Part shown: one piece after another, positions 1 to 64,000 of the stretch | Layout: each line of letters opens with the position of its first letter | Numbering within the stretch: position 1 is the first letter of the stretch | Assembly (NCBI RefSeq): GCF_000264315.1 | Contig: NZ_AJXU01000015.1 | Location: 1-64,000 of the forward strand | From: Rhodanobacter fulvus Jip2 | GTDB lineage: Bacteria; Pseudomonadota; Gammaproteobacteria; Xanthomonadales; Rhodanobacteraceae | Direction of reading: 5' to 3' | Length of the DNA: 64,000 bases | Notes under the pieces: generated by a model | The model's input: the letters and a program-made list of their open reading frames with translations, nothing else | The model's database searches: none | What the model was told of the DNA's origin: nothing | Position numbers and translations under genes: made by a program

Positions 1-217
1 GTGCCACATCCTCCGGACCTTCTTCCGGATAGTCGTAGTCCGCCACGAATCTGGGAAACCAGCGCCTCAACAGCCGTTGATGACTGGCAGGGTTGAGGTC
101 TACCCCCGGTAGAGTCTTGGCTCCCGACCATATCCGTTGTTCGTCGGCGACCACCTCTTCGGTGTTCACTACAGGGGAGTAAAAGTGGCCGTCGGGAAAC
201 AATGCTGATTTCGTCAC
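1..217 (-). CDS. Class I SAM-dependent methyltransferase, N-terminal part only
   Basis: Only the first 72 codons are present; the gene runs off the left edge. The reading frame is open and begins at a GTG (215-217) preceded by AGGAG with 7-nt spacing. The residues FPDGHFYSP followed by an LPGVDLN stretch and DYDYPEE resemble the N-terminus of a family of small class I SAM-dependent methyltransferases found in surface-glycan clusters; this is from memory of the family, and the SAM-binding part is not visible. It is the third consecutive methyltransferase-type gene in the O-antigen cluster and is probably co-transcribed with the two genes upstream. The product presumably modifies O-antigen sugars, which is inference. 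Confidence 0.55.
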   Translation of the reverse strand, partial: MTKSALFPDGHFYSPVVNTEEVVADEQRIWSGAKTLPGVDLNPASHQRLLRRWFPRFVADYDYPEEGPEDVA

Positions 218-324
218 TCTTGCTCTCCTGTCTTGCTCTTCACTTGCAGCAAAACGTGTCGTCTGGACTCTATTCCGGGCCAGCGGGGAAATCTGGAACC
301 TGCCGCCTATCAAGCAGCCACTGG

Positions 325-1224
325 CTACTTTGTCGCCAGGATGACGAGTTGCTCCTGGCCGATGTAACCAAATGCTACCGACCAGAACAATTCGGCCCTT
401 GCATCCGTGAACCCTGCGTTTGTCAGCGCTTGCAGGAGGTCCCAGCCAAAGTGATGGAAACAGAGTATTCCGCCGCCCGAGGCCACGGGATCACCGTGAT
501 ACTCCGGCGGAAGCAGGTGCTCAATCTCACCATTCCGACCGATACGGGCACGCTCGATGGTTTGCGGCGAGGAGACAACGAAAGGTGCCGAAAGCATCAA
601 GGTTCCGCCCGGCTTGAGCACCCGGTAAAACTCCGCCAGCGAGGCCTTGTAGTCAGGCACGTGTTCAAGCACGTCAAAAGTCATGACGCATTGAAAGGCT
701 GCGTCAGGAAAACTGAGCTGCGTAACGTCTTCGTGCCGAAGGCCACGCTCGTCAATTTGCCCAGGATGAAAAGAAGGGCCGAGGTATTCGCTGGTTACCA
801 CGCCGGGATGGCGTTCACGCATGAGAGCAGCGAGCGAAGTCACCGCTTCGGTAAGGTAAATCTGATCCCCATCTGCGCAGCCGAGGTCCTCAAACAGGTG
901 AAAACTCAGGCGCAAACGATTGTTGAGCTGGCAAACAGGACAGAGGAGCCGCTCCCGCCAGTTGACCTGATCGGCAGGTGCGTAGTGATGATCATAGCTG
1001 AGCAACCGATAAGCGCGACAAGCTCTGCAGTAAGCAGGGATGGAGGCCGTTGCTCCTTCAGGCAGGCTGGCCGCCAACGCCGACTCAAACGCCCGGCGCT
1101 GAGAAAGCAACCCTGCATGGTCGCGCTCCAGTGAGGCGTATTCGCAGTACTGGCGGGCCACGATCTTCCACAGATGCGGCTCGACCCCGTCTAGCCAGGT
1201 GTAACGTTCGCGCTCACCATCCAT
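325..1224 (-). CDS. Methyltransferase-type protein with paired CxxC motifs (O-antigen cluster)
   Basis: A 299-aa protein of the Methyltransf_11 type. The C-terminal half carries FDVLEHVPDY and VLKPGGTLMLSAPF, the post-I and motif-III regions of class I SAM methyltransferases, but the usual glycine-rich motif I is not obvious. The N-terminal half has CRAC and, about 25 residues on, CPVC, suggesting a small zinc-ribbon. The ATG at 1224 is chosen because GAGGG lies 7 nt upstream; an in-frame ATG at 1266 lacks such a site. It lies 139 bp after the methyltransferase/glycosyltransferase fusion, same strand. A role in methylating the exported O-polysaccharide is inferred from context; the substrate is unknown. 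Confidence 0.8.
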   Translation of the reverse strand: MDGERERYTWLDGVEPHLWKIVARQYCEYASLERDHAGLLSQRRAFESALAASLPEGATASIPAYCRACRAYRLLSYDHHYAPADQVNWRERLLCPVCQLNNRLRLSFHLFEDLGCADGDQIYLTEAVTSLAALMRERHPGVVTSEYLGPSFHPGQIDERGLRHEDVTQLSFPDAAFQCVMTFDVLEHVPDYKASLAEFYRVLKPGGTLMLSAPFVVSSPQTIERARIGRNGEIEHLLPPEYHGDPVASGGGILCFHHFGWDLLQALTNAGFTDARAELFWSVAFGYIGQEQLVILATK

Positions 1225-1363
1225 GCTGTTTCCCTCGCTGGTGTAGCCGTGGGCTTCTATCGGCATTCAGCCCGCGGCTTGTTTACGACAGCTTTGATCA
1301 TCGCATTTCGTCGACCAAGGCGTGCCTGCGACTGCACTGGCGGCTTTTCCATCCTCTCGCCCG

Positions 1364-4300
1364 TCAGTGCGAGGCCACATCATTACCCAGCGCCCGCGTC
1401 AACGCTGTAGTCATCGTCCCCACCGAGAAGCGATGTGAGATGTATTCGCTGCCCCGTTTGGAAACTTCATGCCATGCACCATCGTTATCGAGCATTCGGA
1501 TGACCGCTTCCGCAATGCCCTCCGGGTCGTCTGCGACGCAAACCGTGGTTTCCAATGCCGGCAAACCCTGCGCCCCCACCGAAGTGGTCACCAGCGGGAC
1601 GCCCTGCTGCATGGCCTCAAGCACCTTTAGTTTTACGCCTGCGCCGAAACGCAGCGGTGCCACCACGACTCGCGAGGACTTGTACAGCGATGCCAGCGTG
1701 GCATCGTCGACGTACCCCAGCACCTGAACATCGGTGGCAGCCAGCGCCCTTACCTGCTCGGTGGGATTGGAGCCAACCAGTCGCAACGTGACCCCGGCTA
1801 TGCGACTGCGTACCTTCGGGAAAATTTCCTCGACCAGCCAACACGCCGCGTCGACGTTCGGTGGATGCGCAAAGCCAGCGACGAACAATATGTCGCTGCG
1901 TTCGTCGAGGTTGGATGCAGCATCCTCCACCACGTTGTCAAAGCAAAACAGCGGCACGGACATGACGTTCACGCCCGGAGCGATGGCAAGCAGCTCGGCC
2001 ACCTCGTCTTCCGACGGATACAGCACCACATCGCAGCCCGACCATAATTTTCTTTCGACGCGCTCGATGGCGGCTGCCTCGCGACCAAAAGCGCTATCCC
2101 CCGTGATTTTCTGCTGGCGACGCAGGCGCATGCAGTGGAGGTCATGACCAAAATAGATCAGGCGGGCCCGGGTGTATTTGCGCAATGCCTCGACATAGTT
2201 GATGGCGATATTCGGTCGGCTCAGGAGAACGTGATCAACCCCGCTGCCACGCTCGGCAATGAATTTGTCGAATGCATCCGGCCGCTTCTCACCATAAATC
2301 ACCTCGATACCCATCGATTGCAACTGCCGCGTATAGACCGGCATGTTCCACAGATTGTCCGGCCAGAAGACAACCTTCATCCCCATCGCCACGAACTGAC
2401 GCATGAACTCGACCATGACCCGCGAACCGGCGTCGCGATCGGGTTGTGGCACGTAGTGGTCGATAACCAAAATGGTGGCTACCGGCGAGTTACGCTCGCG
2501 GGCACGAAGAACGTTCAATGCATTCGGGTAGTGGGCCTGTTCCAGGTTTTCCGCCCAACGTTCCCGGAAGAGCTCGCGGTTACGAACCTGATACCCCTTG
2601 ATACCCACATTTTCATCCGTGCCATGCGAAACCCCCTCATGGTGGATCACCGTGGAGAACGGCGTGTAGTAGACCCGCTTGCCAGCGTCCCTTACCTTGA
2701 AGGCCAGATCGGTGTCCTCGTAATAGGCCGGCACATAACGTTCGTCAAAGCGACCGAGCTGGTCGAACAACGTGCGAGGCACAAGCAATGATGCCCCGGA
2801 GCAATAATCCACCTCTCGCACATAGTTGTACTCAGGATCGGCTGCGTTCTGCAGCCTGCCATAGTTCCAACCGGATCCGTCTCTCCAGATAATGCCGCCA
2901 GCTTCCTGCAGACGGCCATCGGGGTAGACCAGTTTGGAGCCGACCATGCCGCACTCGGGATAGTTCGCGAAAACTTCGAGCATGGCGTCCAGCCAGCCCT
3001 CGGTCACCTCGGTGTCATTGTTGAGGAAATACAGGTACTGGCCACGCGCCAACCCGGCCGCTCGATTGCACGACAACAGGAAACCCAGGTTCTCGGGGTT
3101 ATTCTCAAAACGCAGCCCCGGCACTTCGGCTAGTGCCTGGATCTGCGGATCGCCGGAAGCATCCTCCATCACCAGCACTTCATAAGGTACCGCTGGCGGA
3201 TGGGCGGCAATCGAGTCGAGACAGGCAACGGTGATGGGGAGATTGCCGTAGCCAGGGATGATGATCGTGACTTCGGGGGTGTGGTACTGCGGAAAGGTCA
3301 GCCGCGCGAGAATTTTCTTCAGCGCGACGTGATCATCCTCCTGTGGAGGTTTGCTGCCGCTCGCGGATACCGAACCGGATGACTTGTTGCGATTGCGCCG
3401 GGATGCCAGCCCGGCGCGAACGCCCGCGATATCGCCGCGCAACAAACGCGCCGCAAAACGAAGGGGGCGGGTCAACCGCCATGAGTGCGAACGCAGCATC
3501 TGTTCGTAGAGCTGCCGCTGCGCTCCAAGCTCACCGCCCAACTCCTCCGTCCGACCCTTGAGCCGCCGGCACTCCGCCACCAACGCCGCCATTTGCGTAT
3601 CGCGGTCAGTCAGCTTTTTGCGCAGCTTTGCAACCGCTGTATCGTCATCAACCAGCGCTTTGCGGAGCTTTGCAACCTCTTTATCCAAACCCTGACCCCA
3701 GACCGCGACTTCTTCGTGCTCGGCGACCAAGCTCGCGTAGCGTTTCCCAATTTCGAGCAAATCCACATCCAGCTTCTTCGCCCACGCGGCCACCTGCCGA
3801 TGGTGTGTGTAAAGATCCTCGTTCTCGGAGAAAAGCACTGAGGAATGCAGTCGTTCGGAGAGCCCAGCCCCTTCTGCCCCAGCGACGGCAATGAAATACA
3901 CTGGATCGGCCAAGGACGCCGCCCGCGGAACAACTTCCGCACCCGTATCCGTGAAAGCATCGATCGTCGGGCTTGCGGACTTGTCGAACAAGGCAAATAT
4001 CGATGAGCCGACAGCAAGTCGTTGGCCGAAATAACTGACGTTATGAAATTGACCCTTCAGTACCTGATCAAACTCATCGAAATTCAGCTCTTTGACATGA
4101 AATTCGTTGTGATACCCCGCCAGTTCTGAATAAACCGTACGATTGGGCGAGGATATGATGAGTATTCCATCCGGGCGCAGCACGCGCCGAATTTCACTCA
4201 GCATTTCTTCATGCCGATCGTGATGTTCGATGGTTTCGAAGGACACGACCACATCCACGCTGTCATCAAGCAGCGGTATCTCCGCAGCGTTGCCTGAGCG

Positions 4301-4546
4301 GAATGTGAGATTCGCAACATCTCCATACGCTTTTTTAGCGTGTTCCACAGCCTCGAGCGAGATGTCCACGCCCACTACGGAGCGCGCGCGTCGCGCCATG
4401 AGCGCGCTGCCATATCCTTCGCCGCAGGCGATATCGAGCACGGCCTTGCCAGCAATCAAAGGCATGCACCATGCATAGCGGTGAAGGTGTTCGTGGCGGA
4501 CTTCTCCCGCTTCGGTTGGAACATAGCGTTCGCCAGTGAATTCCAT
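1364..4546 (-). CDS. Methyltransferase / coiled coil / GT2 / GT4-like glycosyltransferase fusion
   Basis: A 1060-aa multidomain protein. Residues 1-180 are a class I SAM methyltransferase ([11 protein letters not shown] at 36-46, later [13 protein letters not shown]). Residues about 250-350 are charged and heptad-like, a probable coiled coil, ending in [11 protein letters not shown], a sequence common in glycan-cluster proteins. Residues about 425-650 are a family-2 glycosyltransferase ([16 protein letters not shown] at 508-513, ED at 610-611). Residues about 690-1050 resemble a GT-B enzyme ([18 protein letters not shown] near the end). It starts 2 bp after the wzt stop codon, so it is translated with the exporter. 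Such fusions fit chain extension or end-capping of O-antigen; the exact role is inference. Its base composition is lower in GC than the genes to the right. Confidence 0.88.
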
Positions 4547-4548
4547 TC

Positions 4549-5958
4549 CTAATCTCCAATTTTCTCGATTTCGACGGAGTGCATCGGAATACCAACCAGA
4601 CCATGACGCATGGTGCTTTCGCTGGCTCGAAAGGTCAGTGCATCATGTATCCAGTGTTGCTGGGTATGATTTTCCTGGGCGCCAGTTGCGAGCGCCACAT
4701 CGACCGAGTAATCGCCACTGGGTAGCACCGGAAGGCGAAAACGGAAATGTGCGCGCAAACGCGCCCCCGGCTGTGCATGCACCGGTTGATCGCGGTAGCT
4801 GACATAGGTGTTGTCGCCGAAAAGCCGCTGCCCCAACCGGTCCTTCACATAGAACCCGAAGATCGGCGCATCCAGTGGTTCGATCACCTCGGCTTCGATC
4901 ACCAGCTCGGCGACCTCGCCGCCTGCCGTCAACTGATGCAACTCGCCAACATCGTTGAGCAATCGCACATCAATAATGCGTGCGGCTCCGGCACCAAACT
5001 CGTTATTGAGCTTCGCGGTATCGAACTCGAACACCTCGACCAAGTTGCGCGTTGCTTCGCCGTTCAACACCGCCCTGCGCGGGTCGACGACGTCCATCGG
5101 CATGGCATCGACTTTATGGGTCGAGTTCTTCGTAGCTTCACCGGCAACCGAAGCGAGTGGCCGAACGGTAACCGTCTGCCCCAACGATGCGCGATCGGCA
5201 GCATGTTGCTCGGCAAGGTAGTACTCCACCACATCGCGCGCGCTGCCGTCCTTCATCATCCGGCCCGAATCCAGCCAGATGGCACGGCTGCACAGGCTAG
5301 TGACCGCACTGGTGTCGTGGCTGACGAACAATAGCGTTCCGGTCCGCTGGAACTCACGTAGGTAGCGCATGCATTTCTGCGTAAATCGAATGTCGCCGAC
5401 GCTCAGCGCCTCATCGATGACCAACGTATCGGCATCGACGTGGGCGGCGATCGCGAAGGCGAGTCGAACGTACATGCCGCTGGAGTAGGTCTTGACGGGT
5501 TGATTGATGAATTCGCCGATATCGGCAAATTCCACAATGGACTGATACCGCTTGCGCAGCTCGCTTTCAGGAATACCGTAAAGGAGGCCACTCAGGTAGA
5601 CGTTCTCCTTGCCGGTGAACTCCGCGTTGAAACCCGCACCGAGTTCAAGCAACGCGGCTATGCGCCCATGGACGCTGACCGTTCCCTCGGTCGGGTGCAG
5701 TGTGCCGCATACCATTTGCAGCAACGTCGACTTGCCGGAACCATTGCGCCCGATAATGCCGACAGTTTCGCCCCGCCGCACCTCGAAGCTGACGTCCCGA
5801 AGGGCCCAGAATTCATCGTAGTAGGCGCGCCTTCCCCTGCCGACCAACCGGCCAACGCGTGGCAGGACCATCTGTTTGAGGCGATCCGCAGGTTGCGCAT
5901 AGATGTCGTACTTCTTGCCAAGCGACTTGACAGAAATGCTCAGCGGCTCAGAGGACAT
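4549..5958 (-). CDS. wzt: O-antigen ABC transporter ATP-binding protein with C-terminal recognition domain (Wzt)
   Basis: A 469-aa cytoplasmic ATPase that powers export of undecaprenyl-linked O-polysaccharide through Wzm. Walker [10 protein letters not shown] is at 70-78, the signature SSGMY at 159-163 and Walker B LVIDEA at 179-184, with a switch histidine in FVSHD. Residues about 300-460 form an extra beta-rich domain of the Wzt_C type, which in known systems reads the chain terminus before export. The ATG at 5958 overlaps the wzm stop codon by 11 bp and has AGGGG 7 nt upstream; a longer in-frame start at 5994 would lie deep inside wzm. A C-terminal domain paired with a downstream methyltransferase suggests terminal-methyl recognition, which is inference. 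Confidence 0.93.
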
Positions 5959-6772
5959 CAGCAAACCCCTTGCGACTGCGCTCGAACCAGGCAAACGCTA
6001 CCCACGCGAAAGCGCAGGACACCAGCGTATAAATGCCAAGCATGCCCCAGTCCGGCAAGCGCCCCCAAACCAGCACGTCCCGCGAAGCCTCGACGATAGC
6101 CGTAAGCGGATTGAGGTAAAGCAGATTGCGATAGTCTGGAGGAATCTGTTCCATGGGGTAGAAAATTGGCGCCAGAAACATGAGCGCAGCCGTGATGATG
6201 CCCATTGCCTGCTTGAGATCCCGGAGAAACACCCCAAGCGAGCTCAGCAGCCAAATCAGGCCGGCGATGAAAGGAAGAAACGGGGCGACGACGATCGGAA
6301 ACAACACGATCGTCCACGGCACAGTGCCAAGCACGAGCAACGAGATCGCCAACAGCACGAGAGTCGACACCAGTAAGTGAAAAAGCGCAGATCCCAAGGT
6401 GCTCCATGCCAGAGTCTCCAGCGGGAAAACTACTTTCTTCACGAAATTCGTGTTTTCTATGATCAGCGTTGGCGCGCGGTTTGCGCATTCAGCGAACATC
6501 GAATTGATGTTCATCCCCGCGAACAGGATGATCGCGAACTCGAACTTGCCGCCAACCTGGCCGGCCCAGTGCGATTTGAAGATGACACCGAAAACAAACG
6601 TGTAAATGATGAGCATCAACAGGGGGTTGAAAAACGACCACAGCAGGCCGACAAATGAACCTCTGTAGCGACCCACAACATCGCGCCTACCCATTTGCGC
6701 GATTATGGCGAAATGACGAAGAAGCGCCAGATAGGGCGAAAATGGGTTATTTGTCCGATAAATTGAAATCAT
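5948..6772 (-). CDS. wzm: O-antigen ABC transporter permease (Wzm)
   Basis: A 274-aa ABC-2-type inner-membrane permease. It begins with an amphipathic segment (LLRHFAIIAQMGRRDVVGRYRGS) typical of polysaccharide exporters and has about six hydrophobic spans, including FVGLLWSFFNPLLMLIIYTFVF and LGVFLRDLKQA before the fifth. Together with Wzt it moves lipid-linked O-antigen to the periplasmic face. It is the first gene of the minus-strand cluster; only a weak GAG lies 5 nt before the ATG. The gene and the 256 bp upstream of it are clearly AT-richer than the rest of the window, a sign of a separately acquired cassette. Confidence 0.93.
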   Translation of the reverse strand: MISIYRTNNPFSPYLALLRHFAIIAQMGRRDVVGRYRGSFVGLLWSFFNPLLMLIIYTFVFGVIFKSHWAGQVGGKFEFAIILFAGMNINSMFAECANRAPTLIIENTNFVKKVVFPLETLAWSTLGSALFHLLVSTLVLLAISLLVLGTVPWTIVLFPIVVAPFLPFIAGLIWLLSSLGVFLRDLKQAMGIITAALMFLAPIFYPMEQIPPDYRNLLYLNPLTAIVEASRDVLVWGRLPDWGMLGIYTLVSCAFAWVAFAWFERSRKGFADVL

Positions 6773-7028
6773 GCTATCTCGGATAACTCTTCACTAAACT
6801 CAGGCCAGGGGTCAGACCATCAGCAGACCCGGACGGTGATCCGCTGAATAACCGAATTGAATCGTCTTTGAAAAATGCCTCGGTAAATTGCTGTCCACGC
6901 AAAAGCCGATACTTTTTGACGCCGAAGCCTCTTGATGAACCAACCCCATTAGCGGTGCTCGACAACCCATCGCTGAAACCAGGATTCTCACTGAGACGAA
7001 CAGGCATCAAAGCGCGGGCGAATGGTTT

Positions 7029-8195
7029 TCAACCCAGAGCCGCAGCAAGCTCATCGCGCAGATCTTCCACGTTCTCCACCCCCACCGACAGCCGTATCAA
7101 TCCGTCACTGATGCCCAGACGTCTACGGTTGGCGGCGGGCACAGAAGCGTGCGTCATGATCGCGGGATGTTCGATCAGGCTCTCGACCCCCCCAAGCGAT
7201 TCAGCCAGCGAGAACAGCTCGCATCGTTCAAGCATGCGCCGGGCCTTTTTCAGACCGCCCTTGACCTCGATCGTGATGATGCCGCCGAAGCCACGCATCT
7301 GGCGCTTTGCCAACGCATGCTGAGGGTGGCTCTTCAGTCCCGGGTAGATCACCCGCTCCACCGCCGGATGTTTTTCCAGCCACGTGGCAAGTTCCAGCGC
7401 ACTGGCGCAATGGGCCTTCATGCGCAGGTGCAGGGTCTTCAGGCCACGCATGGCAAGGAAGGCATCGAATGGCCCGGCCACGGCACCCACGGAATTCTGA
7501 AGAAAGCCCATCTTCTGAGCTAGATCCTCGTTGCCTGCGACCACGATGCCGCCGACCATGTCGGAATGACCATTCAGATATTTGGTAGCTGAATGCAGCA
7601 CCAGGTCGGCGCCTTGTTCCAGCGGCCGCTGGATCATCGGTGAGCAGAACGTGCTGTCGACCACCAGAATCAGACCGTGTTTTTTTGCAAATGCGGCGAC
7701 CTTGGTCAGGTCGACCAGCTTAAGCATCGGATTGGTAGGCGTCTCGGCCCATATCATCCGGGTGTTCGGCTTCAGCGCAGCCTTCAGCGCCGCGCCGTCG
7801 TTCAGATCGATAAAGCTGAAGTCCAGACCAGCCGAACGCCGACGAACTTTTTCGAACAAGCGATAGCTGCCGCCATACAGGTCATCCATCGCGATGATAT
7901 GGCTGCCCGAGTCAAGCAGGTCCAGCACAGTCGATGCCGCGGCGAGACCGGACGCGAAAGCGAAACCGGCTACCCCACCTTCCAGATCCGCCACGCAGCG
8001 CTCGTAGGCCATCCGTGTAGGGTTCTGCGTACGTGAATACTCATAGCCCTTGTGCTTGCCGGGGCTTTGTTGCACGTAGGTCGAGGTGGCGTAGATCGGC
8101 GTCATGATGGCGCCAGTGGAAGGATCCGGATGCTGCCCGGCGTGGATGGCCCGGGTTCCCATGCCATGCCGCTTTTGCTTCGTGCCAGTTTTCAT
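7029..8195 (-). CDS. Cystathionine gamma-lyase/synthase-type PLP enzyme
   Basis: A 388-aa member of the Cys/Met-metabolism PLP-enzyme family (fold type I). Visible landmarks are [11 protein letters not shown], the PLP-ring segment [15 protein letters not shown], and [15 protein letters not shown] with the Schiff-base lysine, ending in [17 protein letters not shown]. The protein could be a cystathionine gamma-lyase, beta-lyase or gamma-synthase; motif reading cannot separate them. The ATG at 8195 (GAGG 5 nt upstream) gives the usual family length; an ATG at 8246 with AAGG upstream is an alternative. In Xanthomonas a metB-like gene marks the border of the variable LPS cluster, and it sits in the equivalent place here, between wzm and rmlB. 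A second family member is at 61888-63075. Confidence 0.9.
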
Positions 8196-8430
8196 CGACC
8201 TCAACAACCCGCCGTGCGGGCTCCTGTCATACATGAAGTCCGTCATCTTACCTTCTATGGAGGTTTTGCCGACTGCCCGGACGCGCAACGTTCATCCAAG
8301 GGGAGGCAGAATCGGCTTTTTTCGTCACAGTTCCAACCTGCCCGAGCCCTCGAGCTTGGTTGGCGAAGCGGGAAAAGGCATCATTTGCCACTCCCTCGGC
8401 AAACAAGTTGCCGCTTATTTCCGTCGAACC

Positions 8431-9501
8431 ATGGACGTATTGATGACTTCTCCATCCACCTTGCTGGTCACCGGAGGCGCCGGTTTCATCGGTGCCAACT
8501 TCGTGTTGCAGGCGGTCGCCGACGGCTTGTTGGTGATCAATCTGGACAAGCTTACCTACGCCGGCAACCCGGACACGCTGGCCTCGCTGGCCGGCAATGA
8601 CCGTCATGTGTTCGTGCAGGGCGATATCGGTGACCGGGAACTGGTGGCGAAGCTGCTGGCCCAGCATCGCCCCGACGCCGTCGTGAACTTTGCGGCCGAA
8701 TCGCACGTAGACCGGTCCATCGACGGCCCGGCCGAGTTCGTGCAGACCAATGTGGTGGGCACACTGGCCTTGCTGGAAGCCGCCCGCGACTACTGGCGCG
8801 GCCTCGACGACGGGGTGCGCGATGCGTTCCGCTTCCTGCACGTGTCGACCGACGAGGTCTACGGCTCGCTGGGCGCCGAGGGCAAGTTCACCGAACAGAC
8901 CGCCTACGCGCCGAACTCGCCCTACTCCGCCTCCAAGGCCGCCTCCGATCACCTGGTGCGCGCGTTCCACCATACCTACGGGCTGCCGGTACTGACCACC
9001 AACTGCTCGAACAATTACGGGCCGTACCAGTTCCCCGAGAAGCTCATCCCGCTGATCATCCAGAAGGCGCTGACTGGCGAATCACTGCCGGTCTACGGCG
9101 ACGGAAAGAACATCCGCGACTGGCTGTTCGTGGGCGACCACTGCAGCGCTATCCGCCGCGTTCTTGACGCCGGCCGGGTCGGCGAAACCTACAACGTCGG
9201 CGGCAATGCCGAGCGTGAAAACATCGAAGTGGTGGAGGCCATCTGCGCCCTGCTCGATGCGCGCCAGCCGTTGGCCGACGGGCGCCCGCGCGAATCGCTG
9301 ATCACCTACGTGAAAGATCGCCCCGGCCACGATCGCCGCTACGCGATCGACTCCAGCAAGCTGCAGGGCGAACTGGGCTGGCGGCCGTCGCAGACCTTCG
9401 AAACCGGCATCGCGCAGACGGTGGACTGGTATCTCGCCAACCAGCCGTGGAGCCAGCGCGTGCTCGACGGCAGCTATCGCATGGAGCGGCTCGGATCATG
9501 A
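8431..9501 (+). CDS. rfbB: dTDP-glucose 4,6-dehydratase
   Basis: First dedicated enzyme after RmlA in dTDP-L-rhamnose synthesis: NAD-dependent conversion of dTDP-glucose to dTDP-4-keto-6-deoxyglucose. The protein has the Rossmann motif [15 protein letters not shown] at its N-terminus, [12 protein letters not shown], the catalytic STDEVYG and [12 protein letters not shown] (YxxxK), and the substrate loop [14 protein letters not shown]. The start is either the ATG at 8431 or the one at 8443; neither has a clear ribosome-binding site, and 8443 gives an N-terminus closer to homologues. It is the first gene of a tightly packed plus-strand operon, overlapping rfbA by 4 bp. Confidence 0.96.
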
Positions 9502-10385
9502 CGACAACCAAGGGCATCATCCTGGCCGGCGGCTCGGGCACCCGGCTGCATCCGATCACCCGCGCGACCAGCAAGCAGCTGCTGCCGGTGTACGACAAGC
9601 CGATGATTTATTACCCGCTGGCCACGCTGATGCTGGCCGGTATCCGCGAAGTGCTGGTGATCAACACGCCGCACGAGCAGGAAATGTTCCAGCGCCTGCT
9701 CGGCGACGGCTCGCAGTGGGGCATCGACATTCGCTACGCGGTGCAACCCTCGCCGGACGGGCTGGCCCAGGCTTTCACCATCGGTCGCGATTTCATCGAC
9801 GGCAAGCCGAGCTGCCTGGTGCTGGGCGACAACATTTTCTATGGCCACGGCTTCACCGAGCGGCTCAGGCACGCTGCGGCACGCGAGCATGGCGCCACCG
9901 TGTTCGGCTACTGGGTGAAGGATCCGGAGCGCTACGGCGTGGCCGAGTTCGATGCCGCCGGCAAGGTGATCGGCCTGGTGGAGAAACCGGCCCAACCGAA
10001 ATCGCACTACGCGGTAACCGGCCTGTATTTCTACGACGAGCGCGTCTGCGACTACGCCGCGGCGCTGAAACCCTCGCCGCGCGGCGAGCTGGAAATCACC
10101 GACCTCAACCGCTGCTATCTCGACGACAACTCGCTGCACCTGGAGCAACTGGGCCGCGGCTTCGCCTGGCTCGATACCGGCACGCACGAGTCGCTGATGG
10201 AAGCAGGCAACTACATCCAGACGATCGAAAACCGGCAAGGACTCAAAGTTTGCTGCCCCGAGGAGATCGCCTACCTCAACGGCTGGATCGACACCGAGCA
10301 ATTGCTCGCCCTGGCGGCGCCCTTGGCCAAGACCGGCTACGGCCAATACCTGCAGCAATTGCCGAAGCAGGGCCTGGCACGATGA
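9498..10385 (+). CDS. rfbA: Glucose-1-phosphate thymidylyltransferase
   Basis: A 295-aa nucleotidyltransferase that joins dTTP and glucose-1-phosphate to give dTDP-glucose. It carries the signature [20 protein letters not shown] near residue 10, [18 protein letters not shown], the metal-binding GDNIFYG and [13 protein letters not shown], and [20 protein letters not shown]. Length matches the RmlA family. The ATG overlaps the rfbB stop codon (ATGA) and the gene overlaps rfbC by 4 bp, so expression is translationally coupled through the operon. Confidence 0.97.
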
Positions 10386-10939
10386 AGGTGATCGAGACCG
10401 CGCTTCCCGGCGCACTTGTCCTCGAACCGCAAGTGTTCGGCGACGCCCGCGGCTTTTTCTACGAAAGCTACAACGAGGCAAAGTACCGCGACGCCGGCAT
10501 CGACCGCCGTTTCGTGCAATCCAACGTCTCGCGTTCCGCCAAGGGCGTGTTGCGCGGCCTGCATTACCAGTGGCCGAATCCGCAGGGCAAGCTGGTCAGT
10601 GTGCTTGAGGGCGAGGTCTACGATGTCGCGGTGGACATTCGCCAAGGTTCACCGACATTCGGTCAGTCGGTCGGCGTAATGCTCACCGCCGAAAACCATC
10701 GTCATTTCTGGGTGCCGGAGGGTTTCGCGCACGGCTTCTGCGTCTTGTCCGACTTCGCCACGTTCAGCTACCAATGCACCGCGCTGTACGACGCCAAGAC
10801 CGACGCGGGCATCCGCTGGAATGACGCCGCGCTGGGCATCGACTGGCCGGTCAGCGACCCGTTGTTGTCGGACAAGGATCGAATCACGCCGTTTCTGCAC
10901 GATGTGGCGCCGGAGCGTTTGCCGGTCTTCAAGGCATGA
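10382..10939 (+). CDS. rfbC: dTDP-4-dehydrorhamnose 3,5-epimerase
   Basis: A 185-aa cupin-fold epimerase acting on dTDP-4-keto-6-deoxy-D-glucose. The motifs [35 protein letters not shown] with the catalytic His, [16 protein letters not shown] and [14 protein letters not shown] are those of RmlC. The ATG overlaps the rfbA stop by 4 bp, and the end overlaps rfbD by 4 bp. Length is normal for the family. Confidence 0.97.
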
Positions 10940-11871
10940 GAATCCTGCTGCTCGGCGCCAATGGACAGCTTGGTCGCACGTTTCTCGACCAGGGCGGCCT
11001 GGCGGCACGCGGCGACCTGCTTGCCGCTAGCCGCGACGGCGTGCTCGTCGACGGGCGCCATGGCGAAATTGCCGATCTGTCGATTCCCGAATCGCTGCCC
11101 GCGCTGCTTGATCGCGCGCAGCCGGACGTGATCGTCAACGCCGCGGCCTATACCGCGGTCGATCGCGCCGAGCAGGAAGAAGCGCTGGCGACACGCGTCA
11201 ATGGTGAGGCTGTCGGCGTACTTGGTCAGTGGGCCGCCACGCATGACGCGCTGGTGATCCACTATTCCACCGATTATGTATTCGATGGCCGCCAGTCGCA
11301 GCCTTACGAGGTTGACGCGCGCACCGCGCCGCTGGGCGCCTATGGCCGAAGCAAACTGGCTGGTGAAAGGGCACTGCGTGACAGCGGCGCCGACCACCTG
11401 ATCTTTCGCACCGCATGGGTGTACGCGGCCCATGGACACAACTTTCTGCGCACCATGTTGCGCCTGGGCGCCGAACGCGAGGAGCTGCGCGTGGTTGCCG
11501 ACCAGCACGGCGCCCCGACTGATACCTCCCTCATCGTCAACGGCAGCCTGACCGCGCTCGATCGCTGGCTGGCAACAGACCGTAACGAACAGCCCCCACT
11601 GCTCGGCACGCACCATCTCGTAGCCGGGGGCGCCACCAGCTGGCACGGTTTTGCCACCGAGATCTTTGAGCAGGCCGAAATGCTGGGGCTTCTTGCCCGG
11701 CAGCCGCGTGTGCTGCCGATCAGCAGTGCCGAATTCGCCACGCCTGCCGTGCGTCCGGCGTGGTCGTTGCTCGACAATAGCGGCTTTCGGCAACGTTTCA
11801 ACTTTCCCCTGCCCGACTGGCAACAGGGCCTGCGCGAGGTCGTGCGCACGCTCGCTACTTCAGGACATTGA
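10936..11871 (+). CDS. rfbD: dTDP-4-dehydrorhamnose reductase
   Basis: A 311-aa short-chain dehydrogenase that completes dTDP-L-rhamnose. The Rossmann motif LLGANGQLGRTF is at the N-terminus, followed by DVIVNAAAYTAVDRAE, the active-site STDYVFDG and YGRSKLAGE (YxxxK), and FRTAWVY. It overlaps rfbC by 4 bp and ends 3 bp before the xanB start, so all five genes form one operon. The rhamnose donor would serve the O-antigen exported by the neighbouring wzm/wzt cluster. Confidence 0.96.
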   Translation: MRILLLGANGQLGRTFLDQGGLAARGDLLAASRDGVLVDGRHGEIADLSIPESLPALLDRAQPDVIVNAAAYTAVDRAEQEEALATRVNGEAVGVLGQWAATHDALVIHYSTDYVFDGRQSQPYEVDARTAPLGAYGRSKLAGERALRDSGADHLIFRTAWVYAAHGHNFLRTMLRLGAEREELRVVADQHGAPTDTSLIVNGSLTALDRWLATDRNEQPPLLGTHHLVAGGATSWHGFATEIFEQAEMLGLLARQPRVLPISSAEFATPAVRPAWSLLDNSGFRQRFNFPLPDWQQGLREVVRTLATSGH

Positions 11872-11874
11872 ATC

Positions 11875-13284
11875 ATGTTGATCCCCCTCATTCTCAGTGG
11901 CGGCAGCGGCACTCGGCTTTGGCCGGTGTCGCGCAAGAACCTGCCCAAGCAATTCCTGGCGCTAGCCGGCCAGGGCACTCTTTTCCAGCAGGCGATCGCG
12001 CGTACGCGGCAGTTGCCGCGGGTGGCGGCGCCGATCGTGGTGGCCAGTGACGACCACCGCTTTCTTGCCGCCGACCAGTTGTTGGAATCTGGCATCGACG
12101 ACGCCACCATCGTGCTGGAGCCGCTGGCGCGCAACACGGCGCCGGCGATTGCGCTGGGTGCGCTGCAGGCGATCGATCGCGATGCCGACGCGGTGCTGCT
12201 GGTGCTTCCGGCCGACCACCTTATCGGCGACACCGCCGCGTTTGCCGCGGCGGTGGAAAAGGCGTTGCCGCTGGCCGAGCAGGGCTGGCTGGTGACGTTC
12301 GGCATCCGTCCTGATCGCCCGGAAACCGGCTTCGGCTACATCCATCATGGCGACGCGGTGGGTGACGGTTACCACGTGGACAAGTTTGTCGAGAAACCGG
12401 ATCTCGCCACCGCACAGTCTTATGTCGCCGACGGCGGCTACGACTGGAACTCGGGCATGTTCCTGTTCAAGGCGTCGCGCTACCTGGAAGAGCTGGCGGC
12501 GCATGCGCCGGCGATGCTGGCCGCGGTGCGCGAGGCGCATGCGAAAGCGTCGGTCGATCTGGATTTCGTGCGCATCGACCGTGACGCATTCGCCCGCGTG
12601 CCGGACGATTCGATCGACTACGCGGTGATGGAAAAGACCCGCCGCGCGGCGGTGATTCCGGTCAGCTGCGCGTGGAGCGACATCGGCTCGTGGTCGGCGT
12701 TGTGGCAGACCTCGGCGCACGATGCGCAAGGCAATGCGCACGACGGCGACACGCTGGCGATCGATACCCGCAACTCGCTGCTGCGCTCGCACGATCGCCA
12801 TCTGCTGGCGACCGTCGGCGTCGACGACCTGATCGTGGTGACCACGCCGGACGCCACCCTGGTGGCGCATCGCGATGCCGCGCAGGACGTGAAGAAGATC
12901 GTCGAGAAGTTGAAGGCCGCCGGTCGCAGCGAACACTCACTGCATCGGGTGGTGCATCGCCCCTGGGGCAAGTACGACTCGCTGGAGGAAGGCGAGCGTT
13001 TCCAGGTGAAACGCATCGTGGTCAAACCCGGCGCCAGCCTCAGCCTGCAGAAGCATCACCACCGCGCCGAACACTGGATCGTGGTCTCCGGCACGGCCGA
13101 GGTCACCTGCGACGACAAGGTTTTCCTGCTGGGCGAGAACCAGAGCACCTACATCCCGCTGGGCAGCAAGCATCGCCTGCGCAATCCCGGCAAGCTACCG
13201 CTGGAACTGATCGAGGTGCAGTCGGGCAGTTATCTGGGTGAGGACGACATCGTGCGGTTTGACGATGTTTACGGGCGGGCCTGA
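11875..13284 (+). CDS. xanB: Mannose-1-phosphate guanylyltransferase / mannose-6-phosphate isomerase
   Basis: A 469-aa bifunctional type-II phosphomannose isomerase (ManC/AlgA/XanB family). The N-terminal two thirds make GDP-mannose (GGSGTRLWPVSRKNLPKQF, ADHLIGD, FVEKPD, DWNSGMFLF), and the C-terminal cupin isomerises fructose-6-phosphate to mannose-6-phosphate (HRPWGKYDSLEEGERFQVKR, QKHHHRAEHWIVVSGTAEV). It is the last gene of the sugar-nucleotide operon; the order rmlBACD-xanB is also known from Xanthomonas LPS loci. A REP-type hairpin pair follows it before the convergent GH95 gene. Confidence 0.95.
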   Translation: MLIPLILSGGSGTRLWPVSRKNLPKQFLALAGQGTLFQQAIARTRQLPRVAAPIVVASDDHRFLAADQLLESGIDDATIVLEPLARNTAPAIALGALQAIDRDADAVLLVLPADHLIGDTAAFAAAVEKALPLAEQGWLVTFGIRPDRPETGFGYIHHGDAVGDGYHVDKFVEKPDLATAQSYVADGGYDWNSGMFLFKASRYLEELAAHAPAMLAAVREAHAKASVDLDFVRIDRDAFARVPDDSIDYAVMEKTRRAAVIPVSCAWSDIGSWSALWQTSAHDAQGNAHDGDTLAIDTRNSLLRSHDRHLLATVGVDDLIVVTTPDATLVAHRDAAQDVKKIVEKLKAAGRSEHSLHRVVHRPWGKYDSLEEGERFQVKRIVVKPGASLSLQKHHHRAEHWIVVSGTAEVTCDDKVFLLGENQSTYIPLGSKHRLRNPGKLPLELIEVQSGSYLGEDDIVRFDDVYGRA

Positions 13285-13297
13285 TTCTCGACATTCA

Positions 13298-13377
13298 CTG
13301 TGGGAGCGGCTTCAGCCGCGATGCTCTTGCTGTGGGGTTCCAGAGCAGAAGCATCGCGACTGAAGTCGCTCCCACAG
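13298..13377. repeat. REP-type inverted pair 1
   Basis: Two arms of about 28 bases in inverted orientation, separated by about 24 bp. The left arm contains GTGGGAGCGGCTTCAGCCGC and the right arm the complement variant GCGACTGAAGTCGCTCCCAC. Each arm also holds its own small palindrome. It lies between the convergent xanB and GH95 genes. Near-identical copies are at 40632-40705, 50430-50507 and 51974-52069. No REP-associated transposase gene is in the window. Confidence 0.92.
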
Positions 13378-13389
13378 AGGTCGTGGCTC

Positions 13390-15798
13390 CTACAGGAAAT
13401 CGGCGGGTTGCAGTTTGTAGGTCTGGCCGGCCTTCGTCGACAGCAACACCTGCCGCTTGCCATAGCGCACCTTGCAGTCGCCGCCGCGCAGTGAGCGCAC
13501 GCTGGCTTCTACCAGCTTGCCTTTCGCCCAGCGCATGTCGATCACGAAACCGCCGCGCGCGTGCAGGCCGCGCACTTCGCCTTGCGGCCACGCATCGGGC
13601 AAGGCGGGCAGCAGGTCGAGCTGGCCGGGTTCGCTTTGCATCAGCATTTCCACCATGCCCGAGGTGGCGCCGAAGTTGCCGTCGATCTGGAATGGCGGGC
13701 CGGCGTTGAACAGGTTCGGATAGGTGCCGGCCCATTCGTGGCCCAGCCGGGTGTCGCGCGAGGCGGGTTTGAACAGCACGTTCAACAGGTGCAGCGCGCG
13801 GTTGCCGTCGCCCAGGTGGGCCCACAGGTTCACCTTGTACGCCTCCGACCAGCCGGTGGAATCGTCACCGCGCACGTCCAGCGAGCGCGCTGCCGCGGCG
13901 GCGAGCTTCGGGGTTTTGGCAAGGTCGATCTGGTTGCCGGGAAACAGCGCCCACAGGTGCGATACGTGGCGGTGGTGCACTTCCACTTCGCGGTAAGGCT
14001 TGAGGTATTCCTGGATGCGCCCGTCGGGGCCGATCTGGATCGGCGCCAGTCGCGCCCGCTTGGCTTCCAGCTCGCGGCGGAAATCGGCATCCACGTGCAG
14101 GGTTTGCGAGGCCTCGATCACCGCGCCGAACAGGAAGCGGATCAGTTCCTCGTCCATTGTCGGGCCCATCACGATGGCGGCTTTGCCACCGTTCTCCATG
14201 TAGACCGTGTTTTCGGGCGAGCTCGATGGTGCGGTCACCAGCCAGTGGTGGCTGGGCTCCTCGATCAGCACATCGGCGTAGAACTGCGCGGCGCCGCGCA
14301 GCACGGGGTAGTAGCGGCGCAGGAAGTCGCGGTCGCCGGTGTAGCGGTAGTGATCCCAGATGTGGAAGCTCAGCCATGCAGGCGCGCCCTGCCACACGCC
14401 CCAGCTGGCCTCGGCGCCGGGTGCGGTGAAGCCCCACAGGTTGGTCAGCGTATGCACCACCCATCCGCGCGCGCCGTAGTAGCGTTGCGCGGTTTTGGCG
14501 CCGGGCTGTTGCAGCGAGGCGGTCAGCGCAAACAGCGGCTGCACCAGCTCGCCCAGGCCGGTGGGCTCGGCCGGCCAGTAGTTCATCTCGATGTTGACGT
14601 TGGTGTGGTAATCGCCATTCCATGGCGTGCTGGTGCCTTCGGCCCACAGCCCCTGCAGGTTGGCGGGCAGCCCGCCGGGGCGCGAGGAGGAAATCAGCAG
14701 GTAGCGCGCGTACTGGAAATACAGCGCGGCGAAACCGGGGTCGCCGCTGGCGCCGTAGGTATCGAGCCGCGCCCGCATGGACATCGTTTCGCGCGTGTTG
14801 TCGACGCTGCCCAGTTGCAGCGAGAAGCGGTCGAACCAGGAACTGAAATCGGCCACGTGCGCCGCATGCAGTTGCGCCACTGAGCGGCTCGCCACCCGCT
14901 GCAGATCGGTGGCGCTGGCGGCGACGGGGTCGGTGGTGTGGCGTCCGGCGAAACCATCGTAGTCAGTGGCTTCGCTGATCAGCACGGTGACGTCGGTGCC
15001 GTGTTCGACGCGGATGCCGTGCGCGTCGGCGTGCATGCTGGCGCCGGGTGCGATCACCCGCACCCGCGCGGCGAAAGCCAGCCCCTTGCCGCTGCCACCG
15101 CTGTCCAGTTCACCGCGCATCAGCAGGCCGTTGGCGCCATCGCCCTCGACGCTGGCGCGTTCGGCGCGATCGAGGCGAGCCACGAAATTCAACGCACCAG
15201 CGCGGTCGGCGCTGAGGTGCAGCACCATCACCTGGTCGGGCGCGCTGACGAACATCTCGCGCCGATAGCGGACGCCGTCTTGCGCGTAACGCACGTCGCT
15301 GGTGGCGCTGGGGATGTCCAGGCGGCGGCGGTAGTCGCTGACCGGTGCCGCGTTCGCGGCGAAATCCAGTGTCAGCGTGCCCAGGCCTTGGTAGGTGCCG
15401 TAGTGCGCATTGGCGCCCTCGCCGCTCCAGGTGAAGTGCTGGTTGGTGAGTTGCTCGGCTTCGACATTCCGGCCTTGCAGCAGCAGCTGGCGGATCTTCG
15501 GCAGGTAGTTCACCGCCTCCTTGCGATCGGCGCCGTCGTAGCGCGAGCCGGAAAACATGCTGATTTCGCTGAGCGAATAACGCGCCTGCTGCACGCCACC
15601 GTAAACCATCACCCCCATGCGCCCGTTGCCCAGCGGCAACGCTTCGTTGAAGGTGTTGGCGGGCGCGTCGTAGTGCAGTTGCAGGTTCTGGGCAGCGAGG
15701 GACGCGCCGGAAAACAGGCCGAGTGCGGCGACGGCGGCCAGCATCAGGCGGGCGCGCGCCTTGCCACGGCGGCGCCGGGGCGGGTCGGGTATGAGCAT
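13390..15798 (-). CDS. GH95 alpha-L-fucosidase, secreted
   Basis: An 802-aa glycoside hydrolase of family 95, predicted to remove terminal alpha-1,2-L-fucose (possibly alpha-L-galactose) from xyloglucan side chains by inversion. A basic N-terminus and a hydrophobic stretch (LMLAAVAALGLFSGASLAAQ) indicate Sec export, probably to the periplasm. The active-site landmarks known from the AfcA enzyme are in place: NVNIEMNYW (N400 and N402), SPEN with acid E529, and RGDDSTGWS (D645/D646). It is the most downstream gene of the xyloglucan operon, 155 bp after the 2-keto-3-deoxygalactonokinase with a family-C hairpin in that gap, so expression may be partly reduced or independent. Confidence 0.93.
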   Translation of the reverse strand: MLIPDPPRRRRGKARARLMLAAVAALGLFSGASLAAQNLQLHYDAPANTFNEALPLGNGRMGVMVYGGVQQARYSLSEISMFSGSRYDGADRKEAVNYLPKIRQLLLQGRNVEAEQLTNQHFTWSGEGANAHYGTYQGLGTLTLDFAANAAPVSDYRRRLDIPSATSDVRYAQDGVRYRREMFVSAPDQVMVLHLSADRAGALNFVARLDRAERASVEGDGANGLLMRGELDSGGSGKGLAFAARVRVIAPGASMHADAHGIRVEHGTDVTVLISEATDYDGFAGRHTTDPVAASATDLQRVASRSVAQLHAAHVADFSSWFDRFSLQLGSVDNTRETMSMRARLDTYGASGDPGFAALYFQYARYLLISSSRPGGLPANLQGLWAEGTSTPWNGDYHTNVNIEMNYWPAEPTGLGELVQPLFALTASLQQPGAKTAQRYYGARGWVVHTLTNLWGFTAPGAEASWGVWQGAPAWLSFHIWDHYRYTGDRDFLRRYYPVLRGAAQFYADVLIEEPSHHWLVTAPSSSPENTVYMENGGKAAIVMGPTMDEELIRFLFGAVIEASQTLHVDADFRRELEAKRARLAPIQIGPDGRIQEYLKPYREVEVHHRHVSHLWALFPGNQIDLAKTPKLAAAAARSLDVRGDDSTGWSEAYKVNLWAHLGDGNRALHLLNVLFKPASRDTRLGHEWAGTYPNLFNAGPPFQIDGNFGATSGMVEMLMQSEPGQLDLLPALPDAWPQGEVRGLHARGGFVIDMRWAKGKLVEASVRSLRGGDCKVRYGKRQVLLSTKAGQTYKLQPADFL

Positions 15799-15840
15799 GT
15801 GATCATTCCAATCTTGTGAAGAAAGCCACTGCTGGGGGTT

Positions 15841-15900
15841 TTTCCATCGCGTGCCCCCATCCGCCCTCCGGGCACCTTCCCCCGCAAGCGGGGGAAGGAA
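15841..15900. repeat. Family-C intergenic hairpin, copy 1
   Basis: The stretch holds CCCCCATCCGCCCTCCGGGC followed by a perfect 11-bp stem (15875-15885 with 15888-15898) whose core is CCTTCCCCCGC and whose loop is AA. Related sequences occur at 19866-19998 and 60596-60785. It lies in the 155-bp gap between the kinase and GH95 and has no T-run on the minus strand, so a terminator role is uncertain. Confidence 0.85.
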
Positions 15901-15954
15901 CAGCTCTCCGCGTTGTTGCTGTCGGCGTGGCGAAAACCCCCAGGCCGGCGATGT

Positions 15955-16908
15955 TCACGACCGTCCCACCTGCCCGGACTCGGGCATCAACCCCGCGGCC
16001 CGTGCGATCTGCCACAGGCCCAGTGCGGCGGCGCCGCGTGGCGGTAACGCCATGCCCAGTTCGAAGCAGGAGGCGGCCACCGCGTAGCGCCGACACAACA
16101 CCGGGTTGCCGATGAGTTGCAGCGGGGTGGAGGTGTTGACGCGGCCGGCGGCGATCGCGCTGCGCAGCTCCTCGCCGATCAGCAGCCCGGAGAGGTAATC
16201 GGGTACGGCGGGCAATGCCAGCTCGCCGGTGAGTACCAGCGCACGGCTGGAAAACAGCCGGCTCAGCGCGCCGCCCGCGCCGCTGTCGCGCGCGCTCTGC
16301 GCGCCGCGCAGGAAGGCGTCCTGGTCGAACGGCGGGTCGTCCTTGCCCAGCCCGGCACCCAGGATGCTGTGGTGACGCAGCGCCGTGTACAGCTCGCCGG
16401 TCATCGCGGTGGCGAAATCGACCACACGCCCGTGCAGCACGTTGACCCATTTGCTGTGGGTGCCCGGCAGCAGCAGCGCCGAGCGTCCCGCCAGCACCGG
16501 TTGCAGCGCCAGCGCGCCGAAGATCTCGGTCTCCTCGCCGCGCATCACGTCGGCGACAACCGTATTGCGCAGGCCCGGCACCAGATGCACGCGACGGCCG
16601 CTGACGCTGTCGACTGAACCCAACGCCACCACCACCGCATCGATGGTGGCGGGCAGTTCCACGTAGGGCACTTCCCGCCAGCCACCGCGGCTGCCGACCA
16701 TGCCGGAGGCCAGCACCGGCAGGTCGGGCCAGTCGGCCACGATGCCGTCCAGCGCCGCATCGAAACCGCCGGCAGGCAGGTGCCGGATGCCCCACGGACG
16801 CTCGCGGGATTCCAGCACGCGACCACCTTCGCCCATCAGGTAGGCGCGCAGTCCGGTGGTGCCCCAGTCAAGACCGATCAAGCGCGGCCGTGGCGTACTT
16901 TCTTTCAT
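15955..16908 (-). CDS. dgoK: 2-dehydro-3-deoxygalactonokinase
   Basis: A 317-aa cytoplasmic sugar kinase of the DgoK family, which phosphorylates 2-keto-3-deoxygalactonate in the De Ley-Doudoroff route of galactose catabolism. Visible features are the N-terminal phosphate motif GLDWGTTGLRAYLM, the family stretches GMVGSRGGWREVPY and LLPGTHSKWV, and GEELRSAI near the C-terminus. The ATG overlaps the stop of the upstream GH31 gene by 4 bp, so it is translationally coupled to an alpha-xylosidase. This supports a role in using galactose released from xyloglucan by the GH35 enzyme. The other enzymes of the route (dgoA, dgoD, galactose dehydrogenase) are not in the window. Confidence 0.92.
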   Translation of the reverse strand: MKESTPRPRLIGLDWGTTGLRAYLMGEGGRVLESRERPWGIRHLPAGGFDAALDGIVADWPDLPVLASGMVGSRGGWREVPYVELPATIDAVVVALGSVDSVSGRRVHLVPGLRNTVVADVMRGEETEIFGALALQPVLAGRSALLLPGTHSKWVNVLHGRVVDFATAMTGELYTALRHHSILGAGLGKDDPPFDQDAFLRGAQSARDSGAGGALSRLFSSRALVLTGELALPAVPDYLSGLLIGEELRSAIAAGRVNTSTPLQLIGNPVLCRRYAVAASCFELGMALPPRGAAALGLWQIARAAGLMPESGQVGRS

Positions 16909-19808
16909 GGTGTCGACGCGTCCTTGTGTACGGTGATCGCGGTGCCGTCGTAGTGCACGCTCTGCGCCGCCTTCGCCTCGAAATCGGTGGCGGTTGGCGT
17001 CGGGCCGGAGATCCAGCGGATGTTGAAGGTGCGCTGCGCGGGCATGCCCGGATAGCTGCCTTCGCGCTTGCCGATGGTCAGCGTAGCACTGGCCTCGTCA
17101 TAGCTGAACGGCACGCGGGCGAACGCACCGTGCTCGTAGTCGTAGGTGGTGCCCTGGTCCTTGTACATCGAGAACGTGCCGTTGGCGCCGGTGTAGACGA
17201 ACAGCGTGATCGGCGCGTCGGGCTTCTCGTTGGTGTACTGGATGGCCGGGCCGACCGGCACGATCGCGCCGGCGCGCACGAACAACGGCATCCGCGCCAG
17301 CGGCGCATCCGCCGTGATCGTCTGGCCGCCCTGGTACCGCTTGCCGGTGTAGAAGTCGTACCAGCTGCTGCCGGCCGGCAGGTAGACGTCGCGGCTGCGC
17401 GCCTGGTATTCGGTGACGGGCGCGACCAGGAACGCCGGGCCGAACAGGTACTCGTCGTCGATCTCGCGCACCTTGGGGTCGTTCGGGAAATCCATCACCA
17501 GGCCACGCATGATGGTGCCGTCCTTGAAATACGTATCGGCCGCCAGCGTGTAGATGTACGGCAGCAGGCGATAGCGCAGTTTGTCGTACCAGGCCAGCGT
17601 GTTGTAGACGTCCGAACCGACCGGCGCCAGGTTGTAGATCTCCCGCAGCGGCGCCTGGCCGTGCGAGCGGAACAGGGGGCTGAAGGCGCCGAACTGGAAC
17701 CAGCGCACGTTGAGCTCGCGCCATTCCTTCAGGCTCTCCGCATCGGGTTTCTCGTAGCGCGTCTCCACCGCGAAGCCGCCGATGTCGGTAGTCCAGTTGG
17801 GGATGCCCGACAGCGAGAAGTTCACGCCGGCGGAGATCTGGTCGCGCAAGTTGCTCCAGCGCGACACCACGTCGCCGCTCCAGCTTGCCGCGCCATTGCG
17901 CTGCTGGCCGGCGAACGCCGAGCGGGTCAGGATGAACACGCGCTGGTCGGGATACGACTTGCGGCTGCCCTGGTACACCGCGGTGGTGGTCATCAGCGGG
18001 TACGAGTTGAAGAACGCGGCGCCCGGCCCTTGCGCGGTCGGCCCCATGCGCAGCTTGCGCTCGTCGATGCTGATGTTGGACTGGATGTCGGGCTCGGTGG
18101 CGTCCATCCACCACGCGTCCATGCCCAGCTTGCCCAGGTTGTCGTTGATCTGGCGCCAGTAGATCGCGCGCGCCTCCTCGCTGTACGGGTCGTAGAACGA
18201 GTTGAGGTAACCCTTGCCGACCCAGTCCTTCTGGCCCAGCTCGACGTTGCGCTTGTACATGTAGCCCTTGGCGTCGAGCTCCTTGTAGTTGGCGGTGGTG
18301 GGGTAGAACTTCGGCCACACCGAGATCATGAAGTGCGCATGCAGGCCGTGCAGTGTATCGACCAGTTTCTGCGGGTCGGGGTAGCGCGCGGGGTCGAACT
18401 GCTGCGAGCCCCAGGCGTCCTCTTTCCAGTAGAACCAGTCCTGCACGATGTTGTCGAGCGGCAGGCCCAGCTTGCGGTATTCCTTCACCGTGCTGATCAG
18501 GTCGTCGCTGGAAGCGTAGTGCTCGCGGCTCTGCCAGAAGCCGTACGCCCAGCGCGGCAGCATCACCGCCTTGCCGGTGACGTCGCGGTAGCCAGCGATC
18601 ACGTCGTCGAGATTGTCGCCGCCGATGAAGTAGTAGTTGATCGCATGGCCCAGCTCGGAGAACAGCGACAGCTCGCTCTGCTCGGCGGCGGGCAGCGGGT
18701 CGAGATGATCCAGCGCGATGTAGCCCGATTGCGGCGTCCAGTCGAGGCGGATGGCGTGTTTCTCGCCGGGCTTCATCGCCACGGTGAAGTCGCGGTACCA
18801 GGGGTTCCAGTTCTGGCGCCAGTCATCGAGTACCAGCTTGTCGTCGATGTACAGCTTGAAATAGCCGCTGGCATACAGCCGGAACTTGTGCAGGCCGGCC
18901 ACGTCGGACGCCAGCGAACCTTTCCACTCCACCTTCTGCCCCGGTCCGCCGGTAAGGGGGTTGCCCTGGAAGTCGACACCCTGCAGCGATTTGGGCCAGT
19001 GCTTCAGATCCTTGTTGTATTCGTAGTTGATCTGCGACTCGACCCGGCTGAGCTTGAGCTTGCCGTCCACGTAGTAGTTGGCGGTGAGACCGCCAGGCTT
19101 GCCGTCCGCGTCGAACACCTTCAGCTGCTTGTCGATCATCTGGTACGGGCGCGGGTCGCCGAAGCGGGTGATCGAGTTGTTGTCCCACAGCACGCCGTAG
19201 TTGCGGCTGGAGACCACGAACGGAATGGCGATGTCGATGTTGTGCTGGGCCAGCTCCACGTCCTTGCCCTTGTAGTTCATCGTGCCTTTCTGGTGCTGGC
19301 CCAGGCCGTAGAACGCCTCGTCGTCGGGCGAGGCGAACTCCTGCCGCACGGCGTAGAACGGCTTGCCGTCCACCTTCACCGGCGTGAAGCTGCGCCCGTC
19401 CGGCTGCTCGGCCAGGATCACTTTGCCGCTGCTGTCGAGGAAGCGCACCGCGCCGGTTTTTGTCGCCACCTCGGCGGTGACCTTGGGCGTCTTCAGCAGC
19501 ACGTGGCCGGCGTCGGTGGCGACGGTGAACTGCTTGTCGCCGCCGGTCTTGATCGCCATCAGGCTCTTGGGCAGGTCGAAGCCGCCCGTGGGCACGGCGG
19601 TGACGTGGATGATCGAATCGTCCACCACCTGCAGGCGCACTTTCTCGCTGTCGCCCACGTCCACGATGACGCCGTCGGCAATCTGCTGGAACGCGGCCTT
19701 GGTCGACGCGGCGCTGTTGTCAGCGGATGGCGCGGCGTTGCTGCCGCAGCCGGACAGGAGCCCGATCAGCAGGCATCCGACCAGCGGATTCAGGGGAATG
19801 CGGTACAT
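16905..19808 (-). CDS. GH31 alpha-xylosidase with PA14 insert, lipoprotein
   Basis: A 967-aa family-31 retaining glycosidase predicted to remove alpha-1,6-xylose from the non-reducing end of xyloglucan oligosaccharides. The N-terminus is a lipoprotein signal with lipobox LLSGC (C21). A PA14-like beta domain lies at about 235-370, as in known bacterial xyloglucan alpha-xylosidases. The catalytic nucleophile is D569 in WWMDATEPD and the acid/base D646 in WSGDVVSRW. A membrane anchor on the periplasmic or outer face fits sequential trimming after GH74. It follows GH35 by 253 bp, a gap that contains a repeat pair, and overlaps dgoK by 4 bp. Confidence 0.94.
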   Translation of the reverse strand: MYRIPLNPLVGCLLIGLLSGCGSNAAPSADNSAASTKAAFQQIADGVIVDVGDSEKVRLQVVDDSIIHVTAVPTGGFDLPKSLMAIKTGGDKQFTVATDAGHVLLKTPKVTAEVATKTGAVRFLDSSGKVILAEQPDGRSFTPVKVDGKPFYAVRQEFASPDDEAFYGLGQHQKGTMNYKGKDVELAQHNIDIAIPFVVSSRNYGVLWDNNSITRFGDPRPYQMIDKQLKVFDADGKPGGLTANYYVDGKLKLSRVESQINYEYNKDLKHWPKSLQGVDFQGNPLTGGPGQKVEWKGSLASDVAGLHKFRLYASGYFKLYIDDKLVLDDWRQNWNPWYRDFTVAMKPGEKHAIRLDWTPQSGYIALDHLDPLPAAEQSELSLFSELGHAINYYFIGGDNLDDVIAGYRDVTGKAVMLPRWAYGFWQSREHYASSDDLISTVKEYRKLGLPLDNIVQDWFYWKEDAWGSQQFDPARYPDPQKLVDTLHGLHAHFMISVWPKFYPTTANYKELDAKGYMYKRNVELGQKDWVGKGYLNSFYDPYSEEARAIYWRQINDNLGKLGMDAWWMDATEPDIQSNISIDERKLRMGPTAQGPGAAFFNSYPLMTTTAVYQGSRKSYPDQRVFILTRSAFAGQQRNGAASWSGDVVSRWSNLRDQISAGVNFSLSGIPNWTTDIGGFAVETRYEKPDAESLKEWRELNVRWFQFGAFSPLFRSHGQAPLREIYNLAPVGSDVYNTLAWYDKLRYRLLPYIYTLAADTYFKDGTIMRGLVMDFPNDPKVREIDDEYLFGPAFLVAPVTEYQARSRDVYLPAGSSWYDFYTGKRYQGGQTITADAPLARMPLFVRAGAIVPVGPAIQYTNEKPDAPITLFVYTGANGTFSMYKDQGTTYDYEHGAFARVPFSYDEASATLTIGKREGSYPGMPAQRTFNIRWISGPTPTATDFEAKAAQSVHYDGTAITVHKDASTP

Positions 19809-19865
19809 GGGTCAGTCTCCAATCGGTGAATCGGTTGAGCGCGGCGTACGTTCGGGACTCAAGTG

Positions 19866-19998
19866 TGTTCTTGCTTCCCCCGCGCAGCGGGGGAAGGTGC
19901 CCGAAGGGCGGAAGGGGGTGCTTTTCGCTGTGCAAAGGCAAGATCAAGAGCGCCCCCATCCGCCTTCGGCACCTTCCCCCGCTTCGCAGGGGAAGGAA
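19866..19998. repeat. Family-C intergenic repeat, inverted pair (copy 2)
   Basis: Two family-C units face each other. The left unit has a 10-bp stem at 19874-19896 (CTTCCCCCGC, loop GCA) followed by GGTGCCCGAAGGGCGGAAGG. The right unit reads CCCCCATCCGCCTTCGGCAC and ends in an 8-bp stem (19972-19979 with 19989-19996). The pair fills most of the gap between the GH35 and GH31 genes and could form one long cruciform or RNA hairpin in the operon transcript. Confidence 0.85.
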
Positions 19999-20061
19999 AA
20001 AATTGGTTGCGCGCTGCCCCATGGACTATTCACGACCTATGGGCACCATGCGGTTCGGGAT

Positions 20062-21690
20062 TCAATACGTGGCCAGCTTCACCCGCAGCACCTGCGGCTG
20101 GCTGGTGAGGTTGAGGCCGTAGTCGGTCTGGTCGCCGTTCCATTCGCGGATGAAATGCCACTGGCCGTTTTCGTCGTAGCGGCCTTCCTGCACTTTTTCC
20201 AGCAGGAAGTGCTGGCCGTCGTGGCCCTTGGGCGGCATGAAGTTCACCCGCGCGTGATAGCCGGCCACCAGGTATTCATTGGGGGCCAGTTGCACGATCA
20301 CCACGCCGCCGAGTTTTTGCGGATTGCCCTGCGGCGGATCCATGCCGAACTGCGGCCGGCCGTAGCTCACCTGCACCCGCCAGTCGCCCAGGTCCAGCGT
20401 CTGCTCGTGGGCTTCATCGGGTTCGGACGCGCCCCACACCTTGCCCGCGAAACTCTGCTTGGCGATCAGCCCGGCCAGCGGCGCCAGCAGCTCGTAGTTG
20501 GCGGCGAACGGCTGGATGGTTTCCGGGGTGATCGCCTTGGCGCCCAGCGGCCAGTTGGAATACTTCGTGTAATCCATGCCGAACGGCGAGAAGCCAATGC
20601 CCTGATGGCCCAGCGTGGCGAACACGTAGCGCGCATAAGCCACGTCGTTGCCGGTCTCGGCCACGAACAGCGCGTTGTCGGGGCGGCTGTAGCGGTCCAG
20701 CACGGTGGTGTATTTCTTCCACTCGCGCATGTAGATGTCGGGCGAAACGAAATCGAGCGACGGCGCTGCCGCACGCCAGATGCCGATCACGTTGTCGGTG
20801 GGGCCGCCACTGGAGTAACCGCCGGGCGGGCCGGGGTTGAACGGATCGCGCAGCGCCGCGTTGGCGTACATCGGCAGGTTGTAGACGGCCTTGCCCGCGG
20901 CGGCCACCTGTTCGATGTAGTGCGCGATGGCCCAGGCGTAGGAATATTCCGCCGCATCCTTGCCGAACACCTCACTCCACGTGCCGACCGATTTGCCGGC
21001 TTTCTTCAGCACCGCGGCAGGCACGGGCGACTGCAGCAGCTTGTCGCCCGCGGCCGAGTAGTCGCGATCGCTGCCGTAGGTGCCCGACTCGTTTTCCACC
21101 TGCACCATGATCACCGTGTGGCGATCGCCATCGATCTGCCGCAGGTGCTTCATCAGCGCCACGAAGGCGGTGCGATCGGCGTCCAGCGTGTGGCTACCCA
21201 GCGGCGACAGCGAGCCCAGTGTGGAGCCGTCCTTCTTCACCACGCGCGGGTAGCGCGCGTTGTCCAGCTTCACCCACGCGGGCGCGTAGTTCGGGCCGTT
21301 GTTTTTCCAGGTCGCGAACCACAGCAGCACCAGCCGCACGTCGTGCTCGCGCGCCTGCGTCACCAGCGTATCGAGGAAGCTGAAGTCGAACTGCCCCTGC
21401 GTGGGCTCGACCTGGCCCCAGCCGATCGGCACCTGCACCGTGTTGGCGTGCAGCGCTTCGATTGCCGGCCACACCGCCGGCAACATGTCCGGCCAGCCGC
21501 TGGAGTTGTTCACCTGCGCACCGAGGATCAGGTACGGCTTGCCATCCACCTGCAACTGATGGCGGCCCTCGGCGGTGACCACACGCGGCAATGGCGTGGA
21601 TGCGGCCTGCACGGTGGTGACACCCAGCGTGGCGACGCAAAGCAGCGGCAGCAGCAAGCGACGAATGGATCGGGATGGGGAAATGATCAT
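20062..21690 (-). CDS. GH35 beta-galactosidase, secreted
   Basis: A 542-aa family-35 retaining beta-galactosidase, predicted to cut beta-1,2-galactose from xyloglucan side chains in the periplasm. The start is the ATG at 21690 (GGTGA 6 nt upstream); the frame could open earlier only at a TTG. A Sec signal (RRLLLPLLCVATLGVTTVQA) is followed by the catalytic domain with acid/base E201 in VENESGTYG and nucleophile E345 in FVAETGND. The 144-residue spacing equals that of the characterised Cellvibrio GH35 enzyme as I recall it. It begins 4 bp after the stop codon of the acetylesterase gene, so the two are co-translated. Confidence 0.93.
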   Translation of the reverse strand: MIISPSRSIRRLLLPLLCVATLGVTTVQAASTPLPRVVTAEGRHQLQVDGKPYLILGAQVNNSSGWPDMLPAVWPAIEALHANTVQVPIGWGQVEPTQGQFDFSFLDTLVTQAREHDVRLVLLWFATWKNNGPNYAPAWVKLDNARYPRVVKKDGSTLGSLSPLGSHTLDADRTAFVALMKHLRQIDGDRHTVIMVQVENESGTYGSDRDYSAAGDKLLQSPVPAAVLKKAGKSVGTWSEVFGKDAAEYSYAWAIAHYIEQVAAAGKAVYNLPMYANAALRDPFNPGPPGGYSSGGPTDNVIGIWRAAAPSLDFVSPDIYMREWKKYTTVLDRYSRPDNALFVAETGNDVAYARYVFATLGHQGIGFSPFGMDYTKYSNWPLGAKAITPETIQPFAANYELLAPLAGLIAKQSFAGKVWGASEPDEAHEQTLDLGDWRVQVSYGRPQFGMDPPQGNPQKLGGVVIVQLAPNEYLVAGYHARVNFMPPKGHDGQHFLLEKVQEGRYDENGQWHFIREWNGDQTDYGLNLTSQPQVLRVKLATY

Positions 21691-21694
21691 GGTT

Positions 21695-23647
21695 TCACCA
21701 GGGTCGGGTTTCAAAGGGCGAGGCCGGCAGGCCCTCGCGATTGATCAGGGTGGCGTGCACCGGGTTGTCGCTCCAGCCGTAGCGCACCGCGATCGGCACG
21801 CTGACATCGGCGCTGGATACCACCACGGTGTCGCCCTCGATGCGCGCCTGGGCGGGATGGAATTGACGATCGGCACCGGCCATCTGGAAACCGCCCAGCT
21901 TGCCGTCGCGCGCGGCCAGCGTGCTGCCTTGCGTATCGAACGAGAGGATGGCGCGCGGGCCGTCGATGCGGATCGTGGTGTAGCGCGGCCCGGCATACAC
22001 CAGCGTGTCGCCGTACACCACGTGCCGCGCCGCCAGCGCCAGCCGATGGCCGACGTCCTGCTTGTTGACCGGGTGGATATCGTCGGGATTGCCGATGTCG
22101 ATCGTCACCGCCTGCCCCGTGGCCGGCAAGCTCAGCGCGGCCGATTGCGACGCGCGCAATTGCGCCCACGGACTCGCTTGCGCGGTGTCCTGCCCGGAAA
22201 TCCAGTTGGCCAGTTGCACCCACAGGAACGGCAGTTGCGGTTGCTGCCAGTCTGCGCGCCACGCCTTGATCATGGTGGTGAACTGGTCGCGATAACGGCT
22301 CGCATCACCGGGGCCGGCGTTCGCCTCGCCCTGGTACCACAGCACGCCGCGCAGCGGGTAGCGGATCAGCGGATGGATCATCTTGTTGTAGAGCAGCGTG
22401 GCCAGCTGATTCTTGCCGTCCAGCGTGGTGATGGTCACCGTCGCCGGCACCGGGCGGAACTGCCAGTCGCCGGCCAGCGGATGGCGCGTGCCGCCTTGCG
22501 CCTGCACGTAGAACATGTCGGCGTCGCCATAGATGCCGCCGTAGCCACCTTCGTCGGTAACCTGCAACGCGATGGTGTTGCGCCCGGCATGCAGCAGCGC
22601 CGGTGCCACGTGGTAGACACGGGCGACGTTCCACTCGTCGCTCTGCGCGGTAACACGCTTGCCGTTGACCCACGCCTGCGCGGTGTCGTCGAACTTGCCC
22701 AGGCCCAGCTGCACGCCGCGCGCGGCTTCGGCCGCATCGAGGGTGAAACTGGTGCGATACCAGGCCACGCCATCCATACCGAAATAACCGGCCTTCTCCC
22801 AGTACGCGGGCACCGCCATGGATGCCCAATCGCCGGTATCCAGCGCCGCCGCAGCCCATGATGGTTCACCGCTGGCATCCATCACCGGACCCTTCGCCCC
22901 GGCCCCGGCCTCGAGCCGCTTCCACGTAGCCTGCGTCTTGCGCCGATCCTCCGCCGCCAGCCCGGCAGCCTGCGCACTCACCACCGACGGCGACACGCCG
23001 GTGCTGGCGGCATCCATCCACGCCTCGATGCGGCTGCCGCCCCAACTGCTGTGGATCATGCCGATGGGCACGCCGGTGCGAGCGCGGATCTCGCGCGCGA
23101 AAAACCAGCACACGGCGGAAAAGTCGCCCGCCGTCTGCGGCGTGGCGTGCTGCCAGCTGCCCCCGGCGAGGTGGTCGGACGGCTCACCCGACCACGACTT
23201 GGGCACGGTGAAACCACGTATGCCGACATCGTTGGCGCGGGCGATTTCCGCCTTGGCGTTCCGCGCCTGCGACAGCTTGAACTCCATGTTCGACTGGCCC
23301 GAACACAGCCACACGTCGCCCAACATCACGTCGTGCGCCACTTTCTTCTGGGTGCCGTCGGCGATCGTCAAGGTGTAGGGGCCACCGGCGCCATGGGCTG
23401 GCAAGGCGGCCTTCCATTCGCCCTTCGCGCTGGCGGTGGCTTGCGTCGATTTGCCGTCGAAGGCGACCTGCACCACGCTGCCTGGCGCGGCCCAGCCCCA
23501 CACATTCAGCGGCTGGTCGCGCTGCAGCACCGCGCCGTCGGTAAACAGCAGTGGCACGTCCAGCGATGCCGCTGGCGCTGTCGCGGCGCAGGCCAGCGGG
23601 CTGCACAACAGCGCAAGCCACGCCATGTGATTCAGACGGCTATTCAT
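21695..23647 (-). CDS. Sialate O-acetylesterase-like esterase (CE20-type xyloglucan acetylesterase)
   Basis: A 650-aa SGNH-type esterase. After a short Sec signal there is an N-terminal beta domain, then the nucleophile S119 in CSGQSNMEF and VGIMIHSSWGGSRIEAW-like block (here VPIGMIHSSWGG). A jelly-roll insert (WVNGKRV, YGGIYGD) interrupts the catalytic domain, and HPVNKQDVGHRLA supplies the C-terminal His. This insert architecture matches the CE20 family described from the Xanthomonas xyloglucan locus, where the enzyme removes acetyl groups from galactosyl residues. The ATG overlaps the GH36 stop codon (ATGA). Family assignment by architecture and context; a sialate esterase proper is less likely because no sialic acid genes are near. 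Confidence 0.87.
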   Translation of the reverse strand: MNSRLNHMAWLALLCSPLACAATAPAASLDVPLLFTDGAVLQRDQPLNVWGWAAPGSVVQVAFDGKSTQATASAKGEWKAALPAHGAGGPYTLTIADGTQKKVAHDVMLGDVWLCSGQSNMEFKLSQARNAKAEIARANDVGIRGFTVPKSWSGEPSDHLAGGSWQHATPQTAGDFSAVCWFFAREIRARTGVPIGMIHSSWGGSRIEAWMDAASTGVSPSVVSAQAAGLAAEDRRKTQATWKRLEAGAGAKGPVMDASGEPSWAAAALDTGDWASMAVPAYWEKAGYFGMDGVAWYRTSFTLDAAEAARGVQLGLGKFDDTAQAWVNGKRVTAQSDEWNVARVYHVAPALLHAGRNTIALQVTDEGGYGGIYGDADMFYVQAQGGTRHPLAGDWQFRPVPATVTITTLDGKNQLATLLYNKMIHPLIRYPLRGVLWYQGEANAGPGDASRYRDQFTTMIKAWRADWQQPQLPFLWVQLANWISGQDTAQASPWAQLRASQSAALSLPATGQAVTIDIGNPDDIHPVNKQDVGHRLALAARHVVYGDTLVYAGPRYTTIRIDGPRAILSFDTQGSTLAARDGKLGGFQMAGADRQFHPAQARIEGDTVVVSSADVSVPIAVRYGWSDNPVHATLINREGLPASPFETRPW

Positions 23648-25890
23648 CGTTTACCCCCGACCCGATCGAACACGATGGCGGCGGCCTGGTAATCGCCCTT
23701 CAGGGCCAGGTCGATGCCGTGATTCATCCAGTAGGCGCCGCTGGCCTCGACCAACGTGCCTGCCACCGGCGCGCCGTGCAGCGAACGCCAACGATAGCGC
23801 GCATCGGGATCGAGCCCCTGCAGGCGCACGCGCGGATAGGGGTACTTCATCTGGCTGGCATGCAGGAAGGCGAACAGCACTGCCTGCGCACCATCGCGCG
23901 ATACCGATTCGGTGGCCGCGTGCGGGCTGTTGTCGCGTGGCGACAGCAGCCGGTACAGCTTGCCCTGCTGCACGCTGGTGCGGATCGCCTTGTACTCGGC
24001 CACGTATTTTTTCGCGGCGGCAAAGTCCTGCGGACTCCAGTGCAACAGGTTGGCGCCGATGCCCAGCGAACCCTGCATCGAGGACAGGAAACGGTAATCC
24101 AGCGAGGTGCTGCGGTCGTTCACCCAGTTTGGCGAATCGGTGACCCAGGCCATCATCACGGCCGGCGCGTAGGCGTAGCTGAAACCGTCCTGGATCGACA
24201 GCCGGTCGAACGGGTCGGTGTTGTCGGACGGCCATACTTCGTCGGTGTGGCCCAGGATGCCCAGGTCGACGCGACCGCCGCCGCCCGAGCACGATTCGAT
24301 CTCCACGTTCGGGTGCCGTTTGCGCAGCTCGGCCAGGATGCCGTACAGGTTGCGCACGTAGTCGACGTAGACTTTCTGCTGCTGATCGGGCGCCACCTGC
24401 GGCCAGCCCGGCTCGGACCAGTTGCGGTTGTAGTCCCACTTCAGAAACGCGATGTCGTTGTGGCTGAGGAGGTCGTCCAGCACCTTGAACACGTGGTCGC
24501 GCACATCCTGCCGCGCCAGGTTCAGCACCAGCTGGTTGCGCCCCTCGCTGCGCGGGCGGCCGGGGAAATTCAGCACCCAATCGGGATGCGCGCGGTACAG
24601 GTCGCTGTCCGGGTTGACCATCTCCGGTTCCACCCACAGGCCGAAATCCATCTTCAGCGCGTGCACCTTGTCGATCAGCGGCTTCAGCCCGTGCGGGAAT
24701 TTCTTCGGGTTGACCACCCAGTCGCCCAGCCCGGCATGGTCGTCGTTGCGGGCGCCGAACCAGCCGTCGTCCATCACGAAGCGCTCCACCCCGATGCTGG
24801 CGGCCAGCTCGGCCAGATGTTCCTGGCCGGCCTGGTCGACGGCGAAGTTGGTGGCTTCCCACGAGTTGTACAGCACCGGGCGCAGCCGCGGTTTCGGATG
24901 CTGGGGCACGATCTGCGCCAGCTCGAACCGGTGCAGCAGGCGCGATGCCTCGCCGATGCCGCCGCTGGTGTAGCCGGCGTAGAAAACGGGTGTGCTCACC
25001 GATTCGCCCGGCGCCAGCGGCCAGGCGAAATCGAACGGGTTGAAGCCGCCGGTGACCCGCACCTGATGCAGCACGCCCTGCTCCACGGTGATGCGCCACG
25101 AGCCACTCCAGGCCAGCGCGCCGAACCACACGTCACCGTGATCCTCGGCCCAGTCGCCACCGCGCTCGATCGCGAACCACGGGTTGTTTTCGTGGCCGGT
25201 GGAACCGCGCCGGCTCTCCAGCACGGTGTTGCCGGGGGTGATCGCACGCGTCTGCAGCTGCCATTCGCCGGCCCAGCGTCCAGTGAGGTAGCGCAGCGAA
25301 TAGTCCTCGGCGGCGGGCAGGTTCCAGCTGGCCGCGGCGACGCTGTCGATCGTCAGCGCCTGCTTCGTGTGGTTCTCGATCAAGGCCGAGCGGCCGATGA
25401 TGCCGGTGGCCGGATCGACCACGTAATGCAGCGTCACGTCCAGCGGCTGGCGGATGTCGCGCAGGTGCACGTCCAGCGTGTCGCCCTTGATTTGATGCGA
25501 CACGTAATGCAGCACCAGGTCGCGGTTGCCGTCGGCGTAGCGCAGTTTCAGGTCCGGCTCCACATACATCGAACCGCCCCAGCCGGCGTACTCCTGCAGG
25601 CTGGTGCTGGCCGGCGGATCGAACGAGACATTGCCCTCGTTGGTATGTGCGGCGGGCAACGCGTCACTCGTCGCCAGCCGCGCGCCCCAGTACAGCGTCT
25701 GCAACTGGTCGCTCTCGTTGACGCCGAACGCGTAGGACATCGCGTCGGTATCGATGCGGAACACCCGCGTGGTCGCGTCGTAGCGGATGGTCTGCGCCTG
25801 CGCCATGGCGGCGACGCCCATCAATACGCACGCCAGCAGCAGCCGCCGTGTCGCGCTCCACGAAAGAGAGAAGGTGGCGGCTGGATTCAT
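23644..25890 (-). CDS. GH36 alpha-galactosidase, secreted
   Basis: A 748-aa family-36 retaining alpha-galactosidase. The start ATG at 25890 has AGGGG 7 nt upstream; it is followed by a Sec signal ending in MAQAQ. The N-terminal beta-supersandwich precedes a (beta/alpha)8 barrel with nucleophile D486 in FLKWDYNRNW and acid/base D556 in SDNTDPFDRL; ESCSGGGGR is the usual substrate loop. The gene overlaps GH74 upstream and the acetylesterase downstream by 4 bp each, so it is an integral operon member. Ordinary xyloglucan has beta- rather than alpha-linked D-galactose, so its substrate here is unclear: galactomannan side chains or an unusual xyloglucan decoration are options. Confidence 0.93.
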   Translation of the reverse strand: MNPAATFSLSWSATRRLLLACVLMGVAAMAQAQTIRYDATTRVFRIDTDAMSYAFGVNESDQLQTLYWGARLATSDALPAAHTNEGNVSFDPPASTSLQEYAGWGGSMYVEPDLKLRYADGNRDLVLHYVSHQIKGDTLDVHLRDIRQPLDVTLHYVVDPATGIIGRSALIENHTKQALTIDSVAAASWNLPAAEDYSLRYLTGRWAGEWQLQTRAITPGNTVLESRRGSTGHENNPWFAIERGGDWAEDHGDVWFGALAWSGSWRITVEQGVLHQVRVTGGFNPFDFAWPLAPGESVSTPVFYAGYTSGGIGEASRLLHRFELAQIVPQHPKPRLRPVLYNSWEATNFAVDQAGQEHLAELAASIGVERFVMDDGWFGARNDDHAGLGDWVVNPKKFPHGLKPLIDKVHALKMDFGLWVEPEMVNPDSDLYRAHPDWVLNFPGRPRSEGRNQLVLNLARQDVRDHVFKVLDDLLSHNDIAFLKWDYNRNWSEPGWPQVAPDQQQKVYVDYVRNLYGILAELRKRHPNVEIESCSGGGGRVDLGILGHTDEVWPSDNTDPFDRLSIQDGFSYAYAPAVMMAWVTDSPNWVNDRSTSLDYRFLSSMQGSLGIGANLLHWSPQDFAAAKKYVAEYKAIRTSVQQGKLYRLLSPRDNSPHAATESVSRDGAQAVLFAFLHASQMKYPYPRVRLQGLDPDARYRWRSLHGAPVAGTLVEASGAYWMNHGIDLALKGDYQAAAIVFDRVGGKR

Positions 25891-28163
25891 GGTTGTTCCC
25901 CTTTCGGATCGCCGCGGAAGATGCCGCGGCCACCCGTAGCAAAATACACGCGCCCGAACACGCGCGGGTCGCCGGTGACGTAACCCACCTCGCCGTACTG
26001 ATGCGCATCGTCGTTGACGCGCTGCCACTGCGCGCCGCCGTCGATCGAACGGAACAGCCCGCGCTGACCGTCAATCGCGCCGGCCAGGAACAACGCCGAT
26101 TCGCTGTGCCCAGGTGCGGGCTTGCCGAAGCCCAGCGACACCGCGCTGTCGATGCCGTGGCTCTGTCGCAACACACGGCCGTCGTCGCTGCCATGGATCA
26201 CACCGCCGCGCGCGCTGATCGCCACCAGCTCGCCGGCCTGCCCCGGCACCGCGTAGACCACGGCATTGGTGGGCCGATGCGGCGCCTGGTATTGCTGCTT
26301 CACCGCGTCGCCGAAAGCACCGTCGATCGCGCTGAAATGCAGCCCGCCATCGTGGCTGGCGAACAGCGCGCCGGTGGTGATGTCCTGCGCGTAGAAACGC
26401 TGCGCATCGACGCGATCGGCCAGCACGCGCGCCGCTTTCGGCAAGCCTTCTGCCGCATTCCAGTGCTTGCCCCAGTCGCGGGTGACATACGCGTTGCCGG
26501 CGTCCAGCGGAAACCACAACGCGCTGCGGCCATCGGCGGCCACGGCCACCGTACCTTCGCCCTTGCCGCCCGGCTCGCTGGCAAACGCGTGCCAGGTGCT
26601 GGCGCCGTCCAGCGAGTACGCAGCGCGTACCGCGTCGACCGACCCGCGGATGCGGCCCGTGCGCACCACCACGCGCGGCGCATTGCCGGCCACATCGATG
26701 CTGTAGCCATTGGCATAGCGTGGTGGCGCGGCGAACTGCAGCGGCGCCACGTCGAGATCGTCATGCCGGAAACCATCGAGGTCACCCACCGCGCTCAGCA
26801 GATGCGCGCCCTCGGCCGGGCTGGCCAGACCCAGCGGCACGGTCTCCTCCAGGTTGGTGTCCTGGAACCACCAGTCCACGGTGCCGCCGTGGTCGAACGC
26901 GCGCATGTTGCGCGAGGCCCACACGCCGTAGCCGGTGACGAACATCACGTGGTCGGGATCGAACGGATCGATCACCAGACTGCTCATCCAGTGCGGATGA
27001 TGGTCGGCGGTCCAGCGTGCATTCGAATGATCGAAGGTGGAGCGCGGAAACACGGGCTGCCAGTGCTGGCCGCCATCGGTGCTGCGGTAGATCTCGTCGT
27101 ACGGCGTGTAGTGGCAGAACGTGCTGGCCATCAGGATGCGCGGATCGTGCGCATCCACGGTGATGTCGCCCCAGCCGAAGCCGCTGGGTTTGCCGTTGCG
27201 CGGGATCGGCGTGATGTCGGTCCAGCGGTCGTCGGCGGGGGTGAATTTCCACACCGCGCCGTCGTTCATGTCGTCCGGCCCGGGCTCGTCGCCATAGGTC
27301 AGGTAATAGCTGCCGTCCGCGCTGCGGCGCATGTGCGTGGGGCGCAGGCCGGTGGGTTGGCCCGGTACCGCCTGCCAGCTTTTGCCGCCATCGGTGGAAC
27401 GGAACAGGCTGGTTTCGCGGGTGGAAACGCCGGCGTACAGCACCGGCGTGGGCTCGCCGCTTTTGCCGCTGGCCGGCTCGAACACCACGAACACGATGCC
27501 GATCGGCTGGCGTCGCCACTGGTTCTTCGCGGTGGAGGCGAACGAGGTCGCCACCGCGGGAAACGCGTCGACACGCGCCCAGTGCGCCGCATGGTCGTCA
27601 CTGCGCCACAGGCCCGCATCGCGCGAGCCGAAGAAAAGAATGCGGCCATCATGCGGATCAACGGCGAGTCGCTCGCCATTGCCGCGGGCCAGTTCATTGC
27701 CACCCAGTTTGAACGGCAGGTCCACGCGCTGGAACGTGGCGCCACGATCGTGCGAGCGCAGGATCGCGCCGTTGCCGGCGGCCTCGGTCGTATACGTGCC
27801 GGCGGCCAGGTAGATCCAGCCGGTGTCGTGCGGGTCCACCGCCATGCTGCCGATGCCGGTGAGGTTGGCGTCGTCGGCGCCCAGCCAGTCGGTCAGCGGC
27901 AGCCATTTTTTCGCCGCATCGTCCCAGCGGTACGCGCCACCGACGTCGGTGCGCGCGTAGTACAAGCCTTTTTCGGCGGGATGAAAAACCAGGCCACTGA
28001 CATAACCGCCACCACCGATGCGCACGCTTTGCCAGTCGTAGTGCACGTCCTGCGCGACGGCAGCCAGCGGCAACCACAAGCCGCAGACCCACAGGCAGGC
28101 AACACGCCGAAGGCGCGACAGCAGGGTGGAAGAAGGACGATGGAATCGGTGCTGGCTCATCAT
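25887..28163 (-). CDS. GH74 endo-xyloglucanase
   Basis: A 758-aa family-74 inverting endo-beta-1,4-glucanase that cuts the xyloglucan backbone. The start is the ATG at 28163 or the adjacent ATG at 28160 (AGGA just upstream). The Sec signal LWVCGLWLPLAAVAQ is followed by two seven-bladed propellers recognisable from RIGGGGYVSGLVFHP, YYARTDVGGAYRWD (base D73 by comparison with the family), repeated YRSTDGGQHW-type BNR motifs and VGDLDGFRHDDLD near the domain junction. No carbohydrate-binding module is attached. It is the key depolymerase of the locus, lying 70 bp after the TonB-dependent receptor and coupled to GH36. Confidence 0.94.
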   Translation of the reverse strand: MMSQHRFHRPSSTLLSRLRRVACLWVCGLWLPLAAVAQDVHYDWQSVRIGGGGYVSGLVFHPAEKGLYYARTDVGGAYRWDDAAKKWLPLTDWLGADDANLTGIGSMAVDPHDTGWIYLAAGTYTTEAAGNGAILRSHDRGATFQRVDLPFKLGGNELARGNGERLAVDPHDGRILFFGSRDAGLWRSDDHAAHWARVDAFPAVATSFASTAKNQWRRQPIGIVFVVFEPASGKSGEPTPVLYAGVSTRETSLFRSTDGGKSWQAVPGQPTGLRPTHMRRSADGSYYLTYGDEPGPDDMNDGAVWKFTPADDRWTDITPIPRNGKPSGFGWGDITVDAHDPRILMASTFCHYTPYDEIYRSTDGGQHWQPVFPRSTFDHSNARWTADHHPHWMSSLVIDPFDPDHVMFVTGYGVWASRNMRAFDHGGTVDWWFQDTNLEETVPLGLASPAEGAHLLSAVGDLDGFRHDDLDVAPLQFAAPPRYANGYSIDVAGNAPRVVVRTGRIRGSVDAVRAAYSLDGASTWHAFASEPGGKGEGTVAVAADGRSALWFPLDAGNAYVTRDWGKHWNAAEGLPKAARVLADRVDAQRFYAQDITTGALFASHDGGLHFSAIDGAFGDAVKQQYQAPHRPTNAVVYAVPGQAGELVAISARGGVIHGSDDGRVLRQSHGIDSAVSLGFGKPAPGHSESALFLAGAIDGQRGLFRSIDGGAQWQRVNDDAHQYGEVGYVTGDPRVFGRVYFATGGRGIFRGDPKGEQP

Positions 28164-28233
28164 CGCGTCCTGTGGAAAAAGGTGCCGACAACCCGGGAAG
28201 GGGTACGGACTGCCGGCACCGTGGAGCAACGGA

Positions 28234-31080
28234 TCAGAAACTGAACTGTGCCTTCAGGCTGAACATGCGGTCGTTGATCTGCACATCACGCGGACGCGTA
28301 TCCACACCGAAGATCGTGGCGCGCTTGGTGTTGGTCAGGTTTACCGCCGCGGCGGTCAGCGAGAACAGGTCCGAGAAGTGATACGTCACCGACGCGTCGA
28401 CCTGGCCATAGGCCTTGTCGTAGATCGGCAGGTCGCCGGTGCCGTTGCCGCGCGTGGTGACTACCCACTGGCTGCGCCAGTTGTAGGCAACGCGGGCGGA
28501 AATCGGGCCCTTCTCGTACATCGCCACCAGGTTGTAGCTGTTCTTCGACAGGCCTTCCAGCGGCACCTGCAGCGGGTTGCCGTCGGTGTCCATCGCATCC
28601 GGGCTGGGTGCCTTGCTGTAGACGTAGGTGTAGTTGACCTGCATGCCCAGTCCGTCGAATGGCTCGGGCAGGAAGTCGAAGAAGGTCTGGTAGCCCGCCT
28701 CGGCACCCTTGATCACGCCGTTCTCGCCATTGACCAGACGGGTGATGTCGTAATCATGCATTTTGCCCAACTGATCGGGATGCGGCTCGTTGACCGAGGT
28801 GCTCTGCACGAAGCCGTCCACCGCCTTGTAGAACAGCGCGCCGTAGAGCATCTGGTTGGGCGAGATGTACCACTCCAGCGAGGTGTCGTACTGCTTGGCC
28901 GTCATCGGTTTCAGGTAGGGATTGCCGCCGGCGTTGCCGGTGTAGGCGTTCGCGCCGGTATCCGCGTTCGGGGTGCTCAGGGTCAGCATCGGGTTGAGCT
29001 GGTCGAAGCTGGGCCGCGACAAGCCCTTCGACGCGGCGAAGCGCCACTGCAAGGTGTCGGTGAGGTGGGCCGTGACGTTGAGGCTGGGCAGGTAGGAGTT
29101 GTACGAGTTGTCGACGCTGAGCGGCAACACCGCGCCGGTCGAGTCGGTCATCACGCCGTGCGTGCTGACATTCGTGCGCACCGCGCGCACGCCGACATTG
29201 CCATCGACGGGGATGGAGCCCAGCTGGGTACCGAAGGTGATCAGGCCGTAGGCGGCGTAGGTCTTCTCGCCCTGCTTGTTGGTGCCGGTGGCCGGATAGG
29301 TCAGCGGATCGGGGTATCCAAACATCGTGCGCGAGGCGTCGTAGTCGTACAGCAGCGACGGATTCGGCGCGATGAACGAGCCGATCACGTCGGCATCGCC
29401 ATGGAAGAAATCGGCAAACGAACGCTGGATCCAGGTGGAGTCGTCGTAGTTGGACAGCGGCTGGCCCACCCACTTGAACTGGTAACCCGAGTCGGCGGTT
29501 TCCGCCTTGCGATCGGTGGTGCGCACGCCGAACTTGATCGACTGCAGGAAATCGCCGCCAAACGAATACTCACCGTCGGCGCGCCAGGCAAACTCGCGCC
29601 CGTTGCTCCTGGTCTTGTCGTCCATGATGAAGTTGAACGCGTTGTTGGCCGGATCGGTCACGTACGCGTTGTCCACGCCCAGCACCGGCGTGTGGCCAGC
29701 GATGTTCTGATAGAAATACGGCGTGGTGGTGTGGGTGTTGAGGATGTAGCGGAAGGTGTCGGTCTTGGCCTTGATGTACTGGAAATCGGTTTTCAAGGTG
29801 AGGTTGTTGGTGGCGTTCCACGAGCCGCCCCACGAGAAGTCGGTGGTGACCGAATGGCGCGTGGTGAGGCTGCTGTTGGAGTCCACGCTGACGCCCGCGG
29901 TCGGCGCCACGGAGGGATCAGGTACGCCCTTGGCATCGTTGCCGCCGGTACCGTTGAAGGTGCCGCTGATGAAGTCGCCGTTGGGGCCGAATGCGAACGG
30001 CTTGGTCGGGTCGGGAATCATCCCCTGCGCACTGGTGTAGGCGAAGTACGAGTAGTCGTTCCACTGGAATTTGTAGTCCGAACGCAGTGCCTGCGCGTAC
30101 AGCTCGACGTCGGCATTCGGACGCCATTGCAGCGCGACGGATGTGCCCAGTCGACGGCGCTGCCCCAGCGTCTCGCCGACGCCGCCGCCATGCGGCACCT
30201 GCAGCGTGCGGCCTTCGAAACCCGGGTAATCCGCTTCCGGATAGACCTCGCCCGTCGCGTCCGCAGCGCCGGCATGGATGGTGTAGAACGGCTCGGTGCT
30301 GATCACGTCCTGGCGGAACGAATGCTTCTGGTAGGCCACGTCCACCAGCAGGCCGAACTCGCCGGCATCGGTATCCCAGCGGTTGCTGTACAGCGCGGAG
30401 GCCGACGGGTGGCCGTCCTTGATCAGGTCGCCGTAGTCGTATTCGCCGGTGACCGCGATCTTCTGGCCCGCGAAATCGAACGGCTTGTGCGTGCGCAGGT
30501 TCACCGTGCCGCCGAGGCCGCCCTCGATGATTTCCGCGGACGGGTTTTTGTACACGTCGATGCCGGCCAGCAATTCGGACGGCACATCCTCGAAACTCAG
30601 CGCGCGCCCGCCGTTGGCGGTGAAGGCGTCGCGGCCGTTGATCTCGGTGCGCACCTGGGTCAGGCCGCGGATGGCGATGGTGCTGCCTTCGCCGTAGTTG
30701 CGATCGATCTGGATGCCGGAGATGCGCTGCAGCGCCTCGGCCACGTTGCTGTCGGGCAGCTTGCCAATGTCCTCGGCCACGATCGAATCGACGATCTGAT
30801 CAGCGTTCTGCTTGATCGAGATGGCCGACGCCATGCTGGCGCGCACACCGGTAACGGTGACCGCACTGAGACTGGTGGTGTCCTTTTTGGGCGCGGGCTT
30901 TTGTGTCTGCGGTGCAGCCTGGTCGGTGTTCGCGCTGGTGGTCGTGTCGGCCTGTTGCGCCCACACCGCCGCCGGCATGGCGAACATCGCCACGCTCATC
31001 GCGATGGCCATCGAAAGGCCGCTGCGGCGCAATGGCACCGTGCCGAAACGCCCGGATTTATCGTTGTCTTGCCTGTTCAT
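28234..31080 (-). CDS. TonB-dependent receptor of the xyloglucan locus
   Basis: A 948-aa outer-membrane receptor. The ATG at 31080 has GGAAG upstream and is followed by a signal peptide (LSMAIAMSVAMFAMPAAVWAQ), a TonB-box-like LSAVTVTG, a plug domain (IVAEDIGKLPDSNVAEALQRISGI, IRGLTQVRTEINGRDAF) and a C-terminal 22-strand barrel ending in FSF with a terminal Phe. It belongs to the large carbohydrate-type receptors of Xanthomonadales (TIGR01782-like). Position directly before GH74 makes uptake of xyloglucan oligosaccharides the likely job. No SusD-like partner is present, as usual in Proteobacteria. Confidence 0.94.
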   Translation of the reverse strand: MNRQDNDKSGRFGTVPLRRSGLSMAIAMSVAMFAMPAAVWAQQADTTTSANTDQAAPQTQKPAPKKDTTSLSAVTVTGVRASMASAISIKQNADQIVDSIVAEDIGKLPDSNVAEALQRISGIQIDRNYGEGSTIAIRGLTQVRTEINGRDAFTANGGRALSFEDVPSELLAGIDVYKNPSAEIIEGGLGGTVNLRTHKPFDFAGQKIAVTGEYDYGDLIKDGHPSASALYSNRWDTDAGEFGLLVDVAYQKHSFRQDVISTEPFYTIHAGAADATGEVYPEADYPGFEGRTLQVPHGGGVGETLGQRRRLGTSVALQWRPNADVELYAQALRSDYKFQWNDYSYFAYTSAQGMIPDPTKPFAFGPNGDFISGTFNGTGGNDAKGVPDPSVAPTAGVSVDSNSSLTTRHSVTTDFSWGGSWNATNNLTLKTDFQYIKAKTDTFRYILNTHTTTPYFYQNIAGHTPVLGVDNAYVTDPANNAFNFIMDDKTRSNGREFAWRADGEYSFGGDFLQSIKFGVRTTDRKAETADSGYQFKWVGQPLSNYDDSTWIQRSFADFFHGDADVIGSFIAPNPSLLYDYDASRTMFGYPDPLTYPATGTNKQGEKTYAAYGLITFGTQLGSIPVDGNVGVRAVRTNVSTHGVMTDSTGAVLPLSVDNSYNSYLPSLNVTAHLTDTLQWRFAASKGLSRPSFDQLNPMLTLSTPNADTGANAYTGNAGGNPYLKPMTAKQYDTSLEWYISPNQMLYGALFYKAVDGFVQSTSVNEPHPDQLGKMHDYDITRLVNGENGVIKGAEAGYQTFFDFLPEPFDGLGMQVNYTYVYSKAPSPDAMDTDGNPLQVPLEGLSKNSYNLVAMYEKGPISARVAYNWRSQWVVTTRGNGTGDLPIYDKAYGQVDASVTYHFSDLFSLTAAAVNLTNTKRATIFGVDTRPRDVQINDRMFSLKAQFSF

Positions 31081-31472
31081 CTGATATTTCTTCCCGAAGA
31101 ATTTGGATTGCCGCTGCAGTGATCTGCGCAAGCATGTCGCCGATGGCGATGGCACCAACCTGGCGTACATCTCCGGGTTGCGTCAGCGCCCTGCCCGTCC
31201 CCTGTTGCTCACTGAAGAACATTCGGTGCACTGGCAGCGCACGCATGCTGGAGCGAGCGCAACACGGGCGCAATTACGAAATCAGCGATTCGCGTGACGT
31301 TTCTTCATTTGCATCCGCCGCAAAACACAAGGCGAATCCAGCGCATCGGCCCGCACGAAATCCCCGCGAAAACACGGCGATCCGAATGCTTTGCGAGCCG
31401 GGACCGATCGACCGACCGTCGTATGGGTTGCGACCACGCGAGGGCGGGAACGGCGACGCAACCTCACGCCAA
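31081..31472. other. 392-bp gap before the TonB-dependent receptor
   Basis: No convincing gene, hairpin or known operator was found here. It must hold at least part of the leader of the receptor-GH74 operon if that operon has its own promoter. The codon pattern of the short open frames inside is not gene-like. Confidence 0.6.
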
Positions 31473-33815
31473 TTATTTGCCCATCACCCTTGCCAGACCC
31501 GCGACCTTCTTGCCGAACGCCGCATCACCACCGGTGGCGCGCAAGCTTTGCGATGCGTTGTCCCAGTGCAGCGCCGTGGTGGTGCCCTGCCCCTTTTGAT
31601 AGGCGTACGACGTGCCGTCGTCGTCATACAGCGCGAACTCGGCGTCGCTGCCGGGATAGACGCGGATCTCGGCAATCGATTGCTTCGAGACGGTGGACTG
31701 GACGTCCGAACCCAGCGGCACGATCGAACCGGCGCGCACGAAGACGGGAATCCGGTCGATGGGTGCGGCCACCTTCACCCAGCGTCCGCCGGCCAGCTTT
31801 TCGTTCGTCCAGAAGTTGTACCAGTCGCTGCCGGCGGGCAAATAGACGTCTTTTTCGGTCTGGCCCTGCGCGGTGATCGGCGCCACCAGGAAGGCCGGGC
31901 CGAACATGTATTGCGTGCCGAGATCGGCGACGTTGGGGTCGTTGGGAAAATCCATCCACAACGGCCGCATGAACGGCGCGCCGGTGTCGTAGGTCTTCTT
32001 GGCCAGGCTGTAGATGTACGGAATCAGGCGGTAGCGAAGCCTGTCGTACTTCGCCATCACCGCCTCGGCCTCATGGCCAAACGCCCAGATTTCCGTGTGC
32101 TTGCGGCTGCCATGGATGCGCAGCGTGGGCAGGAAGGTGCCGTACTCGAACCAGCGCGTGAGCAGTTCGGGGTAGTCGTTGTTCTGCCCCACCGTGTCGC
32201 GTGCGTCGGACGGATCGAGCAGCGGCTTTTTGGTGGCGCTTGTGGTTTGCGGCAGCCATTGCCAGCCGCCGATGTCGTTGCCCCAATAGGCGATGCCCGA
32301 GGCGGTCATGTTGAGGCCGGTGGGAATCTGGCGGCGCAGCGCTTCCCAGCTCGGGTCGATGTCCGACGACCAGAACAGTGCACCGGTACGCTGCGAGCCG
32401 AGGTACGCGGCGCGGGAAAGAATCAGCACGCGCTCATCCGGTTTCCAGGCGCGCATGCCCTTGGCGACGCTTTCCACGTGCAGCAGCGGGTAGACGTTGT
32501 GGTAGCGATCGCCGGAGCCGATCGAGAAGAAATAGCCGTCCGGCACCAGGTCCGGCTCGGTCTCGTCCAGCCAAGGGTAGTCGTAGCCGTGCGAGAGAAT
32601 GTTGTCGCGCACGTGCGTCCAGAACCACTGCCGCGCGGCCGGGTTGGTGGCATCGAGCAGCGCACCGGCGCGGTCGGAACGGAACGGCAAGCCGTCGACC
32701 GTCTTGCCGTCCTTGTCCTTCAGGAAATAACCCTTGGCGTCGAGCTCCTTGAAGTAGCGGCCGGAGCGCTCGAAACGCGGCCAGATCGACACGATGGATT
32801 TCATGCCCATCGCATGCAGCTCTCGGTTCATGCCGTCCGGGTCGGGAAATTCCGCCGGATTGATGTCCATCTGGCCCATGCGCGTCCAGTAGAACCAGTC
32901 CTGCACCATCACGTCCAACGGATAGTTTTTCTCGCGATAGGTGCGCGCCACCCGTAGGATTTCGGCCTGGCTGCTGTAGCGCGCCTTGGACTGGATCAGG
33001 CCGAACGCCGCCTTGGGCGGGATCGGCGTCTTGCCGGTCACCCGCGCATAGGCCGAGTAGATCTGCTCCGGCGTGCCGCCGGTGATGACGAAGAAACTGA
33101 CGCGTTCACCCACCTTCGACTGGAACCGGGTGTGGCCGTTGATGCCGGCCACGAAGCGCGTCTCCGACGGGTTGTCCCAGATGATGCCGTAACCCTTCGA
33201 CGAGACCATGAAGGGCACGCACACGGTTTCACCGCTGGGCGCGTCGTACCAGTGCTTGCAGTCGATCACGCGACCGCGCAGATCGAGCGGCCCCAGGCTG
33301 CCCTGGTTCTGGCCCATGCCGTAGTAGTGCTCATCGGCGGGCGCCTTGAAGGTCGCACCCACCTGATAGGTCGCCTCGCCCGCCACCTCGTGCGGCGACA
33401 TCTCCCAGCCGGTCATGTCGACGACCGTCGCACCGCTGGCGTTCTTCACCTGCAGGCTCACCGGTGCCAGCTGCGGCGCGAAATAGCGATCGGTGATCGC
33501 CGGCGCGCGCGGTGGCGGTGGCGCATCCACATGCAGGGTCAACGCGGGCGACGCGAAGGTATTGCCGCTGGCGTCGCGGGTTTGCTGGAACGCCGAATCA
33601 TCGACGTGGTCGGCAAGGATCCCGTAACCGGGCGCCGCCAGCACCTGCGCCTTGTCGGCGGCAATCGTCACGTGGACGACGTTCGGCCCATACGCCTCGA
33701 CGCTGACCCACGCACCATGGCGGTCGAGCGTGACCCGCTCTGCGGCATCGACGGTGGCCATCGTCGCGGCAAGGGACAAGGCCAGGCCCAACAAGGCAGT
33801 TCTGGAAATTCGCAC
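31473..33815 (-). CDS. GH31 family glycosidase, secreted (second copy)
   Basis: A 780-aa family-31 enzyme without the PA14 insert. The start is a GTG at 33815, supported by GAGGGG 5 nt upstream; an ATG 3 bp further out is in another frame. A Sec signal ends near VDAAE. The nucleophile is D417 in PWLDETEPD and the acid/base D485 in FWSSDIDPSW. Sequence around both sites differs from the lipoprotein GH31 at 16905-19808, so the two are probably not redundant; alpha-xylosidase, alpha-glucosidase or another alpha-glycosidase activity is possible. It is the first gene of the locus in transcription order, separated by 392 bp from the receptor. Confidence 0.9.
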   Translation of the reverse strand: MRISRTALLGLALSLAATMATVDAAERVTLDRHGAWVSVEAYGPNVVHVTIAADKAQVLAAPGYGILADHVDDSAFQQTRDASGNTFASPALTLHVDAPPPPRAPAITDRYFAPQLAPVSLQVKNASGATVVDMTGWEMSPHEVAGEATYQVGATFKAPADEHYYGMGQNQGSLGPLDLRGRVIDCKHWYDAPSGETVCVPFMVSSKGYGIIWDNPSETRFVAGINGHTRFQSKVGERVSFFVITGGTPEQIYSAYARVTGKTPIPPKAAFGLIQSKARYSSQAEILRVARTYREKNYPLDVMVQDWFYWTRMGQMDINPAEFPDPDGMNRELHAMGMKSIVSIWPRFERSGRYFKELDAKGYFLKDKDGKTVDGLPFRSDRAGALLDATNPAARQWFWTHVRDNILSHGYDYPWLDETEPDLVPDGYFFSIGSGDRYHNVYPLLHVESVAKGMRAWKPDERVLILSRAAYLGSQRTGALFWSSDIDPSWEALRRQIPTGLNMTASGIAYWGNDIGGWQWLPQTTSATKKPLLDPSDARDTVGQNNDYPELLTRWFEYGTFLPTLRIHGSRKHTEIWAFGHEAEAVMAKYDRLRYRLIPYIYSLAKKTYDTGAPFMRPLWMDFPNDPNVADLGTQYMFGPAFLVAPITAQGQTEKDVYLPAGSDWYNFWTNEKLAGGRWVKVAAPIDRIPVFVRAGSIVPLGSDVQSTVSKQSIAEIRVYPGSDAEFALYDDDGTSYAYQKGQGTTTALHWDNASQSLRATGGDAAFGKKVAGLARVMGK

Positions 33816-34105
33816 GGCATCCCCTCAACGCTGATACGAACGTGCACCACCGGGCACACGTCGGAATGCCTGACTATTTATCATACGAATCGGCCCCGCC
33901 CGCTCCGCTGCCCCGCTTTCGGCAAAATTCGTTATGCGGGTTGGGGGATTTGATAAAGACCGGGAGTTTCCCGGCAGGTCGTGTAACGGGAGGAGACGGG
34001 CTTGTATGGACACGCTCGGTGGTAGCGGCTTCAGCCGCGATGCTCTTGATGTTTGCAGGAGCGATTTCAGTCGCGACGCTCATTGTTGGTGGAGCAAAGT
34101 CAAAG

Positions 34106-34185
34106 GCTTTCGATCGCCTACGGCGCTCGAGTCACTTTTCTCTTGCGTGGCCAAGAGAAAAGTAACCAAAAGAGAAGGCCACCCC
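34106..34185 (+). repeat. Left terminal inverted arm of the 1-kb element
   Basis: Begins with GCTTTCGATCGCC and GGCGCTCGAGTCACTTTTC and ends in GGCCACCCC. Within it CTTTTCTCTTG pairs with CAAGAGAAAAG around a 6-nt GCGTGGC-type centre, a hairpin in its own right. The reverse complement recurs at 34880-34959 with a few mismatches. Confidence 0.88.
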
Positions 34186-34383
34186 ACTTGGCGCTTGCCG
34201 CCCGTCCATGGGCAGCAAGTCCGTGAGCCGGGGTCGGGCTTTTCGACAGGGCATCCTGCCCTGGCGAAAAGGAGTCGACATCCATGTCGACTCCCGCTGC
34301 GCGGCCTTGTCGCCCCCGCCTCACCGCCGCACAGGGGCCCCGGGTAGAGCGGCGGGCCATCCTGGCCCGCACTCGGGATGGAG

Positions 34384-34510
34384 CCAAAGCAAAAGCAAGG
34401 GCAGAGGCAGAAGCAAAAAGGCAGACGCAGAAGCAAAGGCAGAGGCAGAGGCAGAGGCAGAGGCAGAGGCAGAGGCAGAGGCAAAGGCAAAGGCAAAGGC
34501 AAAGGCAAAG
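34384..34510. repeat. Hexanucleotide tandem repeat (AGAGGC / AAAGGC)
   Basis: Seven exact AGAGGC units (34441-34482) run directly into four exact AAAGGC units (34483-34506). Degenerate copies extend upstream to about 34384. The array sits between the hairpins of the 1-kb element and gives Lys/Glu/Ala or Pro/Leu runs when translated. It is not part of a recognisable gene. Confidence 0.95.
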
Positions 34511-34879
34511 CCGCCAGCCTCGACCGTTCTCCCTGAGCGTAGGCCGAAGGCCGAAGTCGAAGGGCACCCGCCAACCGCACCCTTCGACTTCGCCGCTGCG
34601 CGGCTACGCTCAGGGCGAACGGAGCTGAGGGGGAAACATCGAAAACATCACGTCGCGGCGCTCTCGCCGCGGCAACGCCGCGGCACACCGAGTCCGCGCC
34701 ACGATGGCGCGGCGCTCTTCCCGGGGCCCCTCTGCAGCGGCGGGCGGGCGAAGGAGAAGCCCGCAGGGTGGCTTGCATGGATGCAAGCCAGTTTGGCGTC
34801 AGTCCATGGATGGACTGTCGACAAACCCCGTAGCCTGCCCGCGGACCTTGCGGACAGGATGTCCGCAAGGCGCGGAAGC

Positions 34880-34959
34880 GGGGTGGCCTTTCTCTTGGTT
34901 ATCTTTCTCTTTGGCCACGCAAAGAGAAAGTGACTCGAGCGCCATAGGCGATCGAAAGC
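34880..34959 (-). repeat. Right terminal inverted arm of the 1-kb element
   Basis: Imperfect reverse complement of 34106-34185: GGGGTGGCC, TTTCTCTTTGGCCACGC, AAAGAGAAAGTGACTCGAGC, GGCGATCGAAAGC. It is directly followed by the right outer REP arm and then the end of xylH. Confidence 0.88.
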
Positions 34960-35024
34960 TCTTGCTCTAAGGCCACATTCAAGAGCAAGAGCATCGCGGC
35001 TGAAGCCGCTCCCACAGGTGCGTG

Positions 35025-36218
35025 TCAGCGGCGGGCGCCGCTGGAGACCACGTCGGCCCAGACGGCCAGCACCAGGATCAGGCCCTTCACGATCATCTGC
35101 CAGTACGCGTCCACGTCGATCATCGACATGCCGTTGTCGAGGCTGGCCATCACCAGCACGCCGACCAGCGCGCCGTGCACCGTGCCCACGCCGCCGCGCA
35201 TCGAGGCGCCGCCGATGAAGCAGGCGGCGATGGCGTCGAGCTCGCCGTTGATGCCGGCCGAGGGCGAGCCCGCGGCCAGGCGGGCGGTGTTGACCAGGCC
35301 GGCGAAGGCGCACATCACGCCCATCAACGCGAACACGGCCAGGCGCACGCGGTCGACGTTGATACCGGACAAGCGCGTCGCTTCGATATTGCTGCCGATC
35401 GCGTAGATATGCCGCCCGAACACCGTCTGCGTGGCGATGAACGAGAACACCGCCAGCAGGCCCAGCAGCAACAGCACCGGCACCGGGATGCCGCCGTAAT
35501 CGTTGAGCACGTGCACGAATACGAACAGCGCCACGGCGGCCGCGACCAGTTTGGCGGCATCCATCCAGACCGGGCTGACCTTCAGTTCCAGCCGCTGGCG
35601 CGCGGTACGCCGGCGCCAGGTCACGAAGGCCAGCAAGACCAGGATCAGCACCGCCAGCACATTGCCGGTAGCCGGCGACACGTAGCCCTGGCCGATCACC
35701 ACGAAGGCGTCGGACGATGGCGCGATGGTGGAGCCGCCGGTGGCGCCCAGCAGCGCGCCGCGATACGCCAGCATGCCGCCCAGGCCCACGATGAATGAGG
35801 GCACTCTCAACCACGTCACCCACAGGCCGTTGAAGGTGCCGACCAGGGCGCCCAGCAGCAGCACCAGCAGGATCGTCACCGGCAGCGGCAGGTGCTGGCT
35901 GATGTCCAGGATGGCGGCCACGCCACCCAACAGGCCCAGCAACGAACCGACGGAAAGATCGATCTCGCCGGCGATGATGATGAACACCATGCCCAGCGCC
36001 AGCATGCCGGTGATCGACATCTGCCGGAACAGGTTCGAGATGTTGCGCGAGGTGAGGAAGGCGCCGTTGGTGGCGTACGAGAAGTAGGCCCAGATCAGCG
36101 CCACGGCCACCAGCAGCGCCACGATCTTGTATTGCGAAAAGAACTGCCGGATGCGGGTCGAGCCCGGCGTTCGGTTCTGCCCGGCGGGCGCGGGGGAAAC
36201 ATTCACGGAAGCGTTCAT
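35025..36218 (-). CDS. xylH: D-xylose ABC transporter permease
   Basis: A 397-aa inner-membrane permease of the BPD_transp_2 family with about ten hydrophobic spans. Recognisable segments are [20 protein letters not shown] (the family EAA-like region), [17 protein letters not shown] and [20 protein letters not shown]. Length and order (xylF-xylG-xylH) match E. coli-type xylose transporters. It overlaps xylG by 4 bp and is the last gene of the operon; the 1-kb repeat element follows immediately. It would import xylose freed by the alpha-xylosidases. Confidence 0.92.
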
Positions 36219-37789
36219 GCGTTATCGATCCTGTGCGGCAATTCCAGCGCGGCGGCCAGCAGGTCTTCCTGGCGCAATCCGTCGTTGATGAAGTCGCCAC
36301 GTATGCGGCCATCGGCCATCACCAGCACCCGGTCGCTGAGACCGAGCACCTCGGGCATTTCGGAGCTGACCACGATGATCGCCATGCCGCGCGATGCAAG
36401 GTCGAAGATCAGCCGGTAGATTTCCTGCTTGGCGCCCACGTCGACACCGCGGGTGGGCTCGTCGAGGATCAGCACCTTCGGGTCGGGCAGCAGCATGCGG
36501 GTCAGCACCGCCTTCTGCTGGTTGCCGCCGGAAAGGCTGGCGATCGGCAGCATCGGGTTGGCCGCGCGCACATTGAGCCGTTTCATCTCGTGATGGAACG
36601 CGTGCGCCTCGCGGTTGCCGTCGATCACGCCGCCGCGCGCGTAACGATGCAGCACGCTCAGGGTGATGTTCGGCCCCACCCCCATCAGTGGCACGATGCC
36701 GTCGCGCTTGCGATCCTCCGGCACCATGCACAGACCGGCAGCCACCGCCGCCTGCGGGCTGCGGATGTGCACCGGTTTGCCTTCGATGCGCAGCTCCGCA
36801 CTCCAGGTGCCTGGATAGGCGCCGTAGATTGCCGACACCAGTTCGGTACGACCAGCGCCGATCAGGCCGGCGATACCCAGGATTTCGCCCTTGCGCACTT
36901 GCAGCGACACATTGTCGACGCGCTTGCGCTTGGGGTTCATCACGTCCAGGCAGGTGACGTTCGATGCCTCAAGCACCACCTCGCCGATGGTGTGCGGCTT
37001 GCGCTCGAACATCTGGCCCAGTTCGCGGCCCACCATCATGGTGACGATCTGGGCGGTGTCGAGCTCGGCCATCGACCGCGTGCCGATGTGCTTGCCGTCG
37101 CGGATCACGGTGATGCGATCACACACCTCGGCCACTTCATCGAGCTTGTGCGAGATGTACACGCAAGCCACGCCGCGGCGCTTGAGGTCGGCCACGATGG
37201 ACAGCAGGGTGCGGGTTTCGGTGGCGGTGAGCGAGGACGACGGCTCATCGAAGATGATCAGCCGCGCCTCCTTGCTGAGCGCCTTGGCGATCTCTATCAG
37301 CTGCTGATGCCCGCTGCCGTAGTGCAGCACCTGCTGCGCCACGTTGATGCCGTCGATACCCAGCTCGCGCAGCAGCGCTTCGGCGCGCTGGTGCATCGCC
37401 GGGTAATCCATCAGGCCGCCGAAGCGACGGATCTCGCGGCCGAGAAAGATGTTCTCGGTGACGCTGAGCTCCGGCACCAGCATCAGCTCCTGATGGATGA
37501 TGGCGATGCCGGCGCGCTCGCTGTCGGCCACCGTGTGCGCCTGCAGCGGCACCCCGTCGACCAGGATCTCGCCCTCGTAGCTGCCGTAGGGATAGACGCC
37601 CGACAGCACTTTCATCAGGGTGGATTTGCCGGCACCGTTCTCGCCGCACAAGCCCAGGCATTCGCCGGCGCGCACCTGCAGGTCGACGCCGTCGACAGCG
37701 GCGAAGCTGCCGAACATCTTGCGGATGCCGCGCATGTCCAGCAGGCAATCGCCGTTCTCCCCGGCGCGGGCGGCGGACTCAGTTGCCAT
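36215..37789 (-). CDS. xylG: D-xylose ABC transporter ATP-binding protein
   Basis: A 524-aa tandem ATPase with two nucleotide-binding domains. The first has Walker [10 protein letters not shown] (49-57), [16 protein letters not shown] and FDEPSSSLT; the second has [10 protein letters not shown] in place of a full Walker A, then [16 protein letters not shown] and [11 protein letters not shown], as usual for sugar importers of this class. The start is taken as the ATG at 37789, which has AGG 3 nt upstream; the ATG at 37801 is an alternative, and both overlap the end of xylF. It energises XylH. Confidence 0.93.
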
Positions 37790-38795
37790 AGACCTGCGCA
37801 TGGGTATAGAAGCCGTCGGTGATCACCTTGTCGACGTTGTCGCGGGTCAGCGCGACCGGCTGCAGCAGCACGCTGTCGACCGACTTCTCGCCATTGTCGT
37901 AATGCGAGTTGTAGGCCGGCTTCTCGCCACGGGCCAGGTCCACCGCCAGTTTGGCCGCCTGGGTGGCCAACTGGTCGAGCGGCTTGTACACGGTCATCGT
38001 CTGGGTGCCTTCGACCACGCGCTTGACGCCGGCCAGGTCGGCGTCCTGACCGGACACCGCCACCTTGCCGGCCAGCCGCTGCGCGGCCAGCGCCTGCACG
38101 GCGCCGCCGGCGATGGCGTCATTGGAAGCCACGATCGCGTCGATGTTGTTGGCGTTGGCGGTGAGCGCGTCCTCGACGATGCCCAGCGCACGGGTCGGGT
38201 TCCAGTCCGGCACCCACTGGTCGCCCACGATCTTGATGTCGCCCTTGTCGATCAGCGGCTGCAGCACCTGCATCTGGCCCTGGCGCAGAATCTTGGCGTT
38301 GTTGTCGGTGGGTGCGCCGCCGAGCAGGAAGTAGTTGCCCTTGGGCTTGACGTTGACCACGCCCTGCGCCTGCATCTCGCCGACCTTGAGGTTGTCGAAG
38401 GAGATGTACGCATCGACGTCGGCGTTGAGGATCAGGCGATCGTACGACACCACCTTGACGTGGTTGCGATGCGCCTCGCGGATCACGTTGCCCAGCACCT
38501 TGGAGTTCTGCGGCACGATCACCAGCACGTCCACGCCGCGCGAGATCATGTTCTCGATCTGCGCCACCTGGCGCTCCTCGCTGCCGTTGGCCGACTGCAC
38601 CAGCACCTTGGCGCCCAGCTTGGTGGCGGCGGCGTCGAAGAAGTCGCGATCGCGCGCCCAGCGCTCCAGTCGCATGTCGTCGATGCTGAAGCCGATCAGG
38701 GTGGGTTTCTTGCTGCTCTGCGTGCAGCTGCTGGCAAGGCCCGCCAGGCCCAGGCACATCAGCACCCCCAGCGCACGTAAGGTCGTCAGTTTCAT
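37779..38795 (-). CDS. xylF: D-xylose ABC transporter substrate-binding lipoprotein
   Basis: A 338-aa periplasmic sugar-binding protein of the Peripla_BP_4 family. The N-terminus is a lipoprotein signal ([12 protein letters not shown]), which would anchor the protein to the membrane, unlike the soluble XylF of E. coli. Binding-site stretches include [39 protein letters not shown] and [24 protein letters not shown] precedes the ATG. It is first in the xylFGH operon and faces xylR across a 632-bp intergenic region. Confidence 0.94.
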
Positions 38796-39427
38796 GCTTG
38801 CTCCGTCATTCGCTTATTCGAGGATTTCATGGGTACCCCAGCCTTTCGGCCATGTGGATGTCACGGACAACGGCACGCCGCCGCCCATAGTAGGAGCTTG
38901 GGCTTCACGCCAACAACCGCAGCGACGGCACTGCACCCTTGCCGTCGCCATCCGGTTTGGCCGTCCATGCCGTCCCAGCTACGCCACTGCACGGTGATCG
39001 AAATACCGGGCAGCGTGGTCGACGATGCTCGCGACCATCATCGTCGGCGACACACTTGCCTGCCGATGGTAGCGCTATCAGCGGCTGTTCGCGTAGCCCC
39101 CACCATTGAGCGGTCCGGCATCCACCCATGGCGCCTGCGCGCGCGGCCCGGGTGATCCTTCCCGCACCAGCCCGGCAACGCCGCATGGACCGTTTACCGA
39201 GCCTGGCGGCGCAGCCAGGGAACGATCATGGTGCCGATGCTGCGCCGCGGCATGCAATGACGAAATCGCCCAGCGGGGCGACATTTCTTCTTGTGCACAC
39301 GCCGCAGCGCACCACGGCCATGCGTTGCACTCGTGCTAGCCTCGGGAAATCCGGCTGCAGCACGTGCGCGTATACGGCGCACGCCAGGTACGGGCCGCCT
39401 TCGAGGCGGCTCCTCCAAGGTGAACCC
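38796..39427. other. Divergent regulatory region between xylF and xylR
   Basis: A 632-bp gap between start codons with no credible gene. It must contain both promoters. The only clear element is the palindromic xyl-box-like site at 39067-39080. No certain -35/-10 pair could be assigned by eye. Confidence 0.7.
39067..39080. promoter_or_regulatory. xyl-box-like operator
   Basis: TGGTAGCGCTATCA differs at one position from the xyl-box TGGTAGCGCTAACA described for xylose/xylan genes of Xanthomonas. It is a near palindrome and lies 272 bp before xylF and 348 bp before xylR. The similarity to the published box is from memory; binding is inferred. Confidence 0.7.
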
Positions 39428-40618
39428 ATGAGCCACCCACACGGCGTCCATCGCATCGCGTTGTTGTTCAACGCGAACAAGGCATTCGACCGCCAGGTCA
39501 TCGCCGGCATCGGCAACTACCTGGCGTCCACCCGGGTCAGCTGGGACCTGTTCATGCAGGAGGATTTCCACTGCCGGGCGACCGACCTGATCGAGTGGTG
39601 CGGCGACGGCATCATCACCGCCGTCGACGACCCGATCTATACGGCGCTGCGCCAGGTCGACGTGCCAGTGGTCGCCGTCGGTGGCTCCTATGCCGATGCG
39701 TCGCGCTACCCGAAGGGCCTGCCGTACATCGCGACCGACAATGCCGCGCTGGTGCGGCTGGCCTATGACCACCTGATCGAGCAGGGCCTGCAGAACTTCG
39801 CGTTCTATTCCCTGCCACTAGCGCCCAACATCCCCGGCTGGGCCGAGGAGCGCGAGCGGCTTTTCGACGCGATGCTCCGGCGCGACGGCCTCGAGGGTTT
39901 CATCTATCACGGCCATGCCACCACCGCCGCCGGCTGGAGCGACGCCACCGAGGCGCTGATGGCCTGGCTGCAATCGTTGCCCAAGCCGATCGGCGTGCTG
40001 GCGGTGACCGATGCACGCGCGCGGCAGTTGCTGCAGGCCTGCATGATGGCCGACATCCCGGTGCCCGACGAAGTGGCCATCGTGGGTATCGACAACGACC
40101 CGCTGACGCGGATGCTCAGCCGCATTCCACTCACCTCCGTGCAACAGGGCACCGAGGAAATGGGGCGCACCGCTGCGCATGTCCTGCACCGCATGCTGCA
40201 TGGCGCCGACTGCAGTGACACCCGCGTGCTGGTGCCGCCGGAGAACCTGCACGTGGGTGCATCCAGCATGTACCAGTCGGTGTGCAGCCCGTACGTGATG
40301 CGCGCGCGCCACTACATCCGCCAGTACGGTTGCCTTGGCATCCGCACCGAGCAGGTGGCCGATTACGTGGGGGTGTCGCGCTCGCTGCTGGAGGAGCATT
40401 TCCGCCGCACGCTGAAACGCAGCGTCCACCAGGAGATCCTGCGACACAAGCTGGAAATCGCGCAGGACTTGCTGCGGCAGGGTGAATCGTCGATGGCCGA
40501 CATCGCCGTGCGTTGCGGCTTCACCTCGGTGCAATACCTCTACACCGTGTTTCGCCGGGAACTCGGTTGCACGCCCAGGGCGTTCCAGGAACAGCAGCTG
40601 GCCGACGCCCGCGCCTGA
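39428..40618 (+). CDS. xylR: XylR family transcriptional regulator (AraC type)
   Basis: A 396-aa regulator of E. coli XylR architecture. Residues about 8-275 are a LacI/periplasmic-binding-like sugar-sensing domain (ALLFNANKAFDRQVIAGIGNYL, GIDNDPLTRMLSRIPLTSVQQG), and residues about 290-390 an AraC-type double helix-turn-helix (VADYVGVSRSLLEEHFRRTL, MADIAVRCGFTSVQYLYTVFRRELGCTP). The ATG is preceded by AAGGTG at 6 nt. It is divergent from xylFGH and presumably activates it when xylose binds. Whether it also controls the xyloglucan operon cannot be seen from the sequence. Confidence 0.94.
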   Translation: MSHPHGVHRIALLFNANKAFDRQVIAGIGNYLASTRVSWDLFMQEDFHCRATDLIEWCGDGIITAVDDPIYTALRQVDVPVVAVGGSYADASRYPKGLPYIATDNAALVRLAYDHLIEQGLQNFAFYSLPLAPNIPGWAEERERLFDAMLRRDGLEGFIYHGHATTAAGWSDATEALMAWLQSLPKPIGVLAVTDARARQLLQACMMADIPVPDEVAIVGIDNDPLTRMLSRIPLTSVQQGTEEMGRTAAHVLHRMLHGADCSDTRVLVPPENLHVGASSMYQSVCSPYVMRARHYIRQYGCLGIRTEQVADYVGVSRSLLEEHFRRTLKRSVHQEILRHKLEIAQDLLRQGESSMADIAVRCGFTSVQYLYTVFRRELGCTPRAFQEQQLADARA

Positions 40619-40631
40619 GGGCTCGGGTTTT

Positions 40632-40705
40632 TGTGGGAGCGACTTGAGTCGCGATGCTTTTGCCAAACCTCGTCGAAGAGCATCGCGACTGAAGTCGCTC
40701 CCACA
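40632..40705. repeat. REP-type inverted pair 2
   Basis: Left arm TGTGGGAGCGACTTGAGTCG and right arm CGACTGAAGTCGCTCCCACA, separated by about 20 bp. It fills the 95-bp gap between the convergent xylR and transketolase genes. Confidence 0.92.
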
Positions 40706-40713
40706 CGGCGGGC

Positions 40714-42723
40714 TCAGCCCACCACGCGCTTGGCCGCCTCGATCACATGCGCCACGGTGATGCCGAAGTGCTCGAACAATTGCGGTGCGGGAGCCGAGGC
40801 GCCGAAGGTGTTCATGCCGATCACCTCGCCGTCGAAGCCGACGTACTTGGCCCAGAAATCGGCGCTGGCCGCTTCCACCGCCACGCGGGCGCGACACCAG
40901 CCCGGCAACACGCCTTCGCGGTATTCCAGCGGCTGTTCGTCGAACACGTCGGTGCATGGCATCGACACCACGCGGGCGGCGATGCCCTGCTGTGCCAGCG
41001 CGCGCGAGGCTTCCATTGCCAGCTCCACTTCGGAGCCGGTGCCGATCAGGATCACCTGGAATTTCGTGTCCGCCGGATCGGACAGCACGTAGCCGCCGCG
41101 GCGGATATCCGCCAGCTGCTGCGCGTCGCGCTGCTGATGCTTCAGTGCCTGGCGCGAGAACACCAGACACGACGGCGCGCCGCGGCGCTCGATCGCGGCC
41201 TTCCACGACACCGCCGACTCCACCGCGTCGCAGGGGCGCCACACGTGGTTGTTCGGGATGAGGCGCAGGCTGGCCATGTGCTCCACCGGCTGGTGGGTGG
41301 GGCCGTCTTCGCCCAGGCCGATCGAGTCGTGCGTGTAGACGTGGATGGCATGCGCAGGGATCAGCGCACTCATGCGCACCGCGTTGCGGGCGTAATCGGA
41401 GAAGACCATGAAGGTGGCGTCATAGGGAATGAAGCCGCCGTGCAGCGCCAGGCCATTGGCGATCGCGGTCATGCCGAATTCGCGCACACCGTAATAAACG
41501 TAGTTGCCTTTGCCGTCCGAGCTGTTGCCGTTGCCGGCGTCGAGGCTGCCCTTCCACTTGGTGAGGTTGGAGGCGGCCAGGTCGGCCGAGCCGCCCAGCA
41601 GTTCGGGCAGCAGCGGGCCGAAAGCGTCCAGCGTCATTTGCGAGGCCTTGCGCGATGCCACTTCCGGGCCTTCGGCCTGCAGTTTTTCGATGTAGGCCTG
41701 CGATTTGGCCGCCCAATCCTGCGGCAGCTCGCCGGTCAGACGGCGCTTCAGCTCGGCCGCCAGCTCCGGATGCGCCGCGGCGTAGGCGGCGAATGCCTCA
41801 TCCCAGCTGCGCTCGCGGGCGGCACCCTTGTCGCGCGCATTCCAGCCGGCGTAGATGTCGGCCGGGATCTCGAACGGGGCGTAATTCCACTGCAACTGCA
41901 CGCGCGCGGCAGCGATCTCGTCCTTGCCCAGCGCGGCGCCGTGGCTTTCTTCCTTGCCCTGCTTGTTCGGTGCGCCGAAACCGATGATGGTCTTGGCGCA
42001 GATGAGGGTCGGACGCTCGCTTTGCGCGGTGGCCTGCGCCAGCGCCTTCTTCACCGCCTCGGCGTCGTGGCCGTCGACGTCGCGGATCACGTTCCAGCCG
42101 TAGGCTTCGAAGCGCGCGGGCGTGTTGTCGGTGAACCAGCCTTCGACTTCGCCGTCGATGGAGATGCCGTTGTCGTCATACACCGCCACCAGCTTGCCCA
42201 GCTTCCAGGTGCCGGCCAGCGAGGCGACTTCGTGCGAGATGCCTTCCATCAGGCAGCCGTCGCCCAGGAACACGTAGGTGTGGTGATCGACGATGGCGTG
42301 GCCGGGCCGGTTGAAGCGCGCCGCCAGGATCTTTTCCGCCAGCGCAAAACCCACGGCGTTCGCCAGGCCCTGGCCCAGCGGACCGGTGGTGGTTTCGGCG
42401 CCGGGCGTGTGGCCGTACTCGGGATGGCCGGCGGTCTTCGAATGCAGCTGGCGGAAGTGCTTCAGCTCATCGATCGGCAGGTCGTAGCCGGACAGGTGCA
42501 GCAGCGCGTACTGCAGCATCGAACCGTGGCCGTTGGAGAGCACGAAACGGTCGCGGTTGAACCAGCCCGGGTTGCCCGGATTGAACTGCAGGAAATCGTT
42601 CCACAACACCTCGGCGATGTCGGCCATACCCATCGGCATGCCCGGATGGCCGGACTTGGCCGCCTCGACGGCATCCATGGCCAGGGCACGCACGGCATTG
42701 GCTAGTTCACGACGGGTGGGCAT
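40714..42723 (-). CDS. tkt: Transketolase
   Basis: A 669-aa thiamine-diphosphate enzyme moving two-carbon units between pentose and hexose phosphates. Landmarks are [28 protein letters not shown], the ThDP/metal motif GDGCLMEG...[20 protein letters not shown], and the pyrimidine domain with [11 protein letters not shown] and [16 protein letters not shown]. Full length for the family. It sits next to the xylose genes and could handle the flux from xylulose-5-phosphate, although it is convergent with xylR and has its own promoter somewhere in the 247 bp upstream. Confidence 0.97.
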
Positions 42724-42896
42724 CAGGTTCTCTCCGGGGCGGGCAAAATCCCATTATCGCTGATTCAGCTTGCCACTGTCGCGCCCTTTGGGATGCGCGG
42801 GTTTGGACGGCTGAAAGGCCAAACATTAATTCGGCCTTAATTTTTGATCAGGACATATCGGCGCGCTTCAGGCTCGGGCCTGTTCAATGCACCCCG

Positions 42897-42913
42897 CCCC
42901 CGGATTCCGGGGG
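42897..42913 (+). other. GC-rich hairpin in the leader of the first porin-like gene
   Basis: CCCCCGG and CCGGGGG form a perfect 7-bp stem with an ATT loop, 57 bp before the start codon. There is no T-run, so it is not a standard terminator. It may stabilise the leader of an abundant mRNA or control translation; both are guesses. Confidence 0.6.
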
Positions 42914-42970
42914 TCGTCATCGGGCTTACCCCAACCCGACGATGCATTGGTTATACGCAGGAGTTCCCTC

Positions 42971-43615
42971 ATGAAAAAAACACTACTAGCCCTGGCGATT
43001 ACCTCCGCGTCTCTTTGCGCCCTGCCCGCACTTGCGCAGGACGACTCTGTTTCCAGCAGCACCCCGACGTCGGCGAACGGCAACTACCAGCCGAACCAGG
43101 CTGTCGGCAGCGGCAACTGGTTCATCGGTGCCAACGTTGGCCAGGCCCACGTGGCACAAGGCCCGTACAACGATCACCCGACCACCTATGCACTGACCGG
43201 CGGCTACCGCTGGAAGGTCGGCCAGGACGTCGGCCTGGGCGTCGATATCGGCTACAACGACCTGGGCAATTTCCGGTTGAAGAACGCCTTCAACAGCGAC
43301 AACGTCAACCTCACCGGTCGCCGCAACGCGTTGCGCGGCTGGACCGCCGGCGTCAACGGGCGCATCAACGTGTGGCAGGGGCTGTATGTCAGCGGCCGCA
43401 CCGGCGTCTATGGCTGGAAGGGTCACGGCTACAACAACCAGGACGTCAACCGCCACTCGCTGGACAAGGTCGACTACTACGCCGGTGCCGGCGTGGGCTA
43501 CGACTTCAACAACAACTTCAGCCTGGGCCTGGCGTACGACTACTACCACGCCAAGAAGCACGGCATCAGCTTCAGCTCGGATACCGCCACGGTATCGGCT
43601 GAATACCGGTTCTGA
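42971..43615 (+). CDS. Outer-membrane beta-barrel protein, paralogue 1
   Basis: A 214-aa protein with a Sec signal (MKKTLLALAITSASLCALPALAQ) and an eight-strand-type barrel ending in VSAEYRF with a terminal Phe, the signal for outer-membrane assembly. It contains YNDLGN, GRTGVYGWKGHGYNN and YAGAGVGYDFNNNFSLGLAYDYY. GGAG lies 8 nt before the ATG. It is closely related to the next gene and more distantly to the third. General OmpA-transmembrane-like/OMP_b-brl superfamily; function unknown. Confidence 0.88.
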   Translation: MKKTLLALAITSASLCALPALAQDDSVSSSTPTSANGNYQPNQAVGSGNWFIGANVGQAHVAQGPYNDHPTTYALTGGYRWKVGQDVGLGVDIGYNDLGNFRLKNAFNSDNVNLTGRRNALRGWTAGVNGRINVWQGLYVSGRTGVYGWKGHGYNNQDVNRHSLDKVDYYAGAGVGYDFNNNFSLGLAYDYYHAKKHGISFSSDTATVSAEYRF

Positions 43616-43630
43616 TCGGGCGATGCCCCG

Positions 43631-43661
43631 AAGGGGTGCGGCGCGAGCCGCCGCGCCCCTT
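43631..43661 (+). terminator. Terminator-like hairpin after paralogue 1
   Basis: A 13-bp stem with one G-T pair (43631-43643 with 43649-43661) and a 5-nt loop. There is no U-run, so it may instead be an mRNA-stabilising hairpin between two paralogues. Confidence 0.6.
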
Positions 43662-43824
43662 CCCGCCGCGGATTAACCCAGACTTAATACTGAACTTGCC
43701 GGTATTGAATCTCCGGGCCGCAGCGCCATCTAAGTGTCAGGTGTCGTCGCCCCCAAGGACGCGCACCCGCAGCGACCACTCCCCCAACGGGTCGCCTGCC
43801 ACAAAAAAAACACTGGAGATATCC

Positions 43825-44421
43825 ATGAAAAACAAGAGTCTGCTTGCCCTCGCCCTCGCCACTGCCGGCCTGGTTGCCGTACCCGCGGCCTTTGCGCAGA
43901 GTGCGCCCACGCAGAACGGCGGCTGGTTCGTCAACGGCAACGTCGGCCAGACCTCGATCAACCACGGCCCTTACGATGACAACGACACTGGCTACGCCAT
44001 CAACGGTGGCTACCGCTGGTCGGTGAACCCGTCGGTCGCGCTCGGCGTCGAGGTTGGCTACAACGACCTGGGCAATATCCACGCGAAGAACGTCTTCAAC
44101 GACGATCCGGTGGTGGAAAACGGCAAGTCGCAGCTGCACGGCTGGACGGCCGGCGTGAACGGTCACTTCAACGTCACCCCGAACTGGTACGTCAGCGCCC
44201 GCACCGGCATCTACGGCTGGAAGGGTCACGGCCTGAGCAACAACGAGAACCCGATCCGCAAGGGTCTGGATGACACCAGCTGGTACGCCGGCGCCGGCTT
44301 CGGCTACGACTTCAACAACAACGTCAGCGTGGGTCTTAACTACGACTACTACGACGCGAAGAAGGACCGCGTGGACCTGAGCACGGACATGGTGTCGGTC
44401 AGCGCGGAATACCGCTTCTGA
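43825..44421 (+). CDS. Outer-membrane beta-barrel protein, paralogue 2
   Basis: A 198-aa protein with signal peptide MKNKSLLALALATAGLVAVPAAFA, the start being supported by GGAG 8 nt upstream. The barrel has WFVNGNVGQTSINHGPYDDN, YNDLGNIHAKNVFN, ARTGIYGWKGHGLSNN and ends in VSAEYRF. It shares its layout and many blocks with paralogue 1 (for example GYRW, GWTAGVNG, GYDFNNN), clear evidence of tandem duplication. Own leader of about 200 bp, and a terminator follows. Confidence 0.88.
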   Translation: MKNKSLLALALATAGLVAVPAAFAQSAPTQNGGWFVNGNVGQTSINHGPYDDNDTGYAINGGYRWSVNPSVALGVEVGYNDLGNIHAKNVFNDDPVVENGKSQLHGWTAGVNGHFNVTPNWYVSARTGIYGWKGHGLSNNENPIRKGLDDTSWYAGAGFGYDFNNNVSVGLNYDYYDAKKDRVDLSTDMVSVSAEYRF

Positions 44422-44454
44422 TTCGAGTCACCCCATCGTGCAGACGACAGGGAG

Positions 44455-44482
44455 AAGGGCGCCGCAAGGCGCCTTTCTTTTT
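44455..44482 (+). terminator. Rho-independent terminator after paralogue 2
   Basis: GGCGCC (44458-44463) pairs with GGCGCC (44468-44473) around a GCAA loop, extended by A/G-T pairs, and is followed by TTTCTTTTT. Confidence 0.85.
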
Positions 44483-44579
44483 GCCCGCGTTTCTCCGCCT
44501 CCGAGCCAGCCGTTACAATCGCGTCGCCGCAGAAGCGGCTCATCGGATTGATCGGACCATCAGGAGGGTCCCTGTCCCC

Positions 44580-45167
44580 ATGCGTAAACAACTGCTTCCC
44601 CTCGCCATTGCCGCCAGCGGCATGGCCTTCGTCGCGACCGCCCACGCAGAACAGCCCAATGGCTGGTTCGTCAACGGCAACGTCGGCAGCTCGCACTACA
44701 GTGCAGAGGTCGACGACTTCGGCTCGGGCACCGAAACCGACACGGCGTTCATCGTCAACGCCGGCTACCGCGACCAGCGCATCCTGGGTTTCGAGGTCGG
44801 CTACACCAACCTCGGCAGCGTCAGTGAGAGCGACGACTTCGGCGACCGCGTGAAACTGTCCGGCGACGGCTGGACGCTGGGCCTCAACGGCCATTTCAAC
44901 CCGACCAGCCACTGGTACATTTCCGCGCGCGGCGGCGCCTTCCTGTGGAAGCTGCACGCCAAGGCGCGCATCGCCTATGACGACGGCAGCTCGGACACGT
45001 TCCGCGCCAGCGAACAGTCGCTGGGCTGGTACGCCGGCGTGGGCACGGGTTACGACATCAACCGCCACTGGAGCGTGGGCGGCAACTTCGATTACTACAA
45101 GATCGACAAGGACGTGTACGAACTGGGCACGCGGATTTTCTCGGTCAGCGCCGAGTACCGCTTCTGA
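44580..45167 (+). CDS. Outer-membrane beta-barrel protein, paralogue 3
   Basis: A 195-aa protein with signal peptide MRKQLLPLAIAASGMAFVATAHA. It keeps GWFVNGNVGSSHY, GFEVGYTNLGS, WTLGLNGHFNPTSHWYISARGG and SVSAEYRF, but the middle strands and loops differ strongly from paralogues 1 and 2. An AGGAGG lies 12 nt before the ATG, a little far. It is the last of the tandem group and is followed by a strong terminator. Confidence 0.87.
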   Translation: MRKQLLPLAIAASGMAFVATAHAEQPNGWFVNGNVGSSHYSAEVDDFGSGTETDTAFIVNAGYRDQRILGFEVGYTNLGSVSESDDFGDRVKLSGDGWTLGLNGHFNPTSHWYISARGGAFLWKLHAKARIAYDDGSSDTFRASEQSLGWYAGVGTGYDINRHWSVGGNFDYYKIDKDVYELGTRIFSVSAEYRF

Positions 45168-45201
45168 GTCCTGTGCCCTGACGCCACCGCGTCATCGCAA
45201 C

Positions 45202-45231
45202 GAAAGAGGGCACCTTGAGGTGCCCTCTTTC
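45202..45231. terminator. Bidirectional terminator between porin-like gene and aldolase
   Basis: A perfect 13-bp stem (45202-45214 with 45219-45231, core GAGGGCACC) with a TTGA loop. It sits between convergent genes and ends in CTTTC on both strands. Confidence 0.9.
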
Positions 45232-45260
45232 GTTCATGCCCTGGTGGCGATTCGCTTGCG

Positions 45261-46265
45261 TCAGCCGTTCCAGCGGCCCAGTGCCGCCAGGCCATTGTCG
45301 CGGGCGCGGGCATGGACCATCTTCTGCGCCTCGGCAACGTTCGCCTTCGGGTCTTTCGCCCACAGTTTCAACGCCGCTTGCTGCATGGCGCGGCCATACG
45401 AGAACGACAGCGGCCACGGATGCGGGCCGATATGGTTGATCGCGTTGAGATGGCTGGTGGCCTGCTTGTCGGTCTGGCCCCCGGAGAGGAACACGATGCC
45501 CGGCAACGAGGCCGGCACGCACGACTTCAGGACGCGCACGGTGGCATCGGCCACTTCCTCGGCATCCACCTGCTCGTCGCTGTCCTTGCCCGGGATGACC
45601 ATGCTGATCTTCAGGATGGTGCCTTCCAGCATCACGTTCTGCTCGTACAGCGCGTTGAACAGGCTGCGCAGCACGGCTTCATGCACTTCATAGCTGACGT
45701 CGATGGAATGGTCGCCGTCCATCAGCACTTCGGGCTCGACCATCGGCACCAGACCCGCCTCCTGGCACAGCGCGGCATAGCGCGCCAGCGCGTGGCAGTT
45801 CGCCTCGATGGCGGTGGAACTCGGGGTGTCCTCGGTAATCTTGATCACCGCCCGCCACTTGGCGAACTGCGCACCCAGCTTCGCGTATTCCTGCAGCCGC
45901 TCGCGCAGGCCGTCCAGCCCCTCGGTGACCACGTCGCCCGGAAAACCGGCCAGCGGCACGGTTCCCTTGTCGACCTTGATGCCGGGAATGATGCCGGCCT
46001 TCTTCATCACGGTGGTGAACGGCACGCCATCCTTGGTGGACTGGCGGATCGTCTCGTCGTACAGGATAGCGCCGGAAATATGTTCGCCGAGACCGGGCGT
46101 GGTCAGCAGCATTTCGCGATAGGCGCGCCGGCTTTCCTCGGTGCTCTCGACGCCGACGGCGGCCAGACGCTTGCCGATCGTCTTGGTCGATTCGTCGATG
46201 GCGATGATGCCCTTGCCGGGCGCGACCATGGCCAGGGCGATGCTTTCGAGATCTTCAATACTCAT
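45261..46265 (-). CDS. fbaB: Class I fructose-bisphosphate aldolase
   Basis: A 334-aa Schiff-base aldolase of the eukaryote-like class I family, splitting fructose-1,6-bisphosphate. Typical stretches are GKGIIAIDESTKTIGKR, FPGDVVTEGLDGLRERL, KWRAVIKI, VEPEVLMDGDH, the Schiff-base Lys in ILKISMVIPG, and FLSGGQTD. The ATG at 46265 has GGAG 7 nt upstream. Such class I enzymes are characteristic of Xanthomonadales. It is one of four central carbon genes between 40.7 and 50.4 kb. Confidence 0.95.
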   Translation of the reverse strand: MSIEDLESIALAMVAPGKGIIAIDESTKTIGKRLAAVGVESTEESRRAYREMLLTTPGLGEHISGAILYDETIRQSTKDGVPFTTVMKKAGIIPGIKVDKGTVPLAGFPGDVVTEGLDGLRERLQEYAKLGAQFAKWRAVIKITEDTPSSTAIEANCHALARYAALCQEAGLVPMVEPEVLMDGDHSIDVSYEVHEAVLRSLFNALYEQNVMLEGTILKISMVIPGKDSDEQVDAEEVADATVRVLKSCVPASLPGIVFLSGGQTDKQATSHLNAINHIGPHPWPLSFSYGRAMQQAALKLWAKDPKANVAEAQKMVHARARDNGLAALGRWNG

Positions 46266-46401
46266 GGCGACTCCGTGGAACGCGGCGGCGACAAACCGCA
46301 CGAGGGACGATGCCGCACCAACATGCGCGCCGGTACGGTTCAGAGCTCGCCATTATAGGCCAGTTGCACGAGGGAGATTCGCCCCCGGGAAGACAGCCGC
46401 G

Positions 46402-46854
46402 TCAATGCTGGCTGTTGTATCCCGGCAACACGCAGGCGTCGACCACCTGCTTCCGCGCCGCTTTGTCCTCGGGCGCGTTGAACGGCACGATGTAATAGGT
46501 GGATATCGGCTCGGCGTTGCGATTGGTCAGCGACGGCCCGTAGCGGAAATTGGCGACCGCGTTGAGAGCCATCGGGCCCAGGTCACTCTTGGGAATCAGC
46601 TTGACCAGGGTCACATCAAACGGCACGCCGTCCGAGCCGACCGTGTAGGTCACGGCGGCACAGCCGGGCTTGTCGAGGTTCAGCCCGCTGTTCGGTGCAT
46701 CCAGCTTGATCTGCGTATTGAGCAGGAGCCAGTAGCGGTAAAGATTCTGCGGATCGAGCTTGCGCATCTGCGTCTGCGCCAGCAACGGTACCGAGAACAG
46801 CGCCATCAGTACGGGCAGCACGATGGTCAGGGACGGGCGGAACGACGATTTCAT
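46402..46854 (-). CDS. Small exported protein with TonB C-terminal-like domain
   Basis: A 150-aa protein with a Sec signal (LTIVLPVLMALFSVPLLAQ). The rest resembles the C-terminal domain of TonB (GCAAVTYTVGSDGVPFDVTLVKLIPKSDLG followed by ALNAVANFRYGP), but it has neither a retained transmembrane anchor nor a proline-rich spacer. If cleaved it would be a free periplasmic protein and could not energise a receptor in the usual way. GGAGG is 5 nt before the ATG. It stands between pyruvate kinase and aldolase, same strand, with no obvious functional link. Confidence 0.78.
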   Translation of the reverse strand: MKSSFRPSLTIVLPVLMALFSVPLLAQTQMRKLDPQNLYRYWLLLNTQIKLDAPNSGLNLDKPGCAAVTYTVGSDGVPFDVTLVKLIPKSDLGPMALNAVANFRYGPSLTNRNAEPISTYYIVPFNAPEDKAARKQVVDACVLPGYNSQH

Positions 46855-46925
46855 GACAGCCTCCGGGGATGCAACCGCATGCCCGCAGTGTAGCTGCGGG
46901 CATGTGTAGAAATCGCACTGGGTCG

Positions 46926-48398
46926 TTACAGGTCGCGCAGGCTTTCCACCATGCCGCCGGTACCGACCGCCAGCAGCTTCAGCGTGTTGGTGCCACCGCC
47001 ACGACCGACATGGTCGCCGTGGGTGACCACCACGCGATCGCCCTCGCTGAGCTTGCCCTGGTCGAACAGCAACTGCACGGCGGCGCGGGCGGAGGCCGCC
47101 AGGTTCTGGCCGGCATGGTTGAATTCCACCGGCTTCACGTCGCGCAATACCAGCATGCGACGGCGCGCATCGTCGAACGGCGACAACGCGTAGATCGGCA
47201 CCGAGGTGCGGTAGCGCGACAGCCACTGCGCGGTGGCGCCCGACTCGGTCAGCGCGATGATCGCGCGCACGCCCAGCTGCTTGGCCACCAGCATCGCCGC
47301 CAGCGCAATGGCCTGATCGGTGCGATCGAGGCGGTGACCGGCGGTGGTGAGGTCGTCCTTGGGTTCGAACTGGCGCTCGGCGCCCAGGCAGATGCGCACC
47401 ATCGCCTGAACGGCCTTGTCCGGATGCGCGCCCGCGGCGGTTTCCTGCGACAGCATCACCGCATCGGTGCCGTCGATCACCGCGTTGGCCACGTCCAGCA
47501 CCTCGGCGCGGGTGGGGATCGGCGCATAAACCATCGACTGCAGCATCTGCGTGGCGGTGATCACCGAGCGGTTGCGCTGCACCGACTCACGGATGATCTT
47601 CTTCTGCAAACCAGGCAGCTCGGCGTCGCCGATTTCCACGCCCAGGTCGCCGCGCGCCACCATCACCACGTCGGAGGCGTCGATGATCTCGCCCAGCACC
47701 GGAATCGCGTCGGCACGCTCGATCTTGGCCACCAGCGAGGCGTTGCCACCCGCCTCGTGCAGCAGGCGACGCGCCTGATGCATGTCGTCGGCCGAACGCA
47801 CGAAGGACACGGCCAGGAAATCGGCGCCGATCTCGGCGGCCAGCTTGATGTCGGCCTTGTCCTTGTCCGACAGCGCCGTCACCGACAGCCCGCCGCCCTG
47901 GCGATTGAGTCCCTTGCGGTCGGACAGGCGGCCGCCGATCAACACCTGGCAACGCACTTCGGCGCCCACCACTTCCAGCACCGTCAAAGCCAGCAGGCCG
48001 TCGTCCAGCAACAGCACGTCGCCGGCATGCACATCATTGGGAAGTCCGTAGTAGCTGACGCCGACGCGCTGGTCGTTGCCGGCAGGTGCGTCGGGGCGGC
48101 AATCCAGCACGAAGGACGCGCCGTTGACCAGTTCGATCGGGCCGTTGGCGAATTTCTCGATACGGATCTTGGGGCCTTGCAGATCGGCCAGGATGCCGAC
48201 CTCGCGACCGGCGCTGGCGGCAGCGACGCGAACCGCGGCGGCGCGTGCGCGATGGTCGTCGGGCTGACCATGGGAAAGGTTGAGTCGAACCACGTCCACG
48301 CCATCGGCGATGATCTGTTCGAGCATGCCTGGAGCATCGGTGGCGGGGCCGAGCGTGGCGACGATTCGGGTGCGGCGGGATTGGGGTTCGGTAGTCAT
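46926..48398 (-). CDS. pyk: Pyruvate kinase
   Basis: A 490-aa glycolytic enzyme making pyruvate and ATP from phosphoenolpyruvate. Visible motifs are RTRIVATLGPATDAP, VVRLNLSHG, ILADLQGPKIRI, LSDKDKADIKLAAEIGADFLAVSFVRS, VMVARGDLGVEIGDAELP, VITATQML and the C-terminal GVRAIIALTESGATAQWLSRYR. Full length. It follows the S1/P1 nuclease by 33 bp and could share its transcript. Confidence 0.96.
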   Translation of the reverse strand: MTTEPQSRRTRIVATLGPATDAPGMLEQIIADGVDVVRLNLSHGQPDDHRARAAAVRVAAASAGREVGILADLQGPKIRIEKFANGPIELVNGASFVLDCRPDAPAGNDQRVGVSYYGLPNDVHAGDVLLLDDGLLALTVLEVVGAEVRCQVLIGGRLSDRKGLNRQGGGLSVTALSDKDKADIKLAAEIGADFLAVSFVRSADDMHQARRLLHEAGGNASLVAKIERADAIPVLGEIIDASDVVMVARGDLGVEIGDAELPGLQKKIIRESVQRNRSVITATQMLQSMVYAPIPTRAEVLDVANAVIDGTDAVMLSQETAAGAHPDKAVQAMVRICLGAERQFEPKDDLTTAGHRLDRTDQAIALAAMLVAKQLGVRAIIALTESGATAQWLSRYRTSVPIYALSPFDDARRRMLVLRDVKPVEFNHAGQNLAASARAAVQLLFDQGKLSEGDRVVVTHGDHVGRGGGTNTLKLLAVGTGGMVESLRDL

Positions 48399-48431
48399 CG
48401 ATTCAGATTACCAGAACTCTTCGTCCCCATA

Positions 48432-49274
48432 TCAATGCTCGTGCGCATGTTGCGTGACGACGTCACCCAGGTGACGGTTCAACACCTCGGCCAGGCGCCT
48501 TCCCGCCACGCGCAAACGCCGTTCGGCAAGCGGGAGGCTCCTGTCCACATAGGCCGACCCGATTCGCCGTCTGGATGGATAGAAGTCCATCGCGGCGGTG
48601 AGCCGGCACGACTCCTCGGCCCACTGCGCGTACGGGTTGTCCAGCGGAGCGATCGGCCGCGGCAAGGTCACCAGCGGCCGCGAATCCAGCAGATTGGCGT
48701 AATCCCTCCAGCGCAGATGGCGCGTACCCAGCAGGCCCGAATCCCACACCTTGTGCAGGTTGCTGCCCTTGCTCTCGAACTGCACCTGATACCGGTTGCC
48801 ACCGCGGTCCGGTCGGTAACCGGCGTGCAGCGGCTGGTGCACGTCACCCACCAGATGCACCACGAACTTCAACGCTTCGCGACGCACCGCATCGGGCTGC
48901 GAACGATCGCCCAGCACCTGCACCTCCCGCGCCAGCGCGGCCACCACGCACTCGCCCTTCGGGCAATCGCGCGGCGCCACATAATTGCAGCGGTCACTGG
49001 AAAAATTGATGTAGTGCCAGCGGCTTGTGCGTTTCCACACCCCCTGCAGCGCGGGGTCGTTGCGGACCTGGTCGGGCCAGTTGGCCACATCGGCCAGGCG
49101 CGTGGTGTGCTCCGGTGCCAACAGCCGCTCCACTTCCCTTTCGGCCGCGGGACTCAGCTGGCGTTGCGCCAGTTCGGCCACCACGCTGTGTCCCAGCGGC
49201 CCCCATGCCCGGGCGGATGGCGCGACCAGGAGCATGGCCGACGCCAGCAGGAGGGACAGCCTTGTAAGCGACAT
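48432..49274 (-). CDS. S1/P1 family nuclease, secreted
   Basis: A 280-aa zinc-dependent single-strand nuclease/3'-nucleotidase. The signal peptide ends in SARA, so Trp24 becomes the mature N-terminus, which in this family binds zinc through its amino group. Other ligands are visible: WGPLGH, NWPDQVR, RWHYINF, and HLVGDVHQPLH, then GGNRYQV. The ATG at 49274 is used; an earlier in-frame start would be a TTG. It would scavenge phosphate or nucleosides from extracytoplasmic nucleic acids. Divergent from gap. Confidence 0.92.
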   Translation of the reverse strand: MSLTRLSLLLASAMLLVAPSARAWGPLGHSVVAELAQRQLSPAAEREVERLLAPEHTTRLADVANWPDQVRNDPALQGVWKRTSRWHYINFSSDRCNYVAPRDCPKGECVVAALAREVQVLGDRSQPDAVRREALKFVVHLVGDVHQPLHAGYRPDRGGNRYQVQFESKGSNLHKVWDSGLLGTRHLRWRDYANLLDSRPLVTLPRPIAPLDNPYAQWAEESCRLTAAMDFYPSRRRIGSAYVDRSLPLAERRLRVAGRRLAEVLNRHLGDVVTQHAHEH

Positions 49275-49349
49275 CACGTGCACTCGCGCAAACGCGGAAG
49301 TCTGCCACAAGCCGAATCCTCCTCCGCAGGAACAGCGCTTTCATTGTAA

Positions 49350-50423
<1,074 letters not shown>

Positions 50424-50429
50424 GACATT

Positions 50430-50507
50430 CCGGTGGGAGCGGCTTAAGCCGCGATGCTCTTCCGTTTCGTGGCGGGAAAGCATCGCGACTGAAGTCGCTC
50501 CCACCGG
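50430..50507. repeat. REP-type inverted pair 3
   Basis: Arms contain GGTGGGAGCGGCTTAAGCCG and CGACTGAAGTCGCTCCCACC, in inverted orientation. It lies directly after gap and before the convergent ferredoxin gene. Confidence 0.92.
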
Positions 50508-50520
50508 AAATACCGCTGCT

Positions 50521-50557
50521 GAAAGAAAAAGCCGGGCAATGCCCGGCTTTTTCTTTC
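50521..50557. terminator. Long bidirectional terminator between gap and fdxA
   Basis: A perfect 17-bp stem (50521-50537 with 50541-50557) with an AAT loop: AAAAAGCCGGGC on one side and GCCCGGCTTTTT on the other. It serves both strands and overlaps the fdxA stop codon by two bases. Confidence 0.95.
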
Positions 50558-50879
50558 AACGTTGCAGCAGCGGCAACTTGTCCGGCACGCCATCCCACTT
50601 GGCGGCGTCTTCCATCGCGGGGATCTTGCTGGTCAGCACCGGCCACTCGCGCGCCAGTTCCGCGTTGATGGCGAGAAAACCTTCCTGCCCGGCAGGCACG
50701 TCCAGCTCGGGGAAGATCGCGCCCACCGGGCATTCCTCCACGCACAGGGTGCAGTCGATGCACTCGTCCGGATCGATCACCAGAAAATTCGGCCCGGCGT
50801 GGAAACAATCCACCGGACACACCTCCACGCAATCGGTGTGTTTGCAATTGATGCAATTTTCGGTGACTACATGCGTCAT
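50556..50879 (-). CDS. fdxA: Ferredoxin of the 3Fe-4S/4Fe-4S (FdxA) type
   Basis: A 107-aa acidic ferredoxin. The N-terminal half has the cysteine patterns of seven-iron ferredoxins ([18 protein letters not shown], then [12 protein letters not shown]), and the C-terminal half is the extra helical tail of the Azotobacter FdI/FdxA group. A GAGG precedes the ATG. It is divergent from azurin; both are small electron carriers, but no shared partner is visible. Confidence 0.95.
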
Positions 50880-51019
50880 CAGGTTTACCTCATCTGGCAG
50901 CGACAGTGTCGCGTACGGCTTGCCGCACGGCGATGATCCAGGTCAGTGCCGACGCCTGCGCGGCGGGGGCACAATCGGCCTGCAGTTTATCCATGTCCCC
51001 TCTGCCGGAGTAATTCCCC

Positions 51020-51466
51020 ATGCGCAAGTTGATCGCGATCGCCCTGCTCGGCCTGTTGTCCACTCCGCTGATGGCCGCCGAATGCGCCACCACCGTCGAA
51101 GCCAACGACGCCATGCAGTTCAACGTCAAAACCATCACCGTGCCGAAGACCTGCAAGACGTTCGCCGTGACGCTCAAGCACACCGGCAAGCTGCCCGTCA
51201 CCGCGATGGGCCACAACTGGGTGCTGGCACACAGTGCCGACGAATCGGGCGTCATCGCCGACGGCATGAAGGCCGGCGCGGCCAACAGCTACGAGAAGCC
51301 CGGCGACGCCCGCATCATTGCCCACACCAAGCTGATCGGTGGCGGCCAGTCCGACACAGCCACCCTCAACGTGTCGAAGCTCAAGGCCGGTGAGCAGTAC
51401 GCCTACTTCTGCACCTTCCCTGGCCATGCCGCGCTGATGAAGGGCACCTTGAGCCTGAGCAAGTAA
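51020..51466 (+). CDS. azu: Azurin
   Basis: A 148-aa periplasmic blue copper protein. The signal [19 protein letters not shown] is followed by a mature chain of about 128 residues. Copper ligands are visible: His in MGHNWV, and Cys, His and Met in [13 protein letters not shown] Cys pair near the N-terminus (AEC and KTC) forms the conserved disulfide. GGAG precedes the ATG. Azurin passes electrons to nitrite reductase, cytochrome oxidase or peroxidases in related organisms; no such partner is adjacent. Confidence 0.96.
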
Positions 51467-51494
51467 GCTCGACACAAGTACCAAGCCTTCATCC

Positions 51495-51519
51495 GGGCGC
51501 GCGGTTCTGCCGCGCGCCC
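51495..51519 (+). terminator. Terminator-like hairpin after azurin
   Basis: A perfect 10-bp GC stem (GGGCGCGCGG with CCGCGCGCCC) and a TTCTG loop, followed by TTCATTT. Confidence 0.75.
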
Positions 51520-51541
51520 TTCATTTCAAGTCTCGAATCGC

Positions 51542-51949
51542 ATGAATTCATCTGCCGCACTGGACGAACCCCTCCTGGCCACGTTGGTCGACCATTTCTA
51601 CGAAAAGGTGCGACGCGACCCGGACATCGGCCCGATATTCAACGCCGCCGTGGAGGACTGGGATGAACACAAACGCCTGCTGACCTCGTTCTGGGCGTCG
51701 GTGGCGTTGCGTGCGGGCAGCTATCGCGGCAACCCGATGGCGGCGCACCGGCCGCACCCGATCCAGGCGCGGCACTTCGACCGCTGGCTTGAGCTGTGGC
51801 AGGAAACCTGCGGCGAGGAACTCGACGAGGCGAATGCCGCGCAGATGCTGGACTATGCGCAGCGCATCGGACGCAGCCTGAAGTTCGGCCTTGGCCTGCA
51901 TCCGGAAGGGCACGCTTTTGGCGCGCCGGTGGTGGGCACCGGCCGCTGA
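51542..51949 (+). CDS. Group III truncated haemoglobin
   Basis: A 135-aa globin of the two-on-two fold. It shows the group III pattern: LVDHFYEKVRRDPDIGPIF, then WASVALRAGSYRGNPMAAHRPHPI with the conserved block before the haem, and HFDRWLELWQETC. In other bacteria these proteins are linked to nitrosative or oxygen stress. It follows azurin by 75 bp with a terminator-like hairpin between, so it is probably separately transcribed or attenuated. Confidence 0.9.
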   Translation: MNSSAALDEPLLATLVDHFYEKVRRDPDIGPIFNAAVEDWDEHKRLLTSFWASVALRAGSYRGNPMAAHRPHPIQARHFDRWLELWQETCGEELDEANAAQMLDYAQRIGRSLKFGLGLHPEGHAFGAPVVGTGR

Positions 51950-51973
51950 GGGCGGCTCATCCCCGAGAGATAT

Positions 51974-52069
51974 TTGTGGGAGCGACTTCAGTCGCGATGC
52001 TTCTTCCTTTGAGGCCCGTTGTTTGGGAACCCACAAGCCAGAGCATCGCGACTGAAGTCGCTCCCACAA
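51974..52069. repeat. REP-type inverted pair 4
   Basis: Arms TGTGGGAGCGACTTCAGTCG and CGACTGAAGTCGCTCCCACA with a longer spacer of about 40 bp than the other pairs. It lies between the convergent haemoglobin and thiol peroxidase genes. Confidence 0.92.
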
Positions 52070-52090
52070 GTCGCTTCTACAGCTATTCGA

Positions 52091-52591
52091 TCACGCCAGT
52101 GCGGCGAGTGCGGCGTCGTAGTTCGGCTCGTTGCCGATCTCGCCGACGAGTTCTGCGTGCAGCACCTTGTCGTGCTCGTCGAGCACCACCACGGCACGCG
52201 CGGCCAGGCCGGCCAGCGGGCCTTCGGCGATCGCCACGCCGTAGTCATTGAGGAACTGGCGACCGCGCATCAGCGACAGGTTGACCACCTTGTCCAGACC
52301 CTCGGCGCCGCAGAAGCGTGCCTGCGCGAACGGCAGGTCGGCCGAGATGCACAGCACCACGGCGTTGTCGAGCTTGCTGGCCGATTCGTTGAAGTGGCGC
52401 ACCGAAGCCGCGCAGGTCGGCGTATCGACGCTGGGGAAGATGTTGAGCACCTTGCGCTTGCCGGCGAAGCTCGCCAGCGTGGCATCGGCAAGGTCACCCG
52501 CTACCAGGGTGAATGCCGGTGCGGCGGATCCCGCGGCGGGAAACTGGCCATTGACGCTGATCGGCTTGCCATGAAAGGTGACGTTGGACAT
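52091..52591 (-). CDS. tpx: Thiol peroxidase
   Basis: A 166-aa atypical 2-Cys peroxiredoxin of the Tpx family that reduces peroxides with thioredoxin. The peroxidatic Cys is in [17 protein letters not shown], the resolving Cys in [11 protein letters not shown], and the tail [15 protein letters not shown] is typical. AGGAG is 7 nt before the ATG. It lies 25 bp after the CopD-like gene, same strand, likely one transcript. Confidence 0.96.
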
Positions 52592-52616
52592 GTGAAGCTC
52601 CTGGGGGAATGAATCG

Positions 52617-53054
52617 TTACAAGTAGAACATGGTCTTGGCGAGAAACACGATGCCGACCATCAATGCCAGCACCACGCGGTGCGTGTGCTTGAAGCGGCA
52701 TACGTCCATCTTTCCATGGCGCATCGCCCACATCGCATTGACGAACACGCCCAGCACGGCGAACGCCAGCACCACCTTCAGCAGCAGCCAGTTGCCGAAG
52801 CGCGAACCCACGCAGGCAAAGCCGTCACAGCGGATATCGAACAGCACGCCACCGCTGACGAAAAGCAGGATCACCACCACCGGCATGAAGCGCCGCACCC
52901 GCGCCATCACCGCCTGCTCGATGCGTTGCATGGTGGCCGTATCGAACCGCTTGTGCAGCGCCTCGACCACCAGCACCTCAAACGCCACCGCGCCCACGAA
53001 GACAATGGCGCAGGCCAGGTGGAGCAGAACGATCCAGGGATACCAGGCAGACAT
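52617..53054 (-). CDS. Four-helix membrane protein, CopD-like
   Basis: A 145-aa integral membrane protein with four hydrophobic spans: [52 protein letters not shown] and [17 protein letters not shown]. Histidines in the first span (LLH) and before the fourth (FKHTHR) resemble CopD/HemJ-like proteins that may bind haem or copper. The ATG at 53054 is used; the longer frame would need a GTG at 53102. It precedes tpx in an apparent two-gene unit. Function is uncertain. Confidence 0.75.
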
Positions 53055-53256
53055 GGAAGCACCAGCAGCGCGCGACGAGGCCACCACTATCTGCCGCTCC
53101 ACTGATAGCTGCCATGACTTGCATCAGCCCTTGGCACGCCGCGTCGTGCCCATGGAACGGCCCGACCGCCCATGACCACTGGTAGATGACAGCCGTCGCT
53201 CGACTCTGCAACCATCGGACTCTTTTTTTGGCGTCAGCGCCCGCACAGGAGCTTCC

Positions 53257-54921
53257 ATGTCCCAAGCCAGCCAGATTCGCCGCGAAGTGGGGCCATTCGC
53301 CCTGATGCTTACCGGCCTGGGCTCGATCATCGGTTCAGGCTGGCTGTTCGGGGCGTGGCGGGCGGCGCAGATTGCCGGGCCGGGCGCCATCTGGGCCTGG
53401 GTGATCGGCGCGGCGATCATCATGACGGTGGCGCTGACCTACGCCGAACTGGGCGCGATGTTCCCCGAATCCGGCGGCATGGTGCGCTATGGCCATTATT
53501 CGCACGGTTCGCTGGTCGGTTTCATCGCGGCCTGGGCGAACTGGATCGCGATCGTCTCGGTAATCTCGGTGGAAGCCGAGGCCTCGGCGCAGTACATGTC
53601 GTCGTGGAAGTGGCAGTGGGCCAAGGACCTGTACCACCAGATGCCGGGCGGCCACGGTGAGCTGAGCACCAATGGCCTGCTGATCGCGGCGGCGCTGGTA
53701 GTGATGTACTTCCTGTTCAACTTCTGGAGCGTGAAGCTGTTTGCGCGCTCGAACACGGCCATCACGCTGTTCAAGCTGGTGATCCCCGCGCTTACCGCGG
53801 TACTGCTGATCGCCAGCGGTTTCCATGCGGAGAACTTCGCCGTGGGCATCCACGGCGAACTGCATGAGACCGACTTCCCCTCCATCCTCACCGCAGTGGC
53901 GATCGCCGGCATCGTGTTCAGCTTCAACGGTTTCCAGAGCCCGGTGAACCTGGCCGGCGAAGCGCGCAACCCGGGCAGGAGCATTCCGTTCGCGATCGTC
54001 TGCTCGATCCTGCTGGCCACGGTGGTCTACGTGTTGCTGCAGGTGGCGTTTATCGGCTCGGTGCCGCGCGAGATGCTGGCCAACGTGGGCTGGCACGGCA
54101 TCAACTTCAGCTCGCCGTTTGCGGATCTGGCGATCATCCTGGGCATGCAGTGGCTGGCCACGCTGCTGTTCATCGACGCGGTGATCAGCCCCAGCGGTAC
54201 CGGCATGACCTACACCGCCACCACCGCGCGCATGCTCTACGGCATGGAGCGCAACGGCACCTTGCCGAAGATCCTCGGTCGCGTGCATCCGAAGTGGGGC
54301 GTGCCGCGGCCGGCGATGTGGGTGAACCTGGCGGTGTCGTTCCTGTTCCTGTTCTTCTTCCGCGGCTGGGGTTCGCTGGCAGCGGTGATTTCGGTGGCCA
54401 CCATCATTTCCTACCTCACCGGCCCGGTCAGCGTGATGACGCTGCGCCGCACCGCGCCGGAGCTGCACCGCCCGCTGCGACTGGCCGGCCTGTCCGTGCT
54501 GGCCGGCGTCGCCTTCATCATGTCCACCGAGCTTTTGTACTGGGCCAAGTGGCCGCTGACCGGCGAAATCATCCTGCTGATGGTGGTCGCGCTGCCGGTG
54601 TATTTCTATTACCAGGCCAAGGCCGGCTGGCACGATTTCGGTAGGCAGATGAAGGGCGCCTGGTGGCTGGTGTTCTACCTGCCCACGCTGGCGCTGGTCT
54701 CGTGGGCCGGCAGCACCACGTTCGGCGGCAAGGGTTATTTGTCGTACGGCGTGGATCTGGGGGTGGTGGCGGTGATCGGCCTGGTGTTCTACCTGTGGGG
54801 CGTGAAGTCGGGCTGGCGCACGCCGTCGGTGGAGGCGGCGCAACTGGAAGCGCGCATCGATCCGGCCGCACCGCTGGTGCCGCCGGACGAGGAAACCGCC
54901 GAGCGCATTACCGGGCACTGA
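53257..54921 (+). CDS. APC family amino acid permease
   Basis: A 554-aa inner-membrane transporter with about 12-14 hydrophobic spans. The family motif GLGSIIGSGWLFGAWRAAQIAGPGA is in the first helix, followed by GAMFPESGGMVRYGHYSHG and FSFNGFQSPVNLAGEARNPGRSIP. It resembles bacterial amino acid:proton symporters of the YveA type more than antiporters; the substrate cannot be read. AGGAG precedes the ATG at 7 nt. A terminator follows, shared with the convergent permease gene. Confidence 0.9.
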   Translation: MSQASQIRREVGPFALMLTGLGSIIGSGWLFGAWRAAQIAGPGAIWAWVIGAAIIMTVALTYAELGAMFPESGGMVRYGHYSHGSLVGFIAAWANWIAIVSVISVEAEASAQYMSSWKWQWAKDLYHQMPGGHGELSTNGLLIAAALVVMYFLFNFWSVKLFARSNTAITLFKLVIPALTAVLLIASGFHAENFAVGIHGELHETDFPSILTAVAIAGIVFSFNGFQSPVNLAGEARNPGRSIPFAIVCSILLATVVYVLLQVAFIGSVPREMLANVGWHGINFSSPFADLAIILGMQWLATLLFIDAVISPSGTGMTYTATTARMLYGMERNGTLPKILGRVHPKWGVPRPAMWVNLAVSFLFLFFFRGWGSLAAVISVATIISYLTGPVSVMTLRRTAPELHRPLRLAGLSVLAGVAFIMSTELLYWAKWPLTGEIILLMVVALPVYFYYQAKAGWHDFGRQMKGAWWLVFYLPTLALVSWAGSTTFGGKGYLSYGVDLGVVAVIGLVFYLWGVKSGWRTPSVEAAQLEARIDPAAPLVPPDEETAERITGH

Positions 54922-54944
54922 TCCGCCCTGCCCTTGGCTTACGG

Positions 54945-54970
54945 ACGCGCGGCCATGGGCCGCGCGTTTT
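54945..54970. terminator. Terminator between two convergent permease genes
   Basis: A perfect 10-bp stem (ACGCGCGGCC with GGCCGCGCGT, loop ATG) followed by TTT on the plus strand. Confidence 0.9.
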
Positions 54971-54973
54971 CGT

Positions 54974-56566
54974 TCAGCGTCCAGCGCCGGCTGTGCGCCG
55001 CGCATCGCCCAGCGACAGCAGCGCCAGCACCGCGGCCAGTACCAGGTAGGCACCGGCGAACTGCCACACGACATGCTGCAGCGGCGCATCCAGCAGCCAC
55101 GGCAGATAGATGCCGCCGGAAAGCTCCACCGAGTGGATCACCCCGAACAGGCTGAGCGCCCCGCCCAGCAACAGGATCAGCGCGGCGCGCAGCGGGCGCG
55201 CATCGATCAGCGCCACCACGAAACTGGCCCAGATCATCGAGGTGATGATGAAGCCGTTGCCCAGCACGGTGATCACCGCCAGCTCGGAAATGCCGTGCGT
55301 GCCGTCGTTGAACAGCTGCGCGAAATGCTCGGGTGAAACGTAGGCCGGATCGCTCAGCTTGATCGTCAGCATCCGCGCGATCGCCGGGAAGAAGCTGAAC
55401 ACTACCGCCGCCGCATAACGCACCGGCGTGGCCTCGAACGCCTGTACGGTAATCCCGATCGCCACGAACACCAGGATCGGCGCCAGCACCGGCAGCGGCA
55501 GCAGTTCGACCAGGTTGGACAGGTAGCCGAAGATGCCGCCCAGCCCGATCACGATGCCGGTCAGCAGCGTGTAGCCGCTGCGTGCGCCCATCGCCTTGTA
55601 CGACGGCTGGCCGATGTACGGCGTGGTCTGCGCCACGCCGCCGCAGAAGCCCGCGGCCAGCGTGGCCAGGGCTTCCACCAGCAAAATGTCGCGGGTGGAG
55701 TAGTCGTCGCCGGCGGCGCGCGCGCTCTCGGTGACGTTGATGCCGCCCACTACCATCAGCAGGCCGAACGGCAGGATCAGCGGCAGGTACGGCACGATGT
55801 ACGCAAGCCCGTCCACCCACTGCAGGGTCGGCCACGGCAGCGCGACGCGCCACTGCCACGCCGCTGGCGCGTGATAGCCCGCGCCCAGCCAGCCCAGCGG
55901 GCCGAGCACGTAGTACAGCAGCGCGCCGACCACGAACGCCACCAGTACGCCAGGCAGTCCGAACGGCATGCGCGCCTTGGCCACCAGCGCATACAGCACC
56001 ACGCCAAGCCCGGCAAAACCGACCACCGGCAGCTTGAGGATTTCCACCAGCGGCAGGAAGCCCATCAGCACCAGCGCGATGCCGGCGATCGAACCGAGCA
56101 GGCCGGCGCGCGGCACGTGCCGCTGCACCATCGCGCCGAAAAACGACAGCACGAATTTCAGCACGCCCATCACCACCAGCGAGGCCATGCCCAGCTGCCA
56201 GGTGGCGATCGCCGCCGCATGTTCGTCCATGCCGCCCTGCTTGAAACCGAGAAACGCCGGACCCAGCACCAGCAGCGCCATGCCGATGGTGGTCGGCGCA
56301 TCCAGCCCCAGCGGCATCGCCGTCACATCGTCGCGCCCGCTGCGCCGGGCCAGCCGCCGCGCCATCGCGGTATAGGCCAGGTTTCCCAGCAGCACGCCGA
56401 ACGCGGTGCCGGGAAACATGCGCAGAAACACGACATCGGCGGGAAAGCCGAAGATGCCAATCAGCGCCGCGGCGAGGAAAGCCATGATGGACAGGTTGTC
56501 CACCACCAGGCCGAGGAAGCCATTGAGGTCGCCGGGGGCGATCCAGCGGTTGCGCGTAGGGGTCAC
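54974..56566 (-). CDS. NCS2/AzgA-like permease
   Basis: A 530-aa polytopic membrane protein with about 12-14 spans. GDLNGFLGLVVDNLSIMAFLAAAL at the N-terminus, VTAMPLGLDAPTTIGMAL and GGINVTESARAAGDDYSTRDILLVEALATLAAGFCGG are reminiscent of the xanthine/uracil permease superfamily, but it is not a close match to well-known purine transporters. The start is a GTG at 56566 with AGG upstream. It lies 28 bp after the DUF3574 lipoprotein, same strand. The substrate is unknown. Confidence 0.82.
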   Translation of the reverse strand: MTPTRNRWIAPGDLNGFLGLVVDNLSIMAFLAAALIGIFGFPADVVFLRMFPGTAFGVLLGNLAYTAMARRLARRSGRDDVTAMPLGLDAPTTIGMALLVLGPAFLGFKQGGMDEHAAAIATWQLGMASLVVMGVLKFVLSFFGAMVQRHVPRAGLLGSIAGIALVLMGFLPLVEILKLPVVGFAGLGVVLYALVAKARMPFGLPGVLVAFVVGALLYYVLGPLGWLGAGYHAPAAWQWRVALPWPTLQWVDGLAYIVPYLPLILPFGLLMVVGGINVTESARAAGDDYSTRDILLVEALATLAAGFCGGVAQTTPYIGQPSYKAMGARSGYTLLTGIVIGLGGIFGYLSNLVELLPLPVLAPILVFVAIGITVQAFEATPVRYAAAVVFSFFPAIARMLTIKLSDPAYVSPEHFAQLFNDGTHGISELAVITVLGNGFIITSMIWASFVVALIDARPLRAALILLLGGALSLFGVIHSVELSGGIYLPWLLDAPLQHVVWQFAGAYLVLAAVLALLSLGDARRTAGAGR

Positions 56567-56594
56567 GTGGGAAGCCTGTGGATGAGGGAGCGGT

Positions 56595-57041
56595 TCAGAA
56601 CGACACGTCCGCCGGCTGCGTCACGCGCAGCACCGACTGGTCGCCGGTGCGCTGCTTCCACGCCGCACGGATCGCCTCGACCTTGGCGCGGTTGGCCGGC
56701 GTGTCGGGGTAATCGATCACCAGCATCTTGGAGCGCAGCCGCTCGGGGCTGGCCTGCTGCTTGCCCTGCCATTGGCCGTAGACATCGACCACGCTGAGCC
56801 CGTCGGGAAAGCGCGTACTGACCTCGCGGTCGAGAAACTCCCGCCACGCCTGCTCGCTGATGCCCTGCTGTGGCTGGTCGGCCAGGCCCAGGCCGAAATA
56901 CAGCCGGGTATCGACCCAGCCCTGTGCCTGCGCCGGATGCGCGGCATCGCCATGCAGCACGGCGTCGGCAACGCCCGGTCGCGTCGCGCAGCCAGCCAGC
57001 AGCGCCAACAGCACCAGACTCAAAAGCAAACGAAATTTCAT
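56595..57041 (-). CDS. DUF3574 domain lipoprotein
   Basis: A 148-aa protein with lipoprotein signal MKFRLLLSLVLLALLAGC. The remainder, WVDTRLYFGLGLADQ, WREFLDREVSTRFPDGLSV and DVYGQWQG, matches the DUF3574 family of small exported proteins with no known function. The ATG at 57041 is chosen because it starts the lipoprotein signal directly. It is divergent from the TonB-dependent receptor, with a perfect palindrome between, and upstream of the NCS2-like permease. Confidence 0.85.
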   Translation of the reverse strand: MKFRLLLSLVLLALLAGCATRPGVADAVLHGDAAHPAQAQGWVDTRLYFGLGLADQPQQGISEQAWREFLDREVSTRFPDGLSVVDVYGQWQGKQQASPERLRSKMLVIDYPDTPANRAKVEAIRAAWKQRTGDQSVLRVTQPADVSF

Positions 57042-57067
57042 TAGCACATTCCCGATGATCATTTGGA

Positions 57068-57085
57068 CGTCTATACGTATAGACG
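57068..57085. promoter_or_regulatory. Perfect 18-bp palindrome, candidate operator
   Basis: CGTCTATACGTATAGACG is a perfect palindrome 27 bp before the DUF3574 lipoprotein start and 244 bp before the divergent receptor start. TCTAT/ATAGA half-sites are typical of TetR-type operators. No regulator gene is adjacent, so the cognate protein is unknown. Confidence 0.65.
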
Positions 57086-57329
57086 GGTTTGGCGATAGAG
57101 TATTGGCAGCAACGGCGCTGCGAGGCAACCACTATCTTTCGCCCGCAACGCCGCCATCGCCAGCCAGGGGCTCGCCGCAACGTGCATCACGACTATCGCC
57201 ACGGAAACCCGCCCATGCCGCGGTGTTGTCGCCGCCGCTGACGTCCTTTCCGCGGCGCCGCACGCGCCACCCTCACATCCCCGCCATCGCGTCCCCACGC
57301 ATGGCCTGCACTACCCCAAGGAACCGCTC

Positions 57330-59786
57330 ATGTCCTCCGCTTCCGTTCTCCCGCGGCACCACCGCCTGTACACCGCCGTGCTGCTGGCCGGCCTTGCCGC
57401 CCTGCCGGTCCACGCTCAGCAGGCCGATGCCGCACAGGCCCGGACGCTGGATCAGGTGGTGGTGACCGGCGTGCGCGCCAGCAGCCGCACCGCGCTGGAA
57501 TCGCCGGTGCCGATCGACGTGCTCACGCCGGACGACCTGCGCGGCGCCGGCGCCTTGAACGGCGAACTGGGCCAGGCGCTGGCTACCCTGCTGCCGTCGT
57601 TCAATTTCCCGCGCCAGTCCAACTCCGGCGGCTCCGACCACGTGCGCGCGGCGCAACTGCGCGGACTCTCGCCCGACCAGGTGCTGGTGCTGGTCAACGG
57701 CAAGCGCTTCCACACCTCGGCGCTGGTCAACACCGATACCAAGATCGGCCGCGGCACCACGCCGGTGGATTTCAACGCGATCCCGATCAGCGCGATCAAG
57801 CGCATCGAGGTGTTGCGTGACGGCGCCGGTGCGCAATACGGCTCGGACGCGATCGCCGGCGTGGTCAATATCATCCTCAAGGATTCGCCCGAAGGCGGCG
57901 AGCTGGAAAGCAGCTACGGCGTCAACCACACCTACTTTGCCCCGACCGGCAGCACCATAACCGACGGCCAGAGCAGCTACGGCGCCGCCAATTTCGGCAC
58001 CCGGCTGGGCGGCAGCGGCTTCCTGCGTGCGGGCGTAGAAGTGACCCACCACGATGCCACCAACCGCGCCGGCCTGGACACGGTGCCGGACTGGCTGGCC
58101 GACCCCACGCCGGCCAACCTGGCGCTGCGCGACCAGCGCAACTACGCCGCCGGCGATCCGCAGAGCGAGAGCTACAACGGCTGGCTCAACAGCGAGATCC
58201 CGCTGGGTGACACGGCGAAGCTGTACTGGTTCGGCACCTATACGCAGCGCCATACCATCGGCGACAACTATTTCCGCTATCCGGACAGCAGCGCGAACAT
58301 CGCCTCGGTCTACCCCGAAGGCTATCGGCCGGAATCGCTCGGCCACAATCGCGACGTGCAGACCGCCGCCGGCATCCGGGGCACCGCCGGCGAATGGAGC
58401 TACGACGCCAGCCTCGACTGGGGCAGCAACGCGTTCGACTACGACCTGCGCCACTCGCTCAACGTCTCGCTGGGCACGGACAGCCCCACCGCCTTCCATA
58501 TCGGCAGCTACCGCTTCAACCAGGGCAGCGCCAACCTCGACGGCAGCCGCGAATTCGCCGTGGGCGAGCGTTCGCTGACGCTCGCCGTGGGCGGCGAATT
58601 CCGCCGCGAGAACTTCGCCACCCATCCCGGCGACCCCGCCTCGTACGCGGTCGGCCCGGTGCTCGGCGCGCCCGCCGGCGCACAGGCCGGCGGCGGCCTG
58701 CAGCCGCAGGACGCGGCCAACCTCTCGCGCCACGTCAAGGCGGTGTACGCGGAGGTTTCCAGCGACCTGACCGATCACGTGTTCGTCGACGCGGCCACCC
58801 GCTACGAGCACTACAGCGATTTCGGCGGCAACTGGAGCGGCAAGCTCAGCGCGCGCTGGGAATTCGCCCCCGGCTTCGCCCTGCGCGGCGCCGCCTCGAA
58901 CAATTTCCGCGCGCCATCGCTGAGCCAGATCGGCTTCGAATCCACCAGCACCGGCTACGGCGCCGACGGCAAACTGGTCACCGGGCGCATCCTGTCGGTG
59001 AACAACCCGATCGCGCGCGGCCTGGGCGCGGTGTCGCTGACGCCGGAGAAATCGCGCAACTTCAGCCTGGGCTTCACCGCGCAGCTCGGCGGCGGTTTCG
59101 ACGCCAGCCTGGACGTCTACCAGATCAGCATCGATAACCGCGTCACCCTGTCGCAGACCATCCGCAGCGACGGCCTGGAGGATTACATCCTGCAGACCTT
59201 CGGCGTGCCGGGCGTGCAGAGCGTGGCGTTCTTCACCAACGCGGTGGATACGCGCACCCGCGGCGCCGAACTGGTGGGCAACTACCGCACGCCACTGGCC
59301 GGCGGCCAGTTGCTGCTGACCGCGGCGTACAGCCACAACAGCACCGACATCCGCAAGGTGCGCGACACGCCGGCGCAGCTCACCGCGATCGGCGCCGGCA
59401 ACGTGCTGTTCGGCGACGAGGAGCGCAATACGCTGACCGACGCCGCGCCACGCCAGCGCGGCTCGTTCAGCGCCCGCTGGGACAGCCCACGCTGGGGGCT
59501 GCTGGGCCGGGTGATCCGCCAAGGCGCCACCACCCGCGTGTTCGATTTCGGCGACGGCTACGAGCCGAAACAGACCTACGCGGCACGCTGGCAGCTCGAC
59601 GCCGAAGTGGCGTTCCACGCCACGCCGCGGTTCACCCTCGCGCTGGGCGGCTACAACCTCACCAACCAGTACCCGACCCGCTCCAACAGCGACATCAACT
59701 ACGCGGAGAATTTCCCGTACGACGTGATCTCGCCGATCGGCAACAACGGCGCCTACTGGTACGGCCGGGTGCGCTACGCGTTCTGA
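57330..59786 (+). CDS. TonB-dependent receptor
   Basis: An 818-aa outer-membrane receptor. The signal peptide [16 protein letters not shown] is followed by TonB-box-like LDQVVVTG, a plug domain ([49 protein letters not shown]) and a barrel ending in VRYAF. AAGGA is 8 nt before the ATG. It differs clearly from the carbohydrate-type receptor at 28234-31080 and is shorter. The ligand is unknown: no siderophore, haem, cobalamin or glycosidase gene is adjacent, and no obvious Fur box was recognised upstream. Confidence 0.93.
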
Positions 59787-59825
59787 GGGAACGCTCGCGA
59801 CGACGGGCGGCGACGCCACCAACAG

Positions 59826-59856
59826 ACGCGCGGCCCGGTGCCGCGCGTTTCCTTTT
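59826..59856 (+). terminator. Terminator after the TonB-dependent receptor
   Basis: A perfect 9-bp stem (ACGCGCGGC with GCCGCGCGT, 5-nt loop) followed by TTTCCTTTT. Confidence 0.9.
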
Positions 59857-59970
59857 GGCGGCCTCCGCTAACGGCATCGGCGGGATCGTGTCGAAAACGC
59901 GCGCCTTTGTTCGTCGCCCTTGCAAGCGCCACACTCTGACCGGCGCCCCACCCAGACCAAGGACATCGGC

Positions 59971-60576
59971 ATGGCACGCACAACCCGCTTCGCAATTCCC
60001 ACCGTCGGCCTGGCCGCCCTGCTGTCACTCGCCGCAGGTGCGGCCAGCGCCGCCAGCGTGCGTTACAACATCGACCCGGACCACACCTACCCCAGCTTCG
60101 AGGCCGACCATTTCGGCGGGCTGTCGGTATGGCGCGGCAAGTTCAACCGCAGCAGCGGCACGGTGATGCTGGACAAGGCAGCCGGCACCGGCACGGTGAA
60201 AGTCGTGGTGGACATGAAGAGCGCTGACTTCGGCCAGGATGCGCTGAACAAGGGCGCCCAGGGCAAGGAGCTATTCGAGTCGGACAAGTATCCCACCGCG
60301 ACCTACGTGGGCAAGCTGGCCGGTTTCGTCGACGGCGCGCCGACCGAAGTGGTGGGCAACCTCACCCTGCACGGCGCCACCCACCCGCTGACGCTGAAGA
60401 TCAACAGCTTCAAGTGCATGCCGCATCCGATGCTGAAACGCGAGGTCTGCGGCGCCGATGCGCTGGCCACGTTCAAGCGCGACGCATTCGGCATGGATGC
60501 CGGCAAGGACTATGGCTTCAGCATGGACGTGACGCTGCGCATCCAGGTCGAGGCGATCGCTGTTCCGTCCGCTTGA
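59971..60576 (+). CDS. YceI family periplasmic protein
   Basis: A 201-aa protein with signal peptide [17 protein letters not shown] and the YceI lipocalin-like barrel: [65 protein letters not shown] and FKRDAFGMD. Members bind polyisoprenoid lipids in a hydrophobic cavity. AAGGA is 8 nt before the ATG. No partner membrane cytochrome is adjacent. The gene is convergent with hom, and a repeat block lies between. Confidence 0.94.
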
Positions 60577-60595
60577 GCGAGCGTTCACGCGAAAG

Positions 60596-60785
60596 CGAGA
60601 GCAAGAGCGCCTCCATCCGCCCTGTCGGGCACCTTGAACTGATGCCATCCATGGCATCAGCCCTTCGGGCAGCGTTGCTGCTCAAGATGGCAATCCTGTC
60701 CCCGCTTCGCAGGGGAAGGAAACGTCTGGCTCCGCCCTTCGAGCCTCCCCCGCAAGCAGGGGAAGGAAAACCGGGTGCCGCACCA
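60596..60785. repeat. Family-C intergenic repeat block with a CC-loop hairpin (copy 3)
   Basis: Starts with CCATCCGCCCTGTCGGGCAC, as in the other family-C copies, then contains a perfect 10-bp stem with CC loop at 60639-60660 (core GATGCCAT/ATGGCATC), which matches the hairpin class inside the 34-kb element. Two further stems around TCCCCGCTTCGCAGGGGA and CCCCCGCAAGCAGGGG follow. It fills the gap between the convergent yceI and hom genes and may terminate both. Confidence 0.85.
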
Positions 60786-60811
60786 AGCACCGCAGGATGG
60801 GACTGGGCGCC

Positions 60812-61891
60812 TCAGCCCAGCGCCAGCACGTCGCCCAGCAAGGCCTGCGCCGTCACTTCCGGCCCCGCGCCCGGCCCCTGGATCACCAGCGGGGTGGTGT
60901 TGTAGCGGGTGGTGGTGAGGGCGAACTGGTTGTCGGTGCCGTTGAGGCGGGCGGCCGGGTGGGTGGCGGCGACTTCCACCAGGCCTACGCGGGCGCGACC
61001 GCGCTGGTTGAGGCGGGCCAGGTAGCGCAGCACGTTGCCGCGCGATTGCGCGTCGGCATGGCGGGCGGCCAGCGGCGCGTCCAGTTCTTCCAGGCGGGTC
61101 AGGAACTGCTCGGTGTCCAGATCGCGCAGGGATTCGGGCACCAGGCTTTCCACGTCCACCTCTTCACTGCCCAGCGCGAAGCCGGCATTGCGGGCCAGGA
61201 TCAGCAGCTTGCGCGCCACGTCTTCACCCGAGAGATCGGCGCGCGGATCGGGCTCGGTGTAGCCGAGCTTGCGCGCGTCGCGCAGCAGCGCGGAGAACGG
61301 CTGGCTGCCGTTGTACTGGTTGAACAGGTAGGACAGCGAGCCGGAGAACACGCCTTCCAACGTGAGCAGGCTGTCGCCGCAACCGAGCAGTCGGCGCAGC
61401 GTGGAGATCACCGGCAGGCCGGCGCCGACGGTGGCGGCATCGCCATAGCTGCCGCCATGGGCACGGGCCGTCTGCAGCGCGCGCCAGCCGGAAAGATGAC
61501 CGCCGGCCAGCGACTTGTTCGCCGTGACCACGTGATAGCCGCGGGCCAGCCAGTCGGCATGACGCGAGGCCAGCGTGGTACAGGCGGTGGCGTCGACCAC
61601 GACCCTCAGCTCGCTGCCGCTGGCGTCCAGCGCCGCAAGCAGGGCGTCGTCGTCACGCGGCTGGCCATGCTGCTGCCAGGAGCCGTTCAATTCACGCGAA
61701 GCGATGCCGTCCGCGTCGATCTGCTGCTGGCGCGAATTGGCCACGCCGATCAGGCGCACGTGTTTCGCCACCGGGGTTTTCAGCAGCTCCAGCAGGGCGC
61801 CGCCCACTACGCCGGTGCCCAACAGCACGAGGGCGATATCGGACGTCTTGCGATGGGTGAACGGTGATGCGTCAGTGGCCGGCACACTCAT
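60812..61891 (-). CDS. hom: Homoserine dehydrogenase
   Basis: A 359-aa NAD(P)-dependent dehydrogenase reducing aspartate semialdehyde to homoserine. It has LLGTGVVGGALLELL, VVDATACTTLA, VVTANKSLAGG, the catalytic segment GVFSGSLSYLFN and GYTEPDPRADLSGEDVARKLLILARNAG. It lacks both an aspartokinase part and a C-terminal ACT domain, so it is like the dehydrogenase half of ThrA/MetL. The ATG overlaps the metB stop by 4 bp. It is the last gene of a metX-metB-hom unit that steers homoserine into methionine. Confidence 0.95.
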   Translation of the reverse strand: MSVPATDASPFTHRKTSDIALVLLGTGVVGGALLELLKTPVAKHVRLIGVANSRQQQIDADGIASRELNGSWQQHGQPRDDDALLAALDASGSELRVVVDATACTTLASRHADWLARGYHVVTANKSLAGGHLSGWRALQTARAHGGSYGDAATVGAGLPVISTLRRLLGCGDSLLTLEGVFSGSLSYLFNQYNGSQPFSALLRDARKLGYTEPDPRADLSGEDVARKLLILARNAGFALGSEEVDVESLVPESLRDLDTEQFLTRLEELDAPLAARHADAQSRGNVLRYLARLNQRGRARVGLVEVAATHPAARLNGTDNQFALTTTRYNTTPLVIQGPGAGPEVTAQALLGDVLALG

Positions 61892-63075
61892 GCGCTGACC
61901 CGACGTTTGGAGAGCACCGCCTGAGCGCGTTCCAGCGCGCCATCGAGATCGCGCAGCAGATCGTCACCGTCCTCGATGCCCACCGAAAGGCGCAGCAGGC
62001 TGTCGGCGATGCCAGCCGCGTGCCGCGCCTCCGCCGCCATTGAGGCATGGGTCATCGAGGCGGGGTGCGCCACCAGGCTTTCCACGCCACCCAGCGACTC
62101 GGCCAGCGAGAAATATTCCAGACCGTTGACGAAGGCCTCGACTTGCTGCAGATCGCCATCCAGCTCGAAGCTCAGCATCGCGCCGAAGCCCTGCTGCTGA
62201 CGCGCCGCCAGCGCATGGCCGGCGTGGCTCGCCAGGCCCGGGTAGTAAACCTTGCGCACGGCACCGTGCGCCTCCAGCCGTGCGGCGATGCGCTCGGCGT
62301 TTTCCTGATGCTGGCGCAGGCGCACCGACAACGTGCGCAGGCCGCGCAAGGTGAGGTAGCTGTCGAACGGCGCGCCGGTGAGGCCATTGCAGTTTGCCCA
62401 CCACTTGAGCTGCTCGAACACGGCGGCATCGCGCGCCACCACCGCGCCGCCGACCACGTCGCTGTGGCCGTTGATGTACTTGGTGGTGGAATGCAGCACC
62501 ACGTCCGCGCCCAGCAGCAAGGGCTGCTGCAGCGCCGGCGAAAGGAAGGTGTTGTCCACCACCACCAGCGCGCCGACCGCATGCGCCGCCTGGGTGACGT
62601 GGCGCACGTCGGTGATCCGCAGCAGCGGGTTGGAGGGGGTTTCCACCCAGACCAGCGCCGGCTTGGTCGCCAGGCCGCGGGCCAGTGCCGCCGGGTCGGT
62701 GAGGTCGGCGAATTCGAGGGTGAAACGACCCTTCTTCGCCCAGGCGTCCAGCAGGCGCCAGGTGCCACCGTAGCAGTCGTGCGCCGCCAGCACCTTCGCC
62801 CCGGCCGGCACCAGCTCCAGCGCCAGCGCCACCGCCGACATGCCGCTGGAGGTGATCACGCCACCCGCGCCCTGCTCCAGCTCGGCCAGCGCATTGCCCA
62901 GCAGGTCGCGCGTGGGATTGCCGCTGCGCGAGTAGTCGTAGACGCGCTTGTTGCCGAACCCGGCGAAGCTGTAGTTGCTGGACAAATGCAGCGCCGGCAC
63001 CACGGCGCCGTGCTGGGTGTCGCTCTCGATGCCGGCACGCACCGCGCGCGTGCTGGGGGCGGAAGTATCGCTCAT
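61888..63075 (-). CDS. metB: Cystathionine gamma-synthase (trans-sulfuration PLP enzyme)
   Basis: A 395-aa PLP enzyme that condenses an activated homoserine ester with cysteine. Landmarks are VYDYSRSGNPTRD, the PLP-ring stretch HDCYGGTWRLL, VDNTF and HSTTKYINGHSDVVGG with the catalytic Lys, and [17 protein letters not shown]. The ATG at 63075 has GGAG 8 nt upstream. Its place between metX and hom supports the gamma-synthase role, although O-acyl-homoserine sulfhydrylase activity cannot be excluded. The paralogue at 7029-8195 probably acts in the opposite trans-sulfuration direction. Confidence 0.92.
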   Translation of the reverse strand: MSDTSAPSTRAVRAGIESDTQHGAVVPALHLSSNYSFAGFGNKRVYDYSRSGNPTRDLLGNALAELEQGAGGVITSSGMSAVALALELVPAGAKVLAAHDCYGGTWRLLDAWAKKGRFTLEFADLTDPAALARGLATKPALVWVETPSNPLLRITDVRHVTQAAHAVGALVVVDNTFLSPALQQPLLLGADVVLHSTTKYINGHSDVVGGAVVARDAAVFEQLKWWANCNGLTGAPFDSYLTLRGLRTLSVRLRQHQENAERIAARLEAHGAVRKVYYPGLASHAGHALAARQQQGFGAMLSFELDGDLQQVEAFVNGLEYFSLAESLGGVESLVAHPASMTHASMAAEARHAAGIADSLLRLSVGIEDGDDLLRDLDGALERAQAVLSKRRVSA

Positions 63076-63145
63076 GGGGTTCTCCGGATTACGGGTGTAG
63101 CGGCAGGTGCGCAAAAGGTTGAAGGCGGGCAGTCCGTGGCGGCGT

Positions 63146-64000
63146 TCATCGCAGCGCCTGGCGCAGCAGCGGTACGAGTTGTTCGGGCTCTTTCAGGAAG
63201 GCGTCGTGGCCGTACGGCGACTCGACCACTTCCAGCGTGGCCGGCCCGTGCAACCGGCGCTGCAGCTCGCACAGATCGGCCAGCGGCACCAGCCGGTCCG
63301 ACGGAAAGCCGATCAGCGTGGACGGTGCGTGGACCTGTTCCGGTGCCACCTCGTGCAGGTCGATCGATTCGGACAGGGCCAGGAAACGGTCGGCGTCGAA
63401 GCGCTCCACGAAGCGCTGGCCGGCGTGGTCGAGGTAATCCTCCACCGGGAAATGAAAGCGGTCGCCACGCCATTGCGGCTCGCCGGAAAAGCGGCGGCCA
63501 AATTCGGCGCTGCCACGGTAGGTGGTCATCGCCAGCTGACGCGCCAGCGACAACGCCTGATCCACCTGGCCAGTGGCCTGACCCATGCGCACGATGCCGC
63601 GCTGCACGCTGCGCTGGGCCGTGGACAGCGGGTGGGAGCGATGGGCGCCGGCCAGCAAGACCAGCCGATTCACCTGGCGCGGATGGCGCTGGGCAAACGC
63701 CAGCGCGGTCATCGCGCCATAGGAGGCGCCCACGAAAGCATGCAACTGGGGAATGCCCAGCGCCTTCAGCAACGCGGCCAGCGCATCCGCCTGGTCTTCG
63801 CTGGATACCGCCCGGGCGTTCAATTCGTTCGGGGTCAGCCAGTCGATGGCCAGTACCCGGTAATGATCCAGATCCACGCCGCCGCCGGCGGACACCAGCG
63901 ACTGCCACCAACCGGGCTTGCCGGCCTCGTCCAGCGAGGTGACGTCGCGGCTGGCCGAAATGCCGCCCAGCACCACCACCGTTGGCGCATCGGCCGCGCC
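63146..64000 (-). CDS. metX: Homoserine O-acyltransferase, MetX type, 5' end missing
   Basis: An alpha/beta-hydrolase-fold acyltransferase cut by the right edge; the frame stays open to 64000, so the start lies outside. The nucleophile elbow is FVGASYGAMTAL, the Asp is in FPSDRLVPL and the His in YGHDAFL, as in MetX. The N-terminal VVLGGISASRDV and a short protein suggest the Xanthomonadales subgroup, which from published work on related enzymes often uses succinyl-CoA; specificity is not provable here. It is followed after 70 bp by metB. Confidence 0.9.
   Translation of the reverse strand, partial: GAADAPTVVVLGGISASRDVTSLDEAGKPGWWQSLVSAGGGVDLDHYRVLAIDWLTPNELNARAVSSEDQADALAALLKALGIPQLHAFVGASYGAMTALAFAQRHPRQVNRLVLLAGAHRSHPLSTAQRSVQRGIVRMGQATGQVDQALSLARQLAMTTYRGSAEFGRRFSGEPQWRGDRFHFPVEDYLDHAGQRFVERFDADRFLALSESIDLHEVAPEQVHAPSTLIGFPSDRLVPLADLCELQRRLHGPATLEVVESPYGHDAFLKEPEQLVPLLRQALR

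Follow-up and report, generated by a model that had tools for sequence, protein, structure and literature searches.

The window, a stretch of 64,000 nucleotides from Rhodanobacter fulvus Jip2, probably carries a xyloglucan utilisation locus (XyGUL) of the Xanthomonas type, remodelled in the lineage to which this strain and Rhodanobacter sp. Root480 (G316) belong and likely activated by XylR. The kind of locus is known and the lineage variant is new; recruitment and loss account for the oddities of its composition.

The minus strand between 13390 and 33815 consists of nine adjoining genes, all of which could be assigned to families by Pfam, NCBIfam and sequence matches in the PDB (Table 1). This agrees with the gene set and families given in a preliminary description. 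In order of transcription they encode a GH31 without PA14 domain (GH31a), a TonB-dependent receptor, GH74, GH36, CE20, GH35, a second GH31 with PA14 (GH31b), a 2-keto-3-deoxygalactonokinase (DGOK) and GH95. Four junctions are tight when the better start codons are used (GH74/GH36, GH36/CE20 and GH31/DGOK -4 bp, CE20/GH35 +4 bp), and not six, as previously counted. The remaining four gaps measure 392, 70, 253 and 156 bp; the first becomes 302 bp with the listed receptor ORF start, and a GH74-receptor spacing of 4 bp or less requires a TTG start 22 codons upstream. Hydrophobic N-terminal stretches, called from hydropathy and inspection by eye rather than with a signal-peptide program, are present in eight proteins (the six glycosidases, CE20 and the receptor), with DGOK lacking one, and make the earlier claim of export signals on all glycosidases plausible. 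GH31b also has a lipobox-like LSGC. The entire arrangement is found in G316 at 93-97% identity and is therefore no assembly artefact.

Table 1. Features of the locus and of the neighbouring xylose genes, with positions in the window
Feature	Position	Strand	Evidence and remarks
GH31 without PA14 (GH31a), probable alpha-xylosidase, predicted exported	31473..33815	-	Pfam, PDB match; upstream of receptor operator
Candidate XylR-type operator AAGAAACGTCA-N12-ATTTCGTAATTG, upstream of receptor	31271..31305	-	Pattern and matrix scans
TonB-dependent receptor	28234..31170	-	Likelier start 31080; Pfam, NCBIfam
GH74 endo-xyloglucanase (putative)	25887..28163	-	PDB 7kn8, 855 bits; listed ORF start is TTG 28229
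GH36 alpha-galactosidase (putative), predicted exported, recruited gene	23644..25890	-	Pfam; PDB 4fnq AgaB, 446 bits
CE20 xyloglucan acetylesterase (putative)	21695..23647	-	PDB 7kmm, 709 bits
GH35 beta-galactosidase (putative), GalD/Bgl35A type	20062..21690	-	NCBIfam; PDB 3u7v, 8fa4 and 7kmn, 702, 681 and 677 bits
Gap at the GH3 place of many relatives	19809..20061	.	Inverted REP-like pair 19873-19897, 19972-19996
GH31 alpha-xylosidase with PA14 (GH31b; putative), Xyl31 type, lipoprotein-like	16905..19808	-	Pfam; PDB 7kmp, 1235 bits
2-keto-3-deoxygalactonokinase (DGOK), cytoplasmic (predicted)	15955..16908	-	Pfam
Gap with one REP-like core (15870-15885)	15799..15954	.	Repeat scan
GH95 alpha-L-fucosidase-like, divergent from second-family XyGUL GH95s	13390..15798	-	Pfam; PDB 7kmq, 592 bits
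Sugar ABC permease at XylH position	35025..36218	-	Below every curated NCBIfam cut-off
XylG D-xylose ABC ATPase	36215..37801	-	TIGR02633 and NF010069, above curated cut-off
XylF D-xylose binding protein	37779..38795	-	TIGR02634, above curated cut-off
Second, weaker candidate XylR-type operator, between xylF and xylR	39255..39289	-	Relaxed pattern, matrix
AraC-type XylR	39428..40618	+	46% identity to E. coli XylR; listed ORF start 39128

We take the PDB entries beginning with 7k to be Xanthomonas enzymes. This agrees with PMC8245568. According to that account, the XyGUL of X. citri (XAC1768-XAC1774) comprises two TonB receptors, GH74 (XAC1770), CE20 (XAC1771), GH35 (XAC1772), GH31 (XAC1773) and GH95 (XAC1774); xylose genes and an MFS carrier come next (PMC8245568). 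The TonB receptor, GH74, CE20, GH35, PA14-GH31 and GH95 stand in identical order in both loci, with GH36 and DGOK interposed here; xylose genes adjoin both and, as far as the published description goes, neither has a beta-glucosidase. The earlier comparison with the Xanthomonas locus was thus correct as to resemblance and as to a different composition, GH31a, GH36 and DGOK being added here, but not as to a different order. Relative to the X. citri locus as described, the window has one TonB receptor instead of two, a divergent GH95, a candidate XylR-type operator, and XylFGH in place of the xylulokinase/isomerase and MFS genes. Because the latter are not adjacent, we class the locus as a variant of the Xanthomonas-type XyGUL, in keeping with its GH74 gene adjoining that of a TonB receptor.

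The XyGUL of C. japonicus likewise includes Xyl31A, Bgl35A, Afc95A and a TonB receptor and is described as carrying out periplasmic saccharification; in that description it has four genes, without GH74, CE20, GH36 or DGOK (PMC4285296). Its authors state that a sensor or regulator is apparently absent (PMC4285296); the window, by contrast, has an AraC-type XylR next to the locus, along with its probable operator. Breakdown in the periplasm followed by xylose import, as proposed in the preliminary description, is well supported as a prediction by homology to these two systems and by the adjacent XylF and XylG. Besides this XylFG transporter, a transketolase is encoded beside the locus. Our literature search found no account of a XylR-controlled xyloglucan locus, nor of a GH36 in one.

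A survey of the order's 398 genomes found GH74 in 63, of which 31 are Rhodanobacteraceae and 32 come from a second family, presumably Xanthomonadaceae. Within Rhodanobacter the xyloglucan locus is patchy, with GH74 in four of the 22 listed genus members. A second, more distant GH74 type accounts for 11 further matches at 39-43% in the 398 genomes. Loci were compared in two batches, the first of 21 Rhodanobacteraceae loci (the window and 20 relatives) and the second of 32 loci (10 from Rhodanobacteraceae and 22 of the 32 from the second family). The stretches fetched per Rhodanobacteraceae relative spanned 13.8-36 kb, and genes outside them would be missed. All 22 second-family loci contain CE20, GH35 and GH31b, and 21 contain GH95, with the six shared genes ordered as in the window. 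Three receptor classes could be distinguished, each with members from both families; that of the window is found in 11 of the 22 second-family loci and, within Rhodanobacteraceae, otherwise only in G316, G210, G120 and G140. A source of CE20 outside xyloglucan loci was sought among 197 Rhodanobacteraceae genomes, where no match exceeded 59%, G316 apart.

Only two of the 31 Rhodanobacteraceae loci, those of the window and G316, have both GH31 types. Twelve have GH31b only (one of these cut by a contig end), seven GH31a only, and ten neither. GH31a is a probable alpha-xylosidase. Its best PDB matches are 7kmp and 2xvg (416 and 411 bits), followed by MeXyl31 (5zn6, 343 bits), and in the 7kmp alignment, read by eye with a numbering offset that we derived ourselves, both catalytic Asp residues of XacXyl31 appear conserved, as does its C6-excluding Trp. 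The PA14 domain with its +2 subsite Trp is absent (Pfam), and we therefore describe GH31a as probably working like a xyloglucan alpha-xylosidase, not as being of the Xyl31A type. In the seven GH31a-only loci the enzyme is 60-87% identical to that of the window, and in four of the relatives (G283, G244, G252 and G271) it occupies the position of GH31b, following GH35 and GH3, which supports alpha-xylosidase function. The genome collection contains 169 relatives of GH31a; 80 of these were kept, among which 70 share 60-87% identity, the top one being that of Rhodanobacter sp. Root480 (NZ_LMEX01000004.1). Nearby xyloglucan genes had been expected but turned up for only some of these 80, with GH74-type genes near 12 and GH35 near 12. 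Many homologues sit outside xyloglucan loci, which makes GH31a a stand-alone enzyme that is mobile or strongly conserved.

The GH36 gene lies between GH74 and CE20, overlapping each by 4 bp. In G164, a locus of the same genus without GH36, GH74 and CE20 overlap directly by 4 bp; the insertion of GH36 has thus preserved the coupling. Close GH36 relatives (E <= 1e-100) occur in 31 of the 398 genomes and, by position, adjoin GH74 only in the window and G316. The AgaB-like catalytic motifs seem intact by eye, and we know of no xyloglucan bond that GH36 would match. Ten neighbourhoods, fetched from the 29 other genomes, contained GntR-type regulators (8), aldose-epimerase-like genes (7), TonB receptors (7), MFS carriers (5), DgoD-like genes (4), DGOK (3) and GH27-like genes (3), as judged by Pfam on cluster representatives only; in G248 none of these companions was present, only an adjoining GH95. 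Such neighbours indicate alpha-galactoside use with De Ley-Doudoroff catabolism. Most likely, GH36 would remove alpha-galactose from co-occurring plant galactosides and not from xyloglucan. That it takes off an undescribed alpha-D-galactosyl (or beta-L-arabinopyranosyl) cap carried by the xyloglucan of certain plants on which the lineage lives seems highly improbable.

The galactoside-type genes around GH36 elsewhere, together with its 4-bp overlaps here, could also point to a mixed hemicellulose and galactoside locus, in which GH36, DGOK and GH35 would serve alpha- and beta-galactosides (galactoglucomannan, raffinose-type sugars) and xyloglucan would be one of several substrates. We consider this unlikely, as the nine genes include no GH27 or other obvious mannan enzyme (Pfam), as the solved relatives of GH74, CE20 and PA14-GH31 identify these as xyloglucan enzymes, and as GH36 is inside a xyloglucan locus in just two of the 31 genomes having it. 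A Xanthomonas-type xyloglucan locus with a recruited GH36 is preferred.

DGOK belongs to galactose catabolism, not to depolymerisation. After that of G316, its closest relative sits in the xyloglucan locus of G164 (76%), ahead of one at 60% identity. In G164 this copy is followed by 2-dehydro-3-deoxy-6-phosphogalactonate aldolase (dgoA) and galactonate dehydratase (dgoD), both above NCBIfam cut-offs, and further downstream by an SDR and an MFS carrier. The window locus has kept DGOK alone, without dgoA and dgoD. A separate set with a GntR regulator, a DGOK (54%), a DgoD-like gene and a lactonase is located on contig C37 of the same genome.

For GH95, fucosidase activity is likely, yet not secured. 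G316 apart, no match in the 197 Rhodanobacteraceae genomes exceeds 45% identity, and the second GH95 of the same genome is 44% identical. In a tree of 28 sequences, GH95 falls on a long branch outside the clade of 20 second-family XyGUL GH95s, a placement to be read with the tree's warning of long branches. By eye, the general-base Asn pair is present and a His stands at the position of Thr395 in XacAfc95, a position described as not decisive (PMC8245568).

The preliminary description called the locus complete and covering every bond of fucosylated, acetylated xyloglucan except the cellobiosyl backbone. This was overstated, as a GH3 that many relatives keep in the locus is absent from the window and from G316. 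At least 14 of the 20 first-batch relatives, including G164 and G145 of the same genus, carry a GH3 bearing PA14 (Pfam on one member) within the locus, and a GH3 is present in five of the ten further Rhodanobacteraceae loci. An orthologue of the in-locus GH3 was sought in the genome of the window without success (best match 35%); this genome has six GH3-family genes elsewhere, five longer than 800 aa and one short (402 aa). The beta-glucosidase may be supplied from these other genomic sites. In X. citri, it is described as supplied from elsewhere (PMC8245568).

A search of nine gaps for remnants of GH3, dgoA, dgoD, xylA, xylB and a receptor yielded none (best E 0.04). The 253-bp gap between GH35 and GH31b harbours an inverted pair of REP-like repeats, and a further copy lies between DGOK and GH95; genome-wide, the 16-base core is present 22 times (control 0). 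REP-mediated loss of GH3 was considered and is not favoured, since the G316 gap lacks this repeat pair. The two gaps match over 29 bases only, and that of G316 instead matches the spacer upstream of GH31a. Since G316 lacks the same pair, the repeats may have arrived after the loss of GH3. Could the locus as a whole be decaying, with GH3, dgoA/dgoD and xylAB gone and growth on xyloglucan lost? The absence of these genes relative to G164 and G145 and the repeats in the gaps would fit. However, nine open frames, 93-97% identity in G316, an intact operator, and the five long GH3-family genes and second galactonate gene set elsewhere in the genome make decay very unlikely, and we retain the reading of a remodelled locus.

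The segment upstream of the receptor has matches in relatives, where these precede receptor genes and xylR. The shared element consists of AAGAAWCRTNA, 12-13 bases, and ATTTYGYAATTG, so that the half-sites lie about two helical turns apart. AraC-type activators use two half-sites at about this distance. All 31 Rhodanobacteraceae loci have the operator upstream of the receptor (22 exact, six with one and three with two mismatches), oriented like the receptor and 70-409 bp ahead of the part of it that was matched. The pattern was drawn from 11 sites at nine of the loci later counted; its choice leaves as independent tests only E. coli, the ten second-batch Rhodanobacteraceae loci and the second family. 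A reversed control of 724 kb gave no match at up to four mismatches. We also built a matrix from 38 Rhodanobacteraceae sites, with E. coli excluded. Receptor sites scored 36.5-51.4, against two weak matches of at least 5 in the reversed control of all loci; inside the window there was one weak chance match (5.8). In the second family, the 22 loci examined of the 32 found had no site with a score of at least 0, with less than 100 bp upstream of the outer receptor covered in G329 and G397.

Across the 3.88-Mb genome there is one match to the exact pattern, and a relaxed pattern, shaped to admit the second window site, gives two, at the positions listed in Table 1 (control 0). Both sites face minus-strand operons. 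The xylF-xylR site has three mismatches, lies about 460 bp from xylF and precedes the likely start of xylR; it scores 25.2 bits, versus 47.2 bits for the receptor site. The operator's position between GH31a and the receptor would imply at least two transcription units, and GH31a, being upstream of it, would need its own promoter or read-through.

In E. coli, XylR is described as controlling both the xylA and the xylF operon from a shared region (PMC8534289). Applied to 6 kb of E. coli, the matrix ranked a site in this xylA-xylF intergenic region first (11.8); the next distinct site (-5.9) lies in the same region on the xylA strand, and 0 of 300 shuffles scored as high. This match, the operator sites and the 46% identity of the two regulators make control by XylR the best reading, and the AraC-type XylR is likely the activator of the receptor operon. 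In contrast to the E. coli xylAB-xylFGHR regulon as described (PMC8534289), the regulon here would include a polysaccharide locus. The xylA homologue of this strain is off-locus on contig C36 (49%), and no operator was found on that contig (35 kb) at up to five mismatches.

Binding of XylR to the operator is a prediction from sequence, and the site near xylF is the weaker one. Another conserved regulator might therefore bind the operator, with the proximity of xylR incidental and a LacI-type regulator possibly serving xylF. What we take to be a LacI-type xyl-box matches with one mismatch at 39067, between xylF and xylR. With up to one mismatch, the 21 first-batch Rhodanobacteraceae loci gave matches in the window (39067) and in G316, near xylF, and none at a receptor. 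Seven of the 32 second-batch loci have a match, near xylB in four from Rhodanobacteraceae (G360, G380, G046 and G080) and upstream of a receptor in three from the second family (G001, G304 and G266). A LacI-type route may thus serve some second-family loci; as controller of the receptor in the window it is not evident. Against another regulator stand the exact operator copies between xylR and xylA in G164 and G145, the choice of the E. coli xylA-xylF region by the matrix, and the xylR homologues inside the fetched stretch of many Rhodanobacteraceae loci. We thus regard it as improbable and favour XylR.

Taken together, GH74 would cut xyloglucan outside the cell and the TonB receptor would import the oligosaccharides. 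In the periplasm, CE20, GH95, GH35 and GH31b would remove acetyl, fucose, galactose and xylose, respectively, while GH31a is probably an extra alpha-xylosidase for short products. As the locus lacks a GH3, backbone glucose would be freed by GH3 enzymes encoded elsewhere in the genome. Xylose would enter via XylFGH and bind XylR, which would activate the receptor and xylFGH operons by way of the operators' paired half-sites, with xylose, an end product, driving a positive loop. Galactose would enter the De Ley-Doudoroff route, with DGOK contributing.

As for the switch of such proteobacterial loci, the operator names a candidate regulator and two candidate target promoters; it is also the part that a specialist can use immediately. 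The two probable alpha-xylosidases of differing architecture, side by side, are available for comparison. The locus also illustrates how a polysaccharide locus can exchange modules and retain its control region.

The 1.2-kb spacer between GH31a (the GH31 gene without PA14) and the xylose ABC genes carries inverted arms of 89 nt and, inside it, a GGCAGA/GGCAAA tract. Similar stretches lie in the sibling genome, Rhodanobacter sp. Root480 (G316), and in the relatives G145, G366 and G293; this is an intergenic repeat of the dispersed kind. REP-like palindromes occur at three places in the window, and their 16-base core has 22 copies genome-wide.

The window also holds surface-polysaccharide genes (Wzt-type ABC, a methyltransferase/glycosyltransferase fusion, rml-like, manC), with a lower G+C of 0.56-0.59 over the first 8 kb. 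One of two cystathionine gamma-synthase-type genes adjoins them. Three OmpA-like barrel genes in a row are apparently paralogues.

Inside 13 kb on another contig of the same genome, C36, its xylA homologue is accompanied by a GH3 gene and by a second CE20 (42%). The predicted XylR-type operator is absent from this region, which is perhaps a xylan locus.

Coordinates of the features (window unless another stretch is named)
Feature	Position
Spacer	33816-35024
Inverted arms	34101-34189 / 34876-34964
GGCAGA/GGCAAA tract	~34380-34510
REP-like palindromes	19873-19996, 15870-15885, 60695-60719
Surface-polysaccharide genes	1-13284
Cystathionine gamma-synthase-type genes	7029-8288, 61888-63114
OmpA-like barrel genes	42887-45167
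CE20/GH3/xylA region	C36 14983-27671
Second operator upstream of GH74	L041 1785-1820 (G164); L049 1854-1889 (G283)
Weaker operator-like matches	L093, L095, L096, L097, L111, L124, L080; ~0.1-1.2 kb upstream of GH31a match

Among relatives, GH74 of G164 and G283 has a second operator upstream, in addition to that of the receptor. Of ten loci with xylR from Massilia-like genera and Dyella, seven have weaker operator-like matches (7-16 bits) 5' of GH31a. These predicted sites suggest that XylR may control the stand-alone GH31a there too.
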